A stretch of 35,793 nucleotides of DNA, from IMG/VR virus record IMGVR_UViG_3300035126_001490, positions 1 through 35,793 of that record; one strand, written 5' to 3'. How positions within the stretch are numbered: the stretch's first letter is position 1; every line of letters begins with the position of its first letter. The notes beneath the pieces were generated by a model. That model did not search any database. It was not told the DNA's origin and saw nothing but the letters and a program-made list of their open reading frames with translations. The position numbers and the translations under genes were made by a program. Source of the DNA: a virus. This document shows positions 1 to 35,793 of the stretch, piece by piece.

Positions 1-194
1 AGGGAATACTCTGGAATATGCGGAATCAGAACAGCGGGGCAGACATACATGAGGTTCAGACAATACGCCATATTGCAGCCATGCTGATCAGTAGGGCTAA
101 GTCTGACCCTGAGTATGTTTGCCGCGTGACTGTGGAGCTGGGTAAGAGACAAAACGACTTCTTCGTTAAGAAGTACAGCCGGCTCCGCTCCTAG
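1..194 (+). CDS. 3' end of an unidentified protein (cut by the window edge)
   Basis: An open frame runs from the left edge to a TAG at 192-194 and ends with residues VKKYSRLRS. An in-frame ATG at 18-20 could give a complete 58-residue protein. AGGGA at 1-5 is about 12 bases upstream of it, which is far for a ribosome site, so a longer gene entering from the left is equally possible. The visible part is charged, with no membrane segment or known motif. It is followed by hairpins and a terminator, which agrees with being the last gene of a plus-strand unit. I do not recognise the product. Confidence 0.55.
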   Translation, partial: GILWNMRNQNSGADIHEVQTIRHIAAMLISRAKSDPEYVCRVTVELGKRQNDFFVKKYSRLRS

Positions 195-218
195 TTCAAG
201 TATTCAGAACGCTTCGGA

Positions 219-271
219 GGGTGTGCGCTAACACCCCAACTTTTACTCCCAGCCATGTCGGCTGAGAGTAA
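219..271 (+). other. two stem-loops between the first gene and its terminator
   Basis: GGGTGT (219-224) pairs with ACACCC (231-236) across six bases. A second hairpin has AGCC/GGCT flanked by TACTC/GAGTA (about 245-271). Together with the terminator that follows they form three successive stem-loops. Just upstream (about 195-202) TTCAAGTA resembles a degraded copy of the TATAAGTA promoter element. The stretch may therefore be a structured leader or short RNA rather than simple spacer. The promoter reading is weak. Confidence 0.4.
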
Positions 272-277
272 TCACAG

Positions 278-302
278 ACCCCGCAGCAATGTGGGGTCTT
301 TT
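278..302 (+). terminator. intrinsic terminator with a GCAA tetraloop
   Basis: ACCCCGCA (278-285) pairs fully, with one G-U, to TGTGGGGT (290-297) around a GCAA loop, followed by CTTTT. This is a classical rho-independent terminator on the plus strand. It lies only 16 bases before the start of the next gene, so it may attenuate that gene as well as end the previous one. Confidence 0.75.
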
Positions 303-318
303 CGTTTGGAGGTATCAT

Positions 319-660
319 ATGTCCAGTGAACAATCTGAAAAGAGAATTAAAGTTCGCAAGGCTGCGCATAGGTATGAGGACTGGCTCACAAAGAATAGCG
401 AGTGGTTTCGTCAGGTCGAGATGGCTAATCTTGGCGTGTTAGTTCCAATACCTGGCGCAGAGAACCTAGCCAGGAAGGCCGACCTCAGAGGAAAGAGCAA
501 ACACCAGCAGCAAGTAATGTTAGAGGCTGCAAAGGTACTAAAGGACCCGGAGCGTGGCCTAAAGTACCTTAAGATACAATTTCTTCTAGTGGAGATGGGT
601 ATCAGAAAGCCTAGTGCTGACATGATCCTGCGCGTGCTGGATGTTATCGAGGGCGGGTAA
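319..660 (+). CDS. hypothetical 113-residue protein
   Basis: The start chosen is ATG 319, because TGGAGG at 308-312 lies at the right distance. The longer frame from 289 would begin inside the terminator hairpin. The protein (MSSEQSEKRIKV...) is basic, predicted mostly helical, and ends DMILRVLDVIEGG. It has no transmembrane segment and no motif I recognise. It is first in a plus-strand cluster with the two genes after it, separated from the next by 21 bases that contain a strong ribosome site. Early or regulatory phage function is plausible from context only. Confidence 0.75.
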   Translation: MSSEQSEKRIKVRKAAHRYEDWLTKNSEWFRQVEMANLGVLVPIPGAENLARKADLRGKSKHQQQVMLEAAKVLKDPERGLKYLKIQFLLVEMGIRKPSADMILRVLDVIEGG

Positions 661-681
661 CTAGTTTGAAGGAGGTGCTCT

Positions 682-927
682 ATGAGCCTTAGAACAATCT
701 ACGGGGTCGAGAAAGATCCCAAGAAGCTGGAGAAAAACAAGTACATCACTCTTCTCCAGTCCAGAGTCCATGCGCGAACTTTTAATAAGATGTTAAGAAT
801 CTTCGATGAGCAGATAGCGGATATCAGCCCATCTTCTAAAAGCTCGCTCAGTTTCTCCATGCTGGCCAAGCTTGTAGGGCGCCCTTTTTATTTAGAAAAC
901 AAAAGTCGAAAAGGAGATGATCTATGA
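682..927 (+). CDS. hypothetical 81-residue protein
   Basis: The ATG at 682 follows a near-perfect AAGGAGG (668-674). The product is lysine-rich (MSLRTIYGVEKDPKKLEKNK at the start), soluble in appearance and without recognisable motifs. Its stop overlaps the start of the next gene as ATGA (924-927), so the two are probably translated together. Function unknown. The coupling suggests it works with, or is made in proportion to, the alpha-CTD-like protein downstream. Confidence 0.75.
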   Translation: MSLRTIYGVEKDPKKLEKNKYITLLQSRVHARTFNKMLRIFDEQIADISPSSKSSLSFSMLAKLVGRPFYLENKSRKGDDL

Positions 928-1460
928 AACCAAATAAGAAATACGAGTTTGATGGTCAGCTCGTAACGAAGCGATCTTTTAATGGCCTGCAACTAGCGTA
1001 CATTCAATCCTGGGTTGAGCTGTCATATTACACCAGAAGCGAGGTCATTCGGTTCAAGAATTTGGGTAAAACAAGCACTGCTGAGCTGTTCGGTATTCTG
1101 ATCAGCCTTGGGCTAGCTGCAGAGGAGGACCTGGTTTTTGATGGGATGACGGTTAGCTTTCAGCTACATAAAATCCTAAAAGACCAAGGATACAAGAGCT
1201 GGGAAGAGCTGAGGGCATCTGGATGGGACTCTTTAAAAGAAAAGTTTGAGTCTCATGGAAAGGCGTTTCACGACTTAGTCAAGGCCGTCGATGTAAAGCC
1301 GCCTATCAAAAGCACATCTATGCCCTTTATGTTCTTTGAATACCTATCTGCCTGCCCATACTGCAAAAAAAATCAGTGTGTTTTTGCAGAACGTGTTGAT
1401 CCCATAAAAGAGGTATTAGCCGCGGCCTTAGAGCTCAGGCAAACCTCCAGACGCTCGTAG
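924..1460 (+). CDS. protein with RNA polymerase alpha-CTD-like helix-hairpin-helix
   Basis: The 178-residue product starts at ATG 924 behind AAAAGGAGATG. Residues 27-67 read YIQSW...YTRSEVIRFKNLGK (to 49) then TSTAELFGILISLGL. This parallels the bacterial alpha C-terminal domain, in which YIGDLV, a TEVELL helix and the hairpin NLGKKSLTEIKDVLASRGL follow in the same order. In cellular alpha this fold binds UP-element DNA and activators. The rest is not alpha: there is no N-terminal assembly domain, and the C-terminal half has a small cysteine cluster (C144, C147, C152: CPYCKKNQC) that could bind metal. A phage transcription factor or polymerase accessory is the likeliest role given the phage-encoded beta/beta-prime enzyme at 15724-21810. 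A generic DNA-binding helix-hairpin-helix is the alternative. The similarity is by eye. Confidence 0.6.
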   Translation: MKPNKKYEFDGQLVTKRSFNGLQLAYIQSWVELSYYTRSEVIRFKNLGKTSTAELFGILISLGLAAEEDLVFDGMTVSFQLHKILKDQGYKSWEELRASGWDSLKEKFESHGKAFHDLVKAVDVKPPIKSTSMPFMFFEYLSACPYCKKNQCVFAERVDPIKEVLAAALELRQTSRRS

Positions 1461-1485
1461 CAGCTCAAGAAGAGTCCGTCGAATT

Positions 1486-1522
1486 AGGGCGCTCCACTTA
1501 ATTGTGGGGCGCCCTTCTTTTT
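1486..1522 (+). terminator. strong intrinsic terminator
   Basis: AGGGCGCTCCAC (1486-1497) pairs with GTGGGGCGCCCT (1504-1515), giving a 12-bp stem with one G-U, then TCTTTTT. It closes the 319-1460 unit and sits only ten bases before the next promoter element, so the two transcription units are cleanly insulated. Confidence 0.85.
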
Positions 1523-1532
1523 AGCTTTTCCC

Positions 1533-1542
1533 GGTATAAGTA
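1533..1542 (+). promoter_or_regulatory. GGTATAAGTA promoter element, copy 1
   Basis: This is an exact GGTATAAGTA in the gap after a terminator, with the ATG of the next gene 46 bases beyond its end. A 5' hairpin follows at once (AGCGA 1547-1551 with TCGCT 1561-1565). The same ten bases recur before other plus-strand units. No convincing -35 hexamer is visible at a fixed distance, so this looks like an extended -10-only or phage-specific promoter. Confidence 0.7.
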
Positions 1543-1587
1543 TTTTAGCGAAGTAAATTATCGCTGTCTAAAAAGGGGAAACACAAA

Positions 1588-2616
1588 ATGAACTTAAACC
1601 GAATAATCTTTCCAGAGATTATCCTCGGCCGGAGGGGGAATCCGGAAGTAATCAAAACATACAAAACATTCATGAAGCAAATTTTCAAAAGGTGGGATGA
1701 ATCTGCTGGCCGTGAGAAATGGCTTATCCCTGCAGTGAAGGATCCATTCACGGGCAGGCCTGACGAAAACCTAGCCAACCACCACCTTCTCTCAAAAGTA
1801 TTCAAGGAAAAGAACGGCAAGACTTATTACCTTAATAAAGACTTTGCTGTTGCTCTTTCCAAGATTGATCGAGAGATTCCTGTAGACATCCTACCTAGGA
1901 ACTTCATTGGCTACATCCAGTTCGCAGACGGGGCTCTGTGTGACGATACTGGAGAAGTTGACGGAGCGCTTGTGTGGATATCTACACTCGGCGAAATCGG
2001 ATACGGCAGCGAACCTGGCTACACAAGCGAGGATCTGGCCATCTCTATCAGCTATGGAAACAGATCCATAGACCCAGAGACTGGCCCTCCTACTGTGTGC
2101 AAGTTTGCATCCGTACTCCGAAAGCTCAGCACAATGGAGGATCTGTACGATCTTACAGAGCACAAGGACGAATCCTACCTGTCAAACCCCAGTGCGCTGA
2201 GTCTCATCAAAGGCCCTAAGAACCTGGGGGGAAGCGTAAAAGATCTCAGACTTCCGGTTCTTAGGGCTATCTTAAACGCCGTGATCTACGTCCACAGCGC
2301 AGATCCAGAGCTTGAGAAACTGGCTCCTCTTAAAGACTTCACGAACACAAAGCGTGCGGAGCTTAAGAAGAAGCATTCAGTTCACAACAACCTCACTGTC
2401 CCTGTCACACTACTGCATTGGAACTACCACTCTGAGACCATCTATTCAATGGATCAGACGATAGTATCAGCGCACCTCAGGTGGCAGAGATGCGGCGTGG
2501 GCCTAAGCCAAGTCAAACTTATCCTGATTAAGGAGCACGCGCGGAAGTTCAAAAACACCGTGTCTTCCCTTGGTCTAACAACACAGCAATCTATAATGGA
2601 GGAAGCGGCTGTATGA
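1588..2616 (+). CDS. hypothetical 342-residue phage protein
   Basis: ATG 1588 follows AAAAAGGGGAAACACAAA and the promoter element at 1533. The protein is soluble in appearance, with charged helices and no signal or membrane segment. Near the C-terminus (about 290-320) the segment AHLRWQRCGVGLSQVKLILI recalls a C-terminal pattern common in phage proteins of unknown function, roughly GHxRxQpxGxGrsxxkliwI. I hold that only as a recollection, not a family call. It overlaps the next gene as ATGA (2613-2616). Being under its own strong promoter and terminator suggests an abundant or separately timed product. Confidence 0.75.
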   Translation: MNLNRIIFPEIILGRRGNPEVIKTYKTFMKQIFKRWDESAGREKWLIPAVKDPFTGRPDENLANHHLLSKVFKEKNGKTYYLNKDFAVALSKIDREIPVDILPRNFIGYIQFADGALCDDTGEVDGALVWISTLGEIGYGSEPGYTSEDLAISISYGNRSIDPETGPPTVCKFASVLRKLSTMEDLYDLTEHKDESYLSNPSALSLIKGPKNLGGSVKDLRLPVLRAILNAVIYVHSADPELEKLAPLKDFTNTKRAELKKKHSVHNNLTVPVTLLHWNYHSETIYSMDQTIVSAHLRWQRCGVGLSQVKLILIKEHARKFKNTVSSLGLTTQQSIMEEAAV

Positions 2617-2948
2617 GTGATCCAGTAAAAGTTGAGAAAGTAGTCCGAATCAGCCTTGTCGCTAAAGCCGTGAAGAGGAAGTGCAGAAAAGAAGACCTAC
2701 ACCTCTACACTCTGAAAGACGTGACTTGGGATGGAGAAAACTTCCCTGAGTTTGACCCTGAATGGGAGAAGCTTGCTCTGGCTAAGTCGTATGAGATGTT
2801 TCGTACAATCGTCTCAAGCTACATCTTAGCTAAGCCGGTCAAGATCAAGCACTACGACGACGATACGGGAAAGTACTCCGTCGAGGAGTTCCTGTATCTA
2901 GGTGGAGACGAAAAAAAGTACCCACGACACAGTACAGTCTCTGAGTGA
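2613..2948 (+). CDS. hypothetical 111-residue protein
   Basis: The start overlaps the preceding stop (ATGA), and a GGAGG sits about ten bases upstream inside the previous gene, so translation is coupled. The product is acidic-basic mixed, with many tyrosines and lysines and a short hydrophobic stretch (MFRTIVSSYILAKPVKI) too weak for a membrane helix. No motif recognised. It is the last gene of the unit that ends at the terminator 2975-3005. Confidence 0.7.
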   Translation: MSDPVKVEKVVRISLVAKAVKRKCRKEDLHLYTLKDVTWDGENFPEFDPEWEKLALAKSYEMFRTIVSSYILAKPVKIKHYDDDTGKYSVEEFLYLGGDEKKYPRHSTVSE

Positions 2949-2974
2949 TCCCCCCGGGTTCTCGGAGGCAATAA

Positions 2975-3005
2975 GAAACACCTCACGGATGGGGTGTTTC
3001 TTTTA
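2975..3005 (+). terminator. intrinsic terminator
   Basis: GAAACACCTC (2975-2984) pairs with GGGGTGTTTC (2991-3000), ten pairs including one G-U, around ACGGAT, followed by TTTTAG. It ends the 1588-2948 unit and lies 33 bases before the next GGTATAAGTA element. Confidence 0.85.
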
Positions 3006-3037
3006 GCTAATCGCTGCGTAAAAACTTAGAATGGTCT

Positions 3038-3047
3038 GGTATAAGTA
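3038..3047 (+). promoter_or_regulatory. GGTATAAGTA promoter element, copy 2 (non-coding unit)
   Basis: Exact copy of the element, extended to GGTATAAGTAAAGTA, the same 15 bases found at 14862-14876. No credible gene follows before the terminator at 3202-3224, so it appears to drive a short RNA. Confidence 0.65.
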
Positions 3048-3053
3048 AAGTAC

Positions 3054-3225
3054 CAGGCAATTAGCGCGCAGCTGAGGCAAATGTATAGGGAAAGTATATT
3101 TGTTTGGATGCTTTGGTAAGTGGGGATCTTCAGTTGAGAGAGCTGAAGACAATTTATCATGTAGCAATCAAACAACTATATACAAACAACCAACATCCTC
3201 TCGCCCCAAAAGGGCGTTCTATTTA
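3054..3225 (+). ncRNA. putative small RNA, about 170 nt
   Basis: The unit is bounded by the promoter element at 3038-3047 and a hairpin terminator (CGCCC 3202-3206, GGGCG 3212-3216, then TTCTATTT). Inside is a 9-bp stem with a GAGAG loop (TCTTCAGTT 3127-3135, AGCTGAAGA 3141-3149). The only ATG frame is 12 codons (3081-3119) with a poor ribosome site. A TTG frame from 3100 runs on through the terminator into sequence antisense to the terminase and is unlikely to be used. The exact 5' end is inferred. A leader-peptide transcript is the alternative. Confidence 0.5.
3202..3224 (+). terminator. intrinsic terminator of the small RNA unit
   Basis: CGCCC/GGGCG with a CAAAA loop is followed by TTCTATTT. 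The stem is only five pairs but GC-rich. The run of T ends two bases before the terminase stop codon on the other strand, so plus- and minus-strand transcripts converge here with almost no spacer. Confidence 0.6.
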
Positions 3226-3226
3226 G

Positions 3227-6223
3227 CTAATACTGCTGATAGAAGTAGCGGGCCGCCTCCCTGCACATCAGAATTGAGTGGGCAGCGTCATCCGGCTCAG
3301 AAGGTCTATGGTCGTATCGAAGGCCGTGCACCCCTCCGAACTCAGCGTAGATATGCTCAATATCTACAAGGAAATCATGAGACTGCTCCCATGGCGGAAA
3401 GATGAACTTCTGGTTTTTTAGGTCATCAAAAAGGTCCGTGAGAACTTCTGTGCGGTTAAGCTGAACCTTATGACCCACAGGGTCGTACTTCTGACGCTCC
3501 TTCTGCATGCCGTTATGCTGAAACTTGATCACGCGACGAGGTCCAAACACGTCTTCTATGGTATCGTTCACACCCCACCCAAAGCCCCAATCAGACCCGA
3601 TCATGACTGCGTTGAACGCTTTACAGATCTGTATAATCTCACGCACGCAGTTACGGGGCAGCGCCTCTTCGCCTTTGAAACGCTTCTGAAAGAAAATGTA
3701 GAACTGCTTCGGATTGATGAACATACCGAGAGTTAGTACTGTATAAGAGGCGGTCTTAAGCCTGCCCTTGAAGTTTCGCTCGGTACCGTCTGCACCTTCA
3801 CCCCAGTCTATGCCAGCAAACACAGGCTGGTTCTGTGTTACTTCATCTGGCCTCCAGCGATAGGGGTGCTGCGGGCTGCACAAGCGCATCAGCTCAAAGC
3901 GCGAAATGGGCTTACTGGCCGAGTCGTATGAAAGCCCCAAGACTTCGTTATAGAACTGACCCTTCGAGTAGTGCTCCTTTTTCCAGACAAGCTCTTTCCA
4001 TTTCGTCGGAGACTGCATCCACGGAACCATAATCTGGTTCATATGGTAGCCGACCATGTCGTCTGTATTGTTGAAGGCAAACCACTTGCCTTTGGACGGA
4101 TCGATACGTTTTCCGCACTTATTGCAGATAGGGTACTCTTTACCGATAGACTTCTCGTCTAGGAAGTTCCAGTGGATTGGGATGTGAGCGTCGCAGGGTA
4201 CCAGCCATTCACACTGGTTACTGCTCTGCCACATTGTCTCGATATAGTTGTCCATCGTCAGAGGAGTGCCTGCAAAGATGACTTGAGGGTCCTCGGCGTG
4301 AGACAGCACTTCCATGATGACTGGGATATTCGCGGACAACATCGATTGGATCTCATCGATCATGAGTTCGTTGGCCGAGAGACCGCGAACACGCTCGGCG
4401 TTTAGGAAGGCCGATCTTAGGAAGATCAGGCTCCCGTTCGTAAAGCCCTTTTCGAACACCTGACTAGAGACCGAGGAGTCAATGAAGTACTTATTGATGA
4501 TGGGGCTATCCTGGGTCCATGGGGACAGCTTTCCGTTCGAAAATTGACGAGTCTGAAGATGGCTTGGGGATACGTAGACCGCCTTATTGTAAGGGCGGAC
4601 AATCGACCGGGTGATCAGGTAGTTGGCAAGCAGAGTTGAGTTATGCTGTACAATAAAGTTAGATATAAAGGTCTCGTTGCTAGTTTGGAGTGCCCACGTT
4701 TCTTTTTCTCCCACGTGTTCGATTGATATAATCTCATCCCAGAAGGTGTCTGACTCGCACAGAGAGGTGAGTGTTGGTTCTTCTAGTATGTTAGCAATCT
4801 TAGTGATCTTTTCGTAAGTAGGACTATACGAAGACGAGAGCTTGATCGCAGCCAGTGCTTTTGTCTTTGGGTTATCCTTCTGCCAGTACGTTCCTCTTTC
4901 TTCTCTAAGACGCCTTACCCACGCATGCACTTCTTTAGGGAGGGTATCGTAGTTGCTATTGGGAGATGTAGATGCAACATATTTCCCCGATTTCCCAAAA
5001 AGGGGGCCTAAAGCTTCGCAGAATATTTTTTTAGAGCGTTCAGTTACAACTGTGAGCAGGTGTGCGGGCTGAGCTCCTGCGGGAGTCTGAACCCGCCTAG
5101 AGACTTGGATTCCAAGTTTTCTAAGTAACGCCTCTACTTGGTCTGCCATCACAGGGCTTGTGGTGCAGTAGGTCGCATAGAGAGTGCCGTTTTTTGAGTT
5201 CTCACAGTAGCCGTCAGTACACCAAAGCCCTCTAAGCAGCTCGATGGTGGACTCTCGGTCCCACTCAAAGACTTCTTTTGGAAGATGTTTGGTGTGTGAT
5301 CTTTGCTGGAACAGATCTTCTTCCAGCATGAGCCACTTAGCTAGCCATGATCGTATGCTGAGTTCTACGCGGGCGTAATACTCTCTGCTGGGAAAAACAT
5401 TCGGTACAGTAGGATATCCGTTGGCCTCTGAAAACAGATCCAGTACGTGCGCGAGAAATTCTTTATTCCTCGTGTCGGTAGAGAGGGTGATCTTTCGCTG
5501 ACCATTTTTCTCGTACTTGTAAAAATAGCCATCCCCAAAGAGAGCTCCAACTAAGAAAGCAAATCTAAAGTTCTTGTTCCCAAAAAACCCAATATGCCGG
5601 GGAGAGGCAACTTTGTCGCCTACCACAAGATCGGCTGCGAGGGTCCATCCTGATAGCTTGAATAGGGGGTGGTTAGGGGTGCATTCGAAAGACTTACCTG
5701 AGCGCGTTGTAATTCTGAGGCAGGGCTGTGTGCCGTTTGATTTCAGAGCCGCTACCGAGACTGGCATTTGTTTTAGCAAGTCGGGGTCAAAACCCACAAT
5801 CAAGTCTCCGGGCTTGAGGGTCTGAATAGCCGTTACGCTGCCATTTGCTAAGTGAACGAGGGAGCCAGTAGGGAGGCACTTTTCATTCTGACGGGCCGTC
5901 TTAAAGATCATCCTAGGGTGCTTATTGTTGTAGCAGGGGTAAAGGTACTCACGCCCCTTGAAGCTGAAGGGAGCGCCGTCTAAGTAGACCAGGTTATGAA
6001 TCCAGTCGGTCATCTTCGCTTTGATGAAGTGCTTGGAGGTCCCGTCGGCTTGGAGGGTCTTTTGGACTTTCCAAGCAAGTTTTGGGGGTGTTTTGGAGTG
6101 GGCGCGCGTCTCGGAGGAGTGTGCTTTGTTTTTAGGTTCTACGTCATGACCCGCCGCGCCTGTCTCCTGTTTAGAGATTTCGTCTTCATTGGGGGAATTC
6201 GAGTCGTCGTAGTCATCGCGCAT
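3227..6223 (-). CDS. terL: terminase large subunit with in-frame intein
   Basis: The 998-residue precursor packages phage DNA into the procapsid as an ATPase-nuclease. An intein occupies residues 116-528, leaving a 585-residue mature enzyme, a normal TerL length. ATPase: Walker A is rebuilt by splicing as TARQNEK plus ST (residues 109-115, 529-530). Walker B is LMIDE (620-624), and the coupling motif is AGTP (651-654). A CxxC pair at C700/C703, with C671 and C677, may bind zinc. The RNase H-like nuclease has acidic residues in GIDWGEG (D806), GSDWGFG (D878) and PDDAAH (D978, D979). Start ATG 6223 has no clear ribosome site; a stem-loop (6246-6276) lies in the leader. The usual Gly before the Walker A Lys is Glu here. 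Terminase function is very likely. Confidence 0.93.
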   Translation of the reverse strand: MRDDYDDSNSPNEDEISKQETGAAGHDVEPKNKAHSSETRAHSKTPPKLAWKVQKTLQADGTSKHFIKAKMTDWIHNLVYLDGAPFSFKGREYLYPCYNNKHPRMIFKTARQNEKCLPTGSLVHLANGSVTAIQTLKPGDLIVGFDPDLLKQMPVSVAALKSNGTQPCLRITTRSGKSFECTPNHPLFKLSGWTLAADLVVGDKVASPRHIGFFGNKNFRFAFLVGALFGDGYFYKYEKNGQRKITLSTDTRNKEFLAHVLDLFSEANGYPTVPNVFPSREYYARVELSIRSWLAKWLMLEEDLFQQRSHTKHLPKEVFEWDRESTIELLRGLWCTDGYCENSKNGTLYATYCTTSPVMADQVEALLRKLGIQVSRRVQTPAGAQPAHLLTVVTERSKKIFCEALGPLFGKSGKYVASTSPNSNYDTLPKEVHAWVRRLREERGTYWQKDNPKTKALAAIKLSSSYSPTYEKITKIANILEEPTLTSLCESDTFWDEIISIEHVGEKETWALQTSNETFISNFIVQHNSTLLANYLITRSIVRPYNKAVYVSPSHLQTRQFSNGKLSPWTQDSPIINKYFIDSSVSSQVFEKGFTNGSLIFLRSAFLNAERVRGLSANELMIDEIQSMLSANIPVIMEVLSHAEDPQVIFAGTPLTMDNYIETMWQSSNQCEWLVPCDAHIPIHWNFLDEKSIGKEYPICNKCGKRIDPSKGKWFAFNNTDDMVGYHMNQIMVPWMQSPTKWKELVWKKEHYSKGQFYNEVLGLSYDSASKPISRFELMRLCSPQHPYRWRPDEVTQNQPVFAGIDWGEGADGTERNFKGRLKTASYTVLTLGMFINPKQFYIFFQKRFKGEEALPRNCVREIIQICKAFNAVMIGSDWGFGWGVNDTIEDVFGPRRVIKFQHNGMQKERQKYDPVGHKVQLNRTEVLTDLFDDLKNQKFIFPPWEQSHDFLVDIEHIYAEFGGVHGLRYDHRPSEPDDAAHSILMCREAARYFYQQY
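4640..5878 (-). other. intein with LAGLIDADG homing endonuclease inside TerL
   Basis: Residues 116-528 of the terminase precursor (413 aa) form a complete intein. It begins with Cys116 (CLPTGSLVHLANG, block A). Block B is CTPNHPLF, with the Thr-x-x-His pair T182/H185. It ends at FISNFIVQHN with His-Asn528, followed by Ser529 as the +1 nucleophile. Two LAGLIDADG-type helices are seen at about 222-233 (FAFLVGALFGDG) and 328-338 (ELLRGLWCTDG), each with the acidic residue needed for cutting, so the endonuclease may still be active. Insertion lies between the Walker A Lys and Ser/Thr, the most conserved site of the host protein, as expected for a homing element. Removal is needed for a working ATPase. 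Confidence 0.93.
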
Positions 6224-6245
6224 AGTTCAATTAGACGATAAGATT

Positions 6246-6276
6246 GCTGGCAAAGCAACTGCTTAGTTCTGCCAGC
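6246..6276 (-). promoter_or_regulatory. stem-loop in the terminase leader
   Basis: GCTGGCA (6246-6252) and TGCCAGC (6270-6276) form a 7-bp stem, with an inner AACT/AGTT pairing. It lies 23-53 bases upstream of the terminase ATG, which lacks a visible ribosome site. A role in translation control is possible but unproven. Confidence 0.35.
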
Positions 6277-6308
6277 GCGTCTTCGGTTCAGGGGGGTAGA
6301 TGAGGCGA

Positions 6309-6753
6309 TGTAACCAAAAGTGGTTACAGCACTTTGCGTTGTAATTACAACCACTTGCGTCGTATTTTAGGGCTTGTAACCACTTTACACTGAAAAATCA
6401 CCCATCTTGCATATAAGAAGAAAAATCACGTAGGTTACGACTTACAGCGTTATTTATACATTCCGCGTCAACAGCATAACACTGCGTAATCACAGGCCTA
6501 TATAGAGATTTTTACACGTGGGTACAGGGGAGAGTAAGTATATGACTATTTAATCCCTTGATAAAAGGGACAATGTATCTACTGTTCAAAGTGTTACAGT
6601 CAGGTAATCACGCGTAGCCAGAGTGATTTTTCTTCCAGAATAGAAACGGGGTATTTTTTAGTGGCTTTTTGGTTACAGGCCCAAAAAACAGACCTAAGCC
6701 ATTGTTATTAAAAAGGAAGCTAGTGTAACCACTACCTCTTCGTTTTGGTTACA
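6309..6753. repeat. TGTAACC/GGTTACA repeat cluster, candidate origin or operator region
   Basis: The 570 bp between the terminase start and the next plus-strand gene contain no gene. Exact TGTAACC or GGTTACA occurs at 6309, 6322, 6375, 6671, 6724 and 6747, often extended to TGTAACCACT(T). Near copies lie at 6345-6355 (TACAACCACTT) and 6433 (GGTTACGACTTACA). Pairs form inverted repeats: TGTAACCA-4-TGGTTACA at 6309-6328 and TGTAACCA-14-TGGTTACA at 6724-6753. A 14-bp palindrome GTTGTAATTACAAC lies at 6338-6351. GTAATCAC occurs twice (6485, 6604). The arrangement resembles iterons of a replication origin or operators of a repressor. Which of the two cannot be told from sequence. Confidence 0.6.
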
Positions 6754-6823
6754 TCATCTCTAGTAACAGTTTTTTTAGCTGATCATACTTTATGTGCGCA
6801 TCAAAAGCGGCTACGCTAATTTT

Positions 6824-7360
6824 ATGTTTACTCAAGGATTCTCCAAGGTCGCGGCATCAACGTTATCGCGCCGACTCCAGAAAGAGCTTGGTAGTCGCGT
6901 GTCAGCTGCCTACAAGAAGAAAATTAAGACCATTAGAAAGTCATTCAGCCCTTTTTCTGGTCAGACCAGTGTATCGGCTCAAACAAACCCTGTTTACGTG
7001 AATGCCAAGAGAGCTTTAAAGGCTAAATCTACGTGGGACAAGGCCCCCGATCAAATGGCGTATCTACTCGGTAGCGGGACTCAAGTAGACGAATGGGGTC
7101 GCGGCGTTATTCGACCCATAGTTAATGAAGCGTTGGTTGAAGGGGAAGCTAAGTACTCTAAAAAAATTATACCTAAGTTAAAACAATTAGCTCGGCTTCG
7201 CATGGATGATTTAAAGCGATACAAAAAGCTTAGGGGTCAGTCCGAGGGCTACAAGTTTCCTGTAGAGGTCCCCGACTACCATCTTGCAGAGAATGCTCGT
7301 AAAAACTCTGAAAAGTTAGAACTAAAAGGCGCCCCAAAGTTAGAGTTAACTCTCGGCTAG
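6824..7360 (+). CDS. basic protein with GFxK N-terminal tag
   Basis: The start is set at ATG 6824, giving MFTQGFSKVAASTLSRRL, because this matches the N-terminal peptide of small minus-strand proteins at 15724, 22815, 23222 and 26746 (for example MGFTQGFKKEAM). A GTG at 6794 in the same frame is possible. Neither start has a clear ribosome site. The 178-residue product is strongly basic, with many Lys and Arg, predicted helical and without a membrane segment. It is the only tagged protein on the plus strand. A DNA-associated or internal virion protein would fit the charge, but this is inference. Confidence 0.65.
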   Translation: MFTQGFSKVAASTLSRRLQKELGSRVSAAYKKKIKTIRKSFSPFSGQTSVSAQTNPVYVNAKRALKAKSTWDKAPDQMAYLLGSGTQVDEWGRGVIRPIVNEALVEGEAKYSKKIIPKLKQLARLRMDDLKRYKKLRGQSEGYKFPVEVPDYHLAENARKNSEKLELKGAPKLELTLG

Positions 7361-7408
7361 GAATCGTTACTTTGAGGCACGCTTATGCTAGCGGTTACAG
7401 ATAGGGGC

Positions 7409-8278
7409 TCAACTGGCTTGATTATCCGGAAGCATTTGGGCCAAGAGCTCTGGGGACGCAAGCTCAATCGGGCTATTCACATACTCAAACTCAGTCTGAA
7501 TATGCCGGAGCAGGTCACCCTGATCTTTGCCCTCAAACTTCTTCTGCTTCTCACCAGCCTCGATACCAAGCTTAGCCCAGCGCCTAGCTTCAGTCTCCCC
7601 CTCAGGAGTACCGTGACGAGCATAGTGCCTGAACTTGAAGTCGGCAGTAGCAAGCACGTTCCTCAGGAAGTCTATGTACTGCTTCTTTCCTGGGAGGCCT
7701 ACAAGATGTAGCACTTCGTCCTGAGGCTTTGTCAGTGCTGCATAGTATCGGGTGTAGCTGTAGCTATCGGCCTGAAGCTGACGCAGGAAGTAGAGCCAGT
7801 CCTGTTTGGTCATCATCTCGGTAGCTAGAAAGTACTTCTGATATATAAGAATTGTAGCCTCTGGTAGGGGGAGGCTAAAAGTCTGCGGTAGAAGCTCTGA
7901 TGCTTCGGCGGGCGTGAGTCTAGCTATTAGCGAGCAGTCAAGCGCCACACGCATGACAGGATGGCTGAGTAGCCTGCCTAGAGCCGTGAACGCATCCTTT
8001 TGCGCCTCAGTGCCTTTACCTACGCGTTTCTGATAAAGCTCCAAAAAGCCCAGCTTTTCCCACAGAGCTTCGTCCCCTTCAGTATAGAGACTTTTCTGAA
8101 GATTCCGTTTAGTGGAAGGAGGGACTCGGACCGTCTCATCTAGATGTGCCCTCAGTGCGCTGAGATAAGATGCCTCAGGCAGAGGAAACTGGATGCCATC
8201 GTAAAAGCGGCGAATGTCCTCGTCGGACTGCCCTTCTAAGATGAGCCAGGATAAGTGTTGACGAAACGGCAAAGACAT
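7409..8278 (-). CDS. hypothetical 289-residue protein, probably virion-related
   Basis: ATG 8278 is preceded (minus strand) by GGGGGTAG, a good ribosome site. The protein starts MSLPFRQHLSWLILEGQSDE, is mainly helical and ends LLAQMLPDNQAS. I see no catalytic motif, signal or membrane segment. It lies downstream of the 691-residue gene with 83 bases between, in the minus-strand structural block, so a virion or assembly role is plausible. It converges with the 6824-7360 gene with about 50 bases between and no obvious terminator. Confidence 0.75.
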   Translation of the reverse strand: MSLPFRQHLSWLILEGQSDEDIRRFYDGIQFPLPEASYLSALRAHLDETVRVPPSTKRNLQKSLYTEGDEALWEKLGFLELYQKRVGKGTEAQKDAFTALGRLLSHPVMRVALDCSLIARLTPAEASELLPQTFSLPLPEATILIYQKYFLATEMMTKQDWLYFLRQLQADSYSYTRYYAALTKPQDEVLHLVGLPGKKQYIDFLRNVLATADFKFRHYARHGTPEGETEARRWAKLGIEAGEKQKKFEGKDQGDLLRHIQTEFEYVNSPIELASPELLAQMLPDNQAS

Positions 8279-8361
8279 CTACCCCCAGAATGCCACGGGT
8301 AGAATAATGACGCAAATACTAAGGTATTAACCTGTCAATAGGAAATATATACCTTGAGGAG

Positions 8362-10437
8362 TTAGCTAGCCTTTGAGCTAGGTCGGATCATAGCGCCTTC
8401 TAGCTTCCCAAGACTGTCGGACACATCCAGTAGTTTGGTCATAGCGGACACTGCGGCGGCCTCGTCTACCTCTCCAAGCCCCATTCGGGAGGCCAGTACA
8501 AGCTCAGCCAGGTAATCCCCGCACTTTACAAACAGTGAGCGGTAGCTGACGAATTTAGATAGGTTCTCTGGATTTATGAATCCAAGAGATAGCAGCGCAT
8601 CTACAGTCTGACTCTTGTCGCCGAGCTTAGAGGCCTCTTTGATAAGGTCCACGCGAAGAGACTTTGCTAGTTTCTTAAGCGTGGTTGCTTTTTTGGAGGC
8701 TGTCTCTTGCCATGAGATTTTTGTGATGAGTTGGGCGGTGTTGTGGAGCTTTGCCTTGCCCTTGCGCTTCGCGACTTCCATCGCCTTTGCAACCTTCTTC
8801 AGGTCAACTCCCTTGTTTGCAAGTAGAACACGTGCCTGTCGTGCATCGTAGGCGCGCTTTTCCAAACCGTTTCCGTAAACCAAGAACTGAGAGCCAGTCC
8901 ACTGGACTACGACCGGATCGTCCTCCATCTTGGAGAATGCTTCTTTTTCCATCCACTCAGAAGGCGTCTTGGTGACGTCAGCCATGTCTTCGAGGGGCAC
9001 CCAAACCATACGAGAGGGGATCATGAAGGTGTTAGGCTTGGTTTCGACGAAAGCATGGGCGTCAAGTTGGAGCCGGTACCCTGGCTCTTTCCCTTGACGG
9101 AGCTGCGCACGCTCGATCTGCTCAGGCGGAAGAACGCGCTTGATGTGATCGCCGTAGTCGCGCTTCACAGTGACCTCAGTGCCATTTAAATCGACTGCAC
9201 GAAGGACCTGCCCATGACTTTCAAGAGCTTTGATAGTGAGCGGGATGGTAGCAACGATTCCACCGCTATCAATGAACATAAACGAGCCGGTCTGCCCCAG
9301 ACGGATGGCAGAGGGCTGTAAGAAGCTCTCAATTTTTTTATCTTCCAGATGACGCACGCCTGCGATCGAAGGCTGAAAGGAGGCGTGTGTTTTGGAGACA
9401 AACAGTTTCATGGGCTTTTTCTTGCCCGACAGATCGACGACGTTGGGAACAACAACGCCAGTAATGCTGACGCCGCCGCGTCCTTTCACGGTATAGACAG
9501 AGAATTCATTAGCCTCTTCAGGCGCCTGTTCAAAGACGTCGAATAAAAAGACCTTGTCTGAGGGTGCTTTGATAACAAGGGTTTTCTCACCCTCTTGATC
9601 CACGGCGTGCAGGATGTCATCAGCTTTAGGCGCAATACGGGAGAGGAATTTGTAGCAGTCCTCGCGGTTCATCTGCACGGAGGAGATGGTGTCCCAGATG
9701 TTTTCTGAGGCCGATAGGATTGAGTATTTATCGTAACTCTCGCGCTTAACGTCTACGACAGAGTGCGGTATGAGCTTTTCAGCCGAGGCCACGAAGTCTT
9801 GGGTGTTTGGGTAGCTCTTTGCAGCGAGCTTAGTAATGAGCTCTTGATGACCGTGCTTTTGGAATCCAAGCAGTAGGCCGGGTTCGTTCTTAAGAGCCTG
9901 TTTAAAAGCTTCTGCCTCTTCTGCCCTAAAAGTATCAGACAGGGCATCGAGGAGGGGGTAGCCTGCCGAGGCATAGGAGTACCGGCCTTGGAGAGGCGGA
10001 TAGTTAGTGGTCCACATCGAGGGGTCATTGAAATACTGACCCGCCGAGTCGGTGGGGCGGGGATCGGTACCGTCTGCCATCGAAGCGGTGAAGAACTGTT
10101 CTTTCAGGGTATCTTGGCGAAGGGGATGGACGGCCTGGGACTTAGCTTCCATCCAGACATCGAGTGGGAATAGTTCCCACTTCTGAACAATAAACGGGAT
10201 GTAAAGGGACTTCTCTGCTTCCACGGAGACGACATGGATAGCGCCAATTGCTGTTCCGGACTGGTCGTCGCGCTTGCGGAACTCGATCGTCATAGGCAGT
10301 TTGGAGGCGTCAGGGTAGCGCTCCCGCACAAGCGTTGTCAGAACTTCCGACCACTTCTCGGGGTTCTCCGGCATCCGGTATTTCTGGACACTCGGGAGGG
10401 TAGGTTCTGCTGCAAATAGATTTTCTAGTCCTGCCAT
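8362..10437 (-). CDS. large hypothetical virion-type protein, 691 residues
   Basis: ATG 10437 has AAGGGG eight bases upstream on the minus strand. The sequence has no signal peptide or transmembrane helix. It appears to have a mixed N-terminal two-thirds and a lysine-rich helical C-terminal third (from about residue 560: KKVAKAMEVAKRKGKAK). No motif for an enzyme is visible. Position between the spike/baseplate genes and the terminase suggests a structural or tail-assembly protein. I do not recognise the family. The 128 bases upstream contain two stem-loops (10478-10496 and around 10532-10552), perhaps leader structures. Confidence 0.75.
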   Translation of the reverse strand: MAGLENLFAAEPTLPSVQKYRMPENPEKWSEVLTTLVRERYPDASKLPMTIEFRKRDDQSGTAIGAIHVVSVEAEKSLYIPFIVQKWELFPLDVWMEAKSQAVHPLRQDTLKEQFFTASMADGTDPRPTDSAGQYFNDPSMWTTNYPPLQGRYSYASAGYPLLDALSDTFRAEEAEAFKQALKNEPGLLLGFQKHGHQELITKLAAKSYPNTQDFVASAEKLIPHSVVDVKRESYDKYSILSASENIWDTISSVQMNREDCYKFLSRIAPKADDILHAVDQEGEKTLVIKAPSDKVFLFDVFEQAPEEANEFSVYTVKGRGGVSITGVVVPNVVDLSGKKKPMKLFVSKTHASFQPSIAGVRHLEDKKIESFLQPSAIRLGQTGSFMFIDSGGIVATIPLTIKALESHGQVLRAVDLNGTEVTVKRDYGDHIKRVLPPEQIERAQLRQGKEPGYRLQLDAHAFVETKPNTFMIPSRMVWVPLEDMADVTKTPSEWMEKEAFSKMEDDPVVVQWTGSQFLVYGNGLEKRAYDARQARVLLANKGVDLKKVAKAMEVAKRKGKAKLHNTAQLITKISWQETASKKATTLKKLAKSLRVDLIKEASKLGDKSQTVDALLSLGFINPENLSKFVSYRSLFVKCGDYLAELVLASRMGLGEVDEAAAVSAMTKLLDVSDSLGKLEGAMIRPSSKAS

Positions 10438-10565
10438 TTTACTTACCCCTTAGAGGTTTTAGGTATGTTCCGGTTTAAGAGTTTGACAGACTCTTTGGCA
10501 CCTTCCGAGACACACCGATAGGATTATTCTACTTTAACGGGCCCTTAAAGGCTAGGGAGGACTCG

Positions 10566-11108
10566 TCACATGGCGGGGAAGTTCTGAGGCAGCGGAAAGG
10601 GCGGTGAGGGAGGCGCTAACACCAGTCCTATGGTGAGGAATTTGAGCTGCGTTAAAGCATCGTGGAAGGCCTTAGCCATCTTTTTAGGGCCCTCTTTGTC
10701 AGTCTCTGCGGCTATCAAACCGCTCTGCAAGACTGTGTATGCCACCGCCAGAGTCGGGCACGCAGCCGCGACTGCGGGAGGGGTCTGTATGTCTGTCTGA
10801 GAGGCAGTCCAGCCAGGGAATGTGACAGTCCCGGGCTTGATCTGGCTTGCAAGCATAGCGGTCTGCCAATGAGTAGCCATGAGCATACCTCCAATCCCGT
10901 TAGCGGGGGCTGGCGGCATCGATTCAAGTAGCGATGCGAACAAGGACTCGTTGAACACTATTATGCCAGGCGTGCCCATAGGCCCCGCCTGCACGTCTGC
11001 TGTGTACTTACCTATGACGGCAGCCAGCTCCTTGCATCCCTTGCTTTTGTTATCTGCTGGTGGGAGCGCCTTAATATCGTTCTCAAGCGCTGAAGCTCCT
11101 TTAAGCAC
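10566..11108 (-). CDS. hypothetical baseplate-region protein, 180 residues
   Basis: The GTG at 11108 is the likely start: GAGG lies five bases upstream and overlaps the stop of the preceding gene (11116), so translation is coupled. The protein is alanine- and proline-rich and ends in a proline-rich tail (APPSPPFPLP). Short hydrophobic stretches are present, but none is a clear membrane helix. It follows the Ile/Pro repeat protein and the spike gene in one minus-strand run, which suggests a baseplate or spike-associated part. Family not recognised. Confidence 0.7.
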   Translation of the reverse strand: MLKGASALENDIKALPPADNKSKGCKELAAVIGKYTADVQAGPMGTPGIIVFNESLFASLLESMPPAPANGIGGMLMATHWQTAMLASQIKPGTVTFPGWTASQTDIQTPPAVAAACPTLAVAYTVLQSGLIAAETDKEGPKKMAKAFHDALTQLKFLTIGLVLAPPSPPFPLPQNFPAM

Positions 11109-11115
11109 GGTGACC

Positions 11116-11916
11116 TCATTCTGTATAAGTGGTGACGCTAACCTGAGGTACGGGCACCTCGATGTCCGGGAACTCCAAGTCTACACCTAGATTGGGCGGC
11201 GATATCCCCAGATCTGAAAAGTCTATCTTAGGGATTTCAGGCAGCGCTGGAATCGGGATCTCTGGAAGTTTAGGGATGCTGATCTCCGGTATTGGAATAG
11301 GAGGTATCACTGGTAGCGCTGGGATGGGTATAGATGGGATCGCGGGCAGCTCAGGTATTTTTATACCAGGGAACGACAGCCCTCCACCATCCGATGCGCT
11401 GACCCCCAGGCCGTCCAGTAGCTTGATAGAGGGTATCTCTGGAAGGGATATGCTAGGAATCTCGGGCAGCTTGGGGATGCTGATCTCTGGGATTGGGATG
11501 GGCGGTATTACAGGCAGGGACGGTATAGGTATGGCTGGTATTGCGGGTAAACTGACTGAGGGTAAACTGACTGAGGGTAAACTGACTGAGGGTAAACTGA
11601 CTGAGGGTAGGCCAGGCAGCTCAACGCCGGGTATACTTAGACCGGGTAAACCCAGATCTGGCAGATCGACTGTGGGTAGGTCTACTTGAGGTAGGCTGAC
11701 GCCTAAGCTACCCAAAGAGCTTATGGTCGGGATCTCCGGTAACGTGATACTGGGGATCTCAGGTAGCTTGGGGATGCTAATCTCTGGGATAGGAATGGGC
11801 GGTATTACAGGCAACGCAGGTATGGGTACCCTGGTCTCGCTTTCATAGAGTACCTTTTCCTTCTTAGTTTTTGAGTTGGTTGCTGATACTTTTACCTTTG
11901 TGACTAAGGTGGGCAT
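11116..11916 (-). CDS. Ile/Pro/Leu-rich repeat protein next to the spike gene
   Basis: The 266-residue product is almost wholly built of short (I/L/V)P units. Three near-identical blocks of about 32 residues lie at 31-62, 130-161 and 197-228, each containing PVIPPIPIPEISIPKLPEIP. Between them is SVSLP repeated four times (about residues 105-124). Such periodic proline favours an extended, fibrous form, not a globular one. It starts 16 bases after the spike gene stop and is coupled to 10566-11108. A tail needle, fibre or flexible linker is my inference. The first 28 residues (many Lys, Thr, Ser) are ordinary and may be the attachment end. No homologue recognised. Confidence 0.8.
   Translation of the reverse strand: MPTLVTKVKVSATNSKTKKEKVLYESETRVPIPALPVIPPIPIPEISIPKLPEIPSITLPEIPTISSLGSLGVSLPQVDLPTVDLPDLGLPGLSIPGVELPGLPSVSLPSVSLPSVSLPSVSLPAIPAIPIPSLPVIPPIPIPEISIPKLPEIPSISLPEIPSIKLLDGLGVSASDGGGLSFPGIKIPELPAIPSIPIPALPVIPPIPIPEISIPKLPEIPIPALPEIPKIDFSDLGISPPNLGVDLEFPDIEVPVPQVSVTTYTE
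11545..11604. repeat. four perfect 15-bp tandem repeats
   Basis: GGGTAAACTGACTGA is repeated four times without mismatch at 11545-11559, 11560-11574, 11575-11589 and 11590-11604. The unit is a multiple of three and encodes SVSLP on the minus strand, so copy-number change would lengthen or shorten the protein without a frameshift. Perfect identity suggests recent expansion. Confidence 0.95.
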
Positions 11917-11931
11917 GGGTGTTACCAGCTT

Positions 11932-13302
11932 TTACAGGTTTCCGCGTATCTTCACGTAGCTAGCCTTTGCGCTCTGCGCAGGGCTAGGTCCTGTCAGTGC
12001 CATCGTCATTGGGGGCAGCGGAGGACCTGATGGTCCCATCGCGGTCGCATGCATGTGGTTATCGAAAATCTTTTCAAGCATCTCGTAGATCACCGCATGG
12101 AATTGTGGCTTGTCGCCCAGATCGATAGCTCCACCCGCAATACTTACTTGAGGAGCCGACACGGTCACGCCTTTCGATGCCGTGATCTGGATCTTACCGT
12201 CCTGGCTCATGGTGATGACCTGACTTCCGCTAGCATCTATTAGGGTGAGGTTATCACTCACGATTGCTTTTGATCCTGATTTAGAAGTCAGAGCCACGTT
12301 GTCTTCTTCGAAGTTGAAGATGTTTCCGCTTGCGCTTTGGAGTATGACCTTCCCTTCTTTGGTTATCTGGATCAGCGCACCGCTTTTGTGCTGAAGCGTT
12401 ATGGACTCATTTCCTTCTTCATCGACGAACTTAAAGGAGTGTCCGGAAGGTGTGTTGAACGCGTATTGGCGGTTAGGGGCGCTAAACTGCTCTGAGTAGA
12501 ACCCGGTCTCTTCCGTTCCGACCTGGTAGTAAGATTGCTTTTTGAGTCGGGTGTCGATGGCGCCTTCTTCCGTGGCCTGTACGGTGATGCCAGGAACTTC
12601 TTCCAAAGTCAGGTCTTCTTCGTTCAGTAGACCCAGATCAAACCTAAATGGTACTTGAGTGGACTCAGCAGTTCCCATCTGCACCCGGGCTGCTTTTGTG
12701 GGGGTCAAGAAGTTGTCCTGCGCGAATACCTCTAATCGAGTGGCTCCATCAGGCAGATCTGACTCTTCTTCTGGGTTAGTCCACAGCAGCCTTCCGCCTA
12801 ACGTGCTCAGTTTGAAGTTGTGGCAGAGTGTAGAGATGACATTTTTTGAAGGGATCCAGTAAGTGCTGCAGTTCTCAGTGCTCTCAACAGTGATTGCCCC
12901 GCCGCTTCTTAGGGTAATCCTGTTTCCTGCTACGGTGGCTATAGTCCTGTCGCCCGTCTGCAGCGCCTCTTGGTTGGTTGAAGACCCCCCAGGTGTCGCG
13001 TCTCCGTCATCATCTTCAAAAGGCATGTAGCCGACAATGTACGGCTGGCTCCCTACAAACAGAATCACGCAGTAGCTATTCGTCCTTGGGATGTAGGTAT
13101 CCTCGTCACCCTGCGAATGCCATGCGTTGTGCAATATCTTTACATCATCCAGAACAAGACCGTCTGTGGATCCGTATGACCCAAGAGTCTGCACTGTGCA
13201 GATTCTTCTGGTGACGTCGACCGATTGAATCCATCCTATGCAGGCGTGTCCATCGAATCTACGACTGATTGTACCTTCCCACGCAGAACGCTCTCTTGCC
13301 AT
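11932..13302 (-). CDS. baseplate central spike protein (gpV/gp5/Mu gp45-like)
   Basis: The 456-residue protein likely forms the membrane-piercing spike below a contractile tail tube. Residues about 15-110 look like the OB-fold head (GWIQSVDVTRRICTVQTLG ... YCVILFVGSQPYIVGYMP). From about 310 the sequence becomes repeating beta strands (ITLQHKSGALIQITKEGKVI; VTVSAPQVSIAGGAIDLG), typical of a trimeric beta-helix. The tip has H416-x-H418 in DNHMHATAMGPSGPPLPPM, the histidine pair and GPSGPP pattern common to spike tips. ATG 13302 has AAGGTG eight bases upstream. No lysozyme domain is present. This is the best evidence for a myovirus-type particle. Confidence 0.85.
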   Translation of the reverse strand: MARERSAWEGTISRRFDGHACIGWIQSVDVTRRICTVQTLGSYGSTDGLVLDDVKILHNAWHSQGDEDTYIPRTNSYCVILFVGSQPYIVGYMPFEDDDGDATPGGSSTNQEALQTGDRTIATVAGNRITLRSGGAITVESTENCSTYWIPSKNVISTLCHNFKLSTLGGRLLWTNPEEESDLPDGATRLEVFAQDNFLTPTKAARVQMGTAESTQVPFRFDLGLLNEEDLTLEEVPGITVQATEEGAIDTRLKKQSYYQVGTEETGFYSEQFSAPNRQYAFNTPSGHSFKFVDEEGNESITLQHKSGALIQITKEGKVILQSASGNIFNFEEDNVALTSKSGSKAIVSDNLTLIDASGSQVITMSQDGKIQITASKGVTVSAPQVSIAGGAIDLGDKPQFHAVIYEMLEKIFDNHMHATAMGPSGPPLPPMTMALTGPSPAQSAKASYVKIRGNL

Positions 13303-13368
13303 AGAACTTTCACCTTAGGATCATCATACAAATTTTTTATCGCAGTAGGCAAAAACTTCCTGCACCTT

Positions 13369-13379
13369 GGAATAAGATA
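13369..13379 (+). promoter_or_regulatory. weak variant of the GGTATAAGTA element
   Basis: GGAATAAGATA lies 40 bases before the ATG of the first gene of the island, the same spacing as the exact copies, and resembles the element with one substitution and one insertion. It is the only candidate promoter in the 117-base gap. Confidence 0.3.
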
Positions 13380-13419
13380 TTTAGTGGTTAACCAGGATTA
13401 TTCAATAGTGGAGGGGAAT

Positions 13420-13791
13420 ATGGAACTAGAAGAAGCAAAAGAAGATCTTAGAAGGACCCGGGTCCGGCAAAAGGCTAACGCAAAAGTAAGCCTGTCGGAT
13501 CTTCAGCGCGAGTATGACCTGGCCAGCCTTGATTTGGCAGCGGCTCAGGCTCGGTTGACGAGTGTACAACAGAAAGTGCGTGAAAAAATACCTGAGTCCG
13601 AGGCAAAATTTAAACCCGGGGATCGAGTTTGGGTTGCGCCGCTCAGACTGTACGGCACGGTAAGGCGTGTACTGGGGTTCTCTATTCTGAACAATTCTAT
13701 AGGCGCACTGTATGAAGTGGAGTCGTGCCGTAGTGAAGTGTACCACGAGCTTCTACTTAGGGAGGCAACAAATGAAGCTAAAACCGGGTGA
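13420..13791 (+). CDS. coiled-coil plus SH3/KOW-like small protein
   Basis: ATG 13420 follows GAGGGG (13411-13416). The longer frame back to 13225 is antisense to the spike gene and was rejected. Residues 1-60 are charged heptad-like helix (MELEEAKEDLRRTRVRQKAN ...). Residues about 64-80 begin a small beta domain, KFKPGDRVWVAPLRLYG, of the type seen in SH3-like/KOW modules that bind nucleic acid or protein. The end overlaps the next gene by 20 bases. It forms an operon with two more small genes before ssb. Confidence 0.7.
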   Translation: MELEEAKEDLRRTRVRQKANAKVSLSDLQREYDLASLDLAAAQARLTSVQQKVREKIPESEAKFKPGDRVWVAPLRLYGTVRRVLGFSILNNSIGALYEVESCRSEVYHELLLREATNEAKTG

Positions 13792-14050
13792 TGTCGTATC
13801 TGTCTACGGGCCATGCACTGCCATGGACTGGCACGACGGTAGGAAGTCATACAAAGTTTTGTCGGTGGATGATTCTGACGGGTCTGTGGAGATTGAGGTT
13901 GGCAGTAAGAAGCACTGGCCTGATGTCTGTGAAGTGCATGAAAGGCAGTGCGAGCTGAAGAAAACCAAACAGAAGAAAGGGGAGAGAGATGGACTGGGAA
14001 CAGGAAAGAATAAGTCTGGGAAACGGGCTGTTTCGAAGTCGAAACGGTGA
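13772..14050 (+). CDS. SH3/KOW-like small basic protein
   Basis: ATG 13772 has GGGAGG seven bases upstream, within the previous gene. The 92-residue protein begins MKLKPGDVVSVYGPCTAMDW, echoing the KPGDRVWVAP segment of its neighbour, and ends in a very lysine-rich tail (KNKSGKRAVSKSKR). The tail suggests nucleic acid binding. The shared KPGD(R/V)V motif hints that the two genes carry related domains. Function otherwise unknown. Confidence 0.65.
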   Translation: MKLKPGDVVSVYGPCTAMDWHDGRKSYKVLSVDDSDGSVEIEVGSKKHWPDVCEVHERQCELKKTKQKKGERDGLGTGKNKSGKRAVSKSKR

Positions 14051-14375
14051 TGTACACGCTTGTGAGGTGTTTATCTTCAAGAGAAGTCTCATTCCAGATG
14101 TGTATGTGAAGTTCTACTCTGATAAAACGGAATTTGAACTCTACGAGGATGACTACTTTAAGGTAGACCTGATGCACTTTCTGCAGCGAATGGGATACAA
14201 GGGCCACCACTTTGATCGCGCAGAACTTGGGATGCAAGGACACAACTTCGTGGTGTTTGAGCCCGGAAAGTCTTTTGAGTCGTTCGCTAAGAAGCTTGGC
14301 TGGATTGATGAAGCTGGCCCAGATCCTGTAGGCGAACAGCAAGAACTTTTTCAGGACAATTCGCTGCTTCACTAG
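13989..14375 (+). CDS. hypothetical 128-residue protein
   Basis: ATG 13989 follows GGGGAGAGAG and overlaps the preceding gene by 62 bases. The frame is kept to its own stop at 14373-14375, where the ssb promoter begins. The protein is soluble, aromatic-rich and mixed alpha/beta (DVYVKFYSDKTEFELYEDD). No motif recognised. The large overlap is unusual, but both frames have good ribosome sites. Confidence 0.65.
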   Translation: MDWEQERISLGNGLFRSRNGDVHACEVFIFKRSLIPDVYVKFYSDKTEFELYEDDYFKVDLMHFLQRMGYKGHHFDRAELGMQGHNFVVFEPGKSFESFAKKLGWIDEAGPDPVGEQQELFQDNSLLH

Positions 14376-14384
14376 GTATAAGTA
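14375..14384 (+). promoter_or_regulatory. GGTATAAGTA promoter element, copy 3 (ssb)
   Basis: Exact copy whose first base is the last base of the previous stop codon. The ssb ATG lies 61 bases after the element. It is followed immediately by a perfect hairpin and a palindrome in the leader. Confidence 0.75.
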
Positions 14385-14388
14385 TTCC

Positions 14389-14422
14389 AGAGCAGCAAGG
14401 TCGCTGCTCTGTTGTCGACAAC
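14389..14422 (+). promoter_or_regulatory. ssb leader: 8-bp hairpin and 12-bp palindrome
   Basis: AGAGCAGC (14389-14396) pairs perfectly with GCTGCTCT (14403-14410). The next twelve bases, GTTGTCGACAAC (14411-14422), are a perfect palindrome. Both lie between the promoter element and the ribosome site (GAGAGGAAA). A 5' stabilising hairpin or a protein operator is likely. Confidence 0.6.
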
Positions 14423-14445
14423 ACAAACAAGAGAGGAAACACAGT

Positions 14446-14838
14446 ATGTACCAGAAATTGATTTTGGTCGGAAGACTCGGACAAGACCCAGAACTGAAGA
14501 CAGTCGGACAAGATCCACTCTGTAAGTTCTCAGTAGCTACGTCTAACGTGTGGACTGACCAAGCCGGTCAAAAGCATGAAGACACTACGTGGCACAACGT
14601 GGATGTTTGGGGTAAGCCCGCCCAGAACTGCGCAACCTACTTGAAGAAAGGTTCGCTGGTGATGGTTGAGGGTGAAGTGAAAATTACGAAGAAGGAAGAC
14701 AAGACATTCTACGGCGTGAAAGCTTACAACGTCAGATTCCTGTCGCCAAAGACTGAGGGAGCCGGGACAACTGGAATCTCGCAGGCCACTTCTGCTCCAG
14801 CGGCGACTACCTTCACCGAGAACGACATTCCGTTCTGA
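14446..14838 (+). CDS. ssb: single-stranded DNA-binding protein
   Basis: The 130-residue product coats single-stranded DNA in replication and recombination. It begins MYQKLILVGRLGQDPELK and has the OB-fold landmarks WHNVDVWGKPAQNCATYLKKG and VMVEGEVKITKKEDK. A short Ser/Ala/Thr-rich linker leads to the acidic tip NDIPF, the partner-binding tail of bacterial SSB. It is shorter than typical cellular SSB (about 160-180 residues) because the linker is brief. It is under its own GGTATAAGTA element, and no terminator separates it from the following non-coding unit, so its transcript may extend to 15204. Confidence 0.93.
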   Translation: MYQKLILVGRLGQDPELKTVGQDPLCKFSVATSNVWTDQAGQKHEDTTWHNVDVWGKPAQNCATYLKKGSLVMVEGEVKITKKEDKTFYGVKAYNVRFLSPKTEGAGTTGISQATSAPAATTFTENDIPF

Positions 14839-14861
14839 CAGCCCAATACTATGATGTATCG

Positions 14862-14871
14862 GGTATAAGTA
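14862..14871 (+). promoter_or_regulatory. GGTATAAGTA promoter element, copy 4 (non-coding unit)
   Basis: Exact copy 23 bases after the ssb stop, extended to GGTATAAGTAAAGTA like copy 2. The next 330 bases hold no convincing gene but are rich in secondary structure and end in a terminator. Confidence 0.7.
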
Positions 14872-14877
14872 AAGTAA

Positions 14878-15204
14878 GGGATAGTTAGTAGTAGCTCCAA
14901 ACAGGTCAAAAATAACTTTGCATGTAAGTTATATTTCATCTTTTGAGTGGCTACGAATGCTATTGCACTTACTCAGTAACCATCACACCCAGAATCTTAA
15001 TCTGTTTAAACATCCGTTCCAGTGACTGGGCGGCAATACGATACGTTGTTACTTGTAAAGCAACTTTACAAGTCTGGTGGATTAGGGTTCTGGGTAGTGA
15101 GTTACAGAGTGGGTTGCGCCACCTGTATCCCCTAACGTGCACGTTGGGGAGATATGGGTGGCGGTAACCCTAACCGCAAGCTCGGGAAACCCCCGAGATT
15201 TTTT
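14878..15204 (+). ncRNA. putative structured non-coding RNA, about 325 nt
   Basis: The unit is bounded by the promoter element at 14862 and the terminator at 15181-15204. A perfect 10-bp hairpin ACTTGTAAAG-CAA-CTTTACAAGT lies at 15051-15073. A long imperfect hairpin spans 15111-15170: GGGTT/AACCC, GCCACC/GGTGGC, TGTAT/ATATG (with G-U pairs), CCCC/GGGG and AACGT/ACGTT pair in order around a GC loop, about 25 pairs. An alternative stem GCGGT/ACCGC (15161-15177) would compete with its base. The only frame of any length starts at a TTG (14943) without a ribosome site. The 5' end is inferred. It could also be the 3' part of the ssb transcript. Confidence 0.6.
15181..15204 (+). terminator. intrinsic terminator of the structured RNA
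   Basis: CTCGGG (15181-15186) pairs with CCCGAG (15192-15197), followed by ATTTTTT. On the opposite strand the same T-run bases form the stop region of the convergent gene ending at 15203. Confidence 0.8.
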
Positions 15205-15724
15205 AGTAGTATTGATTACCGCTGTAAACAACTGGCGGCGGGGTTTGCGGCTGTGGATCGTTCCCCCCACCTAGGGCTGCCTGCATAGCTCCGTAGGCAG
15301 CAACACCTGTTAGGACGGGATGGCGAGCGGCAAATGACGGTCCTTTGGGTTTGTTTTTTAAGTCACGCACGCGCTGTGCCCGCTCGGTGGCTTTTTGCAA
15401 AGCGTCATTCGCGGTGTTGAAGTGTTCGCTCGGTGTCATTTGAGGGAGGCCTTGCTGCGCGCGGCGAGCTGCTTCACGCTGAACGGCACCTTCGGCGTAG
15501 TTTTGGCCAAAGGGGGTCTTCCCTTTAGCTGCCCTAAATCCTTCGGTGAAGTTACTGAGGCCCTGGGTTTGGATATTCCTAGGTTTGAAAGGCGCTTTTA
15601 TTGCGTTCTTAGCGCTTCTTGCCGCCGCCGAGAGTGACCCCGCAGCCTGTCCCATCCTGCTACCTACCGTAGACATTAGGCCTCCGAACATGGCCTCTTT
15701 TTTAAATCCTTGTGTGAATCCCAT
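15203..15724 (-). CDS. small virion-like protein with GFxK tag
   Basis: The 173-residue protein starts MGFTQGFKKEAMFGGLMSTV, with the N-terminal tag shared by four other proteins here. It is rich in Ala, Gly, Lys and Arg, with a weakly hydrophobic Ala/Gly helix near the C-terminus (HPVLTGVAAYGAMQAALGGG), and ends GNQYY. Its ATG overlaps the stop of the polymerase gene (TAATG), so the two are translationally coupled. It may therefore accompany the polymerase in the particle. Function unknown. Confidence 0.75.
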   Translation of the reverse strand: MGFTQGFKKEAMFGGLMSTVGSRMGQAAGSLSAAARSAKNAIKAPFKPRNIQTQGLSNFTEGFRAAKGKTPFGQNYAEGAVQREAARRAQQGLPQMTPSEHFNTANDALQKATERAQRVRDLKNKPKGPSFAARHPVLTGVAAYGAMQAALGGGNDPQPQTPPPVVYSGNQYY

Positions 15725-18700
15725 TAGTAGCTCTCTTTCTTCTTACCAAAGCTTGCGCCGTATGCGAATGCCGGGACGGGGTGCCGGCCTTCTAACTGAC
15801 TGGACCAGCTTTCGGCGGCTCCTTGAGTCAATGCTTGCTTGACGTATCGGTACCCAAGTTGACTCATCCAGTCCTTTCTAAGAAGGGGTATCCTAGTAAT
15901 ACCCTCTAGCTGGGGGGTATGTACAATAGGGTCTTTTACTACCTCAATCTTACCATTCTGAGCCGCGGATTTCAGCTTGGGAAGGTCTCTGTCGGTAATT
16001 TCATGGAACTTGGGTAGGTTTCCTACTGGGTTTGCTAGGTTGTAGCCAACGGCGTCTTCGGGCCGTACCGATACCTTCCGGCTTTCGTTGTAGTGCTCGG
16101 CCGCCGTGAAAGGGATTAGGTCTCCTGGTAAAACCCCTGCGTGTCTTGGGGCGTTTTTGACCAGAGTGCTGTCAGCAACGGACCTGACCACAGTCTCGAA
16201 TACTTTGCGGTGAGTATTCACGCCTTGGTCGACAAAGGTCCTTTTTAGCTCGTCTACAATGTATTCCTGAGCCGCTCCCATGCCTTTTTGCTTCAATAAC
16301 TTATGTGGGTTTAAAACGCCTTCTGACAGTTTATCCCCCGCTTGAACACTCTCTCCCACTTTTACGGCGGGGTTCAGACCTGGGCGTACTGTGTGCAGCT
16401 TTTCCCCCACATGAATGTGAAATCCTCCGGCAGGGCTCCGTCCTATTTTGGTGACCTTACCCGCGACATCTGCCGTGGTTGCTTCACCGGAAACGTACTT
16501 AGGCATGTTCAGCAAGTCAGACACACGCTTGAACCCGGAAACCTGAGGGGCTCCGCTAGAGACCCCGCCGGTGTGGAACGTACGCATCGTCATTTGAGTG
16601 ACGGGCTCACTCATTGTCTGGCCCATCTTAGCCCCGATGTTCTCTCCGATCTCGGGGCGCTTTCCGTGCTCATCTATCCCGAAGCAGTGCGCACAAGTCC
16701 CTTTAGTCTCTAAACACTTTAAAGGTGACCGGACTGTCAAAGTCTTGACCCCGCCCCTCTTCATGACGCTGAGGAGCTGTGGAGTCACTTGAGTATTTCG
16801 AGCGGATCCGTGCTGGTCGTGCGCAAGATAGCGATCCATTATGTCTGTACTGTCTACAGACATAACGGTCCCTTTTTTGGTTCCGCAATCATCGGCGCTT
16901 ACTAGATTGTTGATAGTGGCGGCCATGATATCCTTGTTCAGCGCGCCGGGCTTGGAGGTGGCTAGAGCTCGGTCGATCATCCCTTTGCGCACTCCGTACG
17001 CGCTGACAAAGTAGTCTGAGGTAGTTACCCCCTCCGCGTAAGATTTCTTGATGGGAACGGGAACTTTCCTGTCCTTTGCGTCCATAAGTATGCCCGGAGC
17101 AGAGACAATCTGCATAAGCTGAGAGTCGCTGCCGCGAGCCCCGCTGGAGACCATGTGGTAGAAGTTGTTGTCTGTTTTCTTTAGTTGGTCTTTGGTGCGG
17201 TTGTAGGCCTCTTTTGCGACGCCTTCGTACATGTCCGCAATTTTCTTGTCCAACTCAGGCCCGGGCTTGTGCGCTCTACGTAGCGCCGCAGCTTGCTGAT
17301 CTGCGCGATGGAATAGGGTGTCGCGCATCTTAGTATCGATTTGTAGATCTTTTATGGAAGTCGTAAAGCCGCGCTCGTAGGCGTGCTCGTCGCCCATCAA
17401 TTTCAGCTTCTGGACTAGGTTAGGGAACTCTTTCGGCAGCTCGCGCGCCAGCTGGTTATAGAGCGTCTTGGATTTCTTACCATCCAGGCTTTCCGAGACG
17501 TGGTATTTCGGAGGTAGTACGGAGTTGAGTTTTTTACGCCCCTCAGGGTTTTGTGACATGAAATAGATGCCAATCTGGCTTTCCTGCGAGGGTACAGTCA
17601 TCAACTCTCCGGTGCCTGGCTTGAATAGATTCTGCGAAGGCAACATCTTGTGACTCTCTCGCAGCGCCTCTTCTGTGGTGGGCACGTGGATGTTGACCGC
17701 GTCTCCGTCGAAATCCCCGCCGTATCCTTTAAGAACCAGGGGCGGGACTTTAATAGCCAGGCTGTCCGTAAGGACGGGCTTGTGAGCCATGATCGAGAAC
17801 TTATGAAGCGATGGCGCGCGGTTCATTAGAACGGTGCGCTGCTTCATCGTGTCCATGAGCATTTTCTTAGCCAGAGGAGTTTTGGCCTCAATCTCTTTTC
17901 TAGCAAAGTCAGATTTATATCCGTTCTTACCAAACTCTCGGATTACGAACGGATTGAATACCTTCCAGGCCATTTTCTCCGGAACCCCAATCTCGTCCAT
18001 GTGGAGCTCCGGACCCGCTGTAATAACTCCTCGGCCAACCAGATCCTGTCGTTTGCTCAGGAGCTTTTGGATAAAAAAGCCCTGCTTTGGAGTTTCATTT
18101 GCGATCTCGTCGATAAACCCATTGATAGGCTGGTCTTTGCCGCGCGTAAGGACGGGCTCAAGCCCTGCGACCGCTCGGGTGGCTTTATAGGTCTCGTTTC
18201 GTATCTCTCCCTTGACCCTGTCTGGAAGGAACTTCATCACCGGGTATTTCGAAGTCTCCGTTAATATACCCACGTTCTGGTAGAGCAGGTTTGGAGACGC
18301 TACGACAATCCCTCTGTCCTTGCTTTCTTGGATGGGTCGGAACATCGGCGGTATTACCGGGATATGCTGTCTTAGATAAGCCTCGTCAGGCTTCATTCCC
18401 AGATCATCCAGCGCCTGTAGTATTCGTATTTTTTTATTTAGGCCGTCTAGGTGCCGGGGGTCACTAGATTTCCTCAGCAGCGCACGCGTTTTGGTCAGCT
18501 CACCTTGGACATCGATGTTTTTGAGAAGGGACTCGAAAGCTTTGCCTCCAGTCAGACTCCCTTCTGTTTTCTCGCCGGATATTTTTCCATCCTTGGAAAG
18601 ATGGCGTGTACCCGCAATCAGACCCTCGTAATCAGGCTGCTTGATACCGGCTAGGTTTTTAATAGCCGACTCAAAAACCGGGTTGGGTAGTTTTTCGGAT

Positions 18701-21700
18701 AGGCTCATGTGCGCGTACCGATTACCGTTCATGCCGCCGGTTATGCGCACGTCAAAGAAACCGTTAGGTATTTCCTTCATGTTTTTCGCGTAGAAAAACT
18801 GAGGATCTGTGATCTGCCCGTTGCTGATTTTCTTTACGTCTTCGTCAGTCATGGGGGCCAGACGCACTTCGTTTCCAACTTTGTGCGTGTTGACGCCTGC
18901 GCCCCGTATCATGTGCAGAAACTTCTGATAGGCGAAGCTTTCCTTTGGCGGGGGGAGTGGGCGCCCCTGCTCCAGGGCCCTCCAGAACTCATCGTTTCTC
19001 TCAGACTTGATGTGCGCATCGAGGAGGTTCTTTTTTGCTCCGTGAGAGAGCATTGAATAGAAGGTGAGCTGGTCTAGGGTCTTAGTCCCCTCTTCGCCGC
19101 CTTTGATTGGCTGTAGGTTGGCGTCGTACCCCTCTCCGGGCATACGAGCTGAGAAGCCAGCCTTACCAGTTTTGGCGAGGCGCAGGATATGAGGCATGCC
19201 TACGTGCACGTCACCGATCTTCTTACCCTCGGGGGTGTACATAGTTTCAACGTCAGAAATCCCGTGCTTCTTAAGTTCGTCTAGAATTTTCTTATTAGTA
19301 TTTTCGGCGGAGAAGTTTTTGATCTTGTACGGCTGTCCCACTTTAGCCGCAATCTTTCCAGCCGCCGACTCGTATAGCTGGCCTAGGTTAATACGGCCGA
19401 CGACTCCGTGCGGATTGAGAAACACATCAGGAACAGAGCCGTCCGAGAATTTAGGAGCATCTTTGTCTGCGATGACTTTGGTAATGACTCCTTTGTTCCC
19501 GTGAACGCCCGATAATTTGTCCGACTCTTTTGCAGGCTCTACTGCCTTGACGTACACAAGGACTTCGCTGCCCCTCTTAGCGATATCGGTAACTACTCCA
19601 GGGAACTCTCCGTTGTAAGTCACGGAGGCGTTCGACCACGGCATGATCAAACTTTTGTTTAGTTTTCTCAGGCTCATGTTTTCTGGGTTGTTTAAGTTGT
19701 AGTGCAGTCCTGCAATCAAGACCTGGCCCGGCTGAACTACCTGACCCTTTTTGATAATTCCGCTATCGTCGTACTTGGTGACGTCATCCTTTTTTAGGAT
19801 GTTAGGATAATATCCCAGGAATCTTTTGAAGTTTAACTCCGTCTTTCCTTTTTCAAGCGGGAATCCTTGCTTGTATATCTGCTCTGCTGCCAATTTTTTG
19901 GCGGCACTCTCAGTGATGACAATTCCGTCTTCGAACGTGAGTCCGGGGTACGGAAGATACGCTACCTTGAGGTTAGTGCCTAATGCGAGCTGGCCGTTTT
20001 TGGTGAAATTACTGTCCGCAACTACCTGACCCCCCTTCACTCTATCCCCCACTTTTACCGTAGGGGTGTGGTGCAGGTGAGTTTTTTGGTTTAGCGGGAA
20101 GTTATTGTATAGAGGAACTTTCTTGCCGCTAATCTTAATATGGTCTGGGGTTATTTCTTGGACCACCCCATCATTAGTCGCCTTGGCTGAAAACTCGCTT
20201 CCGATAAGCTCATGGAAAGTTTTCTTGTCGTCCACAAGTGTCTGTACCAGAGGGGCTTCGCGGTGCACCAGCGGCAGGGTCTGGCCAAGCATCTTGGCGG
20301 CCATCACCGCGCGGTTACCTTGGTCGTTCTTTAGGAAAGGTACCAGATTGGTGGCGTAGCTGAACAGCCGTGAGGCCTCTGGTATTACGTAGTCGACTTG
20401 CTTGGATGGTACTACAGACACCTTACCTTCGTGCTGGACCCGCACCTCAGCCGCATTTCTGAACTTGGCTTCGTGGATCTCATCAGGGAACGCAACGACC
20501 TTGGAGTGCAGCTCTCGGGGGGTAAGAAATTCCAGTTTTCCAGTCCTTACATTTTTAACAGCCGTCCTAAGCTCGCGGCCGTCTTTAATCACGCCGGCAG
20601 ACATGTGCATGGTCGTGCCGATTTTCTCGCTTTCTGGAGTATGCACTGGATCTATATATCCAAGGTGTGACGGGTGGACCTCGCGCAAGTTGTCCGCCAC
20701 GGCATGCGCACTTGTAATGCCTCCAGTACCATGAACAGTTAGCTTGTTCATTTCGGAGATCATGTGGACTGGATTATACTGCTCCGGAGTAGAAGTTCTA
20801 TTGTCACTGACGAAGAAGTTTTCAACGGGCGACGTCAGTTTGCGGAAGTCGATCATCCGCTTTAGGTTATTGCGGGATCCTAAGTGGCGCGACAGCATCC
20901 GTTTAAGAGCGTCCTGCTCTTTCTTGCTACCTAGCTTGTCGTGGATCATGTCCTCGACTGATCTTATTTCTTTGAATAGCAGGTTCTCTGGGTCGTCGGC
21001 CTGCGCCTTACCTTGATAGGCAGCGAGGATCTTGCCCGAAGTGTCTAGTAGTAGCTTAGATGACAGCTGACTGTGCTCGTGACCCAAGGTCATCCCGGTT
21101 ACCTTGGGGTCAAGTTGCGTCGTCTTTGCATACTCGCGTAGCTTTTCTTGGGCGGTGCTTGCGTTGTCTGTGGTTGCTTTGGCCAGCTTGTCCGCAAATC
21201 CGATAATATGCTGGGGCGACTCGCGTTTGTTCGCTGCAAAAACCTGTTCACCCCAGGCTTTGATCATGTCGTTGTCAGAAGCTCCGAGCGCTTTCAGCAA
21301 CGGATACAGGGGCTTGTGAGATCCCCCGACTTTAATGGTGTATCTGTTTGTGCTCGGGTCTAAGTTTATATCAAAGTTTTGCGTGCGCTCCCCGCCCAGA
21401 GAGATCATTCCTTTGAAAGTATCTCCCTTCTGAGACCTGACTACATAGGCCCCCGGTTTACGGATCATCTGGTTTGCAACCTGATATTCGTTGCCCTTAA
21501 CGATAAATGAGTTTCTCGGGGTCAGTTTCGGTATAGTGGACAGCTTTACCTTATCTAGCCTGTCTACGATCTTACCGTCGGGATCCTTAAGGACGAGGCT
21601 TGCGTACACCGGAAGTCCCCACGTGCCGCCCCCTAGTTTGGTTTTTTTCTGCGACGTGTAGTCCTGAGTGTCCAGCTCACGCTCGTCAACCCAGATCTTG

Positions 21701-21810
21701 GCAAGCTCCATCCGGTGACCGTTTTTCTCAACGGGGAACAGCTGCTGGTACGCCCCAATGACCTCGTCGGTCAGTGCCTTAAATTGATCGGATCCGGAAA
21801 GTGTTCTCAT
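15724..21810 (-). CDS. single-chain beta/beta-prime DNA-directed RNA polymerase
   Basis: The 2028-residue protein joins both large subunits of a multisubunit-type RNA polymerase. The beta half (about 1-1030) has FIVKGNEYQVANQMIRKPGA, REVHPSHLGYIDPVHTPES, PFLKNDQGNRAVMAAKMLGQ, GLTFEDGIVITES and LSGVHGNKGVI. The beta-prime half follows with VGRGVITAGPELH, LMNRAPSLHKFSIMAHKPVL and the catalytic Mg site DFDGD (1366-1370). It also has a bridge helix (YFVSAYGVRKGMIDRAL, about 1597), zinc cysteines C1642/C1699/C1706/C1709 and a trigger-loop helix (TMRTFHTGG, about 1740). It is far shorter than E. coli beta plus beta-prime (about 2750), and the beta-prime N-terminal zinc finger is missing. No full alpha, omega or sigma is seen nearby. 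All main active-site elements appear intact. Placement among virion genes allows packaging in the particle. Confidence 0.95.
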   Translation of the reverse strand: MRTLSGSDQFKALTDEVIGAYQQLFPVEKNGHRMELAKIWVDERELDTQDYTSQKKTKLGGGTWGLPVYASLVLKDPDGKIVDRLDKVKLSTIPKLTPRNSFIVKGNEYQVANQMIRKPGAYVVRSQKGDTFKGMISLGGERTQNFDINLDPSTNRYTIKVGGSHKPLYPLLKALGASDNDMIKAWGEQVFAANKRESPQHIIGFADKLAKATTDNASTAQEKLREYAKTTQLDPKVTGMTLGHEHSQLSSKLLLDTSGKILAAYQGKAQADDPENLLFKEIRSVEDMIHDKLGSKKEQDALKRMLSRHLGSRNNLKRMIDFRKLTSPVENFFVSDNRTSTPEQYNPVHMISEMNKLTVHGTGGITSAHAVADNLREVHPSHLGYIDPVHTPESEKIGTTMHMSAGVIKDGRELRTAVKNVRTGKLEFLTPRELHSKVVAFPDEIHEAKFRNAAEVRVQHEGKVSVVPSKQVDYVIPEASRLFSYATNLVPFLKNDQGNRAVMAAKMLGQTLPLVHREAPLVQTLVDDKKTFHELIGSEFSAKATNDGVVQEITPDHIKISGKKVPLYNNFPLNQKTHLHHTPTVKVGDRVKGGQVVADSNFTKNGQLALGTNLKVAYLPYPGLTFEDGIVITESAAKKLAAEQIYKQGFPLEKGKTELNFKRFLGYYPNILKKDDVTKYDDSGIIKKGQVVQPGQVLIAGLHYNLNNPENMSLRKLNKSLIMPWSNASVTYNGEFPGVVTDIAKRGSEVLVYVKAVEPAKESDKLSGVHGNKGVITKVIADKDAPKFSDGSVPDVFLNPHGVVGRINLGQLYESAAGKIAAKVGQPYKIKNFSAENTNKKILDELKKHGISDVETMYTPEGKKIGDVHVGMPHILRLAKTGKAGFSARMPGEGYDANLQPIKGGEEGTKTLDQLTFYSMLSHGAKKNLLDAHIKSERNDEFWRALEQGRPLPPPKESFAYQKFLHMIRGAGVNTHKVGNEVRLAPMTDEDVKKISNGQITDPQFFYAKNMKEIPNGFFDVRITGGMNGNRYAHMSLSEKLPNPVFESAIKNLAGIKQPDYEGLIAGTRHLSKDGKISGEKTEGSLTGGKAFESLLKNIDVQGELTKTRALLRKSSDPRHLDGLNKKIRILQALDDLGMKPDEAYLRQHIPVIPPMFRPIQESKDRGIVVASPNLLYQNVGILTETSKYPVMKFLPDRVKGEIRNETYKATRAVAGLEPVLTRGKDQPINGFIDEIANETPKQGFFIQKLLSKRQDLVGRGVITAGPELHMDEIGVPEKMAWKVFNPFVIREFGKNGYKSDFARKEIEAKTPLAKKMLMDTMKQRTVLMNRAPSLHKFSIMAHKPVLTDSLAIKVPPLVLKGYGGDFDGDAVNIHVPTTEEALRESHKMLPSQNLFKPGTGELMTVPSQESQIGIYFMSQNPEGRKKLNSVLPPKYHVSESLDGKKSKTLYNQLARELPKEFPNLVQKLKLMGDEHAYERGFTTSIKDLQIDTKMRDTLFHRADQQAAALRRAHKPGPELDKKIADMYEGVAKEAYNRTKDQLKKTDNNFYHMVSSGARGSDSQLMQIVSAPGILMDAKDRKVPVPIKKSYAEGVTTSDYFVSAYGVRKGMIDRALATSKPGALNKDIMAATINNLVSADDCGTKKGTVMSVDSTDIMDRYLAHDQHGSARNTQVTPQLLSVMKRGGVKTLTVRSPLKCLETKGTCAHCFGIDEHGKRPEIGENIGAKMGQTMSEPVTQMTMRTFHTGGVSSGAPQVSGFKRVSDLLNMPKYVSGEATTADVAGKVTKIGRSPAGGFHIHVGEKLHTVRPGLNPAVKVGESVQAGDKLSEGVLNPHKLLKQKGMGAAQEYIVDELKRTFVDQGVNTHRKVFETVVRSVADSTLVKNAPRHAGVLPGDLIPFTAAEHYNESRKVSVRPEDAVGYNLANPVGNLPKFHEITDRDLPKLKSAAQNGKIEVVKDPIVHTPQLEGITRIPLLRKDWMSQLGYRYVKQALTQGAAESWSSQLEGRHPVPAFAYGASFGKKKESY

Positions 21811-21873
21811 CGTTTTGTTCCTTATCCAAGTCTATCACCAAGTCCGGCGGGAGAAAAATACAACAATTCTGCT

Positions 21874-21883
21874 GGTATAAGTA
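21874..21883 (+). promoter_or_regulatory. GGTATAAGTA promoter element, copy 5
   Basis: Exact copy in the divergent gap between the polymerase gene and the plus-strand gene at 21937, with 53 bases from the element to the ATG. No matching minus-strand copy is visible for the polymerase gene itself. Confidence 0.75.
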
Positions 21884-21889
21884 GGTTGC

Positions 21890-21919
21890 TCAAGTCAGCG
21901 AAATCAATCGCATACTTGA
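21890..21919 (+). promoter_or_regulatory. 5' leader hairpin
   Basis: TCAAGT (21890-21895) pairs with ACTTGA (21914-21919), and GCGA (21898-21901) pairs with TCGC (21908-21911), around AATCAA. The hairpin sits between the promoter element and the ribosome site GGAAAAGGAG, like the ssb and 1588 leaders. Confidence 0.55.
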
Positions 21920-21936
21920 CGGAAAAGGAGAAATAA

Positions 21937-22425
21937 ATGGAAACAAACCCATTTGCTGTACAAGGCAGTACCACGAACTTGCAGCCTGAAGTACTTGAGG
22001 CAGCAACTAATGGGGCAGTGGCAGCTACTGCCGCAGACTTCGCAACTCTAGGGAAACTGGAGGAAGAGGTCAGAAACTACACCAAGAAGGCGAGCAGAGC
22101 TACTTACGCAAGCGGAGGAAATCGGTATGTTAACCGACTGAAATCGTTCGCAGAAGCTTTGATCGCTAAGCTAGTTGAGTATGGTAAGAAGGCGCTAGAC
22201 ATCGCCCTGCACAAGTTCGTAATCGAGCTGTGCGCGATGGTGATTAGTTCTCTGTTTGCCGCACTTGCTCGTAAGGGCTACGGTACCATGGACATTTCTA
22301 CTGGGGATGTTTACTACCGCAACGGCTCCGGGGCTGGGTCAACCAAGCCCGTGTCGGCTCAGCCGACAACGGATACGCGTAATCCATTCGCCGACTGGAG
22401 TGGAAGAACGGCATCTGCCTGGTAA
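21937..22425 (+). CDS. single-gene island: small membrane-associated protein
   Basis: The 162-residue product has an alanine-rich helical N-terminal part, a basic helix (about 60-80) and a hydrophobic segment near 90-110 (KFVIELCAMVISSLFAALA). A polar tail contains NPF (RNPFADWSGR); a second NPF lies at residues 4-6. ATG 21937 follows AAAAGGAG. It has its own promoter, leader hairpin and terminator, and is surrounded by minus-strand virion genes, the arrangement of a phage moron. It resembles the gene at 28963 in size, layout and NPF tail. Role unknown. An action on the host membrane is inferred. Confidence 0.8.
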   Translation: METNPFAVQGSTTNLQPEVLEAATNGAVAATAADFATLGKLEEEVRNYTKKASRATYASGGNRYVNRLKSFAEALIAKLVEYGKKALDIALHKFVIELCAMVISSLFAALARKGYGTMDISTGDVYYRNGSGAGSTKPVSAQPTTDTRNPFADWSGRTASAW

Positions 22426-22429
22426 GTTT

Positions 22430-22464
22430 GAAAGACCCCCGCGAAGGTGGGGGTCTTTCTTTTA
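22430..22464. terminator. bidirectional intrinsic terminator
   Basis: GAAAGACCCCC (22430-22440) pairs perfectly with GGGGGTCTTTC (22449-22459), followed by TTTTAG on the plus strand and TTTC-rich sequence on the minus strand. It separates the convergent genes 21937-22425 and 22462-22815. The minus-strand stop codon overlaps the plus-strand T-run. Confidence 0.88.
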
Positions 22465-22815
22465 GTACGTGTAGTAGTCTTGAGGAGACGGCTCCGTCAT
22501 CTTTTTGTAGCCCTTGTAGGCGGCGCCTGTGTAGACACCAGCCATTCCCAACGAGGGGGCTGCTTTTCCCAAAGCGGAGAATACGGCGTCTCTACCGCCG
22601 GCGCTCTTCATCGCGTTGATGAGGCCGCCTTGATGAGAGGCCGCATCAGAGATGTGCTTCAGTCCCTTCATCTTCAGCGTGTCGCCAATTGTGTGTCCGC
22701 CGGAATCATAGACTCCTTTTGCGATGGACTTCCCTGCCTGTATGGTGCCGGCTAGCCCTTTAGCGATGCTTTCCGTTAGGGTAGCGGTCTTTTTAAATCC
22801 GTGTGCAAAACTCAT
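22462..22815 (-). CDS. small virion-like protein with GFxK tag
   Basis: The 117-residue protein begins MSFAHGFKKTATLTESIAKG and ends QDYYTY. The middle is Gly/Ala/Lys-rich, with a mild hydrophobic helix near the end (APSLGMAGVYTGAAYKGYK). Tag, composition and aromatic end resemble the 15203-15724 product. Its start overlaps the upstream stop (ATGA). It is the last of a coupled run beginning at the portal. Likely a minor virion or head-associated protein. Function unknown. Confidence 0.75.
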   Translation of the reverse strand: MSFAHGFKKTATLTESIAKGLAGTIQAGKSIAKGVYDSGGHTIGDTLKMKGLKHISDAASHQGGLINAMKSAGGRDAVFSALGKAAPSLGMAGVYTGAAYKGYKKMTEPSPQDYYTY

Positions 22816-23222
22816 TTATTACCACTCCGTTTCTGCTTCTGAAAGCGCCCCGGCTTATCTGCAAAGCCATCTCCCACCGACTCGTGACTCCAGGGAGTGG
22901 ACCGGTCATACTTAAGCTGGGTTGCTACAGTGCTCGCCGTTTGCATTGAGCTCCCCGTCCCTGGGGTGTTGTAGGAATCCCCGGATGCCTGCGATAGCTT
23001 CTCAACAACCAGTCTAGCAACCTCGCTTGGATCTGCGCGGCGACCTTTTTTAGTTTTTTGAGGTTTCTGCTCTTCTAGTGGCTGATAGGTCTCGATGCCG
23101 CTAGGAGACATCCCGCCTGGCCCGGGGGCAGAAGGCGTTCCGGTGTCAAACTCCTTGAACTCCAAGCCTTGGTTGTTATGACCGAAGGCGGCTATCTTAA
23201 TAAATCCAAGCGAAAAGCTCAC
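22812..23222 (-). CDS. small virion-like protein with GFxK tag
   Basis: The start is GTG 23222, overlapping the upstream stop as GTGA. The 136-residue product begins MSFSLGFIKIAAFGHNNQG, again the shared N-terminal tag, then becomes polar and probably disordered (Pro, Ser, Gly, Lys, Gln). It ends in a basic tail (KPGRFQKQKRSGNK). No enzyme motif. The strong contrast between a conserved tag and a low-complexity body suggests that the tag is a delivery or docking signal. Confidence 0.75.
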   Translation of the reverse strand: MSFSLGFIKIAAFGHNNQGLEFKEFDTGTPSAPGPGGMSPSGIETYQPLEEQKPQKTKKGRRADPSEVARLVVEKLSQASGDSYNTPGTGSSMQTASTVATQLKYDRSTPWSHESVGDGFADKPGRFQKQKRSGNK

Positions 23223-23443
23223 AGCGTCAGCTCCTCATATTCAAGGCAAACAAGTGGCCTAGACGACGAGTTGCTAGTGCTCTGGCCCTCAGCACTCTCA
23301 GTCGTTGTGTCAGTTTTATTTATGACAGACCTGCTGACAATTCTTACTCCGGGGTCCGCCAGCAATGCTTCGTAATCCCGGCGCTCTTCTTCGTCGGTGA
23401 TGTCGAATACTTGGAATCTGCGGGTGTTCTTCTCTATAAACAT
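23219..23443 (-). CDS. hypothetical 74-residue protein
   Basis: ATG 23443 overlaps the upstream stop (TAATG), and the end overlaps the next start (GTGA). The protein begins MFIEKNTRRFQVFDITDEEE, is acidic in the middle and Ser/Thr-rich later, with no membrane segment. It lacks the GFxK tag. It belongs to the portal-coupled run. Function unknown. Confidence 0.7.
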   Translation of the reverse strand: MFIEKNTRRFQVFDITDEEERRDYEALLADPGVRIVSRSVINKTDTTTESAEGQSTSNSSSRPLVCLEYEELTL

Positions 23444-23817
23444 TACTTTGACTCGCCCCGGCCCGACTCCCGGTTGATGGCGTTCATAAGCACCTCACGC
23501 GGGGGAAGCATGACAAACGGATCTCGCTGCTTCATGTTTTTAATATGGTACCTGAGCTCGGCCTCTCTTAGTCTGTTGTCCACTTCCTGCGAAGCGGCGC
23601 CCAGAGTGCCAAAAGCTAGCCCGCCGCCAGCCGCGCCTAGCAGGCCGGTCAGAAGTGGGCTCTTCCCGTGGTGAAATAGTGCGTAGGTGGCTGCGGTCGG
23701 TCCTGCCACCAGCGCAGCTTTAATGCCCGTTTTGAAACCTTCGACAAAAGGACTTTTACGGTAAATCTGGTCGGCCTGCAGACTCTCGTCGATGAAGGCA
23801 TTCTTTCTAAGGCTCAT
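23443..23817 (-). CDS. small protein with glycine-rich hydrophobic segments
   Basis: ATG 23817 overlaps the portal stop (ATGA). The 124-residue protein has a related internal motif SPFVEGFKTGIKAA at about residues 22-35, then two hydrophobic Gly/Ala segments (ALVAGPTAATYALF; LLTGLLGAAGGGLAFGTLG) that could span a membrane as a hairpin. A charged helical end follows. Overall it resembles the tagged proteins with the tag shifted inward. A virion membrane-interacting or head-neck protein is possible. Confidence 0.72.
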   Translation of the reverse strand: MSLRKNAFIDESLQADQIYRKSPFVEGFKTGIKAALVAGPTAATYALFHHGKSPLLTGLLGAAGGGLAFGTLGAASQEVDNRLREAELRYHIKNMKQRDPFVMLPPREVLMNAINRESGRGESK

Positions 23818-25757
23818 ATGCCACCGCTTGCCCTTCTAGGAGGCCGCTGCTCTGGTAGCGGTTCTATTTTCTTTTGCCCCGCCGGCTGCGGGGGTATTTG
23901 GGCGTTTGCCTGATTTTTGGCTAGTTGCTGAGCAAAAGTAGACGCGTGCTGTTGGTCAAGCTCTTGTTGCTGCTGCGCTTGCTGGCGTGCCTGCTGCTCC
24001 GCCTGTTCCTGCTGTATTTGCTGCGCCTGCATCTGTTGTTGCTGTGCAGCCGCCTGCCGAGTGCTAATCTCATTTTCCACAAGCTTCTTGAGGGTGTTAT
24101 CGATCATCTGTAACCGACGAAGCGATACCTCCTGAAGCTCTGGCGGAAGCTCTGCAATCTGAGAGGCCCATTCCTCAATCTGTGCCTTCGTTTTCTGGTC
24201 GGTCTCTAGATTCTTCACGTCCATCTGCTGGTTTTGCTGCTCGCGAGTCATCATCTTCTGTTGAAGAATTTGACCTTTGACCTGAGACTCGGCAGCTTTC
24301 ATCTGGCGTATTTCATTTAGTCTAGCGTCGAGCTGTGCTTCTTCCTCAAGCTTCTTACTAACCGTGGACGGATCTCTTCCAAGCTCCTGCAGCACTTCCG
24401 ACCAAGGCAGCTTACCTTGACCGGCCATCTGCATCATCATGCTGAGCTTTTGCATGTCATCCGCCATTTTGAAGTCCGAGAACCGTATCGTCTTAGGCGC
24501 CCCGATTCCTAGGTATAGTCGGACGCGCTCAACAAGCCAGATATTCATCTGAAGTATCTGTGAACGGTGATGTAGAAAGTCATTTTCTAAAGTTCGCAGG
24601 GAGATAGAACTCCCTGTCCACTGCATAGTACCGCCATAGATGAACTCTTGTGGTATTCCCATAGAGCCCACAATCGTTTTAGATAAGAAGTCCATCTCCG
24701 GAGTCAGTAGCATTGCCTTACCGTCCCCGCCAATCCGCTGGAAGCCTACGGGGAACGGAAGTACGGCCTTGTAGTTAGGATCACGTCTGCGCGCGGCTAG
24801 TTGACGCTTAATCTCATCACGCCAGCTAGACAGGTCGGTATGGACATAAGGGTCCATCTTCGAGTTGGCTTGAGGGAAGATCACATCAAACGGCACGATA
24901 TGCTCGTTCATGATAGCTTCTTGGCCGCGGCGTAGTGTGTAGAAGTAGTAGAGGTCTTTGAGCGCGTTTGCCAGTAGCGGCATTCCCCATCCCATGTCTT
25001 TTCCGGCGAGGGTGGGGGATTTGGCATGGAACAGGTTCTGGTTGTTGAGCTTAATCTTGCGCTTGCTCTTGATCGACTCGATGTACACAAGCGGAGTATC
25101 TTCAAAAATGTCAGGATCCCCGCTCATGATCTGGCGCTTCAGGCGATCGGGCAAATTGTAAAGATAAGTGTGGCGGCCAGTCGCATCGTTATACTTAATG
25201 TCGATGTACTCAGGGTTGATGCGAATGAGGCGCAGGTTCTCCATCGATTTGTAGGGGATGTCTACAATCTTGGCCTTGCCATCGCCCTTGCACTTAGGGC
25301 ACTTCATCTTAACGACGAGGTTCTCAATTTTCTTCTGCGCCGATTTCCAAGAATGCTTTGTCCGGCAGGAAGGGCACTCCAGCATTCGTGAAAACGGAAA
25401 GTGAATCGTCACGAAGCTATTGCCGTAGCTCGTGAGGTCCATGTTGCACTCCATGTTAAACAACTTGATCTGGAGTACGTTATTCAGGAGGGTTTCCCAA
25501 AACTTGACCAGCTCCCGGTTCTCGTCCTCCAGAACTAGGTCTGTGATGGGGTATTTAGCAATCTTTCGGAGGGCCGGCCCCAGAAAAGAGTTGTTCGTGC
25601 AATAGAAATAAACCCACTTAAACAGCTCTTTGACTGTTGGGGGTATGTATTGTTGACTGACGTCAAAGAATGGCGATGGGTATCTAGACTGGCGTCTAGG
25701 GTCGCCTAGTCTGAGGTCTGGATCAACATTTCCATCTGTGCTGCTGTAAGTCGACAT
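23814..25757 (-). CDS. portal protein
   Basis: The 647-residue protein probably forms the dodecameric portal through which DNA is packed and to which the tail binds. Portal-like segments are QYIPPTVKELFKWVYFYCTN near the N-terminus, LRLIRINPEYIDIKYND and LLTPEMDFLSKTIVGSMGIP. GGTMQWTGSSISLRTLEND and the helix after it match the stem/clip arrangement. An insertion with two CPxC knuckles (C128, C131, C153, C156) probably binds zinc. From about residue 480 the protein is a long helix, then strongly Gln-rich (about 570-620), with a proline-rich end. ATG 25757 follows GAGG. It starts a coupled run of small genes. Moderately strong call on overall pattern. Confidence 0.8.
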   Translation of the reverse strand: MSTYSSTDGNVDPDLRLGDPRRQSRYPSPFFDVSQQYIPPTVKELFKWVYFYCTNNSFLGPALRKIAKYPITDLVLEDENRELVKFWETLLNNVLQIKLFNMECNMDLTSYGNSFVTIHFPFSRMLECPSCRTKHSWKSAQKKIENLVVKMKCPKCKGDGKAKIVDIPYKSMENLRLIRINPEYIDIKYNDATGRHTYLYNLPDRLKRQIMSGDPDIFEDTPLVYIESIKSKRKIKLNNQNLFHAKSPTLAGKDMGWGMPLLANALKDLYYFYTLRRGQEAIMNEHIVPFDVIFPQANSKMDPYVHTDLSSWRDEIKRQLAARRRDPNYKAVLPFPVGFQRIGGDGKAMLLTPEMDFLSKTIVGSMGIPQEFIYGGTMQWTGSSISLRTLENDFLHHRSQILQMNIWLVERVRLYLGIGAPKTIRFSDFKMADDMQKLSMMMQMAGQGKLPWSEVLQELGRDPSTVSKKLEEEAQLDARLNEIRQMKAAESQVKGQILQQKMMTREQQNQQMDVKNLETDQKTKAQIEEWASQIAELPPELQEVSLRRLQMIDNTLKKLVENEISTRQAAAQQQQMQAQQIQQEQAEQQARQQAQQQQELDQQHASTFAQQLAKNQANAQIPPQPAGQKKIEPLPEQRPPRRASGGI

Positions 25758-25769
25758 CCATTACCTCGC

Positions 25770-26609
25770 TTAAATTGGGTCTCCGCCACCTGGACTAAAC
25801 CAGTGCTGCGAGGTGGACGCTAAGCTTGTCATATCGACCCAGTTAGTCTCAGGCACCTCTACAACCTGATTATAGCCGATAGCAGGGATTTCAAGAAGAT
25901 AGCAATGTCCCTGCAGGGCTTCTAATCTGAATCTGCCGTAGGTGTCTGAGCGATGTGTTTTTATAGCCCCTCCGTGTACAAGCGCGGTGTCCGCAGAGTC
26001 CTCGGCTAAGTAAGGCCGTATGCGGATAAGAGCGTTTTGGAGGGGTCTGTTACCCAAGGAGATCAACCTACCCTCAATAAGACACACATCGGGGGAGGGT
26101 ATAAAAGGCTTAGCAATTACGCTTGGTACAGATTCCGCAGCGCCTGTTACCGTGCTCAGCCTATAGCTGTCTGTAAACTGGCCATCTGGGTCTTCGAAGG
26201 TGTAGCTGTCTGTTCCGGGGGCGCGGGCAACGCTACCCACCAAAGTCCACTCACTGTCTGGCATGATGATGCGGGGGGATAGTGAAGGAACCGCATCCAC
26301 GAAAGTACACGGATAGACTCTGATTCTAGGTCCTTTCGAGGCCTTAGCTCTGACTAGTACTTGAGTCCCGTCTTCAGACACAGTCGCGCTAATACCTAAA
26401 AGGCCAGCGTTCAGCTCCGAAGCCACCCCCACTGGAGTGTCTGAACTAATGGAGATAGCCTGAATCTCGGGAGAAGTTGCTTGAATACGTAGAGTAGTGC
26501 CCACGATTCCGCTAACAGGAAAGTCGATAACAAAGCCCGGGATTGCCCGATATATCTGAAAAGTATCGCAGTTAGCGTCGGTGTACGAGGACCACTTTAG
26601 CGTAATCAC
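25770..26609 (-). CDS. Fn3/Ig-like virion protein with C-terminal carboxypeptidase-regulatory-like domain
   Basis: The start is GTG 26609 with GGGGGA five bases upstream, overlapping the previous stop (GTGA). The N-terminal part is beta-rich, with a domain edge of Fn3 type (DSYTFEDPDGQFTDSYRLST). From about residue 175 it has VCLIEGRLISLGNRPLQNAL and later YGRFRLEALQGHCYLLEIPA, the pattern of a carboxypeptidase-regulatory-like sandwich. The same C-terminal pattern recurs in the genes at 29492 and 30937. A surface decoration or adhesin role is likely. There is no signal peptide. Confidence 0.65.
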   Translation of the reverse strand: MITLKWSSYTDANCDTFQIYRAIPGFVIDFPVSGIVGTTLRIQATSPEIQAISISSDTPVGVASELNAGLLGISATVSEDGTQVLVRAKASKGPRIRVYPCTFVDAVPSLSPRIIMPDSEWTLVGSVARAPGTDSYTFEDPDGQFTDSYRLSTVTGAAESVPSVIAKPFIPSPDVCLIEGRLISLGNRPLQNALIRIRPYLAEDSADTALVHGGAIKTHRSDTYGRFRLEALQGHCYLLEIPAIGYNQVVEVPETNWVDMTSLASTSQHWFSPGGGDPI

Positions 26610-26746
26610 TTTATCCCCCGACGCTTCAGAAGACCCGCCAAACCCTTCTTGCTGTGCGCCTTTATGGATTTGTTGGCCATTACTTTATTCAACTCGTAGA
26701 ACCAGCCGGGCGCGGCTACTTTTAGGAACCCTTTAGTAAATCCCAT
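26606..26746 (-). CDS. 46-residue protein with GFxK tag
   Basis: Reading the minus strand from ATG 26746 gives MGFTKGFLKVAAPGWFYELN and a lysine-rich tail ending KRRGIK, with the stop overlapping the next GTG start. GGAG lies about ten bases upstream. The close match of the first twelve residues to proteins starting at 15724 and 6824 makes it a real gene despite its size. Almost the whole protein is tag plus basic tail, so it may be near the minimal form of this family. Confidence 0.72.
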   Translation of the reverse strand: MGFTKGFLKVAAPGWFYELNKVMANKSIKAHSKKGLAGLLKRRGIK

Positions 26747-26752
26747 AGGCTG

Positions 26753-26881
26753 TTACTCCAGGCGTGAGTCAGCCACTTCACCCATCTCAGGCGTGATCGG
26801 TCCAGTATACTCCACGCGAATAGCGTATACTTGGGGCAAATGAATCGCGGATTCTGACTCTGGTTGATTATGTTCTGGCAT
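26753..26881 (-). CDS. hypothetical 42-residue protein
   Basis: The minus frame from ATG 26881 reads MPEHNQPESESAIHLPQVYA and ends GEVADSRLE, with TAA at 26753-26755. It fills the gap between 26906 and the tagged gene, in the same orientation and with tight spacing. No clear ribosome site is visible and composition is unremarkable, so the call is tentative. Confidence 0.45.
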   Translation of the reverse strand: MPEHNQPESESAIHLPQVYAIRVEYTGPITPEMGEVADSRLE

Positions 26882-26905
26882 AAAATTATTAGACTTTACG
26901 ACAAC

Positions 26906-27799
26906 TTAGCTTTTTAGAGCCTCGTTTGCGAATGCGTCTATACCTAAAAGTTTAGCAGCCTGAATGGACTCAGTCGAGTCATCAATCGCACTAGGGGGAT
27001 TTGACTGATACGCCTTGTAACGCTCAGATATTGCAGCCACGACTTCCGGGTCTGCTACGCCCATAGTGCCCTCGTTGAACTCAGCCAGCTCCGGGTCGAG
27101 CGACCCAAGCCACTTTGATGGCTTGGTTGTATAGAGCCCGTCTTGGTGGCAGCACGCCGCAATATAGATACGCACCTCGCGTGAGTAAGCGTCTGGCCGG
27201 ATATTCTGGATGATCGCCAGCGTACGCGCGCACTCTGCCGCCGATAAGGCTTGCACTACCGAGAAGTTTGCGAGGCGGTCGTTAAAGACACAGCCCACCT
27301 TCTCAAAGTTTTCCCAGAAGTTGTGCGCCGAGTCGCTAGTAATAACGATGCGCAGTGCGTAGAGTTTTTGACGAACTAGATCAGGCACGTCGGTGTCTAG
27401 CTCTCCAGTGGTATGGAAATGTTCCAGCGCTTGAGTAGTGCGCGCCCTAGTCCAGCCCCCAAAACGCTCATCTATGACGGCGCATAGCGTCTCGGGACTC
27501 CATATAAGAGCTTCTGGGCCTAGCTTTTTTAGCTCCTTGACGAGCATGAGTGGTGGAGCCAGCTCGTCATAAAATACGTCTTCTGGTCGACTGGCTAGCT
27601 TAACGCCAGTGTACAAAGCGCGAGCCAAGGCAGCCGTCGGGCCGCGATGGGCCATGTCTTCCAAAGCGTTTATAGAGGCTCTAGTTAGAGTGTAGTTACT
27701 CTGACGCCTCTGGGCTTCGTGGGCTTGGGCTTTGTAAGCTTCTTCTAGGGCTTTCTGGCTTATTTTGCTGTTCCGGTGCTTGCTTTCTGATGTTGCCAC
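26906..27799 (-). CDS. hypothetical 297-residue helical protein
   Basis: The frame opens with GTG 27799 (MATSESKHRNSKISQKALEE) just after the upstream stop at 27804-27806. No good ribosome site is seen, so coupled reinitiation is likely. The protein is predicted almost wholly helical, with several Cys and no membrane segment or catalytic motif. It lies between the 333-residue repeat-domain gene and the small tagged gene in the head/portal run. A structural or head-assembly role is inferred. Family not recognised. Confidence 0.7.
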   Translation of the reverse strand: MATSESKHRNSKISQKALEEAYKAQAHEAQRRQSNYTLTRASINALEDMAHRGPTAALARALYTGVKLASRPEDVFYDELAPPLMLVKELKKLGPEALIWSPETLCAVIDERFGGWTRARTTQALEHFHTTGELDTDVPDLVRQKLYALRIVITSDSAHNFWENFEKVGCVFNDRLANFSVVQALSAAECARTLAIIQNIRPDAYSREVRIYIAACCHQDGLYTTKPSKWLGSLDPELAEFNEGTMGVADPEVVAAISERYKAYQSNPPSAIDDSTESIQAAKLLGIDAFANEALKS

Positions 27800-27803
27800 G
27801 ACA

Positions 27804-28805
27804 CTAGATTAACCCGCGAGCGATCTTTGCCACCACAATTTTCGCGTCTACAGGAAGACTTTCAAATATCTGAGAGCCGTGCTTTTTAAGCTCTTTTGCT
27901 ACTGACTCGCCCAGGAATCCTCGAATCTTCTCAGACTTTTCTTCAGCTACTTTCTTTAAGTCCGCTTCGGAAACTTGTAGTCCAGTAGACTCGTCTTGCC
28001 ACGAGTACCCGCTGGCAATCTTACGGAAGTCCTTTTCCTCGTACGTTGCTGCGTAGGGGTCTGCGAGGTATGTGCCGTGATAGCGGCTCATTCCGGACTC
28101 GCTGTCCCACGCCTCAAGGAGCTGCGCAAACTTGTCTGCCGGTAGACTGTGGCGCGCCTCTGCGACTTTTTTCAAGCTGTGGATCAGATTATCAACGTCC
28201 GCGACTAAGTCCTGCCGGAGCCTCAACTGAATGCCAACTTCACTGCCGTAGTCTTGTCCTGCATATTTTTTAATAGAAGAACCGAGCTCTTGCACGCCTA
28301 GATCCTTAGCTCTAGAGGCCACCTTAGTTGCATACTCACGCCTGTCCGAGAGCTTAAAAGACTTGTGCCATTCGTCGAAGTATGCGGACGCCAGCTTCAC
28401 CTGCGCGGCGGTGTCGATGGGGTACTTACTCTTCAGAGCGAAGTGCTCCGAGGCAGGCTTAGCTTCTTTTCTGAGGGAGTGTAGGTTGTGTTTTTCCATG
28501 GCTTTTTGAATGTTGGCCGCGGCTGTTTTTTTATGAGCCTCGGGCAGTTTGTGCGCGGTCTCTTCAAAGTACGCTGCACTAATCCATGTATCTGCAGGGG
28601 TGTGGATGGGGTATTTGTGCAGCTCTGTCCCATCATCTAGCCTAATATTCAAAGCGTAGGCCGTGGATCCCACTTTAATAAGATCCGCAGGCTCGGAGAC
28701 TGCCGCCTCTTTAACTTGGGACGGGATCTCTTTAGGCATGACACGCCGCCAGGTATCTTTCGTCACATCATCGTAAAAATCGAGTACTTGATTAGCTAAC
28801 GACAT
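27804..28805 (-). CDS. 333-residue virion-type protein with two tandem helical repeats
   Basis: The start is ATG 28805 (MSLANQVLDFYDDVTKDTWR), preceded by GAGG; the frame upstream to 28895 is probably untranslated. Two copies of a roughly 44-residue unit are seen, KYPIHTPADTWISAAYFEET (64 on) and KYPIDTAAQVKLASAYFDEW (127 on), each followed by a Lys/Arg helix. The unit resembles segments I associate with internal or capsid-precursor proteins of large phages, but the name is uncertain. About 35-45 bases upstream, GATTTAAGTAGG (minus strand) is a two-mismatch variant of the promoter element. Confidence 0.72.
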   Translation of the reverse strand: MSLANQVLDFYDDVTKDTWRRVMPKEIPSQVKEAAVSEPADLIKVGSTAYALNIRLDDGTELHKYPIHTPADTWISAAYFEETAHKLPEAHKKTAAANIQKAMEKHNLHSLRKEAKPASEHFALKSKYPIDTAAQVKLASAYFDEWHKSFKLSDRREYATKVASRAKDLGVQELGSSIKKYAGQDYGSEVGIQLRLRQDLVADVDNLIHSLKKVAEARHSLPADKFAQLLEAWDSESGMSRYHGTYLADPYAATYEEKDFRKIASGYSWQDESTGLQVSEADLKKVAEEKSEKIRGFLGESVAKELKKHGSQIFESLPVDAKIVVAKIARGLI

Positions 28806-28911
28806 TTTATGCCTCGCAGTGTCAATTCTAGAATATCTCCTACTTAAATCATAGCACAGAAACACCCATTTTAAGAGAGCCCCCTTGACAGGCAAAAAAT
28901 TAACACAATGC

Positions 28912-28921
28912 GGTATAAGTA
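28912..28921 (+). promoter_or_regulatory. GGTATAAGTA promoter element, copy 6
   Basis: Exact copy 41 bases before the ATG at 28963. A TTGACA lies upstream at 28884-28889, but the spacing to TATAAG is 24 bases, too long for a standard sigma-70 promoter. The ten-base element itself is the conserved part. Confidence 0.75.
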
Positions 28922-28962
28922 TCTTGGTGACCTGTTAACTCATTTACAGAAAGGAAATCCAT

Positions 28963-29394
28963 ATGGAAACTCAAACCAACTTCGGACAAATTCGTGATCT
29001 GCTCTCTGAGGCTCAGCTGAACGCTATCCTTGACGCCGCCGAGGCAAGGGCAAAGGAGCTGCTGAAGGACGCTAAGTTCGATAACGACAATAGCCGTAAA
29101 ACCGCTATTGATGCTAAAGCAGGAGAGATCCTGTTTGGCGGTCTTCAAAAGGTCTTGGACGAACACAAAACGTTCCTCCACCTGACAAAGCTAGGCTGGT
29201 GGGGAGACAAGTTCGTTAGCGCTGCTATGAATGCTATCGTGCTTTTTGGCGGTATTGCAGTGGCTTCCTACATCTCAAAGCCAAGTCAGAAGTCTGATGC
29301 AGAGAAGGACGCAGCTCCAGCAGGAGAAGCCAACCCCTTCAAAACTAAAGCTACTGACCGTCCGATTCGCCCGTCGCGCGAGCTCGTTGCCTAA
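28963..29394 (+). CDS. single-gene island: small membrane protein
   Basis: The 143-residue product has a helical, charged N-terminal part (METQTNFGQIRDLLSEAQLN), a transmembrane segment at about 87-104 (AMNAIVLFGGIAVASYI) and a polar tail with NPF (EANPFKTKATDRPIRP). ATG 28963 follows AAAGGAAA. Like 21937 it is a lone plus-strand gene with its own promoter and a double terminator, inserted in minus-strand virion genes, and has the same layout of helical domain, membrane segment and NPF tail. A host-modifying or superinfection role would fit a moron but is inference. Confidence 0.8.
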   Translation: METQTNFGQIRDLLSEAQLNAILDAAEARAKELLKDAKFDNDNSRKTAIDAKAGEILFGGLQKVLDEHKTFLHLTKLGWWGDKFVSAAMNAIVLFGGIAVASYISKPSQKSDAEKDAAPAGEANPFKTKATDRPIRPSRELVA

Positions 29395-29403
29395 CACAGC
29401 AAC

Positions 29404-29493
29404 AGGCTTGCGTCCGGACGCAAGCCTAGCTGTTGGGTCACCAAGGGGTGCAGTCTTTCTCATTCGTGAGAGAGGCTGCACCCCGATTTTTTT
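29404..29493 (+). terminator. palindrome plus strong intrinsic terminator
   Basis: A perfect 24-bp palindrome (AGGCTTGCGTCC and its complement, 29404-29427) is followed by GGGGTGCAG (29445-29453) pairing with CTGCACCCC (29476-29484). The latter has an inner TCTC/GAGA stem and is followed by seven T. The T-run overlaps the stop codon of the convergent gene ending at 29492. Confidence 0.88.
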
Positions 29494-30106
29494 AGGTCGT
29501 GTAGTCAGCCACCATCGGAGGCAGCAGGTCTAAGATATTGGCGGATGCTTGATCAGGGATAGTGATCTGCGACCTAATCCCAGAGCGCTCGATCTCTATG
29601 ATCACTACAGAGTTTCTGACAACAGCAAGCTCGAACTGACCGTCGATGTCCACGGTGGTTACGAGGGCGTCAGCCTGGATTACGTTCTGACCAAACCGAG
29701 CGGGGAACTCGGCAGGCCTGACAACTATCCTAGTGTTGTGAGGCACCTTGCCCCCGATGTCGCGCAGGTTGCCGGAAATAACACACATTTCTGGCGGAGT
29801 CACAGAGCTCGGAGCAACTACAGAAAGCTCGGCGTGGGTGAAGTTATCAAAGTCAGGTCCAGACAGAGTAAACAGAAAACTACCAACTGTATTTAAGTCT
29901 ACCGCAGACCACTTCAGAGCATAGTAACCTAGGCCAATCTCTACCCAGCTCGTCGACGTGAGTGTCTTAGACGTGAGGGATGTCTGTCCCTGTTTGCGAA
30001 ACTTGCACGTGACGTCTGCGGGCAGGACACCGAGAGCAGGAGCTCCGCCAAGACTGAGATAAATATTACTCTCGTAGGGTAGCGACTGCGTCACCTGTCC
30101 AGACAT
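29492..30106 (-). CDS. two-domain beta-rich virion protein
   Basis: ATG 30106 has AGGAG inside the previous stop region. The 204-residue protein has an N-terminal beta domain (VTCKFRKQGQTSLTSKTL; WVEIGLGYYALKWSAVD; FTLSGPDFDNF) of a type frequent in phage decoration or baseplate proteins. The C-terminal domain begins MCVISGNLRDIGGKVPHNTR, like that of 25770-26609. No signal or membrane segment. Likely a surface part of the particle. Exact role unknown. Confidence 0.65.
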   Translation of the reverse strand: MSGQVTQSLPYESNIYLSLGGAPALGVLPADVTCKFRKQGQTSLTSKTLTSTSWVEIGLGYYALKWSAVDLNTVGSFLFTLSGPDFDNFTHAELSVVAPSSVTPPEMCVISGNLRDIGGKVPHNTRIVVRPAEFPARFGQNVIQADALVTTVDIDGQFELAVVRNSVVIIEIERSGIRSQITIPDQASANILDLLPPMVADYTT

Positions 30107-30107
30107 A

Positions 30108-30497
30108 TTAAGCTCCTACAGAGGCCGGAACTTCCTGGGCCTTGATCACGAGTTGCTTAGTACCGCTTCCTGAGGACGTGAACACAATCCACTCCCCCGG
30201 CATTAGCGTCGTACCAACAAGGTCTGCGTGAGGCACAGTCACAGAAAGCTCGGAGTTGGCGCTGATCTTTTTAACCGAGGTAAGAGACCCGCCACCTAGG
30301 TGAGCGATCTCTAAAATCAGAATCGGCTTGTCGTGTAGTTTGAAAAGACCGCCCCCTGCCTGAATTGGATAGGAAACCACTCCCCCAGACACAGTAGGCG
30401 TTCCAGTAGGAGCCGTACCGTCAAAGTTGGTCGAGGTCTCAAAAACCACTACCGTGGGAGTGCGGGCTGTAAACGGTTTAATAGTAGCTGCTACCAT
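30108..30497 (-). CDS. hypothetical 129-residue beta-rich protein
   Basis: ATG 30497 is preceded by AGAGGAT. The sequence is Thr/Ser/Gly/Val-rich with alternating hydrophobics (KPILILEIAHLGGGSL; EWIVFTSSGSGTKQLVIKA), which suggests a small beta sandwich such as a head-decoration or tail-associated protein. One base separates its stop from the next start. No signal peptide. Function inferred from composition and context only. Confidence 0.65.
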   Translation of the reverse strand: MVAATIKPFTARTPTVVVFETSTNFDGTAPTGTPTVSGGVVSYPIQAGGGLFKLHDKPILILEIAHLGGGSLTSVKKISANSELSVTVPHADLVGTTLMPGEWIVFTSSGSGTKQLVIKAQEVPASVGA

Positions 30498-30532
30498 GGA
30501 CTAGATCCTCTTTCCCCTAAGCTACCACATTC

Positions 30533-30949
30533 TTAAGGCTTTTTCTTGCCGCCCGACTTGGATTTCTTCTTGGGACGGTTGGCCTTAACAAACTTACCCG
30601 TCTTAGAGTCCCGGACGTCGTGTAGTTTTTTAGGCTCGGCGCCTAGCTGGGCCTCAGAGCTCTCCGCGAGCTTCTTTTTAGCTTCCTCACGGAGCTTATC
30701 GATGGCTTCGCCAGTCTGGGCCCACTCACTCTGAGGAGCTTCAACGACTTCCACAGTACCCGCCAACGCCTCTTCAGCTTTAGCCTCGGTAACAGCCTGC
30801 GCAACAGATTCCTTTTTGCGCTGCCACCATACATATGCAGCCAGTCCCAGTAGGCCTAGAACTGCAGCCACAATCCAGCTAGCGGGCCCTCCGGCAGCGA
30901 TCTTGGCGAGCAGTTCAGCAAAATCCAGACTAAGAGTCAGTTCATCCAT
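30533..30949 (-). CDS. single-pass membrane protein with basic tail
   Basis: Of three possible starts the one at 30949 (MDELTLSLDFAELLAKIAAG) has AAGGAG at the best spacing (seven bases); the others lie too close to or upstream of it. It overlaps the end of the lipoprotein gene by 13 bases. A transmembrane helix at about 23-43 (ASWIVAAVLGLLGLAAYVWW) is followed by a charged helical segment and a strongly basic end (RPKKKSKSGGKKKP). It could be a lysis or membrane-remodelling protein, but no spanin or holin signature is decisive. Confidence 0.7.
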   Translation of the reverse strand: MDELTLSLDFAELLAKIAAGGPASWIVAAVLGLLGLAAYVWWQRKKESVAQAVTEAKAEEALAGTVEVVEAPQSEWAQTGEAIDKLREEAKKKLAESSEAQLGAEPKKLHDVRDSKTGKFVKANRPKKKSKSGGKKKP

Positions 30950-31872
30950 ATCCATTCTCCTTCTTGAGGATTCCATTCCCCGATAACGCTACGGCCTTTT
31001 GAAGTATACAATCTCAGGACATGCGGCACAGTCGAATCAAAGTCTTTGAAGCAGGCTTTTGCTTCAATCTCAATCCTTGAGTCTAACGCCACAACGCCAG
31101 TGCTTGGTGGGGCGTTTACAGTCAGGCGCTTACTTTTAGGATCCATGACGACCTCAGGGATAGCAAGCGGAGAAAAGTCTGACGAAAATCGTGTGTAGAG
31201 TCCGGTTACCGTGATGTCGTCCTCTTCACTCAGGACGTACCCGTCCAAGACGCACACATCTACATTACTTAGGTTTACATAATCTTTTAGTTGAAGCGAG
31301 ATGATTCCATTAGCTGGGGTCGCCTCAAGCCGGGAGATAGGCTGCCCGCAGCCCCCTAGGGTTACCTGAACGGGGTCTTTAGAGGCTACTGGCACCTCTA
31401 GAACGGCGCTTGGCCTGTCTTCCACTGTCTGTAAATAGTCAGCAAAGTAGGTGTCTCCCTCTTCTGCCCTAAACGCAATTAGACCTCGTAGCCCGTAGAT
31501 AACAGTGCTCCCTTTGATGGACCTAGGAAAGTCGGGCGTCATCGTTATGCCAAACAAGCACCGCCTATTCTGCATACGGTAGCTTAATGTGACTAGCTCG
31601 TTCTCCGCATATGTGAACGTCTCATCCACAGCGCATCCAGTGCTGACTACCCTCATCTGCCCCTTGTAGACACCCTGAACGGAGAACTTAATTTCCCCGC
31701 CGTAGGGGGCGTAGCACACACCTAGGCCGAAGTACCTCTCTCCGCAAGCCAGCATTTCTGCTGTCATGTAGTTGGCATCGATAGCTGATTTAGACTGATC
31801 TTCTTTTATTCTTCCGGTACAGCAGGCGGTTGCTAATACGAGCAGTACACAGCCCAGGAGGGACTTGCGCAT
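30937..31872 (-). CDS. putative phage-encoded lipoprotein
   Basis: The 311-residue protein starts MRKSLLGCVLLVLATACCTG: a basic n-region, a hydrophobic core and a lipobox-like LATAC, so it is probably exported and lipid-anchored at the first Cys of the CC pair. The body is beta-rich. A segment near residue 205 (VDVCVLDGYVLSEEDDITVT) echoes the carboxypeptidase-regulatory-like starts of the genes at 25770 and 29492. ATG 31872 has GGAG nine bases upstream. A terminator lies between it and the upstream small gene. Phage lipoproteins often block superinfection, but that role is inference. Confidence 0.7.
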   Translation of the reverse strand: MRKSLLGCVLLVLATACCTGRIKEDQSKSAIDANYMTAEMLACGERYFGLGVCYAPYGGEIKFSVQGVYKGQMRVVSTGCAVDETFTYAENELVTLSYRMQNRRCLFGITMTPDFPRSIKGSTVIYGLRGLIAFRAEEGDTYFADYLQTVEDRPSAVLEVPVASKDPVQVTLGGCGQPISRLEATPANGIISLQLKDYVNLSNVDVCVLDGYVLSEEDDITVTGLYTRFSSDFSPLAIPEVVMDPKSKRLTVNAPPSTGVVALDSRIEIEAKACFKDFDSTVPHVLRLYTSKGRSVIGEWNPQEGEWIWMN

Positions 31873-31893
31873 TAGTGTGTCTCCAGTGGTTTG

Positions 31894-31917
31894 AAAAGGG
31901 GGCCAATGCTGGCCCCC
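31894..31917 (-). terminator. minus-strand intrinsic terminator
   Basis: On the minus strand GGGGGCCA pairs perfectly with TGGCCCCC around GCAT, followed by TTTTC. It lies just after the 73-residue gene and 22 bases before the lipoprotein start, so it may reduce expression of the downstream genes relative to the upstream ones. Confidence 0.78.
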
Positions 31918-31927
31918 TCCCTATAGC

Positions 31928-32149
31928 TTACTCTTTTCGTTGTATCACAGAAAATGACATGAGCGCTTTCAAAAGAGCGCCTACAACTGGCATTGCTTCA
32001 AGCTTAGCAAGCATCGCATCGTCTTCTAACGACGGAGTGAGCTTTACGTAGACAGTAGCCACAACCACCAATGATCCCAGCACGAGTAGGACAATGTGTG
32101 CGATCGGATGAATAGAGTTAACCCAAGCCAACACGAGTGACATATCCAT
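31928..32149 (-). CDS. small membrane protein, holin candidate
   Basis: The 73-residue product has a strong ribosome site (AAGGAGG) before ATG 32149. One clear transmembrane helix is at about 17-37 (AHIVLLVLGSLVVVATVYVKL), a short amphipathic second hydrophobic stretch follows (MPVVGALLKALMSF), and a charged end (QRKE) closes it. Size and layout suit a holin or a small host-membrane protein. No endolysin is seen near, so the holin call is only a candidate. Confidence 0.6.
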   Translation of the reverse strand: MDMSLVLAWVNSIHPIAHIVLLVLGSLVVVATVYVKLTPSLEDDAMLAKLEAMPVVGALLKALMSFSVIQRKE

Positions 32150-32221
32150 AGATACCTCCTTACGGTATGCCTATAGGTTACACTGGGGTAGTCTAAATAC
32201 AAACTGCGGTAGGAATTTGAA

Positions 32222-32851
32222 TTACTTACGGTTTTGGTAAGCTATCTCTGAGCCCAGGTCGTGGGCGAAGTGCTTGAGCTCATCTAGTTTCTTAGGCTTA
32301 TCTATAGGACTTAACCAAGTCAGAAACAGAACTCCGTACATCTTACCGTACTGGTTTCTGACAGCCGTCATAGCAACGGTGTGACATCCGGTAGCGCGCA
32401 GTGAGTCCTTCATCGCAAACTCATCCGGCAAATCCTCGACTGAGCTAAACATTATATTCTCAGCCTCTTTAATCCTATCCAGACAGTGAAGCATCACACT
32501 TACCGGGATATTTAGATAAGGATTACCGTTACTTACAGGAGAGCTAACTCCGCGTTTGAGCGCGAAGTGCGTTATAGAAAGTTTCTGAACGCTCTCTCCA
32601 GATAGGAAGTAGTCGCCATTGTGAAACTGAAATAGCTTAACCCGATCGCAGTCAAACACACCCCTACACTCGTACAGGAGAGCCTGCAGGCGAAGGTTAC
32701 GGTTAATGACATTCTCAACACTAAAGAACGCTTTAGCTTCAATTTTCTTTTTGGCTGCGGACAGTATGTAGATGCCCGCCGCCATTAAAATGGCGCCCAG
32801 CACACCCCCAGCCTCGGTGGCTAGGCTTGTGATGTTAAATAAAGACTCCAT
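32222..32851 (-). CDS. membrane-anchored protein with a GAF-like domain
   Basis: The start is ATG 32851 (MESLFNITSLATEAGG); a TTG six bases earlier is possible. A transmembrane helix lies at about 16-34 (GVLGAILMAAGIYILSAA), then a linker helix, then a soluble domain with DRVKLFQFHNGDYFLSG and YGKMYGVLFLTWLSP. That layout recalls GAF-like sensory domains that I associate with phage and bacterial membrane proteins. No histidine kinase or cyclase part is present. Role unknown. Moderate confidence in the domain, low in any function. Confidence 0.6.
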   Translation of the reverse strand: MESLFNITSLATEAGGVLGAILMAAGIYILSAAKKKIEAKAFFSVENVINRNLRLQALLYECRGVFDCDRVKLFQFHNGDYFLSGESVQKLSITHFALKRGVSSPVSNGNPYLNIPVSVMLHCLDRIKEAENIMFSSVEDLPDEFAMKDSLRATGCHTVAMTAVRNQYGKMYGVLFLTWLSPIDKPKKLDELKHFAHDLGSEIAYQNRK

Positions 32852-32918
32852 AAACAAACACCCGCCTTAACTTGTAGTTTACACAAGCAAGCAAGCAACC
32901 TCTAGACTAGGTAGGAAT

Positions 32919-33692
32919 TTAAGGTTTGGGCTGGATCGTATCCGCTATCCATTGGAAGACCTGACTGACTTTAGAGTAAACTCCAAATCGTTGAGGCCTT
33001 GCACATCCGTAGCCCCAGCTAACAACACCTACTAAGAGGGGAGTCCCATCCTCCATTTGGACTAGAAGGGGGCCGCCGCTGTCTCCCTGACACGAGTCTT
33101 TCCCGCCCTCGTCGAGTCCCGCACAAATCATGGTGTCCGTAATATCCCCTGGATATGCGGCCTGGCATTTTTCATCGGACTGGATAGGGACCTCTACTTT
33201 CATTAGGACCGGCGCAGCTCCGCCGCCCTCGTATAGTGATCCCCAGCCAGCAGTAATCGCCGCGAGGTCATCCAAAGGATCAAGAACTCCTCCGTCTCCG
33301 TTTAGCTGGATCGGGCTAAACCTAGAGGAGCCTTCGAGCTCGATCAGAGCGTAATCGTGATCGAACTGATTGCGAGACTCATAACTTGGGTGCTTAATCA
33401 CTTGCTTGATCTTAAACATCTCAGGCGGAGCTTCGCGAAGTCTGTGATGGCCGAGTGCGACAACCCCGCTAGCCTGGAGTCCTGGAAGGATACAGTGGGC
33501 GGCCGTTAAAACCCAGTTAGGGGCGATAAGCGACCCGCCACAAAAATGACTGCCTGTAGGAGAGCGTCTGAGAGAAGTCATGAACGGAAACTCGCCGGGA
33601 GTGGCCTCCACTCCTCCTACAATAAGAGGCTGCGGGGCCCAGGCAGTTGTAGTGGCTAATAGAAGCAGGATTGCAGATAACCGTGAAACCAT
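32919..33692 (-). CDS. secreted trypsin-like serine protease (S1A)
   Basis: The start is ATG 33692, since GGAGG lies five bases upstream; an earlier ATG at 33704 lacks this. The 257-residue protein has a signal peptide (MVSRLSAILLLLATTTAWA), then a short propiece and the mature S1 start IVGGVEATPGEFPF. The catalytic triad is His66 (TAAHC), Asp113 (DHDYALI) and Ser205 (GDSGGP). Asp199, six residues before Ser, gives trypsin specificity for Lys/Arg. Three canonical disulfide pairs can be drawn (Cys51-67, 176-190, 201-230). Activation would need cleavage after Leu, not Lys/Arg, so it would not activate itself. A near-consensus promoter element lies upstream. An intact secreted trypsin is unusual in a phage. 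Confidence 0.92.
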   Translation of the reverse strand: MVSRLSAILLLLATTTAWAPQPLIVGGVEATPGEFPFMTSLRRSPTGSHFCGGSLIAPNWVLTAAHCILPGLQASGVVALGHHRLREAPPEMFKIKQVIKHPSYESRNQFDHDYALIELEGSSRFSPIQLNGDGGVLDPLDDLAAITAGWGSLYEGGGAAPVLMKVEVPIQSDEKCQAAYPGDITDTMICAGLDEGGKDSCQGDSGGPLLVQMEDGTPLLVGVVSWGYGCARPQRFGVYSKVSQVFQWIADTIQPKP

Positions 33693-33729
33693 ACCGCCCT
33701 CCATGGCGAAATGATCGAGCAGGTTGGAC

Positions 33730-33739
33730 TACTTATACT
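33730..33739 (-). promoter_or_regulatory. near-consensus promoter element on the minus strand
   Basis: The minus strand reads AGTATAAGTA, one base from the consensus, ending 37 bases before the protease ATG, the same spacing as the plus-strand copies. It is the only close minus-strand match noticed in the window. Confidence 0.6.
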
Positions 33740-33816
33740 CAGTATGACAGGGTGAATTACCTTTATCTAGTGACAGTCCCCGAAGTTCCGCCTAAAACTG
33801 ACATAGGAGACACAAT

Positions 33817-34374
33817 ATGAGTTACCTACACCACAAGCCTGTACCGAAGATCGTCCGCCCCCTCAAAGAGGAATGGTTCTTAGATATTCAGACGCACATT
33901 CGCGAGCTGCGTAGGGTATTCGACTGGCCCGGCGTTGCCTACCACGATAAGAGCTCCGATCCTCACGATGTCTTTAATAGATGGGTATGGTACAACCTGC
34001 CGCTACTTGTACGGTACCACCACGATCCGCAGTTCATTGCGTACGTATCCGATCTAGCTGGAAGACCTGTTAAGCCTACCTACGTATTCACTTCTATGTA
34101 CGGCGCAGACGGGATCTGCCCTCTACACGTCGACCGACCCCAGTGCCAGTTTTCAGTCGACATGCTTGTCGCGTCGAACCACAAAGACAAGCCATGGCCG
34201 ATATATGTCGAAGATGAGCCTTACATTCTGGAGCGGCCCGGAGATGCCGTCTTCTACTCCGGCACGGGCCAGAAGCACTACCGCAACCCCATGAAAGAAG
34301 AGTCGGATGCAACTAAAGTTGACCTCGTATTCTTTCACTTCGCCCCTATTGAGTGGCAAGGGGAGCTTAAGTAA
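33817..34374 (+). CDS. 2-oxoglutarate/Fe(II)-dependent oxygenase-like protein 1
   Basis: The 185-residue protein has the double-stranded beta-helix landmarks of 2OG-Fe(II) oxygenases. The iron ligands are H104-x-D106 (CPLHVDRP) and distal His154 (GTGQKHYRNP), with a nearby Arg156 and the turn ERPGDAVFYSG before it. Substrate is unknown; aspartyl/asparaginyl or prolyl hydroxylation of a protein is typical for this size. ATG 33817 has AGGAG upstream, and its stop overlaps the next gene's start by one base (TAATG). No exact promoter element is seen before it. Confidence 0.75.
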   Translation: MSYLHHKPVPKIVRPLKEEWFLDIQTHIRELRRVFDWPGVAYHDKSSDPHDVFNRWVWYNLPLLVRYHHDPQFIAYVSDLAGRPVKPTYVFTSMYGADGICPLHVDRPQCQFSVDMLVASNHKDKPWPIYVEDEPYILERPGDAVFYSGTGQKHYRNPMKEESDATKVDLVFFHFAPIEWQGELK

Positions 34375-34985
34375 TGAAAAACAATTTCGTAATATTCCCT
34401 CAGACTTTCGAAGGGTATACGAAAGTGTGTCACTACAGCAGAGCGTCCTCTACGCCTGAGTACTTTTTTACGGAGGATGAATGTGATCGTATTGTCGGCC
34501 TCTGGAACGAAGACTCTAAGTCTGAGGCGGCAGTTTCACCCGACGGCTCTAAAGGGTCCGTTAACAAGGAAACTCGAAGGGCGGATGTAAACTGGCTTGG
34601 TTATTCACCAGAAACAGCGTGGATTTATGAAAAGCTCTATAGAGTGGTAGAAGACGCCAATAAGTTCAGGTTCAGGTTCGATCTGGCAGGGTTCTTTGAA
34701 GATCTTCAGTTAACTAGGTACAAAGACGATGGAGGCCATTATACCTGGCACGAGGACAGTGGATCTGGCATGTTCTCGATTAGAAAACTAAGCGTGGTCG
34801 TGCAGCTCTCCTCCCCCGAAGATTATGAGGGAGGCGAGCTGGAAGTACATGGTCATGGCCCGTGCTTGAAGGAGCGTGGTGCTGTATTTGTGTTTCCTTC
34901 TTTTGTAACCCACAGGGTTACTCCTACTACTAAAGGCATCAGACACTCCCTCGTGGCGTGGGTATCAGGCCCGGCCTTTAGATAA
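34374..34985 (+). CDS. 2-oxoglutarate/Fe(II)-dependent oxygenase 2 (prolyl-hydroxylase-like)
   Basis: The 203-residue protein matches the P4Hc/PKHD pattern: H126-x-D128 in YTWHEDSGSG, then RKLSVVVQLS and YEGGELEVHG. RGAVFVFPSFVTHRVTP follows with distal His180, and finally Arg190 (GIRHSLVAW) for the 2OG carboxylate. All ligand positions are present, so it is probably active. It is translationally coupled to the first oxygenase. It converges with the glycine-rich fibre gene, the two stop codons lying side by side at 34983-34988. Modification of that fibre or of a host protein are both possible. Confidence 0.88.
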   Translation: MKNNFVIFPQTFEGYTKVCHYSRASSTPEYFFTEDECDRIVGLWNEDSKSEAAVSPDGSKGSVNKETRRADVNWLGYSPETAWIYEKLYRVVEDANKFRFRFDLAGFFEDLQLTRYKDDGGHYTWHEDSGSGMFSIRKLSVVVQLSSPEDYEGGELEVHGHGPCLKERGAVFVFPSFVTHRVTPTTKGIRHSLVAWVSGPAFR

Positions 34986-35793
34986 CTATATTCTAGTTTT
35001 GTAGCCCGTGCCTGGTATAGGTCCTGACGGGGTGTATGCCGGAGCGCTGCCATCTGCTGTCTGCGAGGCGTAGTTAGACCCTGAAGTGATGAATCTTACA
35101 TGGGCGCGGCCACCGCTGCCGGTTCCCCCATAGCCTTCTCCCACTCCCGGGGCTGTCTGCCCTCCTATACCTGTCTGTCCTCCACCGCCACCAGCCGGGG
35201 CATTTCCTCCTACGTTAGCGCTTGCACCATTCCCACCAGTTCCTCCACCGGCGCCCGCACTGTTTAAAGTGCCTACGGAATATTCGCTTGCTATTACATA
35301 GATATACCCGCCGGCGCCACCGCCGCCGCCACCTCCGCCGCCACCTCCGCCGCCACCGCCACCGCCGCCGCCGCCATAAACATAAGTCCAAGGGGCGGGA
35401 GCTGCTGTGTTAGCGCCTCCTCCGTTGCCGCCAGCCCCAGCCTGACCCCCTGCACCTCCAGGACTCCCTCCATTGGCGTAGCTTGTTATGTAACCGAGGT
35501 TTATTTTATTGCATATCAGCAAGGCGGAGCCTCCTCCGTTTCCGCCACTACCGCCGCCAGTGCTTGCATTTCCTCCACCGCCAGCGTACCCGTACTGCGC
35601 TTTTAAGTAGTATGTAGAACTTGTAGGGTAAGGAGGCGAGTTATCTATGATGCCCCCACCCCCGCCGGGCGAAAATCCCGAGGGCCTTGCATTGTAACCC
35701 CCACCCGCGCCCCCGCCACCACCGCCACCACCGCTGCACCCAGCGGCTCCCCAGCCACCTGGAGGGTACGCGGAGGCGAAACCCCAAGAAATA
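34986..35793 (-). CDS. glycine-rich fibre-like protein (5' end beyond the window)
   Basis: The minus frame is open from the right edge to TAG at 34986-34988, at least 268 residues. It is dominated by glycine, including an uninterrupted run of more than ten Gly (about 35317-35370) and many GGxGG stretches. Short normal segments lie between (AQYGYAGGG; GGYIYVIASEYSVGT) and a non-repetitive end (YTPSGPIPGTGYKTRI). Polyglycine regions of this kind occur in phage tail-fibre tips and adhesins. An internal TTG at 35522 is not a plausible start because the glycine-rich reading continues upstream. The N-terminal attachment part is outside the window. Confidence 0.78.
   Translation of the reverse strand, partial: ISWGFASAYPPGGWGAAGCSGGGGGGGGAGGGYNARPSGFSPGGGGGIIDNSPPYPTSSTYYLKAQYGYAGGGGNASTGGGSGGNGGGSALLICNKINLGYITSYANGGSPGGAGGQAGAGGNGGGANTAAPAPWTYVYGGGGGGGGGGGGGGGGGGGGAGGYIYVIASEYSVGTLNSAGAGGGTGGNGASANVGGNAPAGGGGGQTGIGGQTAPGVGEGYGGTGSGGRAHVRFITSGSNYASQTADGSAPAYTPSGPIPGTGYKTRI

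Follow-up and report, generated by a model that had tools for sequence, protein, structure and literature searches.

Most known phage sigma factors redirect the host polymerase, as SPO1 gp28 and T4 gp55 do. Like the sigma described below, these are small phage sigma-like proteins with their own promoter class, and SPO1 middle promoters are also two-part. The phages studied here differ from SPO1 and T4 in that they also make a full beta-beta' polymerase and keep the promoter class on one strand. The T4 late promoter is TATAAATA, has no -35 part and lies before structural genes. Cellular-type polymerases from large phages, acting at phage-specific promoters, are best known from phiKZ and AR9; their subunits are split and the specificity protein (AR9 gp226) lacks sequence likeness to sigma (PMC7598289). 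In our phages, by contrast, a single chain of 2028 aa spans beta and beta', and a recognisable sigma70-family gene accompanies a -35/-10 promoter; the gene is present in 20/20 large contigs, which were chosen by their polymerase. The virion and non-virion polymerases of P23-45 and gp66 of crAss-like phage are likewise single-chain, two-barrel enzymes with dedicated promoters (PMC10770324). Unlike them, the chain reported here aligns readily with bacterial beta' (5e-102 against PDB beta' chains) and is accompanied by sigma. The RNA polymerase-encoding Caudovirales (mReC) are likewise IMG/VR contigs, with a polymerase alignable with cellular beta and beta'; in the main text describing them, "sigma" and "promoter" occur zero times (PMC7481178). 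Our lineage and mReC probably overlap or are the same. The mReC capsid family PF07068 was found in 0/12 of our records, and the control genomes likewise gave 0. Among the matches listed in searches of open-licence PMC papers, none described this promoter.

The ten-base core and its upstream block

The window, a stretch of viral DNA of 35,793 nucleotides, contains six exact copies of GGTATAAGTA, all intergenic and on the plus strand, where 0.06 are expected. At least six copies occurred in 0/100 dinucleotide shuffles, and allowing up to one mismatch gave 10 matches against 1.41 expected. The predicted sites and neighbouring features are as follows.

924 to 1460, plus strand: protein with the C-terminal domain of RNA polymerase alpha (PF03118 above cut-off)
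1511 to 1550, plus strand: predicted promoter, exact core 1533-1542, upstream block weak, score 17.8; heads ORFs 1588-2616 and 2613-2948
3016 to 3055, plus strand: predicted promoter, exact core 3038-3047, score 18.5; heads a unit lacking a convincing ORF
3053 to 3224, plus strand: candidate structured non-coding RNA of the 3038 promoter, z -3.14, terminator 3202-3216
13347 to 13386, plus strand: predicted promoter, core GGAATAAGAT at 13369-13378 with AGGCAAAA, score 26.9; ATG at 13420
14353 to 14392, plus strand: predicted promoter, exact core 14375-14384, score 19.5; heads the single-strand-binding protein gene 14446-14838
14840 to 14879, plus strand: predicted promoter, exact core 14862-14871, score 29.2; heads an ORF-free, strongly folded unit
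14877 to 15207, plus strand: candidate structured non-coding RNA of the 14862 promoter, z -9.05 (0/100 shuffles), ending at terminator 15181-15197
15724 to 21810, minus strand: fused beta-beta' RNA polymerase, 2028 aa (Pfam Rpb2_6 1e-44, Rpb1_5 7e-28, Rpb1_2 4e-27)
21852 to 21891, plus strand: predicted promoter, exact core 21874-21883, score 19.3; heads ORF 21937-22425
28890 to 28929, plus strand: predicted promoter, exact core 28912-28921, score 29.2; heads ORF 28963-29394

An earlier note had proposed that the copies form a phage promoter class, and the sequence analysis supports this claim. Their reported position after terminators or stop codons was seen at two copies: a terminator-like hairpin (1486-1515) precedes the 1533 copy, and the 14375 copy overlaps by one base the stop codon of ORF 13989-14375. 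Distances from core end to ATG of 45 (1533), 61 (14375), 53 (21874) and 41 (28912) bases are close to the 37-62 bases given before. An ORF follows each of these four copies; 3038 and 14862 lack a convincing one. The single-strand-binding protein (SSB) was assigned by phrog_44. ORF 21937-22425 is divergent from the RNA polymerase gene, and its homologue adjoins the polymerase gene in G001-G005.

The motif computed from relatives consists of AGGCAAAA, a 17-base spacer and TATAAG, followed by a TG-rich start region. Since this matrix shows AGGCAAAA upstream, a -35-like element exists, and the earlier statement that no fixed -35 hexamer accompanies the core does not hold for the class. Only G001-G004 went into training the matrix, and the window was excluded. 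Over the 25 bases preceding each of the six sites its mean score was 3.9, far above the null mean of -13.0 and reached in 0/100,000 draws; the upstream block is weak at 1533 alone (p 0.09). Matches scoring at least 15 numbered, on plus and minus strands, 7 and 0 in the window, 0 and 24 in G001, and 0 and 22 in G003, with fewer than 1 expected. The seventh site in the window, at 13369, was absent from the earlier list and lies 41 bases before its ATG. When coding matches were allowed, 22/27 in G001 and 22/24 in G003 were noncoding, shares that are favoured because training kept only noncoding matches from these same genomes, and that are approximate because a simple unpublished gene caller was used. 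The element in relatives often lies 16-60 bases ahead of a start codon, a distance that rests on the start choices of this purpose-written caller. With two conserved blocks (GGCAAA-N17-TATAAG) and same-strand start codons downstream, the class has the form of a sigma70-type promoter, and on sequence grounds the ten-base element is the core, or -10 part, of a real promoter class.

The minus-strand copy at 33730, before the trypsin gene, had been counted as a member. It is most likely a chance match, because its total matrix score is -2.8 and it has lost the nearly invariant first G. The single-mismatch copies at 11522, 11634 and 11887 were dropped as well (matrix scores -5 to -23). The likeness to the T4 late promoter drawn in the earlier note is not supported. 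Both are short, AT-rich and placed ahead of genes; the present element combines a TATAAGTA core with a -35 block, laid out as a -35/-10 promoter, and is found on the replication-gene strand, opposite the structural genes.

Rfam gave no match in the window. RNA structure as a general trait of ORF-poor motif units was rejected (z < -2 in 22% of 37 units vs 20% of 87 gene-bearing units), and among motif units only the site between SSB and RNA polymerase stands out. Stem-loops at the 5' ends of transcripts, noticed by eye, were also dropped, since as a class they lacked significance (p 0.46, 0.035, 0.67 and 0.10 in four genomes).

The fused polymerase, the phage sigma and the strand bias

The polymerase carries the beta and beta' core domains and the catalytic DFDGD (GGDFDGD is visible in the alignment), as in cellular-type two-barrel RNA polymerases. 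It is present in relatives of up to ~209 kb, including the cultured Salmonella phage Arash and Vibrio phage D69. The 35.8 kb window record contains no sigma gene, and sigma was reached only via named relatives. For Sigma-70 region 3, all five proteins of the founding alignment (Arash gp10-like) exceeded the Pfam cut-off; regions 2 and 4 were each matched in a single member, below cut-off, and gave nothing above it in the first nine records. The gp10-like profile matched solved sigma factors in the PDB (2e-13) over most of the protein. Judged by these profiles, the Arash gp10-like proteins are members of the sigma70 family with regions 2 to 4. In 18 of the 20 large contigs the sigma gene lies on the polymerase strand. 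Arash (gp196 type) and D69 encode a second sigma, which could be what reads the motif in these two phages; G001 and G003 yielded no sigma of the gp196 type.

In Arash and D69 the commonest intergenic 8-mer is GGTATAAG or GTTATAAG, which with few exceptions lies on the strand opposite the polymerase and structural genes. Noncoding counts, again approximate, were 25 vs 1 for GGTATAAG in Arash and 18 vs 1 for GTTATAAG in D69, on the same relative strand as in the window; the motif therefore does not follow one host. Around 72 further polymerase loci, GGTATAAG lay opposite the polymerase 59 times vs 9, in contig sets that include near-duplicates. Loci lying in contigs already used were left out (7/79 for polymerase, 3/80 for sigma), and the sigma sample kept 80/107 loci. 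In raw strand counts, which are independent of the gene caller, GGTATAAG was absent from 5/18 large contigs, and no clear substitute was seen in G015 and G020 (66% GC). A host search of bacterial genomes returned seven MAG loci from mixed phyla and supports no host conclusion. The PHROG search left several structural-strand proteins without a name.

The -12 base of the promoter, T or C, was compared with a residue in sigma region 2.4 in 58 genomes, of which 25 had no motif call and 1 had both types. The residue is G or S in 9/9 C-type genomes and is neither in 22/23 T-type genomes, a covariation that is not significant because it comprises only about 3-4 independent changes. At 70% identity the 58 sigmas form 38 clusters. 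When 204 sigma columns were scanned blind, the region 2.4 residue fell outside the top ten and its neighbour ranked third.

The proposed reader and its rivals

A phage-encoded reader, as the earlier note supposed, is by far the likeliest, with the element recurring in phages that have RNA polymerase and sigma in common, whether their hosts are Salmonella, Vibrio or unknown. We think it likely that the phage sigma70-family protein and the fused beta-beta' polymerase together read the two-part promoter and serve the replication strand. These phages carry their own bacterial-type polymerase and their own sigma, and thus a phage-made holoenzyme probably transcribes the replication genes. The element is the -10 part of a AGGCAAAA-N17-TATAAG promoter with a TG-rich start region. 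Its reader would comprise the fused polymerase from the window and a small sigma of the Arash gp10 family, whose gene lies in another part of the genome, on the same strand as the structural genes. The gp10-like sigma would bind the motif and work with the phage polymerase. The promoter class would serve the strand with replication and nucleotide-metabolism genes, its units may be early or middle genes, and the structural strand would have its own element.

The phage sigma might instead redirect host RNA polymerase to the motif, leaving the phage polymerase to a different class, for example TAAAATA. The likeness of the sigma family to sigma70 is recognisable, and a review (PMC7598289) offers a precedent: where jumbo phages lack a polymerase of their own, they usually encode clear homologs of sigma, and these likely work with the host enzyme. 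TAAAATA, which is T4-late-like, precedes many structural-strand genes; on that strand it is clear in D69, suggestive in Arash and clear around sigma genes, and it was not found as a structural-strand element in G001, G003 or the window. The computed co-occurrence of sigma and polymerase in all 20 large contigs suggests one machine, and we regard redirection of the host enzyme as unlikely.

Reading by host sigma and host polymerase, as a variant extended -10 promoter, appears highly improbable. The layout does resemble a bacterial -35/-10 promoter with its 17-base spacer, and TGGTATAAG of Arash resembles an extended -10, but the spread of the element over phages of different hosts speaks against it. 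The last -10 base is G at nearly all sites, where host sigma70 binds T according to PMC7598289, and the host consensus TTGACA-N16-18-TATAAT was absent from 10/10 genomes scanned. The near-perfect strand bias across whole genomes would also suit a replication, packaging or recombination signal that marks the strand, rather than a promoter. This we find scarcely credible given the intergenic placement of the element, often shortly before start codons.

More tentatively, and with some doubt, the phage holoenzyme may define a large-phage family with a complete bacterial-style enzyme (fused polymerase and true sigma) that would be made late, packed in the virion, and able to transcribe the replication strand from the first minutes onward, independently of the host enzyme. 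The two strands would each have a promoter class of their own, and sigma and promoter would have switched together at -12 several times. A family with both polymerase and sigma would offer a second, naturally occurring transcription system of bacterial type, of a size that allows purification, with Salmonella phage Arash and Vibrio phage D69 as cultured members for testing, and would give a promoter rule for annotating many uncultured large phages.

A two-part promoter class in the window

The ten-base element GGTATAAGTA occurs six times in the window, only on the plus strand (1533, 3038, 14375, 14862, 21874, and 28912), against a mean of 0.06 in 100 dinucleotide shuffles of the window, none of which reached six. 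All 6 copies lie between likely genes, the one at 14375 having one base in common with a stop codon, and this bears out the earlier note, which had placed six exact plus-strand copies outside genes. An ORF follows 4 of the 6, with 41–61 bases between the end of the element and the ATG; the ORF check found no convincing ORF downstream of the 3038 and 14862 copies.

Relatives collected via the portal protein comprised five contigs at 56–60% identity (G001–G005) and three at 36–37% (G006–G008). GGGTATAAG was an over-represented intergenic 9-mer in all of G001–G005 and in none of G006–G008. A matrix was trained on 60 noncoding sites from G001–G004; the window was kept out, and G005 was excluded because it carries sequence identical to G004 at several sites. 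The matrix places aGGCAAAA between −22 and −14 relative to the core, followed by GGTATAAG and by T plus purines at +13 to +18, which in −35/−10 terms reads GGCAAA-N17-TATAAG. At a threshold of 15, it recovered the six exact copies and a seventh site at 13369, all on the plus strand and none on the minus strand. None of 100,000 random draws reached the upstream score averaged over these six copies, though the −35-like block is poor at site 1533; the earlier statement that no fixed −35 accompanies the element is therefore wrong for the class. The single-mismatch minus-strand copy at 33730, formerly counted as a member, fails the matrix and was rejected as a site. The trypsin-like protease gene behind it (32919–33704, minus) encodes a secreted-looking protein and adjoins two plus-strand genes (33817–34985) whose products are 2OG-Fe(II) oxygenase-like or labelled as ferrochelatase.

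Polymerase and sigma factor genes

The minus-strand ORF 15724–21810 encodes β and β′ domains within a single chain, matches bacterial β′ at 5e-102 and retains the catalytic GGDFDGD. A fused polymerase is present in all eight relatives (G001–G008), the genes of G001 and G004/G005 being split by extra sequence that is probably an intein or intron. The named relatives, Salmonella phage Arash and Vibrio phages D69, D148, and D181, stand at about 30–32% identity. The window terminase gene (3227–6223, minus) contains an intein with LAGLIDADG domains.

Among the first nine records, Pfam sigma regions 2 and 4 gave no match above cut-off. Two sigma-like genes occur in Arash and likewise in D69. For one of them (Arash gp10, D69_0011), homologs were found in G001 (2.7e-16), G003 (5.5e-18), and G008 (7.7e-22); all five proteins pass the Sigma-70 region 3 cut-off, and their profile matches solved sigma factors (2e-13). 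In a PHROG search with four gp10-type proteins, the best family was sigma factor, weakly so for G003. The gp10-type sigma is single-copy in 20/20 large contigs, selected by polymerase and length, and shares the strand of the polymerase in 18 of them. It is not in the window, which is probably a fragment. The second, distinct sigma factor lies at 120656–121693 (plus) in Arash and 133187–133963 (minus) in D69. A window protein (924–1460, plus) has an RNA polymerase α C-terminal domain (PF03118), weakly found also in G020, and is a possible transcription accessory.

Strand use of the elements

Matrix sites by strand (score of at least 15; fewer than one expected by chance on both strands summed)
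Window: plus 7, minus 0
G001: plus 0, minus 24
G002: plus 0, minus 6
G003: plus 0, minus 22
G004: plus 10, minus 0
G005: plus 0, minus 8

In every case the site-bearing strand is opposite to the polymerase, portal, and terminase genes. The top noncoding 8-mer of Arash is GGTATAAG (minus 25, plus 1), and that of D69 is GTTATAAG (minus 18, plus 1); by annotation, replication and nucleotide-metabolism genes are on the minus strand of both phages, with the terminase, polymerase, and structural genes on the plus strand. In a further set of 72 polymerase loci, the strand opposite the polymerase carries GGTATAAG 59 times and the polymerase strand 9 times (noncoding, 50 versus 4; p 3.8e-11, near-duplicate loci included). 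Summed over 18 whole large contigs, 5 of which lack it, the counts are 144 versus 33, and the backwards pattern gives 75 in all. The bias in contig G024 is reversed relative to the polymerase, not relative to the sigma. Arash also has an intergenic repeat of ~100 bases with TATATAA elements, dispersed over the genome in five near-identical copies (26687, 66434, 100190, 138537, and 173311).

Another element, TAAAATA, favors the structural strand in D69 (27 versus 5; noncoding 15 versus 5) and Arash (11 versus 4; noncoding 7 versus 4), and its noncoding counts around 77 sigma loci are 88 versus 15; G001, G003, and the window show no clear bias. In Arash and D69, it stands 19–51 bases upstream of many genes on the plus strand, among them the one for the C-terminal part of the polymerase (Arash) and the short genes directly ahead of that part (D69), and it meets the TATAAG-type element head-to-head at three places in Arash. 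Accordingly, the polymerase is probably made late, and its packaging into the virion would be plausible. Several structural-strand proteins in the window (15203–15724, 22462–22815, and 22812–23222, minus) and in G001 (42556, 42823, and 43336) share an M-x-F-x-x-G-F-x-K-like start, perhaps a sorting or assembly tag.

Two ORF-poor folded units follow motif copies in the window.

14877–15207, plus: very strongly folded transcript candidate, bounded by the 14862 promoter and a terminator, ORF-free, between the single-strand-binding protein (SSB) and polymerase genes
3053–3224, plus: second unit, behind the 3038 copy, z −3.14, ending at a terminator-like hairpin

The first folds at −138 kcal/mol (z −9.05) and has no Rfam match. 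Motif and folded DNA also lie between the SSB gene and the polymerase 3′ end in G001–G004 (z −2.7 to −7.8), G001 having there a second motif (folding z −1.5) and a downstream 345-base ORF, so that its unit is not ORF-free. The sequences of these regions do not align with one another; a conserved structured RNA may lie here.

The −12 base and the sigma factor

In place of G-N-TATAAG, which it lacks entirely, contig G012 has G-N-CATAAG (17 copies on the replication side, 3 on the opposite side), preceded by a CTAAAAA-like block. In 58 genomes taken together (Arash, D69, and 56 contigs), the form with T at −12 occurs 853 times opposite the sigma versus 242 on its side, and the C form 455 versus 225. 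One-sided binomial tests below 0.02 called 23 genomes T, 9 C, and 1 both, leaving 25 without a call. The residue at K85 of Arash gp10 is G or S in 9/9 C genomes and neither in 22/23 T genomes, the exception being G025 (S). K85 aligns to residue 437 or 438 of E. coli sigma70, a one-residue gap deciding which; residue 437 of sigma70 has a role in reading −12.

A sigma tree built without these columns shows four changes of motif state and three of residue class; 3–4 independent paired changes are possible and none is discordant, too few for significance. A blind scan of 204 sigma columns in 28 clusters ranked other columns first, put the neighbour of K85 in third place, and left K85 itself out of the top ten, the pattern that shared ancestry would give. 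The covariation of the −12 base with the K85 residue is suggestive, not proof.

According to a review, the factor on which the AR9 and phiKZ polymerases rely shows no sequence similarity to sigma, and jumbo phages that lack a polymerase of their own usually carry genes for sigma homologs, which likely act on the host polymerase (PMC7598289). The family described here seems to possess both a polymerase and a recognisable sigma. The mReC lineage (PMC7481178) probably overlaps with this one; the main text of that paper contains neither "sigma" nor "promoter". The individual parts are of known kinds; what is new is their combination, the use of promoters on one strand, and possible co-switching at −12.

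Follow-up and report, generated by a model that had tools for sequence, protein, structure and literature searches.

The window, which is the whole analysed stretch of 35,793 nt, a fragment (35.8 kb) from the genome of a large tailed phage, probably contains a dedicated gene for a non-coding RNA between ssb and the convergent end of the RNA polymerase operon. As read from the sequence, this unit has a promoter of the early-strand type, a folded body without a gene and a terminator, and its position recurs in related phages. The unit is real and goes beyond spacer, as an earlier note on this DNA had proposed in describing it as a dedicated RNA; this is supported by the genuine promoter signal that precedes it and by the promoter-led, gene-less units that 13 relatives carry at this junction.

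Genomic context and phage group

The RNA polymerase encoded in the window is a beta-beta' fusion in a single chain of 2028 aa (15724-21810, minus strand; Pfam Rpb2 domains 3 and 6, and Rpb1 domains 2, 4 and 5). At the end of the polymerase operon, a gene for a 173-aa protein (15203-15724, minus strand) converges on the unit. The large terminase subunit (3227-6223, minus strand; Pfam) carries an intein with a LAGLIDADG endonuclease domain. The early-strand cluster has ssb as its final protein gene (14446-14838, plus strand; PHROG 44, E 2.3e-31). A protein with a match to PHROG families annotated as ferrochelatase (2.7e-22) is encoded at 33817-34374 (plus strand).

Weinheimer and Aylward 2020 (PMC7481178) described, as mReC, tailed phages whose RNA polymerase is of the multi-subunit type; a term search of their paper gave no hits for promoters, sigma factors or non-coding RNA. 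The window has both beta and beta' RNA polymerase domains (Pfam) as well as the terminase of a tailed phage, and its home group is probably these RNAP-encoding Caudovirales or one near them; the likeness lies in the tailed phage type and the multi-subunit-type polymerase, whereas beta and beta' are fused in the window. Judged by the polymerase (57-63% identical), the closest relatives come from IMG/VR, as contigs that reach 182 kb (phages of ~175 kb), and no cultured phage was among the nearest relatives found. Identity to the window polymerase falls to ~30% in annotated records such as those of Vibrio phage D69 and Salmonella phage Arash. The polymerase of one relative (L003) has an additional in-frame insertion of ~1 kb, possibly an intein.

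Promoter element

The unit starts with GGTATAAGTA (14862-14871, plus strand), the exact promoter element recognized in the earlier note, which occurs six times without mismatch in the window, each time on the plus strand. When up to one mismatch is allowed, there are 10 matches in the window against 1.4 expected, a number reached by none of 100 shuffles. Another exact copy (14375-14384, plus strand) is the promoter of ssb, 62 nt upstream of its Shine-Dalgarno-led ORF, and no terminator was seen between ssb and 14862.

The 8-mer GGTATAAG has a strong strand preference in five relatives (10:1, 10:1, 10:1, 12:1 and 7:0; 49:4 in sum) and in a 28-kb stretch of Salmonella phage Arash (7:0), and its sites mostly precede a Shine-Dalgarno sequence and an ORF located at most ~150 nt downstream. 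In L270, the genome that contains locus L013, a tmRNA on the minus strand (475-902; Rfam RF00023, E 6e-37), not reported by ARAGORN, stands behind a GGTATAAG promoter, with its mature 5' end 8 nt downstream of the motif. This distance puts GGTATAAG at the position of a -10 element, and the tmRNA shows that this promoter also yields non-coding RNA. In this phage group, GGTATAAG is by these sequence criteria a true promoter signal. Because the motif takes the -10 position in L270, transcription of the window unit would start at approximately 14875-14879. In the genome of L006 (L258), GGTATAAG promoters occur in tandem, 156 nt apart, with a hairpin-rich, gene-less stretch after each, and these stretches are possibly further small RNAs.

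Extent and coding potential of the unit

The gene-less stretch measures ~335 nt, from the promoter at 14862 to an intrinsic terminator at 15181-15203 (plus strand) that is composed of a 6-bp stem (15181-15197) and a T-run, the latter containing the stop codon of the convergent 173-aa gene. The pentamer AGCTA (TTTTTTAGCTAT) is common after terminator T-runs in the window and in the relatives, also where no convergent gene ends. The description of about 330 bases without a convincing gene, closed by an intrinsic terminator, agrees with what was found here: the sole plus-strand ORF above 60 aa has 74 aa and a TTG start (14943-15167), with no Shine-Dalgarno sequence, no Pfam match and no tblastn match in phages. 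The protein-coding reading was dropped on the lack of a Shine-Dalgarno sequence and of relatives for this ORF. No conserved codons were seen in the units of the relatives found, which are not alignable to that of the window.

Predicted fold

Nearly the whole length of the unit is predicted to fold, in four consecutive parts corresponding to domains I, II and III and the terminator. According to the MFE helices, domain I (14872-14970) is an elongated hairpin, and domain II (14971-15110) is branched and closed by a 30-pair helix of 14971-15003 with 15079-15110. The perfect 10-bp hairpin at 15051-15073 that had been reported before is present within domain II; the folding of 14872-15110 into two large domains had been missed. 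Domain III (15111-15170), an 83% inverted repeat, is a hairpin with a UGCA loop, -44.3 kcal/mol and pair probabilities of 0.96-1.0, and has 27 pairs where about 25 had been claimed. The stem at 15161-15177 said to compete with its base is possible on paper (5 bp, -7.2 kcal/mol), but each of its pairs has a probability below 2% in the ensemble, and the switching suggested for these stems is not supported. No gene that could be regulated follows on the plus strand before 21937, and a riboswitch or attenuator was rejected for both reasons.

The region 14860-15210 has a folding energy of -141 kcal/mol compared with -93.8 +/- 5.7 for dinucleotide shuffles (z -8.3), and the transcript alone has an MFE of -139 compared with -89 (z -9.45). 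The complementary strand is less stable, with z from -5.5 to -5.8. When both strands were compared, the plus-strand helices (z -8.9) contained 14 G-U pairs and no A-C mismatch, and the minus-strand fold (z -5.5) contained 3 G-U pairs and 4 A-C mismatches. These counts fit selection on the transcribed RNA, for a plus-strand fold that was itself optimised on that strand.

Strong folding was also found at 1-300, 2001-2300, 2801-3100 and 29201-29700 in a scan of the window; therefore, folding by itself does not single out the unit. The fold at 2001-2300 is unusually stable on both strands and lies within an ORF of 342 aa (1588-2616); it includes a perfect 12-bp inverted repeat (2213-2267). Behind a small early gene (28963-29394), the stretch 29395-29500 (plus strand) has very strong hairpins of 15 and 18 bp and a T-run. 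A second gene-less, folded unit led by GGTATAAGTA, of ~180 nt, occupies 3038-3226 (plus strand; z -4.3) and closes with a terminator that faces the 3' end of the terminase gene. In the genome of L003 (L295), the early strand directly 3' of the terminase gene is GT-rich and non-coding for more than 900 nt before a terminator, with a G period of ~5.25 nt, which is half a DNA turn, and autocorrelation peaks at 5, 10, 16 and 21; the matching place in another relative (L299) is GGA-rich, with 42 GGA per kb.

Recurrence of the unit in relatives

The last genes of the early-strand cluster, to which ssb belongs, adjoin the convergent polymerase operon in the relatives. At this junction, a promoter-led unit without a credible gene is present in 13 of them, with RNAP 40-63% identical. 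Twelve of these units are led by GGTATAAG (L003, L006, L007, L010, L013, L176, L178, L180, L188, L203, L224 and L226), and the unit of L175 stands behind GGTATATG. Their lengths range from ~130 to 445 nt, and most end in a hairpin and T-run, often with AGCTA next to it; in L224, a gene comes after the unit and no clear terminator is present, and in L003 one more small gene separates the unit from the junction. Including the window, 12 of the 14 units reach z <= -2, with L224 borderline, and those of L010 and L180 fold within chance.

By an automatic rule that calls a site gene-less if no Shine-Dalgarno-led ORF of at least 50 codons starts within 200 nt, 11 of the 13 sites at this position were gene-less, compared with 9 of the 62 other sites of the same motif (Fisher p 2e-6), the former having been picked by position, though not blindly. 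In more distant relatives (RNAP ~40% identical) the gap is mostly absent, and the feature therefore looks like a property of one clade. The Arash-like loci L005 and L015 were rejected as further cases, given that their promoter-led units without a long ORF hold small Shine-Dalgarno-led ORFs.

The content of the units is not shared. Comparisons by blastn between units gave nothing past the promoter, and no fold common to the window unit and those of the relatives was found. Covariance models built for domains I and II from the window sequence alone recovered only the window itself from 0.92 Mb of relatives, and nothing meaningful from nine of the relatives' units with filters off. The searches for close relatives used ssb, RNAP, the 173-aa neighbour, the terminase and a promoter-based pattern as probes, and all relatives found in this way have RNAP at most 63% identical; as their units differ from that of the window in both sequence and fold, they gave no alignment from which covariation of the helices could be read. 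The heptamer AGCTGTA, present in five of the 13 relatives' units and absent from the window, was too weak to be taken as a common motif (3 of 200 shuffles reach as many).

Alternative explanations

The main rival is that the unit is a boundary element, in which hairpins and terminator block early read-through into the polymerase operon, and the reverse, while the RNA itself is idle. The convergent junction in all members and the stop codon inside the T-run agree with this, as do the strong hairpins ahead of T-runs elsewhere in the phage (29395-29500) and the second unit (3038-3226) facing the terminase gene. However, a promoter of its own and 300 nt of folded sequence would be superfluous for such a role, and the gaps at other junctions in the relatives are merely 30-80 nt, making this reading unlikely.

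At origins of T4, replication draws on an R-loop or primer RNA transcribed from a promoter. A similar origin-type RNA would account for a promoter and a place that are kept when the sequence is not, and the unit is promoter-led and non-coding, adjoins ssb and has a content that is not conserved. A fully folded RNA forms R-loops poorly, however, and there is no sharp change of GC skew at the unit in three near-full-length relatives and in a fourth with a mapped place, whereas the change at the unit in the window is terminus-like. A replication origin is thus unsupported by GC skew in the window and four relatives, and this explanation is improbable.

Even less probable is the presence of MITE-like inverted-repeat remnants behind a promoter, with the structure as a by-product of the repeats. 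The inverted repeats are near-perfect and have no homologues, and a similar origin has been suggested for a phage-satellite ncRNA (PMC7567579); yet no second copy exists in the window or the relatives, a single position recurs in 14 genomes, and the transcribed strand has more G-U pairs than A-C mismatches. Slightly behind it comes a decoy of the 6S type, aimed at the RNA polymerase of the phage or the host, which the long series of helices, the early cluster and the neighbouring polymerase operon would suit; there is no 6S match in Rfam, no promoter-like element was recognised in a central bubble, and the relatives' units have other architectures. The least probable alternative is a small peptide with incidental structure. 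Shine-Dalgarno-led ORFs of 15-39 codons in the units of several relatives speak for it; however, these ORFs are unrelated in sequence, none of this kind occurs in the window, L007, L013 or L188, and the 74-aa ORF of the window lacks both a Shine-Dalgarno sequence and relatives.

Comparison with known RNAs

No Rfam 15 family matched the window, including the GOLLD, ROOL and 6S models, and the units of nine relatives gave no match up to E 1; tRNA and tmRNA were absent from the window by ARAGORN and Rfam. Large autonomous non-coding transcripts without an assigned role, located in spaces without ORFs, are known from other phages and resemble the unit in these respects. These include a highly abundant ncRNA of ~800 nt in Vibrio phage ICP1 (PMC7567579), in comparison with ~335 nt for the unit, and the GOLLD and ROOL families (PMC12286853), which are often near tRNAs and are defined by conserved sequence and structure, in contrast to the unit, which has no Rfam match in a window without tRNA.

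Phage-encoded sRNAs such as PreS (lambda, ~88 nt) and VpdS (VP882, ~50 nt) act through Hfq and base pairing to redirect host or phage expression (PMC12197685). They are short and Hfq-dependent, whereas the window unit is longer and almost fully paired, with few unpaired stretches in its predicted fold. The unit has one trait of Hfq-dependent sRNAs, an intrinsic terminator with a U tail, which is also found in most bacterial intrinsic terminators. Like 6S RNA, it is long and mostly double-stranded, but no central bubble resembling an open promoter was recognised in it. The unit would thus be a phage ncRNA gene of an unusual sort, in which position and promoter recur and the content differs.

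Proposed role and significance

Overall, the best explanation, held at about even confidence, is a stand-alone ncRNA gene giving a stable, discrete RNA that would act in trans and whose content would be adapted to the host. The unit would be transcribed alongside ssb and the other GGTATAAG genes, and its RNA would accumulate as a discrete and stable species of ~325-330 nt. The folded RNA may then act in trans, most likely by binding or titrating an RNA-binding protein or nuclease of the host or the phage, for instance as a decoy, a nuclease bait or a chaperone competitor. Pairing with mRNA would be a less likely route, because the nearly full pairing of the RNA leaves little free sequence and makes protein binding more natural than antisense action. 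A trans-acting regulator or decoy is a plausible role, with chances slightly below even. Differences in sequence and fold among the relatives' units would mirror adaptation to different hosts, given that fast replacement of content is expected of a host-directed factor. More doubtful is the extension of this idea to a class of RNA genes set by position and promoter, and not by sequence or fold, with the content being replaced as hosts change; each phage of the lineage would then keep an early, folded ncRNA opposite its RNA polymerase operon, in a place reserved for RNAs that serve host takeover or counter-defence.

Large phages that encode an RNA polymerase of the multi-subunit type are frequent in metagenomes and hardly studied. 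The known promoter, together with the position in the clade, would offer a direct route to such RNAs without sequence similarity, and raises the question of the role of an RNA whose existence, and not its sequence, is conserved.

Follow-up and report, generated by a model that had tools for sequence, protein, structure and literature searches.

To our knowledge, the RNA polymerases (RNAPs) known from virions are T7-like, as in N4, split, as in phiKZ, or highly divergent, as in crAss and P23-45. Phage RNAPs with recognizable bacterial beta and beta' sequences have rarely been studied. Relatives of the enzyme analyzed here occur in the cultivated Salmonella phage Arash and Vibrio phage D69, where they are annotated merely as beta subunits or hypothetical proteins; in those parts of the sources that were available, the fusion is not remarked on. 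In Arash virions, Gp206, comprising beta and the N-terminal part of beta' (beta'N), gave 3516 spectra with 128 unique peptides and 100% coverage, the highest number of spectra of all virion proteins, while Gp216, the remaining C-terminal part of beta' (beta'C), gave 1210 and Gp10, called a sigma factor, gave 467 (PMC10585845). In the mReC phages (Weinheimer and Aylward 2020), the capsid proteins all belong to PF07068, and fused subunits are not described in the text on this group (PMC7481178). Our literature search, restricted to open-licence papers, found no description of the fused family reported below.

The DNA analyzed in this study, hereafter the window, is the whole of IMG/VR record IMGVR_UViG_3300035126_001490 (35,793 bases), which probably represents part of a larger genome. 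A preliminary description made from the sequence alone had claimed that it encodes a compact, complete bacterial-type RNAP with beta and beta' on a single chain.

Results

A single-chain RNAP with an intact active site

The RNAP gene is one open reading frame at positions 15724-21810 on the minus strand, which starts with ATG, contains no internal stop and encodes 2028 residues, beta preceding beta'. These are exactly the coordinates that the preliminary description had given without stating the strand; on the plus strand, the translation of the same interval is riddled with stops. The claim of a compact and complete single chain was borne out by the intact frame, the completeness of both subunit cores, the Pfam domains RNA_pol_Rpb2_3, Rpb2_6, Rpb1_2, Rpb1_4 and Rpb1_5 in the expected order, and homologous single chains in 38 contigs. 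The top sequence matches in the PDB (phmmer) were bacterial beta' subunits (4.9e-102). The beta half comprises residues 1-975 (18886-21810, minus) and the beta' half residues 985-2028 (15727-18858, minus), both supported by the structure models described below. The junction at about residues 976-984 (18859-18885, minus) was located by aligning the chain with the end of E. coli beta and the start of E. coli beta', according to which beta is joined directly to beta' with almost no linker.

Catalytic residues were located by residue mapping to E. coli, and their invariance was scored over 30 family members. All the signatures named in the preliminary description were found, each on the minus strand: the beta motif GVHGNKGVI with the catalytic K773 (residues 768-776, 19483-19509), the beta' motif DFDGD (D1366, D1368 and D1370; 17701-17715), the bridge helix region (about residues 1596-1634, 16909-17025), the trigger-loop helix with TMRTFHTGG and H1746 (16561-16593), and the four-Cys zinc site (C1642, C1699, C1706 and C1709; 16684-16887), the bridge helix and trigger loop being supported by alignment as well. 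The E. coli beta residues R678, D814, K1065, K1073 and R1106 correspond to R500, D628, K765, K773 and R806 of the window chain; in beta', R352, R425, P427 and D460/D462/D464 correspond to R1260, R1331, P1333 and D1366/D1368/D1370, the trigger-loop residue H936 to H1746, and the zinc ligands C814/C888/C895/C898 to C1642/C1699/C1706/C1709. Every one of these positions was invariant (30/30). The mapped catalytic residues are rated essential on established knowledge, and disruption of catalytic residues, which would have refuted the initial claim, was thus not found. The hallmarks of a two-barrel RNAP, namely the DxDGD triad of the beta' barrel and the beta-barrel lysines K765 and K773, are included in the invariant set. 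The protein is a two-barrel DNA-dependent RNAP and, by inference, works like a virion RNAP; RNA synthesis itself is inferred.

At the position of E. coli beta' N458, a residue in contact with the substrate ribose, the window chain has Gly, giving GGDFDGD instead of NADFDGD. Among the 30 members, this position is occupied by N in 15, G in 6, A in 6 and S in 3. In E. coli, the N458S substitution alters sugar selection only slightly, R425 being its main determinant (PMC7862312), and R425 is kept in the window chain. Several rifampicin-contact positions are altered (Q513 to S, D516 to E, R529 to K and S531 to T), from which the enzyme is predicted to be insensitive to the drug. The beta' N-terminal zinc finger, stated to be missing in the preliminary description, is indeed gone from the whole alignment, as the positions of E. 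coli C70/C72/C85/C88 are gapped in 30/30 members while homologous flanks align on both sides; the site lies at about residue 1029 (18717-18729, minus).

Structure prediction with alignment to bacterial polymerases, proposed in the preliminary description, was performed on the two halves separately owing to the length limit of the prediction. The model of residues 1-1000 (pLDDT 83.4, pTM 0.78) matched the best bacterial beta with a Z score of 33.6 and an rmsd of 4.0 over 845 aligned residues (24% identity), and that of residues 975-2028 (pLDDT 80.5, pTM 0.42) matched the best bacterial beta' with a Z score of 31.4 over 955 residues. As the rmsd of the latter was 24 A and its pTM only 0.42, the beta' domains are recognizable in the model but their relative placement is uncertain.

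Distribution and architecture of the family

The family was collected by IMG/VR scans with two alignments followed by mapping of open reading frames, and most members are metagenomic contigs. Three architectures were seen: single chain, two-piece and three-piece. Single chains of 1974-2853 aa occur in 38 contigs besides the window, several of them near-duplicates, with identities down to ~33%. The preliminary description had regarded such a chain as unusual in a phage; the chain is real, but it is not a lone oddity, being one of a large family. The phage group with this RNAP is widespread, consists of large phages and is almost undescribed. In the two-piece form, as in Arash and D69, beta+beta'N (~1520 aa) and beta'C (~610 aa) are separate genes, and the three-piece form has an additional break near window residue 1070-1085. 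None of the intact family loci was seen to be broken where bacterial beta and beta' meet (about residue 980). Breaks elsewhere were found in contigs L093, D181 and L038, with a homing endonuclease or a gap near two of them; L093 is a near copy of L092 with the RNAP frame broken in two (705 + 1376 aa), perhaps by a sequencing error. A single beta' locus was present in each of the 11 records tested (11/11).

The longer single chains carry inserts (~330-510 aa) whose ends are intein-like. These follow window residue 393, 766, 777, 804 or 1370; the site after 1370 is immediately behind DFDGD and is occupied in five related contigs. Inteins at active-site motifs must splice out to yield the enzyme, which we count in favor of a catalytic RNAP. 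Inserts at four or five separate conserved sites were noted in L002, L010, L057, L060, L061, L063, L069, L081, L087 and L090; L061 has two, and that of L002 was not flagged by Pfam.

Phylogeny and classification

The separate phylogeny of the two halves suggested at the outset was also carried out, and the beta and beta' trees agreed. In these and in the concatenated tree, the phage family formed one group and nine bacteria another, with full support in each. The cellular sample comprised these nine bacteria only, without Helicobacter and Wolbachia and without rooting beyond bacteria; the RNAPs of phages Carin-5 and YerA41 gave very long branches and were dropped from later trees. The window chain grouped with L006, L054, L013 and L055 in both half trees. 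The split architectures formed one clade (support 99-100), which was nested among single chains in the concatenated tree. As the AU test did not reject monophyly of the single chains (p 0.117), the direction from fused to split is not proven. Whichever direction holds, the beta-beta'N fusion is common to all members and therefore older than the sampled radiation.

The scores of the window chain fell below the curated NCBIfam cut-offs for rpoB (310 vs 801), rpoC (469 vs 963.5) and the fused models PRK09603 (482 vs 5372 bits) and PRK14844 (456 vs 4632), so that by score it is neither a bacterial RpoB or RpoC nor a fused-RpoBC equivalog. The mReC criterion of a phage beta/beta' clade apart from cellular sequences was met, albeit against nine bacteria only. 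The T4-type major capsid protein PF07068 was detected in 0/15 family records but in 5/5 of the phages that encode beta and beta' separately, and the mReC motif NADxDGD is absent from the window chain (GGDFDGD), its N being kept in 15/30 members. Membership in mReC was ruled out by the capsid marker, the controls for which worked. Assignment to the phiKZ type was ruled out by the single chain with one beta' locus per record (11/11), and assignment to the crAss gp66/YonO type by the clear similarity to bacterial beta' (phmmer 4.9e-102).

Partner proteins

Searches for alpha (PF01193) in 22 family records and omega (PF01192) in 14 gave no match (0/22 and 0/14), with positive results for bacterial and archaeal controls, although the records may be incomplete. 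The search for a T7-type second polymerase (PF00940) was uninformative, as no match was obtained even with the controls. Pfam sigma region 2 or 4 was not found in the near relatives G001-G003. A profile built from relatives of Arash Gp10 then revealed a sigma-like gene in these genomes as well, and in 19/22 records overall, one copy each, the three exceptions being the window fragment, G005 and G006. In all 19 records its strand was the same as that of the RNAP gene (19/19). Gp10-type proteins match Pfam sigma region 3, with a weak region 2 match in Arash. An ordinary sigma factor is also present in some family records.

Candidate early promoters

The motif GGTATAAGTA occurs six times in the window, always on the plus strand and never on the RNAP strand; allowing one mismatch, there were 10 sites against 1.4 expected. 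The six candidate early promoters, identified by motif match, are at 1533-1542, 3038-3047, 14375-14384 (upstream of the SSB gene), 14862-14871, 21874-21883 (divergent from the RNAP gene) and 28912-28921 (with GGCAAA 17 nt upstream of TATAAG). In both the window and Arash, the motif precedes genes of the strand opposite to the RNAP. In Arash, tiled without overlap over 159 kb, there were 15 copies of GGTATAAGTA opposite the RNAP strand and 0 on it, and the reversed control gave 0. The shorter form GGTATAAG was found at 29 sites opposite and 1 on the RNAP strand in Arash, where 2.3 were expected on both strands, and at 10 sites opposite and 1 on it in G002 and likewise 10 and 1 in G003. The motif was not seen in a 37-kb piece of D69. 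Most sites in the Arash early region precede a start codon by a few tens of bases, and the consensus there is GGTATAAGtAa..TGtAa. After selection of G[GTA]TATAAG, a -35-like element appeared clear in G002 and G003, as a GCAAA-type block at sigma-70-like spacing; because it was found neither in unselected TATAAG matches nor in Arash, no general -35 element is claimed. The form of the motif is similar to that of the T4 late promoter TATAAATA. As it is common to phages whose RNAPs are only 32% identical (Arash vs the window), its occurrence suggests a phage-encoded reader, which remains an inference.

Virion proteins and neighboring genes

The preliminary description had considered, from the position of the gene among virion genes, that the RNAP could be injected with the DNA. 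This received support from the homologue in Arash, the most-detected protein of the virion (PMC10585845), but packaging in the phage of the window is still inferred. Spectra per residue in Arash were ~2.3 for Gp206 (1525 aa), 2.0 for Gp216 (606 aa) and 2.0 for Gp10 (234 aa), in comparison with 1.5 for the portal and 4.3 for the capsid protein. These values suggest that the three proteins are roughly equimolar in the particles, spectral counts being crude. The virion protein list also holds other enzymes, and the dataset contains proteins with many spectra but two unique peptides.

A portal-like protein (23814-25757, minus) is conserved beside the RNAP from the window to Arash and was matched in 70 loci, with ~60% identity to L002/L006, 28% to D69 and 27% to Arash gp204 (annotated portal). 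The window also encodes a terminase large subunit with a LAGLIDADG intein (3227-6223, minus; phrog_675, GpA_ATPase, Intein_splicing, LAGLIDADG_3).

Several small proteins of the window, L002, G002 and G003 share the N-terminal tag M(x)FTxGFxKxA. The tagged frames of the window are at 6794-7360 (plus, from 6824), 15203-15724, 22462-22815 and 22812-23222 (all minus). G002 has 11 and G003 has 12 tagged proteins, 23/23 encoded on the RNAP strand and several adjoining the RNAP; the tag may direct co-packaged proteins to the capsid or act as their cleavable leader. Other genes of the window encode a trypsin-family serine protease with an apparent signal peptide (32919-33704, minus; PF00089, 7.8e-59), which is unusual in a phage, and a 2OG-Fe(II) oxygenase domain protein (34374-34985, plus), preceded by a gene without Pfam match (33817-34374). 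A very glycine-rich frame with long poly-Gly stretches (34986-35792, minus) runs off the window end. G002 (L144, L145) has a tmRNA gene and several tRNAs, and G003 (L155-L157) has many tRNAs; the ARAGORN calls of tRNA-Pyl(cta) in both may be suppressor-like or mis-typed. A scan of genome contigs for hosts matched only phytoplasma and WWE3 cellular genes, and the family was accordingly given no host.

Discussion

We consider it likely that the window encodes a virion-packaged, alpha-less and sigma-dependent single-chain RNAP that transcribes early genes, where packaging in this phage, activity without alpha, the role of Gp10 as a sigma factor and the use of GGTATAAG are all inferred. In this mechanism, bacterial-type beta and beta' on one catalytically complete polypeptide would function in the absence of the alpha assembly platform and of omega, and with no zinc ribbon. 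The particle would probably contain the enzyme along with a phage sigma-like protein of the kind of Arash Gp10, and both would be injected together with the DNA. Once in the cell, the holoenzyme would initiate early transcription from GGTATAAG(TA), a promoter of the extended -10 type that lies opposite to the strand of the virion genes, and early transcription would be independent of the host RNA polymerase. The phages of the family thus probably deliver a transcription machine of their own by injection, in order to read start signals specific to the phage. The computed basis for this proposal is the intact chain and active site, the family-wide fusion, the failure to find alpha or omega, the co-oriented sigma-like gene and the strand-restricted motif; the published basis is virion presence in the relative Arash only. 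The links of the sigma-like protein and the promoter to the RNAP are statistical and positional, the 35.8-kb window does not contain the sigma-like gene itself, and there is no biochemistry and no activity, host or packaging data for its own phage.

The contig is metagenomic, and a join of two genes by a frameshift or sequencing error had been named beforehand as a finding that would refute the claim; such a join, also as an artefact of assembly, was ruled out by the 38 full-length single-chain contigs, with ~33% identity at the lowest, and by the beta/beta'N junction kept in the isolates Arash and D69, and we give it practically no credence. Recent capture of a host fused rpoB-rpoC of the epsilonproteobacterial or Wolbachia type is very improbable. 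The best NCBIfam model is indeed the fused beta/beta' PRK09603, but the score of 482 bits is far from its cut-off of 5372, those for rpoB and rpoC are likewise far below theirs, the zinc ribbon is missing across the family, and both halves are separated from nine bacteria with full support, though the tree did not include Helicobacter or Wolbachia.

The time of action and the reader of the motif are less settled. The RNAP might be a non-virion polymerase, made from host-transcribed genes for middle or late transcription, and its presence in Arash particles a carry-over. The Arash authors mention both early transcription and carry-over of abundant enzymes in purified particles (PMC10585845), jumbo phages and P23-45 have such non-virion RNAPs (PMC7598289, PMC10770324), and the gene sits in the virion module with presumably late expression. 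This is nevertheless rather unlikely, considering that the Arash homologue is the most-detected protein in particles, beside the portal, that only one beta' locus is present per family record, and that the motif marks genes on the opposite strand. Somewhat more room must be left for the reading of GGTATAAG by the host RNAP with a host or phage sigma factor, the packaged phage enzyme doing something else, although we do not favor it. TATAAG is near the bacterial -10 consensus, the GCAAA-type block in G002 and G003 has sigma-70-like spacing, some records contain an ordinary sigma factor, and use by the host polymerase is not excluded; yet a TTGACA-type -35 is lacking, the identical 10-mer occurs in phages with very different RNAP sequences, and no other multisubunit RNAP was detected in the family.

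Beyond the packaged early RNAP that we prefer, a broader scenario is put forward only tentatively: a large and ancient phage lineage with a self-sufficient bacterial-type RNAP of one chain plus one sigma-like protein, without alpha or omega, a holoenzyme that is packaged and injected for early transcription, and a host-spanning early promoter, in which the fusion predates the radiation and a later split in beta' led to the Arash type. That the clade falls outside the sampled bacteria also has a bearing on how old phage transcription systems are. The similarity to bacterial RNAP is high enough to compare the two residue by residue, yet the phage enzyme seems to do without an alpha platform or zinc ribbon and may depend on a sigma factor. 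With a minimal holoenzyme of two genes, the reasons for alpha, omega and the zinc ribbon would become directly testable, and such an enzyme could serve as a compact tool; the virion and promoter predictions can be tested now in the cultivated relatives Arash and D69.

Comparison with known systems

Arash Gp206 and Gp216 and their D69 homologues are homologous to the window chain over the full length (31-32% identity in beta+beta'N and 26% in beta'C), with the same portal neighbor, beta fused to beta'N and no zinc ribbon; Arash further has RNAP proteins in its virions and the same promoter motif. Unlike in the window, beta'C of both phages is a separate gene of ~610 aa. The mReC phages (PMC7481178) are likewise tailed, with sequence-recognizable beta and beta' in a clade apart from bacteria, but have the PF07068 capsid, found in 0/15 records here, and the window chain is without their NADxDGD. 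The phiKZ/AR9-type jumbo phage RNAPs (PMC7598289) also lack alpha and exist in a virion form; they consist, however, of 4-5 polypeptides in two paralogous sets, with no recognizable sigma factor and far greater divergence, whereas the window family has one chain and one set. The crAss-like gp66 and P23-45 gp96/gp64 (PMC10770324) are virion RNAPs with two barrels on a single polypeptide, but show little similarity to cellular enzymes, while the window family is clearly bacterial in sequence and fold. The fused rpoB-rpoC of epsilonproteobacteria and Wolbachia has the same head-to-tail order of beta and beta', although the models are ~2840-2890 aa with the zinc ribbon and alpha, in contrast to the phage chain of ~2000 aa with far lower scores. 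So far as the open literature shows, phage, virion and single-chain RNAPs were already known, and the new feature is a bacterial-type, alpha-less fusion together with a conserved sigma-like partner.

Follow-up and report, generated by a model that had tools for sequence, protein, structure and literature searches.

The 35.8-kb stretch of viral DNA analysed here (the window), an IMG/VR virus record and probably a fragment of the genome of a large, uncultivated virus of bacteria, carries on its minus strand a gene for what is apparently an exported, active trypsin of peptidase family S1A. The gene seems to have been taken from bacteria related to the predator Bdellovibrio or to Elusimicrobia, as judged from its closest cellular relatives. 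Comparable trypsins occur in several other, unrelated environmental phages, which makes such enzymes a neglected type of phage cargo and not an isolated curiosity.

The trypsin gene and its predicted product

The open reading frame at the locus, as called mechanically, opens at an ATG at position 33704 and encodes 261 residues. A Shine-Dalgarno-like GGAGG (33698–33702, minus strand) lies 5 nt ahead of a second ATG at 33692, which is also the end coordinate given in the first-pass annotation; because of this GGAGG the second ATG is the likelier start, and it yields a pre-pro-trypsin of 257 residues (32919–33692, minus strand); the residue numbers used below are those of the 261-residue form (P0001). 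The plus strand of the same region is interrupted by many stop codons. The protein matches the full Pfam Trypsin profile (PF00089) with an E-value of 7.8e-59. Its translation starts with a Sec signal peptide, MVSRLSAILLLLATTTAWA (33636–33692), with an uncertain cleavage point, since a proline at position +1 may shift the cut to between TTA and WA. Translation and alignment place next a short propeptide, PQPL (33624–33635), that has to be cut off before IVGG, followed by the mature domain (32922–33623), which was delimited by alignments with bacterial homologues and crayfish trypsin.

In a 13-member alignment of the phage protein and 12 bacterial trypsins, the catalytic residues His70, Asp117 and Ser209, equivalent to residues 57, 102 and 195 of chymotrypsin, are invariant (codons 33495–33497, 33354–33356 and 33078–33080, minus strand), and in the phage enzyme they occur in the contexts TAAHC, D-x-ALI and GDSGGP. 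The S1-pocket residue Asp203 (codon 33096–33098, minus strand), the equivalent of chymotrypsin Asp189, is invariant in the same alignment; together with Gly216 and Gly226, found in the segments WGYG and RFGVY, it forms a signature that predicts specificity for Lys and Arg. Six cysteines are also invariant (55/71, 180/194 and 205/234), corresponding to the conserved pairs 42–58, 168–182 and 191–220. The signal peptide, IVGG start, triad, S1-pocket aspartate and three disulfides listed by the first-pass annotation are therefore all present in the translation, the Pfam match and the alignment. The features of a zymogen likewise appear to be in place by alignment, in the form of the junction between PQPL and IVGG and of Asp208, the equivalent of Asp194.

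The earlier claim that a different protease is needed for activation holds up as a prediction, self-cleavage being unlikely at a P1 leucine. The same residue is found in several close bacterial relatives (L017, L022 and L217–L220), and some trypsins of Bdellovibrionota carry Leu or Met before IVGG (RPL, KPL, KPM, SGL). The non-trypsin activation site is therefore a pre-existing trait and no invention of the phage.

The phage trypsin matches 559 distinct sequences in the PDB, of which crayfish trypsin is the best. An AlphaFold2 model (mean pLDDT of 80) superimposes on solved S1A structures with TM scores of 0.8–0.9, and the fold thus predicted is the two-barrel chymotrypsin fold. Crayfish hepatopancreas trypsin (PDB entry 2f91) and other animal S1A proteases have this fold and all catalytic landmarks in common with the phage protein, but at ∼40% identity they are less similar to it than the bacterial homologues (50–55%). 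Animal origin or contamination was ruled out, because the bacterial homologues are much closer.

Genomic setting and the repeated promoter-like element

Among the products encoded in the window are a fused β-β′ RNA polymerase, a terminase with an intein and a portal protein. A portal search retrieved five contigs at 56–60% identity, the largest of 182 kb, and a further three at 36–37%, and gene order is kept across most of the window in comparison with five related large phage contigs. The trypsin gene is bordered on one side by a gene for a membrane protein with a weak GAF-like domain (32222–32857, minus strand; phrog_14038), which has a 33–36% match in the relative G001. On the other side are two plus-strand genes, one matching phrog_2954 (33817–34374; labelled ferrochelatase in PHROG) and one for a 2OG-Fe(II) oxygenase (34374–34985; Pfam match and phrog_61), and then a minus-strand gene, cut by the contig end, for a Gly-rich and probably fibre-type protein (34986–35793) comparable to the fibre proteins of G001.

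Several other features of this phage lineage were observed. The terminase large subunit (3227–6223, minus strand) is split by a LAGLIDADG intein, and the matches in G004 and G005 also span the intein region. The single-chain RNA polymerase (15724–21810, minus strand; 2028 residues) shows ∼30% identity to that of Vibrio phages D69, D148 and D181. Within the structural block, degenerate Pro/Ile/Leu repeats (IPALPVIPPIPIPEISIPKLPEIPSI) make up almost the whole of a protein encoded at 11116–11916 (minus strand). A motif at the N-terminus, M-x(0-3)-F-x-x-G-F-x-[KR]-x-A, is common to many proteins of the lineage, most of them short, and is perhaps a packaging or targeting tag; it occurs in the window at 6824 (plus strand) and at 15724, 22815 and 26746 (minus strand), and in the relatives G001, G002, G003, G004 and G005 in 9, 4, 17, 10 and 10 copies, respectively. 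Both large relatives contain tRNAs with a CUA anticodon (L101, 4045–4119; L110, 14918–14995), which are possible amber suppressors.

The promoter-like element GTATAAGTA (33730–33738, minus strand) precedes the start codon of the trypsin gene by 37 bp. The window contains seven exact copies of this sequence against 0.07 expected, a number reached in none of 100 shuffles, and it is the most frequent 9-mer in the noncoding DNA of the window. Six copies are on the plus strand, at 1534, 3039, 14376, 14863, 21875 and 28913, and one is on the minus strand (33738–33730). Five of the seven are located 37–61 bp upstream of a gene on the same strand, an SSB-like gene (14446) and the trypsin gene among them, and a longer form, CGGGTATAAGTA, is found upstream of genes in G001. 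The trypsin gene is the only minus-strand gene of the window with an exact copy; the minus-strand structural genes have none. It is probable from this pattern that GTATAAGTA is a promoter element of the phage's own transcription system. The near-consensus promoter that had been assigned to the trypsin gene did not survive: a sigma-70 scan of the upstream region gave no minus-strand site, and such a promoter was dropped in favour of the repeated, phage-specific GTATAAGTA.

None of the eight related viral contigs carries a trypsin gene (PF00089), two of these being 175 and 182 kb long and most of the eight being fragments; the gene is therefore regarded as variable, dispensable cargo. Its absence from the relatives, as well as its position only 2.1 kb from the contig end, would also fit a chimera in which a bacterial gene was fused to a phage contig at assembly. 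However, because phage-type genes flank the trypsin gene on both sides and the GAF-like neighbour has a relative in G001, the gene most probably lies within a phage genome. The GTATAAGTA copy directly upstream, a GC content of 54% that is near the 47–53% of the neighbours, and the finding that the best bacterial homologues are only 50–55% identical also argue against a chimera, which is thus highly improbable. The misassembly against which the first-pass annotation had cautioned is accordingly not indicated by the sequence.

Cellular relatives and trypsins of other phages

The best cellular matches of the phage trypsin, in a tblastn search of ∼85,000 species, are in Bdellovibrionota and Elusimicrobiota, with identities of ∼50–53% that are well above those of other phyla; over aligned columns the identity to these trypsins rises to 55%. 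A close homologue is present in 49 of 368 Bdellovibrionota genomes. In three trees the phage trypsin grouped with the Bdellovibrionota/Elusimicrobiota clade, with support of 99/91 to 100/99 (100/88 in the first), which agrees with the bacterial, predator-like origin suggested earlier. The phage branch is long and its place inside the clade unsure, AU tests rejecting neither a union with Elusimicrobiota (p 0.59) nor one with six outgroup rows (p 0.42).

The secreted S1A trypsins of Bdellovibrionota (among them L007, L010, L026 of B. bacteriovorus, L217 and L218) are 50–55% identical to the phage trypsin, which resembles them in being a single-domain protein with a short propeptide, triad and S1-pocket aspartate. 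In contrast to these cellular genes, that of the phage has a phage promoter-like element in front of it, and its branch in the tree is long. In Elusimicrobiota, the secreted trypsins (L008 among them) reach up to 55–56% identity and belong to the same supported clade, but differ in having long propeptides with Lys or Arg before IVGG.

Among 50,697 GenBank phage records only one weak S1-like match was found, the serine protease gp109 of Rhodococcus phage Shagrat, an unrelated phage of an actinobacterium; its identity is 28% across 77% of the query length. No PHROG family matches the phage trypsin, and none of the literature searched describes a secreted trypsin encoded by a phage. In contrast, a profile-based scan of IMG/VR detected related trypsins on 49 contigs; these represent several phage types that are not related to one another, the phage context being checked in a handful of the contigs. 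The rarity in phages stated by the first-pass annotation thus applies to GenBank and cultured phages and not to IMG/VR. About 30 of the 49 contigs look like one marine-type group, a label that derives from the phage type and not from sample records, and the 12 of these entered in the tree form one clade. Their trypsins (L244–L273 and L280) are also phage-encoded and exported, with mostly hydrophobic residues before IVGG (PM or PF), and are encoded in AT-rich genomes. They differ from the trypsin of the window in their lipoprotein-type signals, in an identity of 39–45%, in forming a separate clade (100/99) and in a T4-like replication region, the contigs read in detail having T4-like PolB and clamp loader genes near the trypsin gene. 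A common viral-clade origin with these trypsins was rejected, as they form a separate clade.

The other viral trypsins are scattered at several places in the tree. The neighbours of the trypsin gene are tail sheath and T4 baseplate genes in L274, a gene for a baseplate hub in L276, one for an S78 prohead protease in L279 and one for a phage lysozyme in L285. Since viral trypsins occupy several positions in the tree, phages appear to have acquired secreted trypsins more than once. Their recurrence in unrelated phages suggests a benefit; against a lasting benefit in the present phage family is the finding that no lineage-mate carries the gene.

Proposed role and significance

The trypsin gene is, with reasonable likelihood, auxiliary cargo that the phage acquired and that is read from a promoter of the phage, with a product that is exported as a zymogen, activated between QPL and IVGG by another protease, and used for protein digestion outside the cytoplasm. 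The gene would have passed from the Bdellovibrionota/Elusimicrobiota pool into a large tailed phage with its own fused β-β′ RNA polymerase, where it came under the control of a promoter-like element common to other phage genes. The infected host would then make the pre-pro-enzyme, export it via the Sec pathway and remove the signal peptide, after which another non-cytoplasmic protease would cut between PQPL and IVGG to release active trypsin. The enzyme would cleave after Lys and Arg in the periplasm, in the surroundings or, in the case of a predatory host, in the prey, and the most likely gain for the infected cell would be amino acids or a softening of surrounding protein. We infer the expression, activity and activation route of the trypsin, as well as its host and benefit, from the sequence.

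An accessory function in lysis or release, in which a periplasmic zymogen is activated at lysis and digests envelope or released protein so that the progeny spread or avoid debris, is unlikely. The export signal and the latent zymogen with its non-trypsin activation site would suit this function, and the phage-specific promoter-like element would permit timed expression, but no holin, endolysin or spanin family was detected among the tested neighbours of the trypsin gene, the presence of GTATAAGTA before the SSB-like gene (14446) suggests pre-late expression, and a lineage-wide need should have kept the gene in the relatives, where it is absent. Processing of fibre or adhesin proteins that are themselves exported by the phage lineage, or another role at the virion surface, is very doubtful. 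The trypsin gene is ∼1.3 kb from the Gly-rich fibre-like gene, and several fibre-like proteins of G001 and G002, encoded at the corresponding genome end, start with signal peptides; however, these relatives lack the trypsin, and the cytoplasm is the usual site of fibre assembly in tailed phages. A secreted protease of broad specificity might also strip receptor proteins from neighbouring cells or debris, limiting the loss of virions or blocking superinfection. Such a role would account for the independent acquisition by several phages, but we give it little weight. Particle maturation, put forward in the first-pass annotation, is improbable for a Sec-exported enzyme; an S1A fold with a signal peptide, encoded at the fibre end, does not correspond to the cytoplasmic S78, U9 or U35 types beside capsid genes, and a prohead maturation protease was rejected.

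A more specific form of the digestive role would have a Bdellovibrio-like predator as the host and, in the phage, a trypsin of the host's own prey-digesting type, with which breakdown of the prey continues during takeover and feeds phage growth. Trypsin-like enzymes are secreted by B. bacteriovorus (PMC7174725). This scenario is an improbable one, and three comparisons did not establish Bdellovibrio as the host. No relative of the portal was found in 368 Bdellovibrionota genomes, in a search run without a positive control. In tetranucleotide composition, the window and G001 correlate most strongly with Bdellovibrionota and G005 with Pseudomonadota, and G003 is undecided. The GAF-type neighbour gene has weak matches in two of 357 Bdellovibrionota genomes and in none of 149 Elusimicrobiota genomes. 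Signal peptides are unusual on tailed-phage fibres; in the relatives, fibre-like proteins and lipoproteins start with signal peptides (G001, 8327–16068; G002, 5125–9854; L096 and L115). Such fibres are reminiscent of the MAT fibres of Bdellovibrio (PMC10769870). A link between the two was rejected, as only generic fibre-repeat matches occur in Bdellovibrionales genomes.

The auxiliary genes known from phages are mostly metabolic. An exported protease that is complete, has a zymogen switch and was apparently gained by several phage lineages on separate occasions suggests that phages act on proteins outside the infected cell, by means of a digestive enzyme nearly missing from the records of cultured phages. 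The phage trypsin is a small enzyme and as such directly testable. If the host is a predatory bacterium, a virus would be tied to the digestion of yet another organism.
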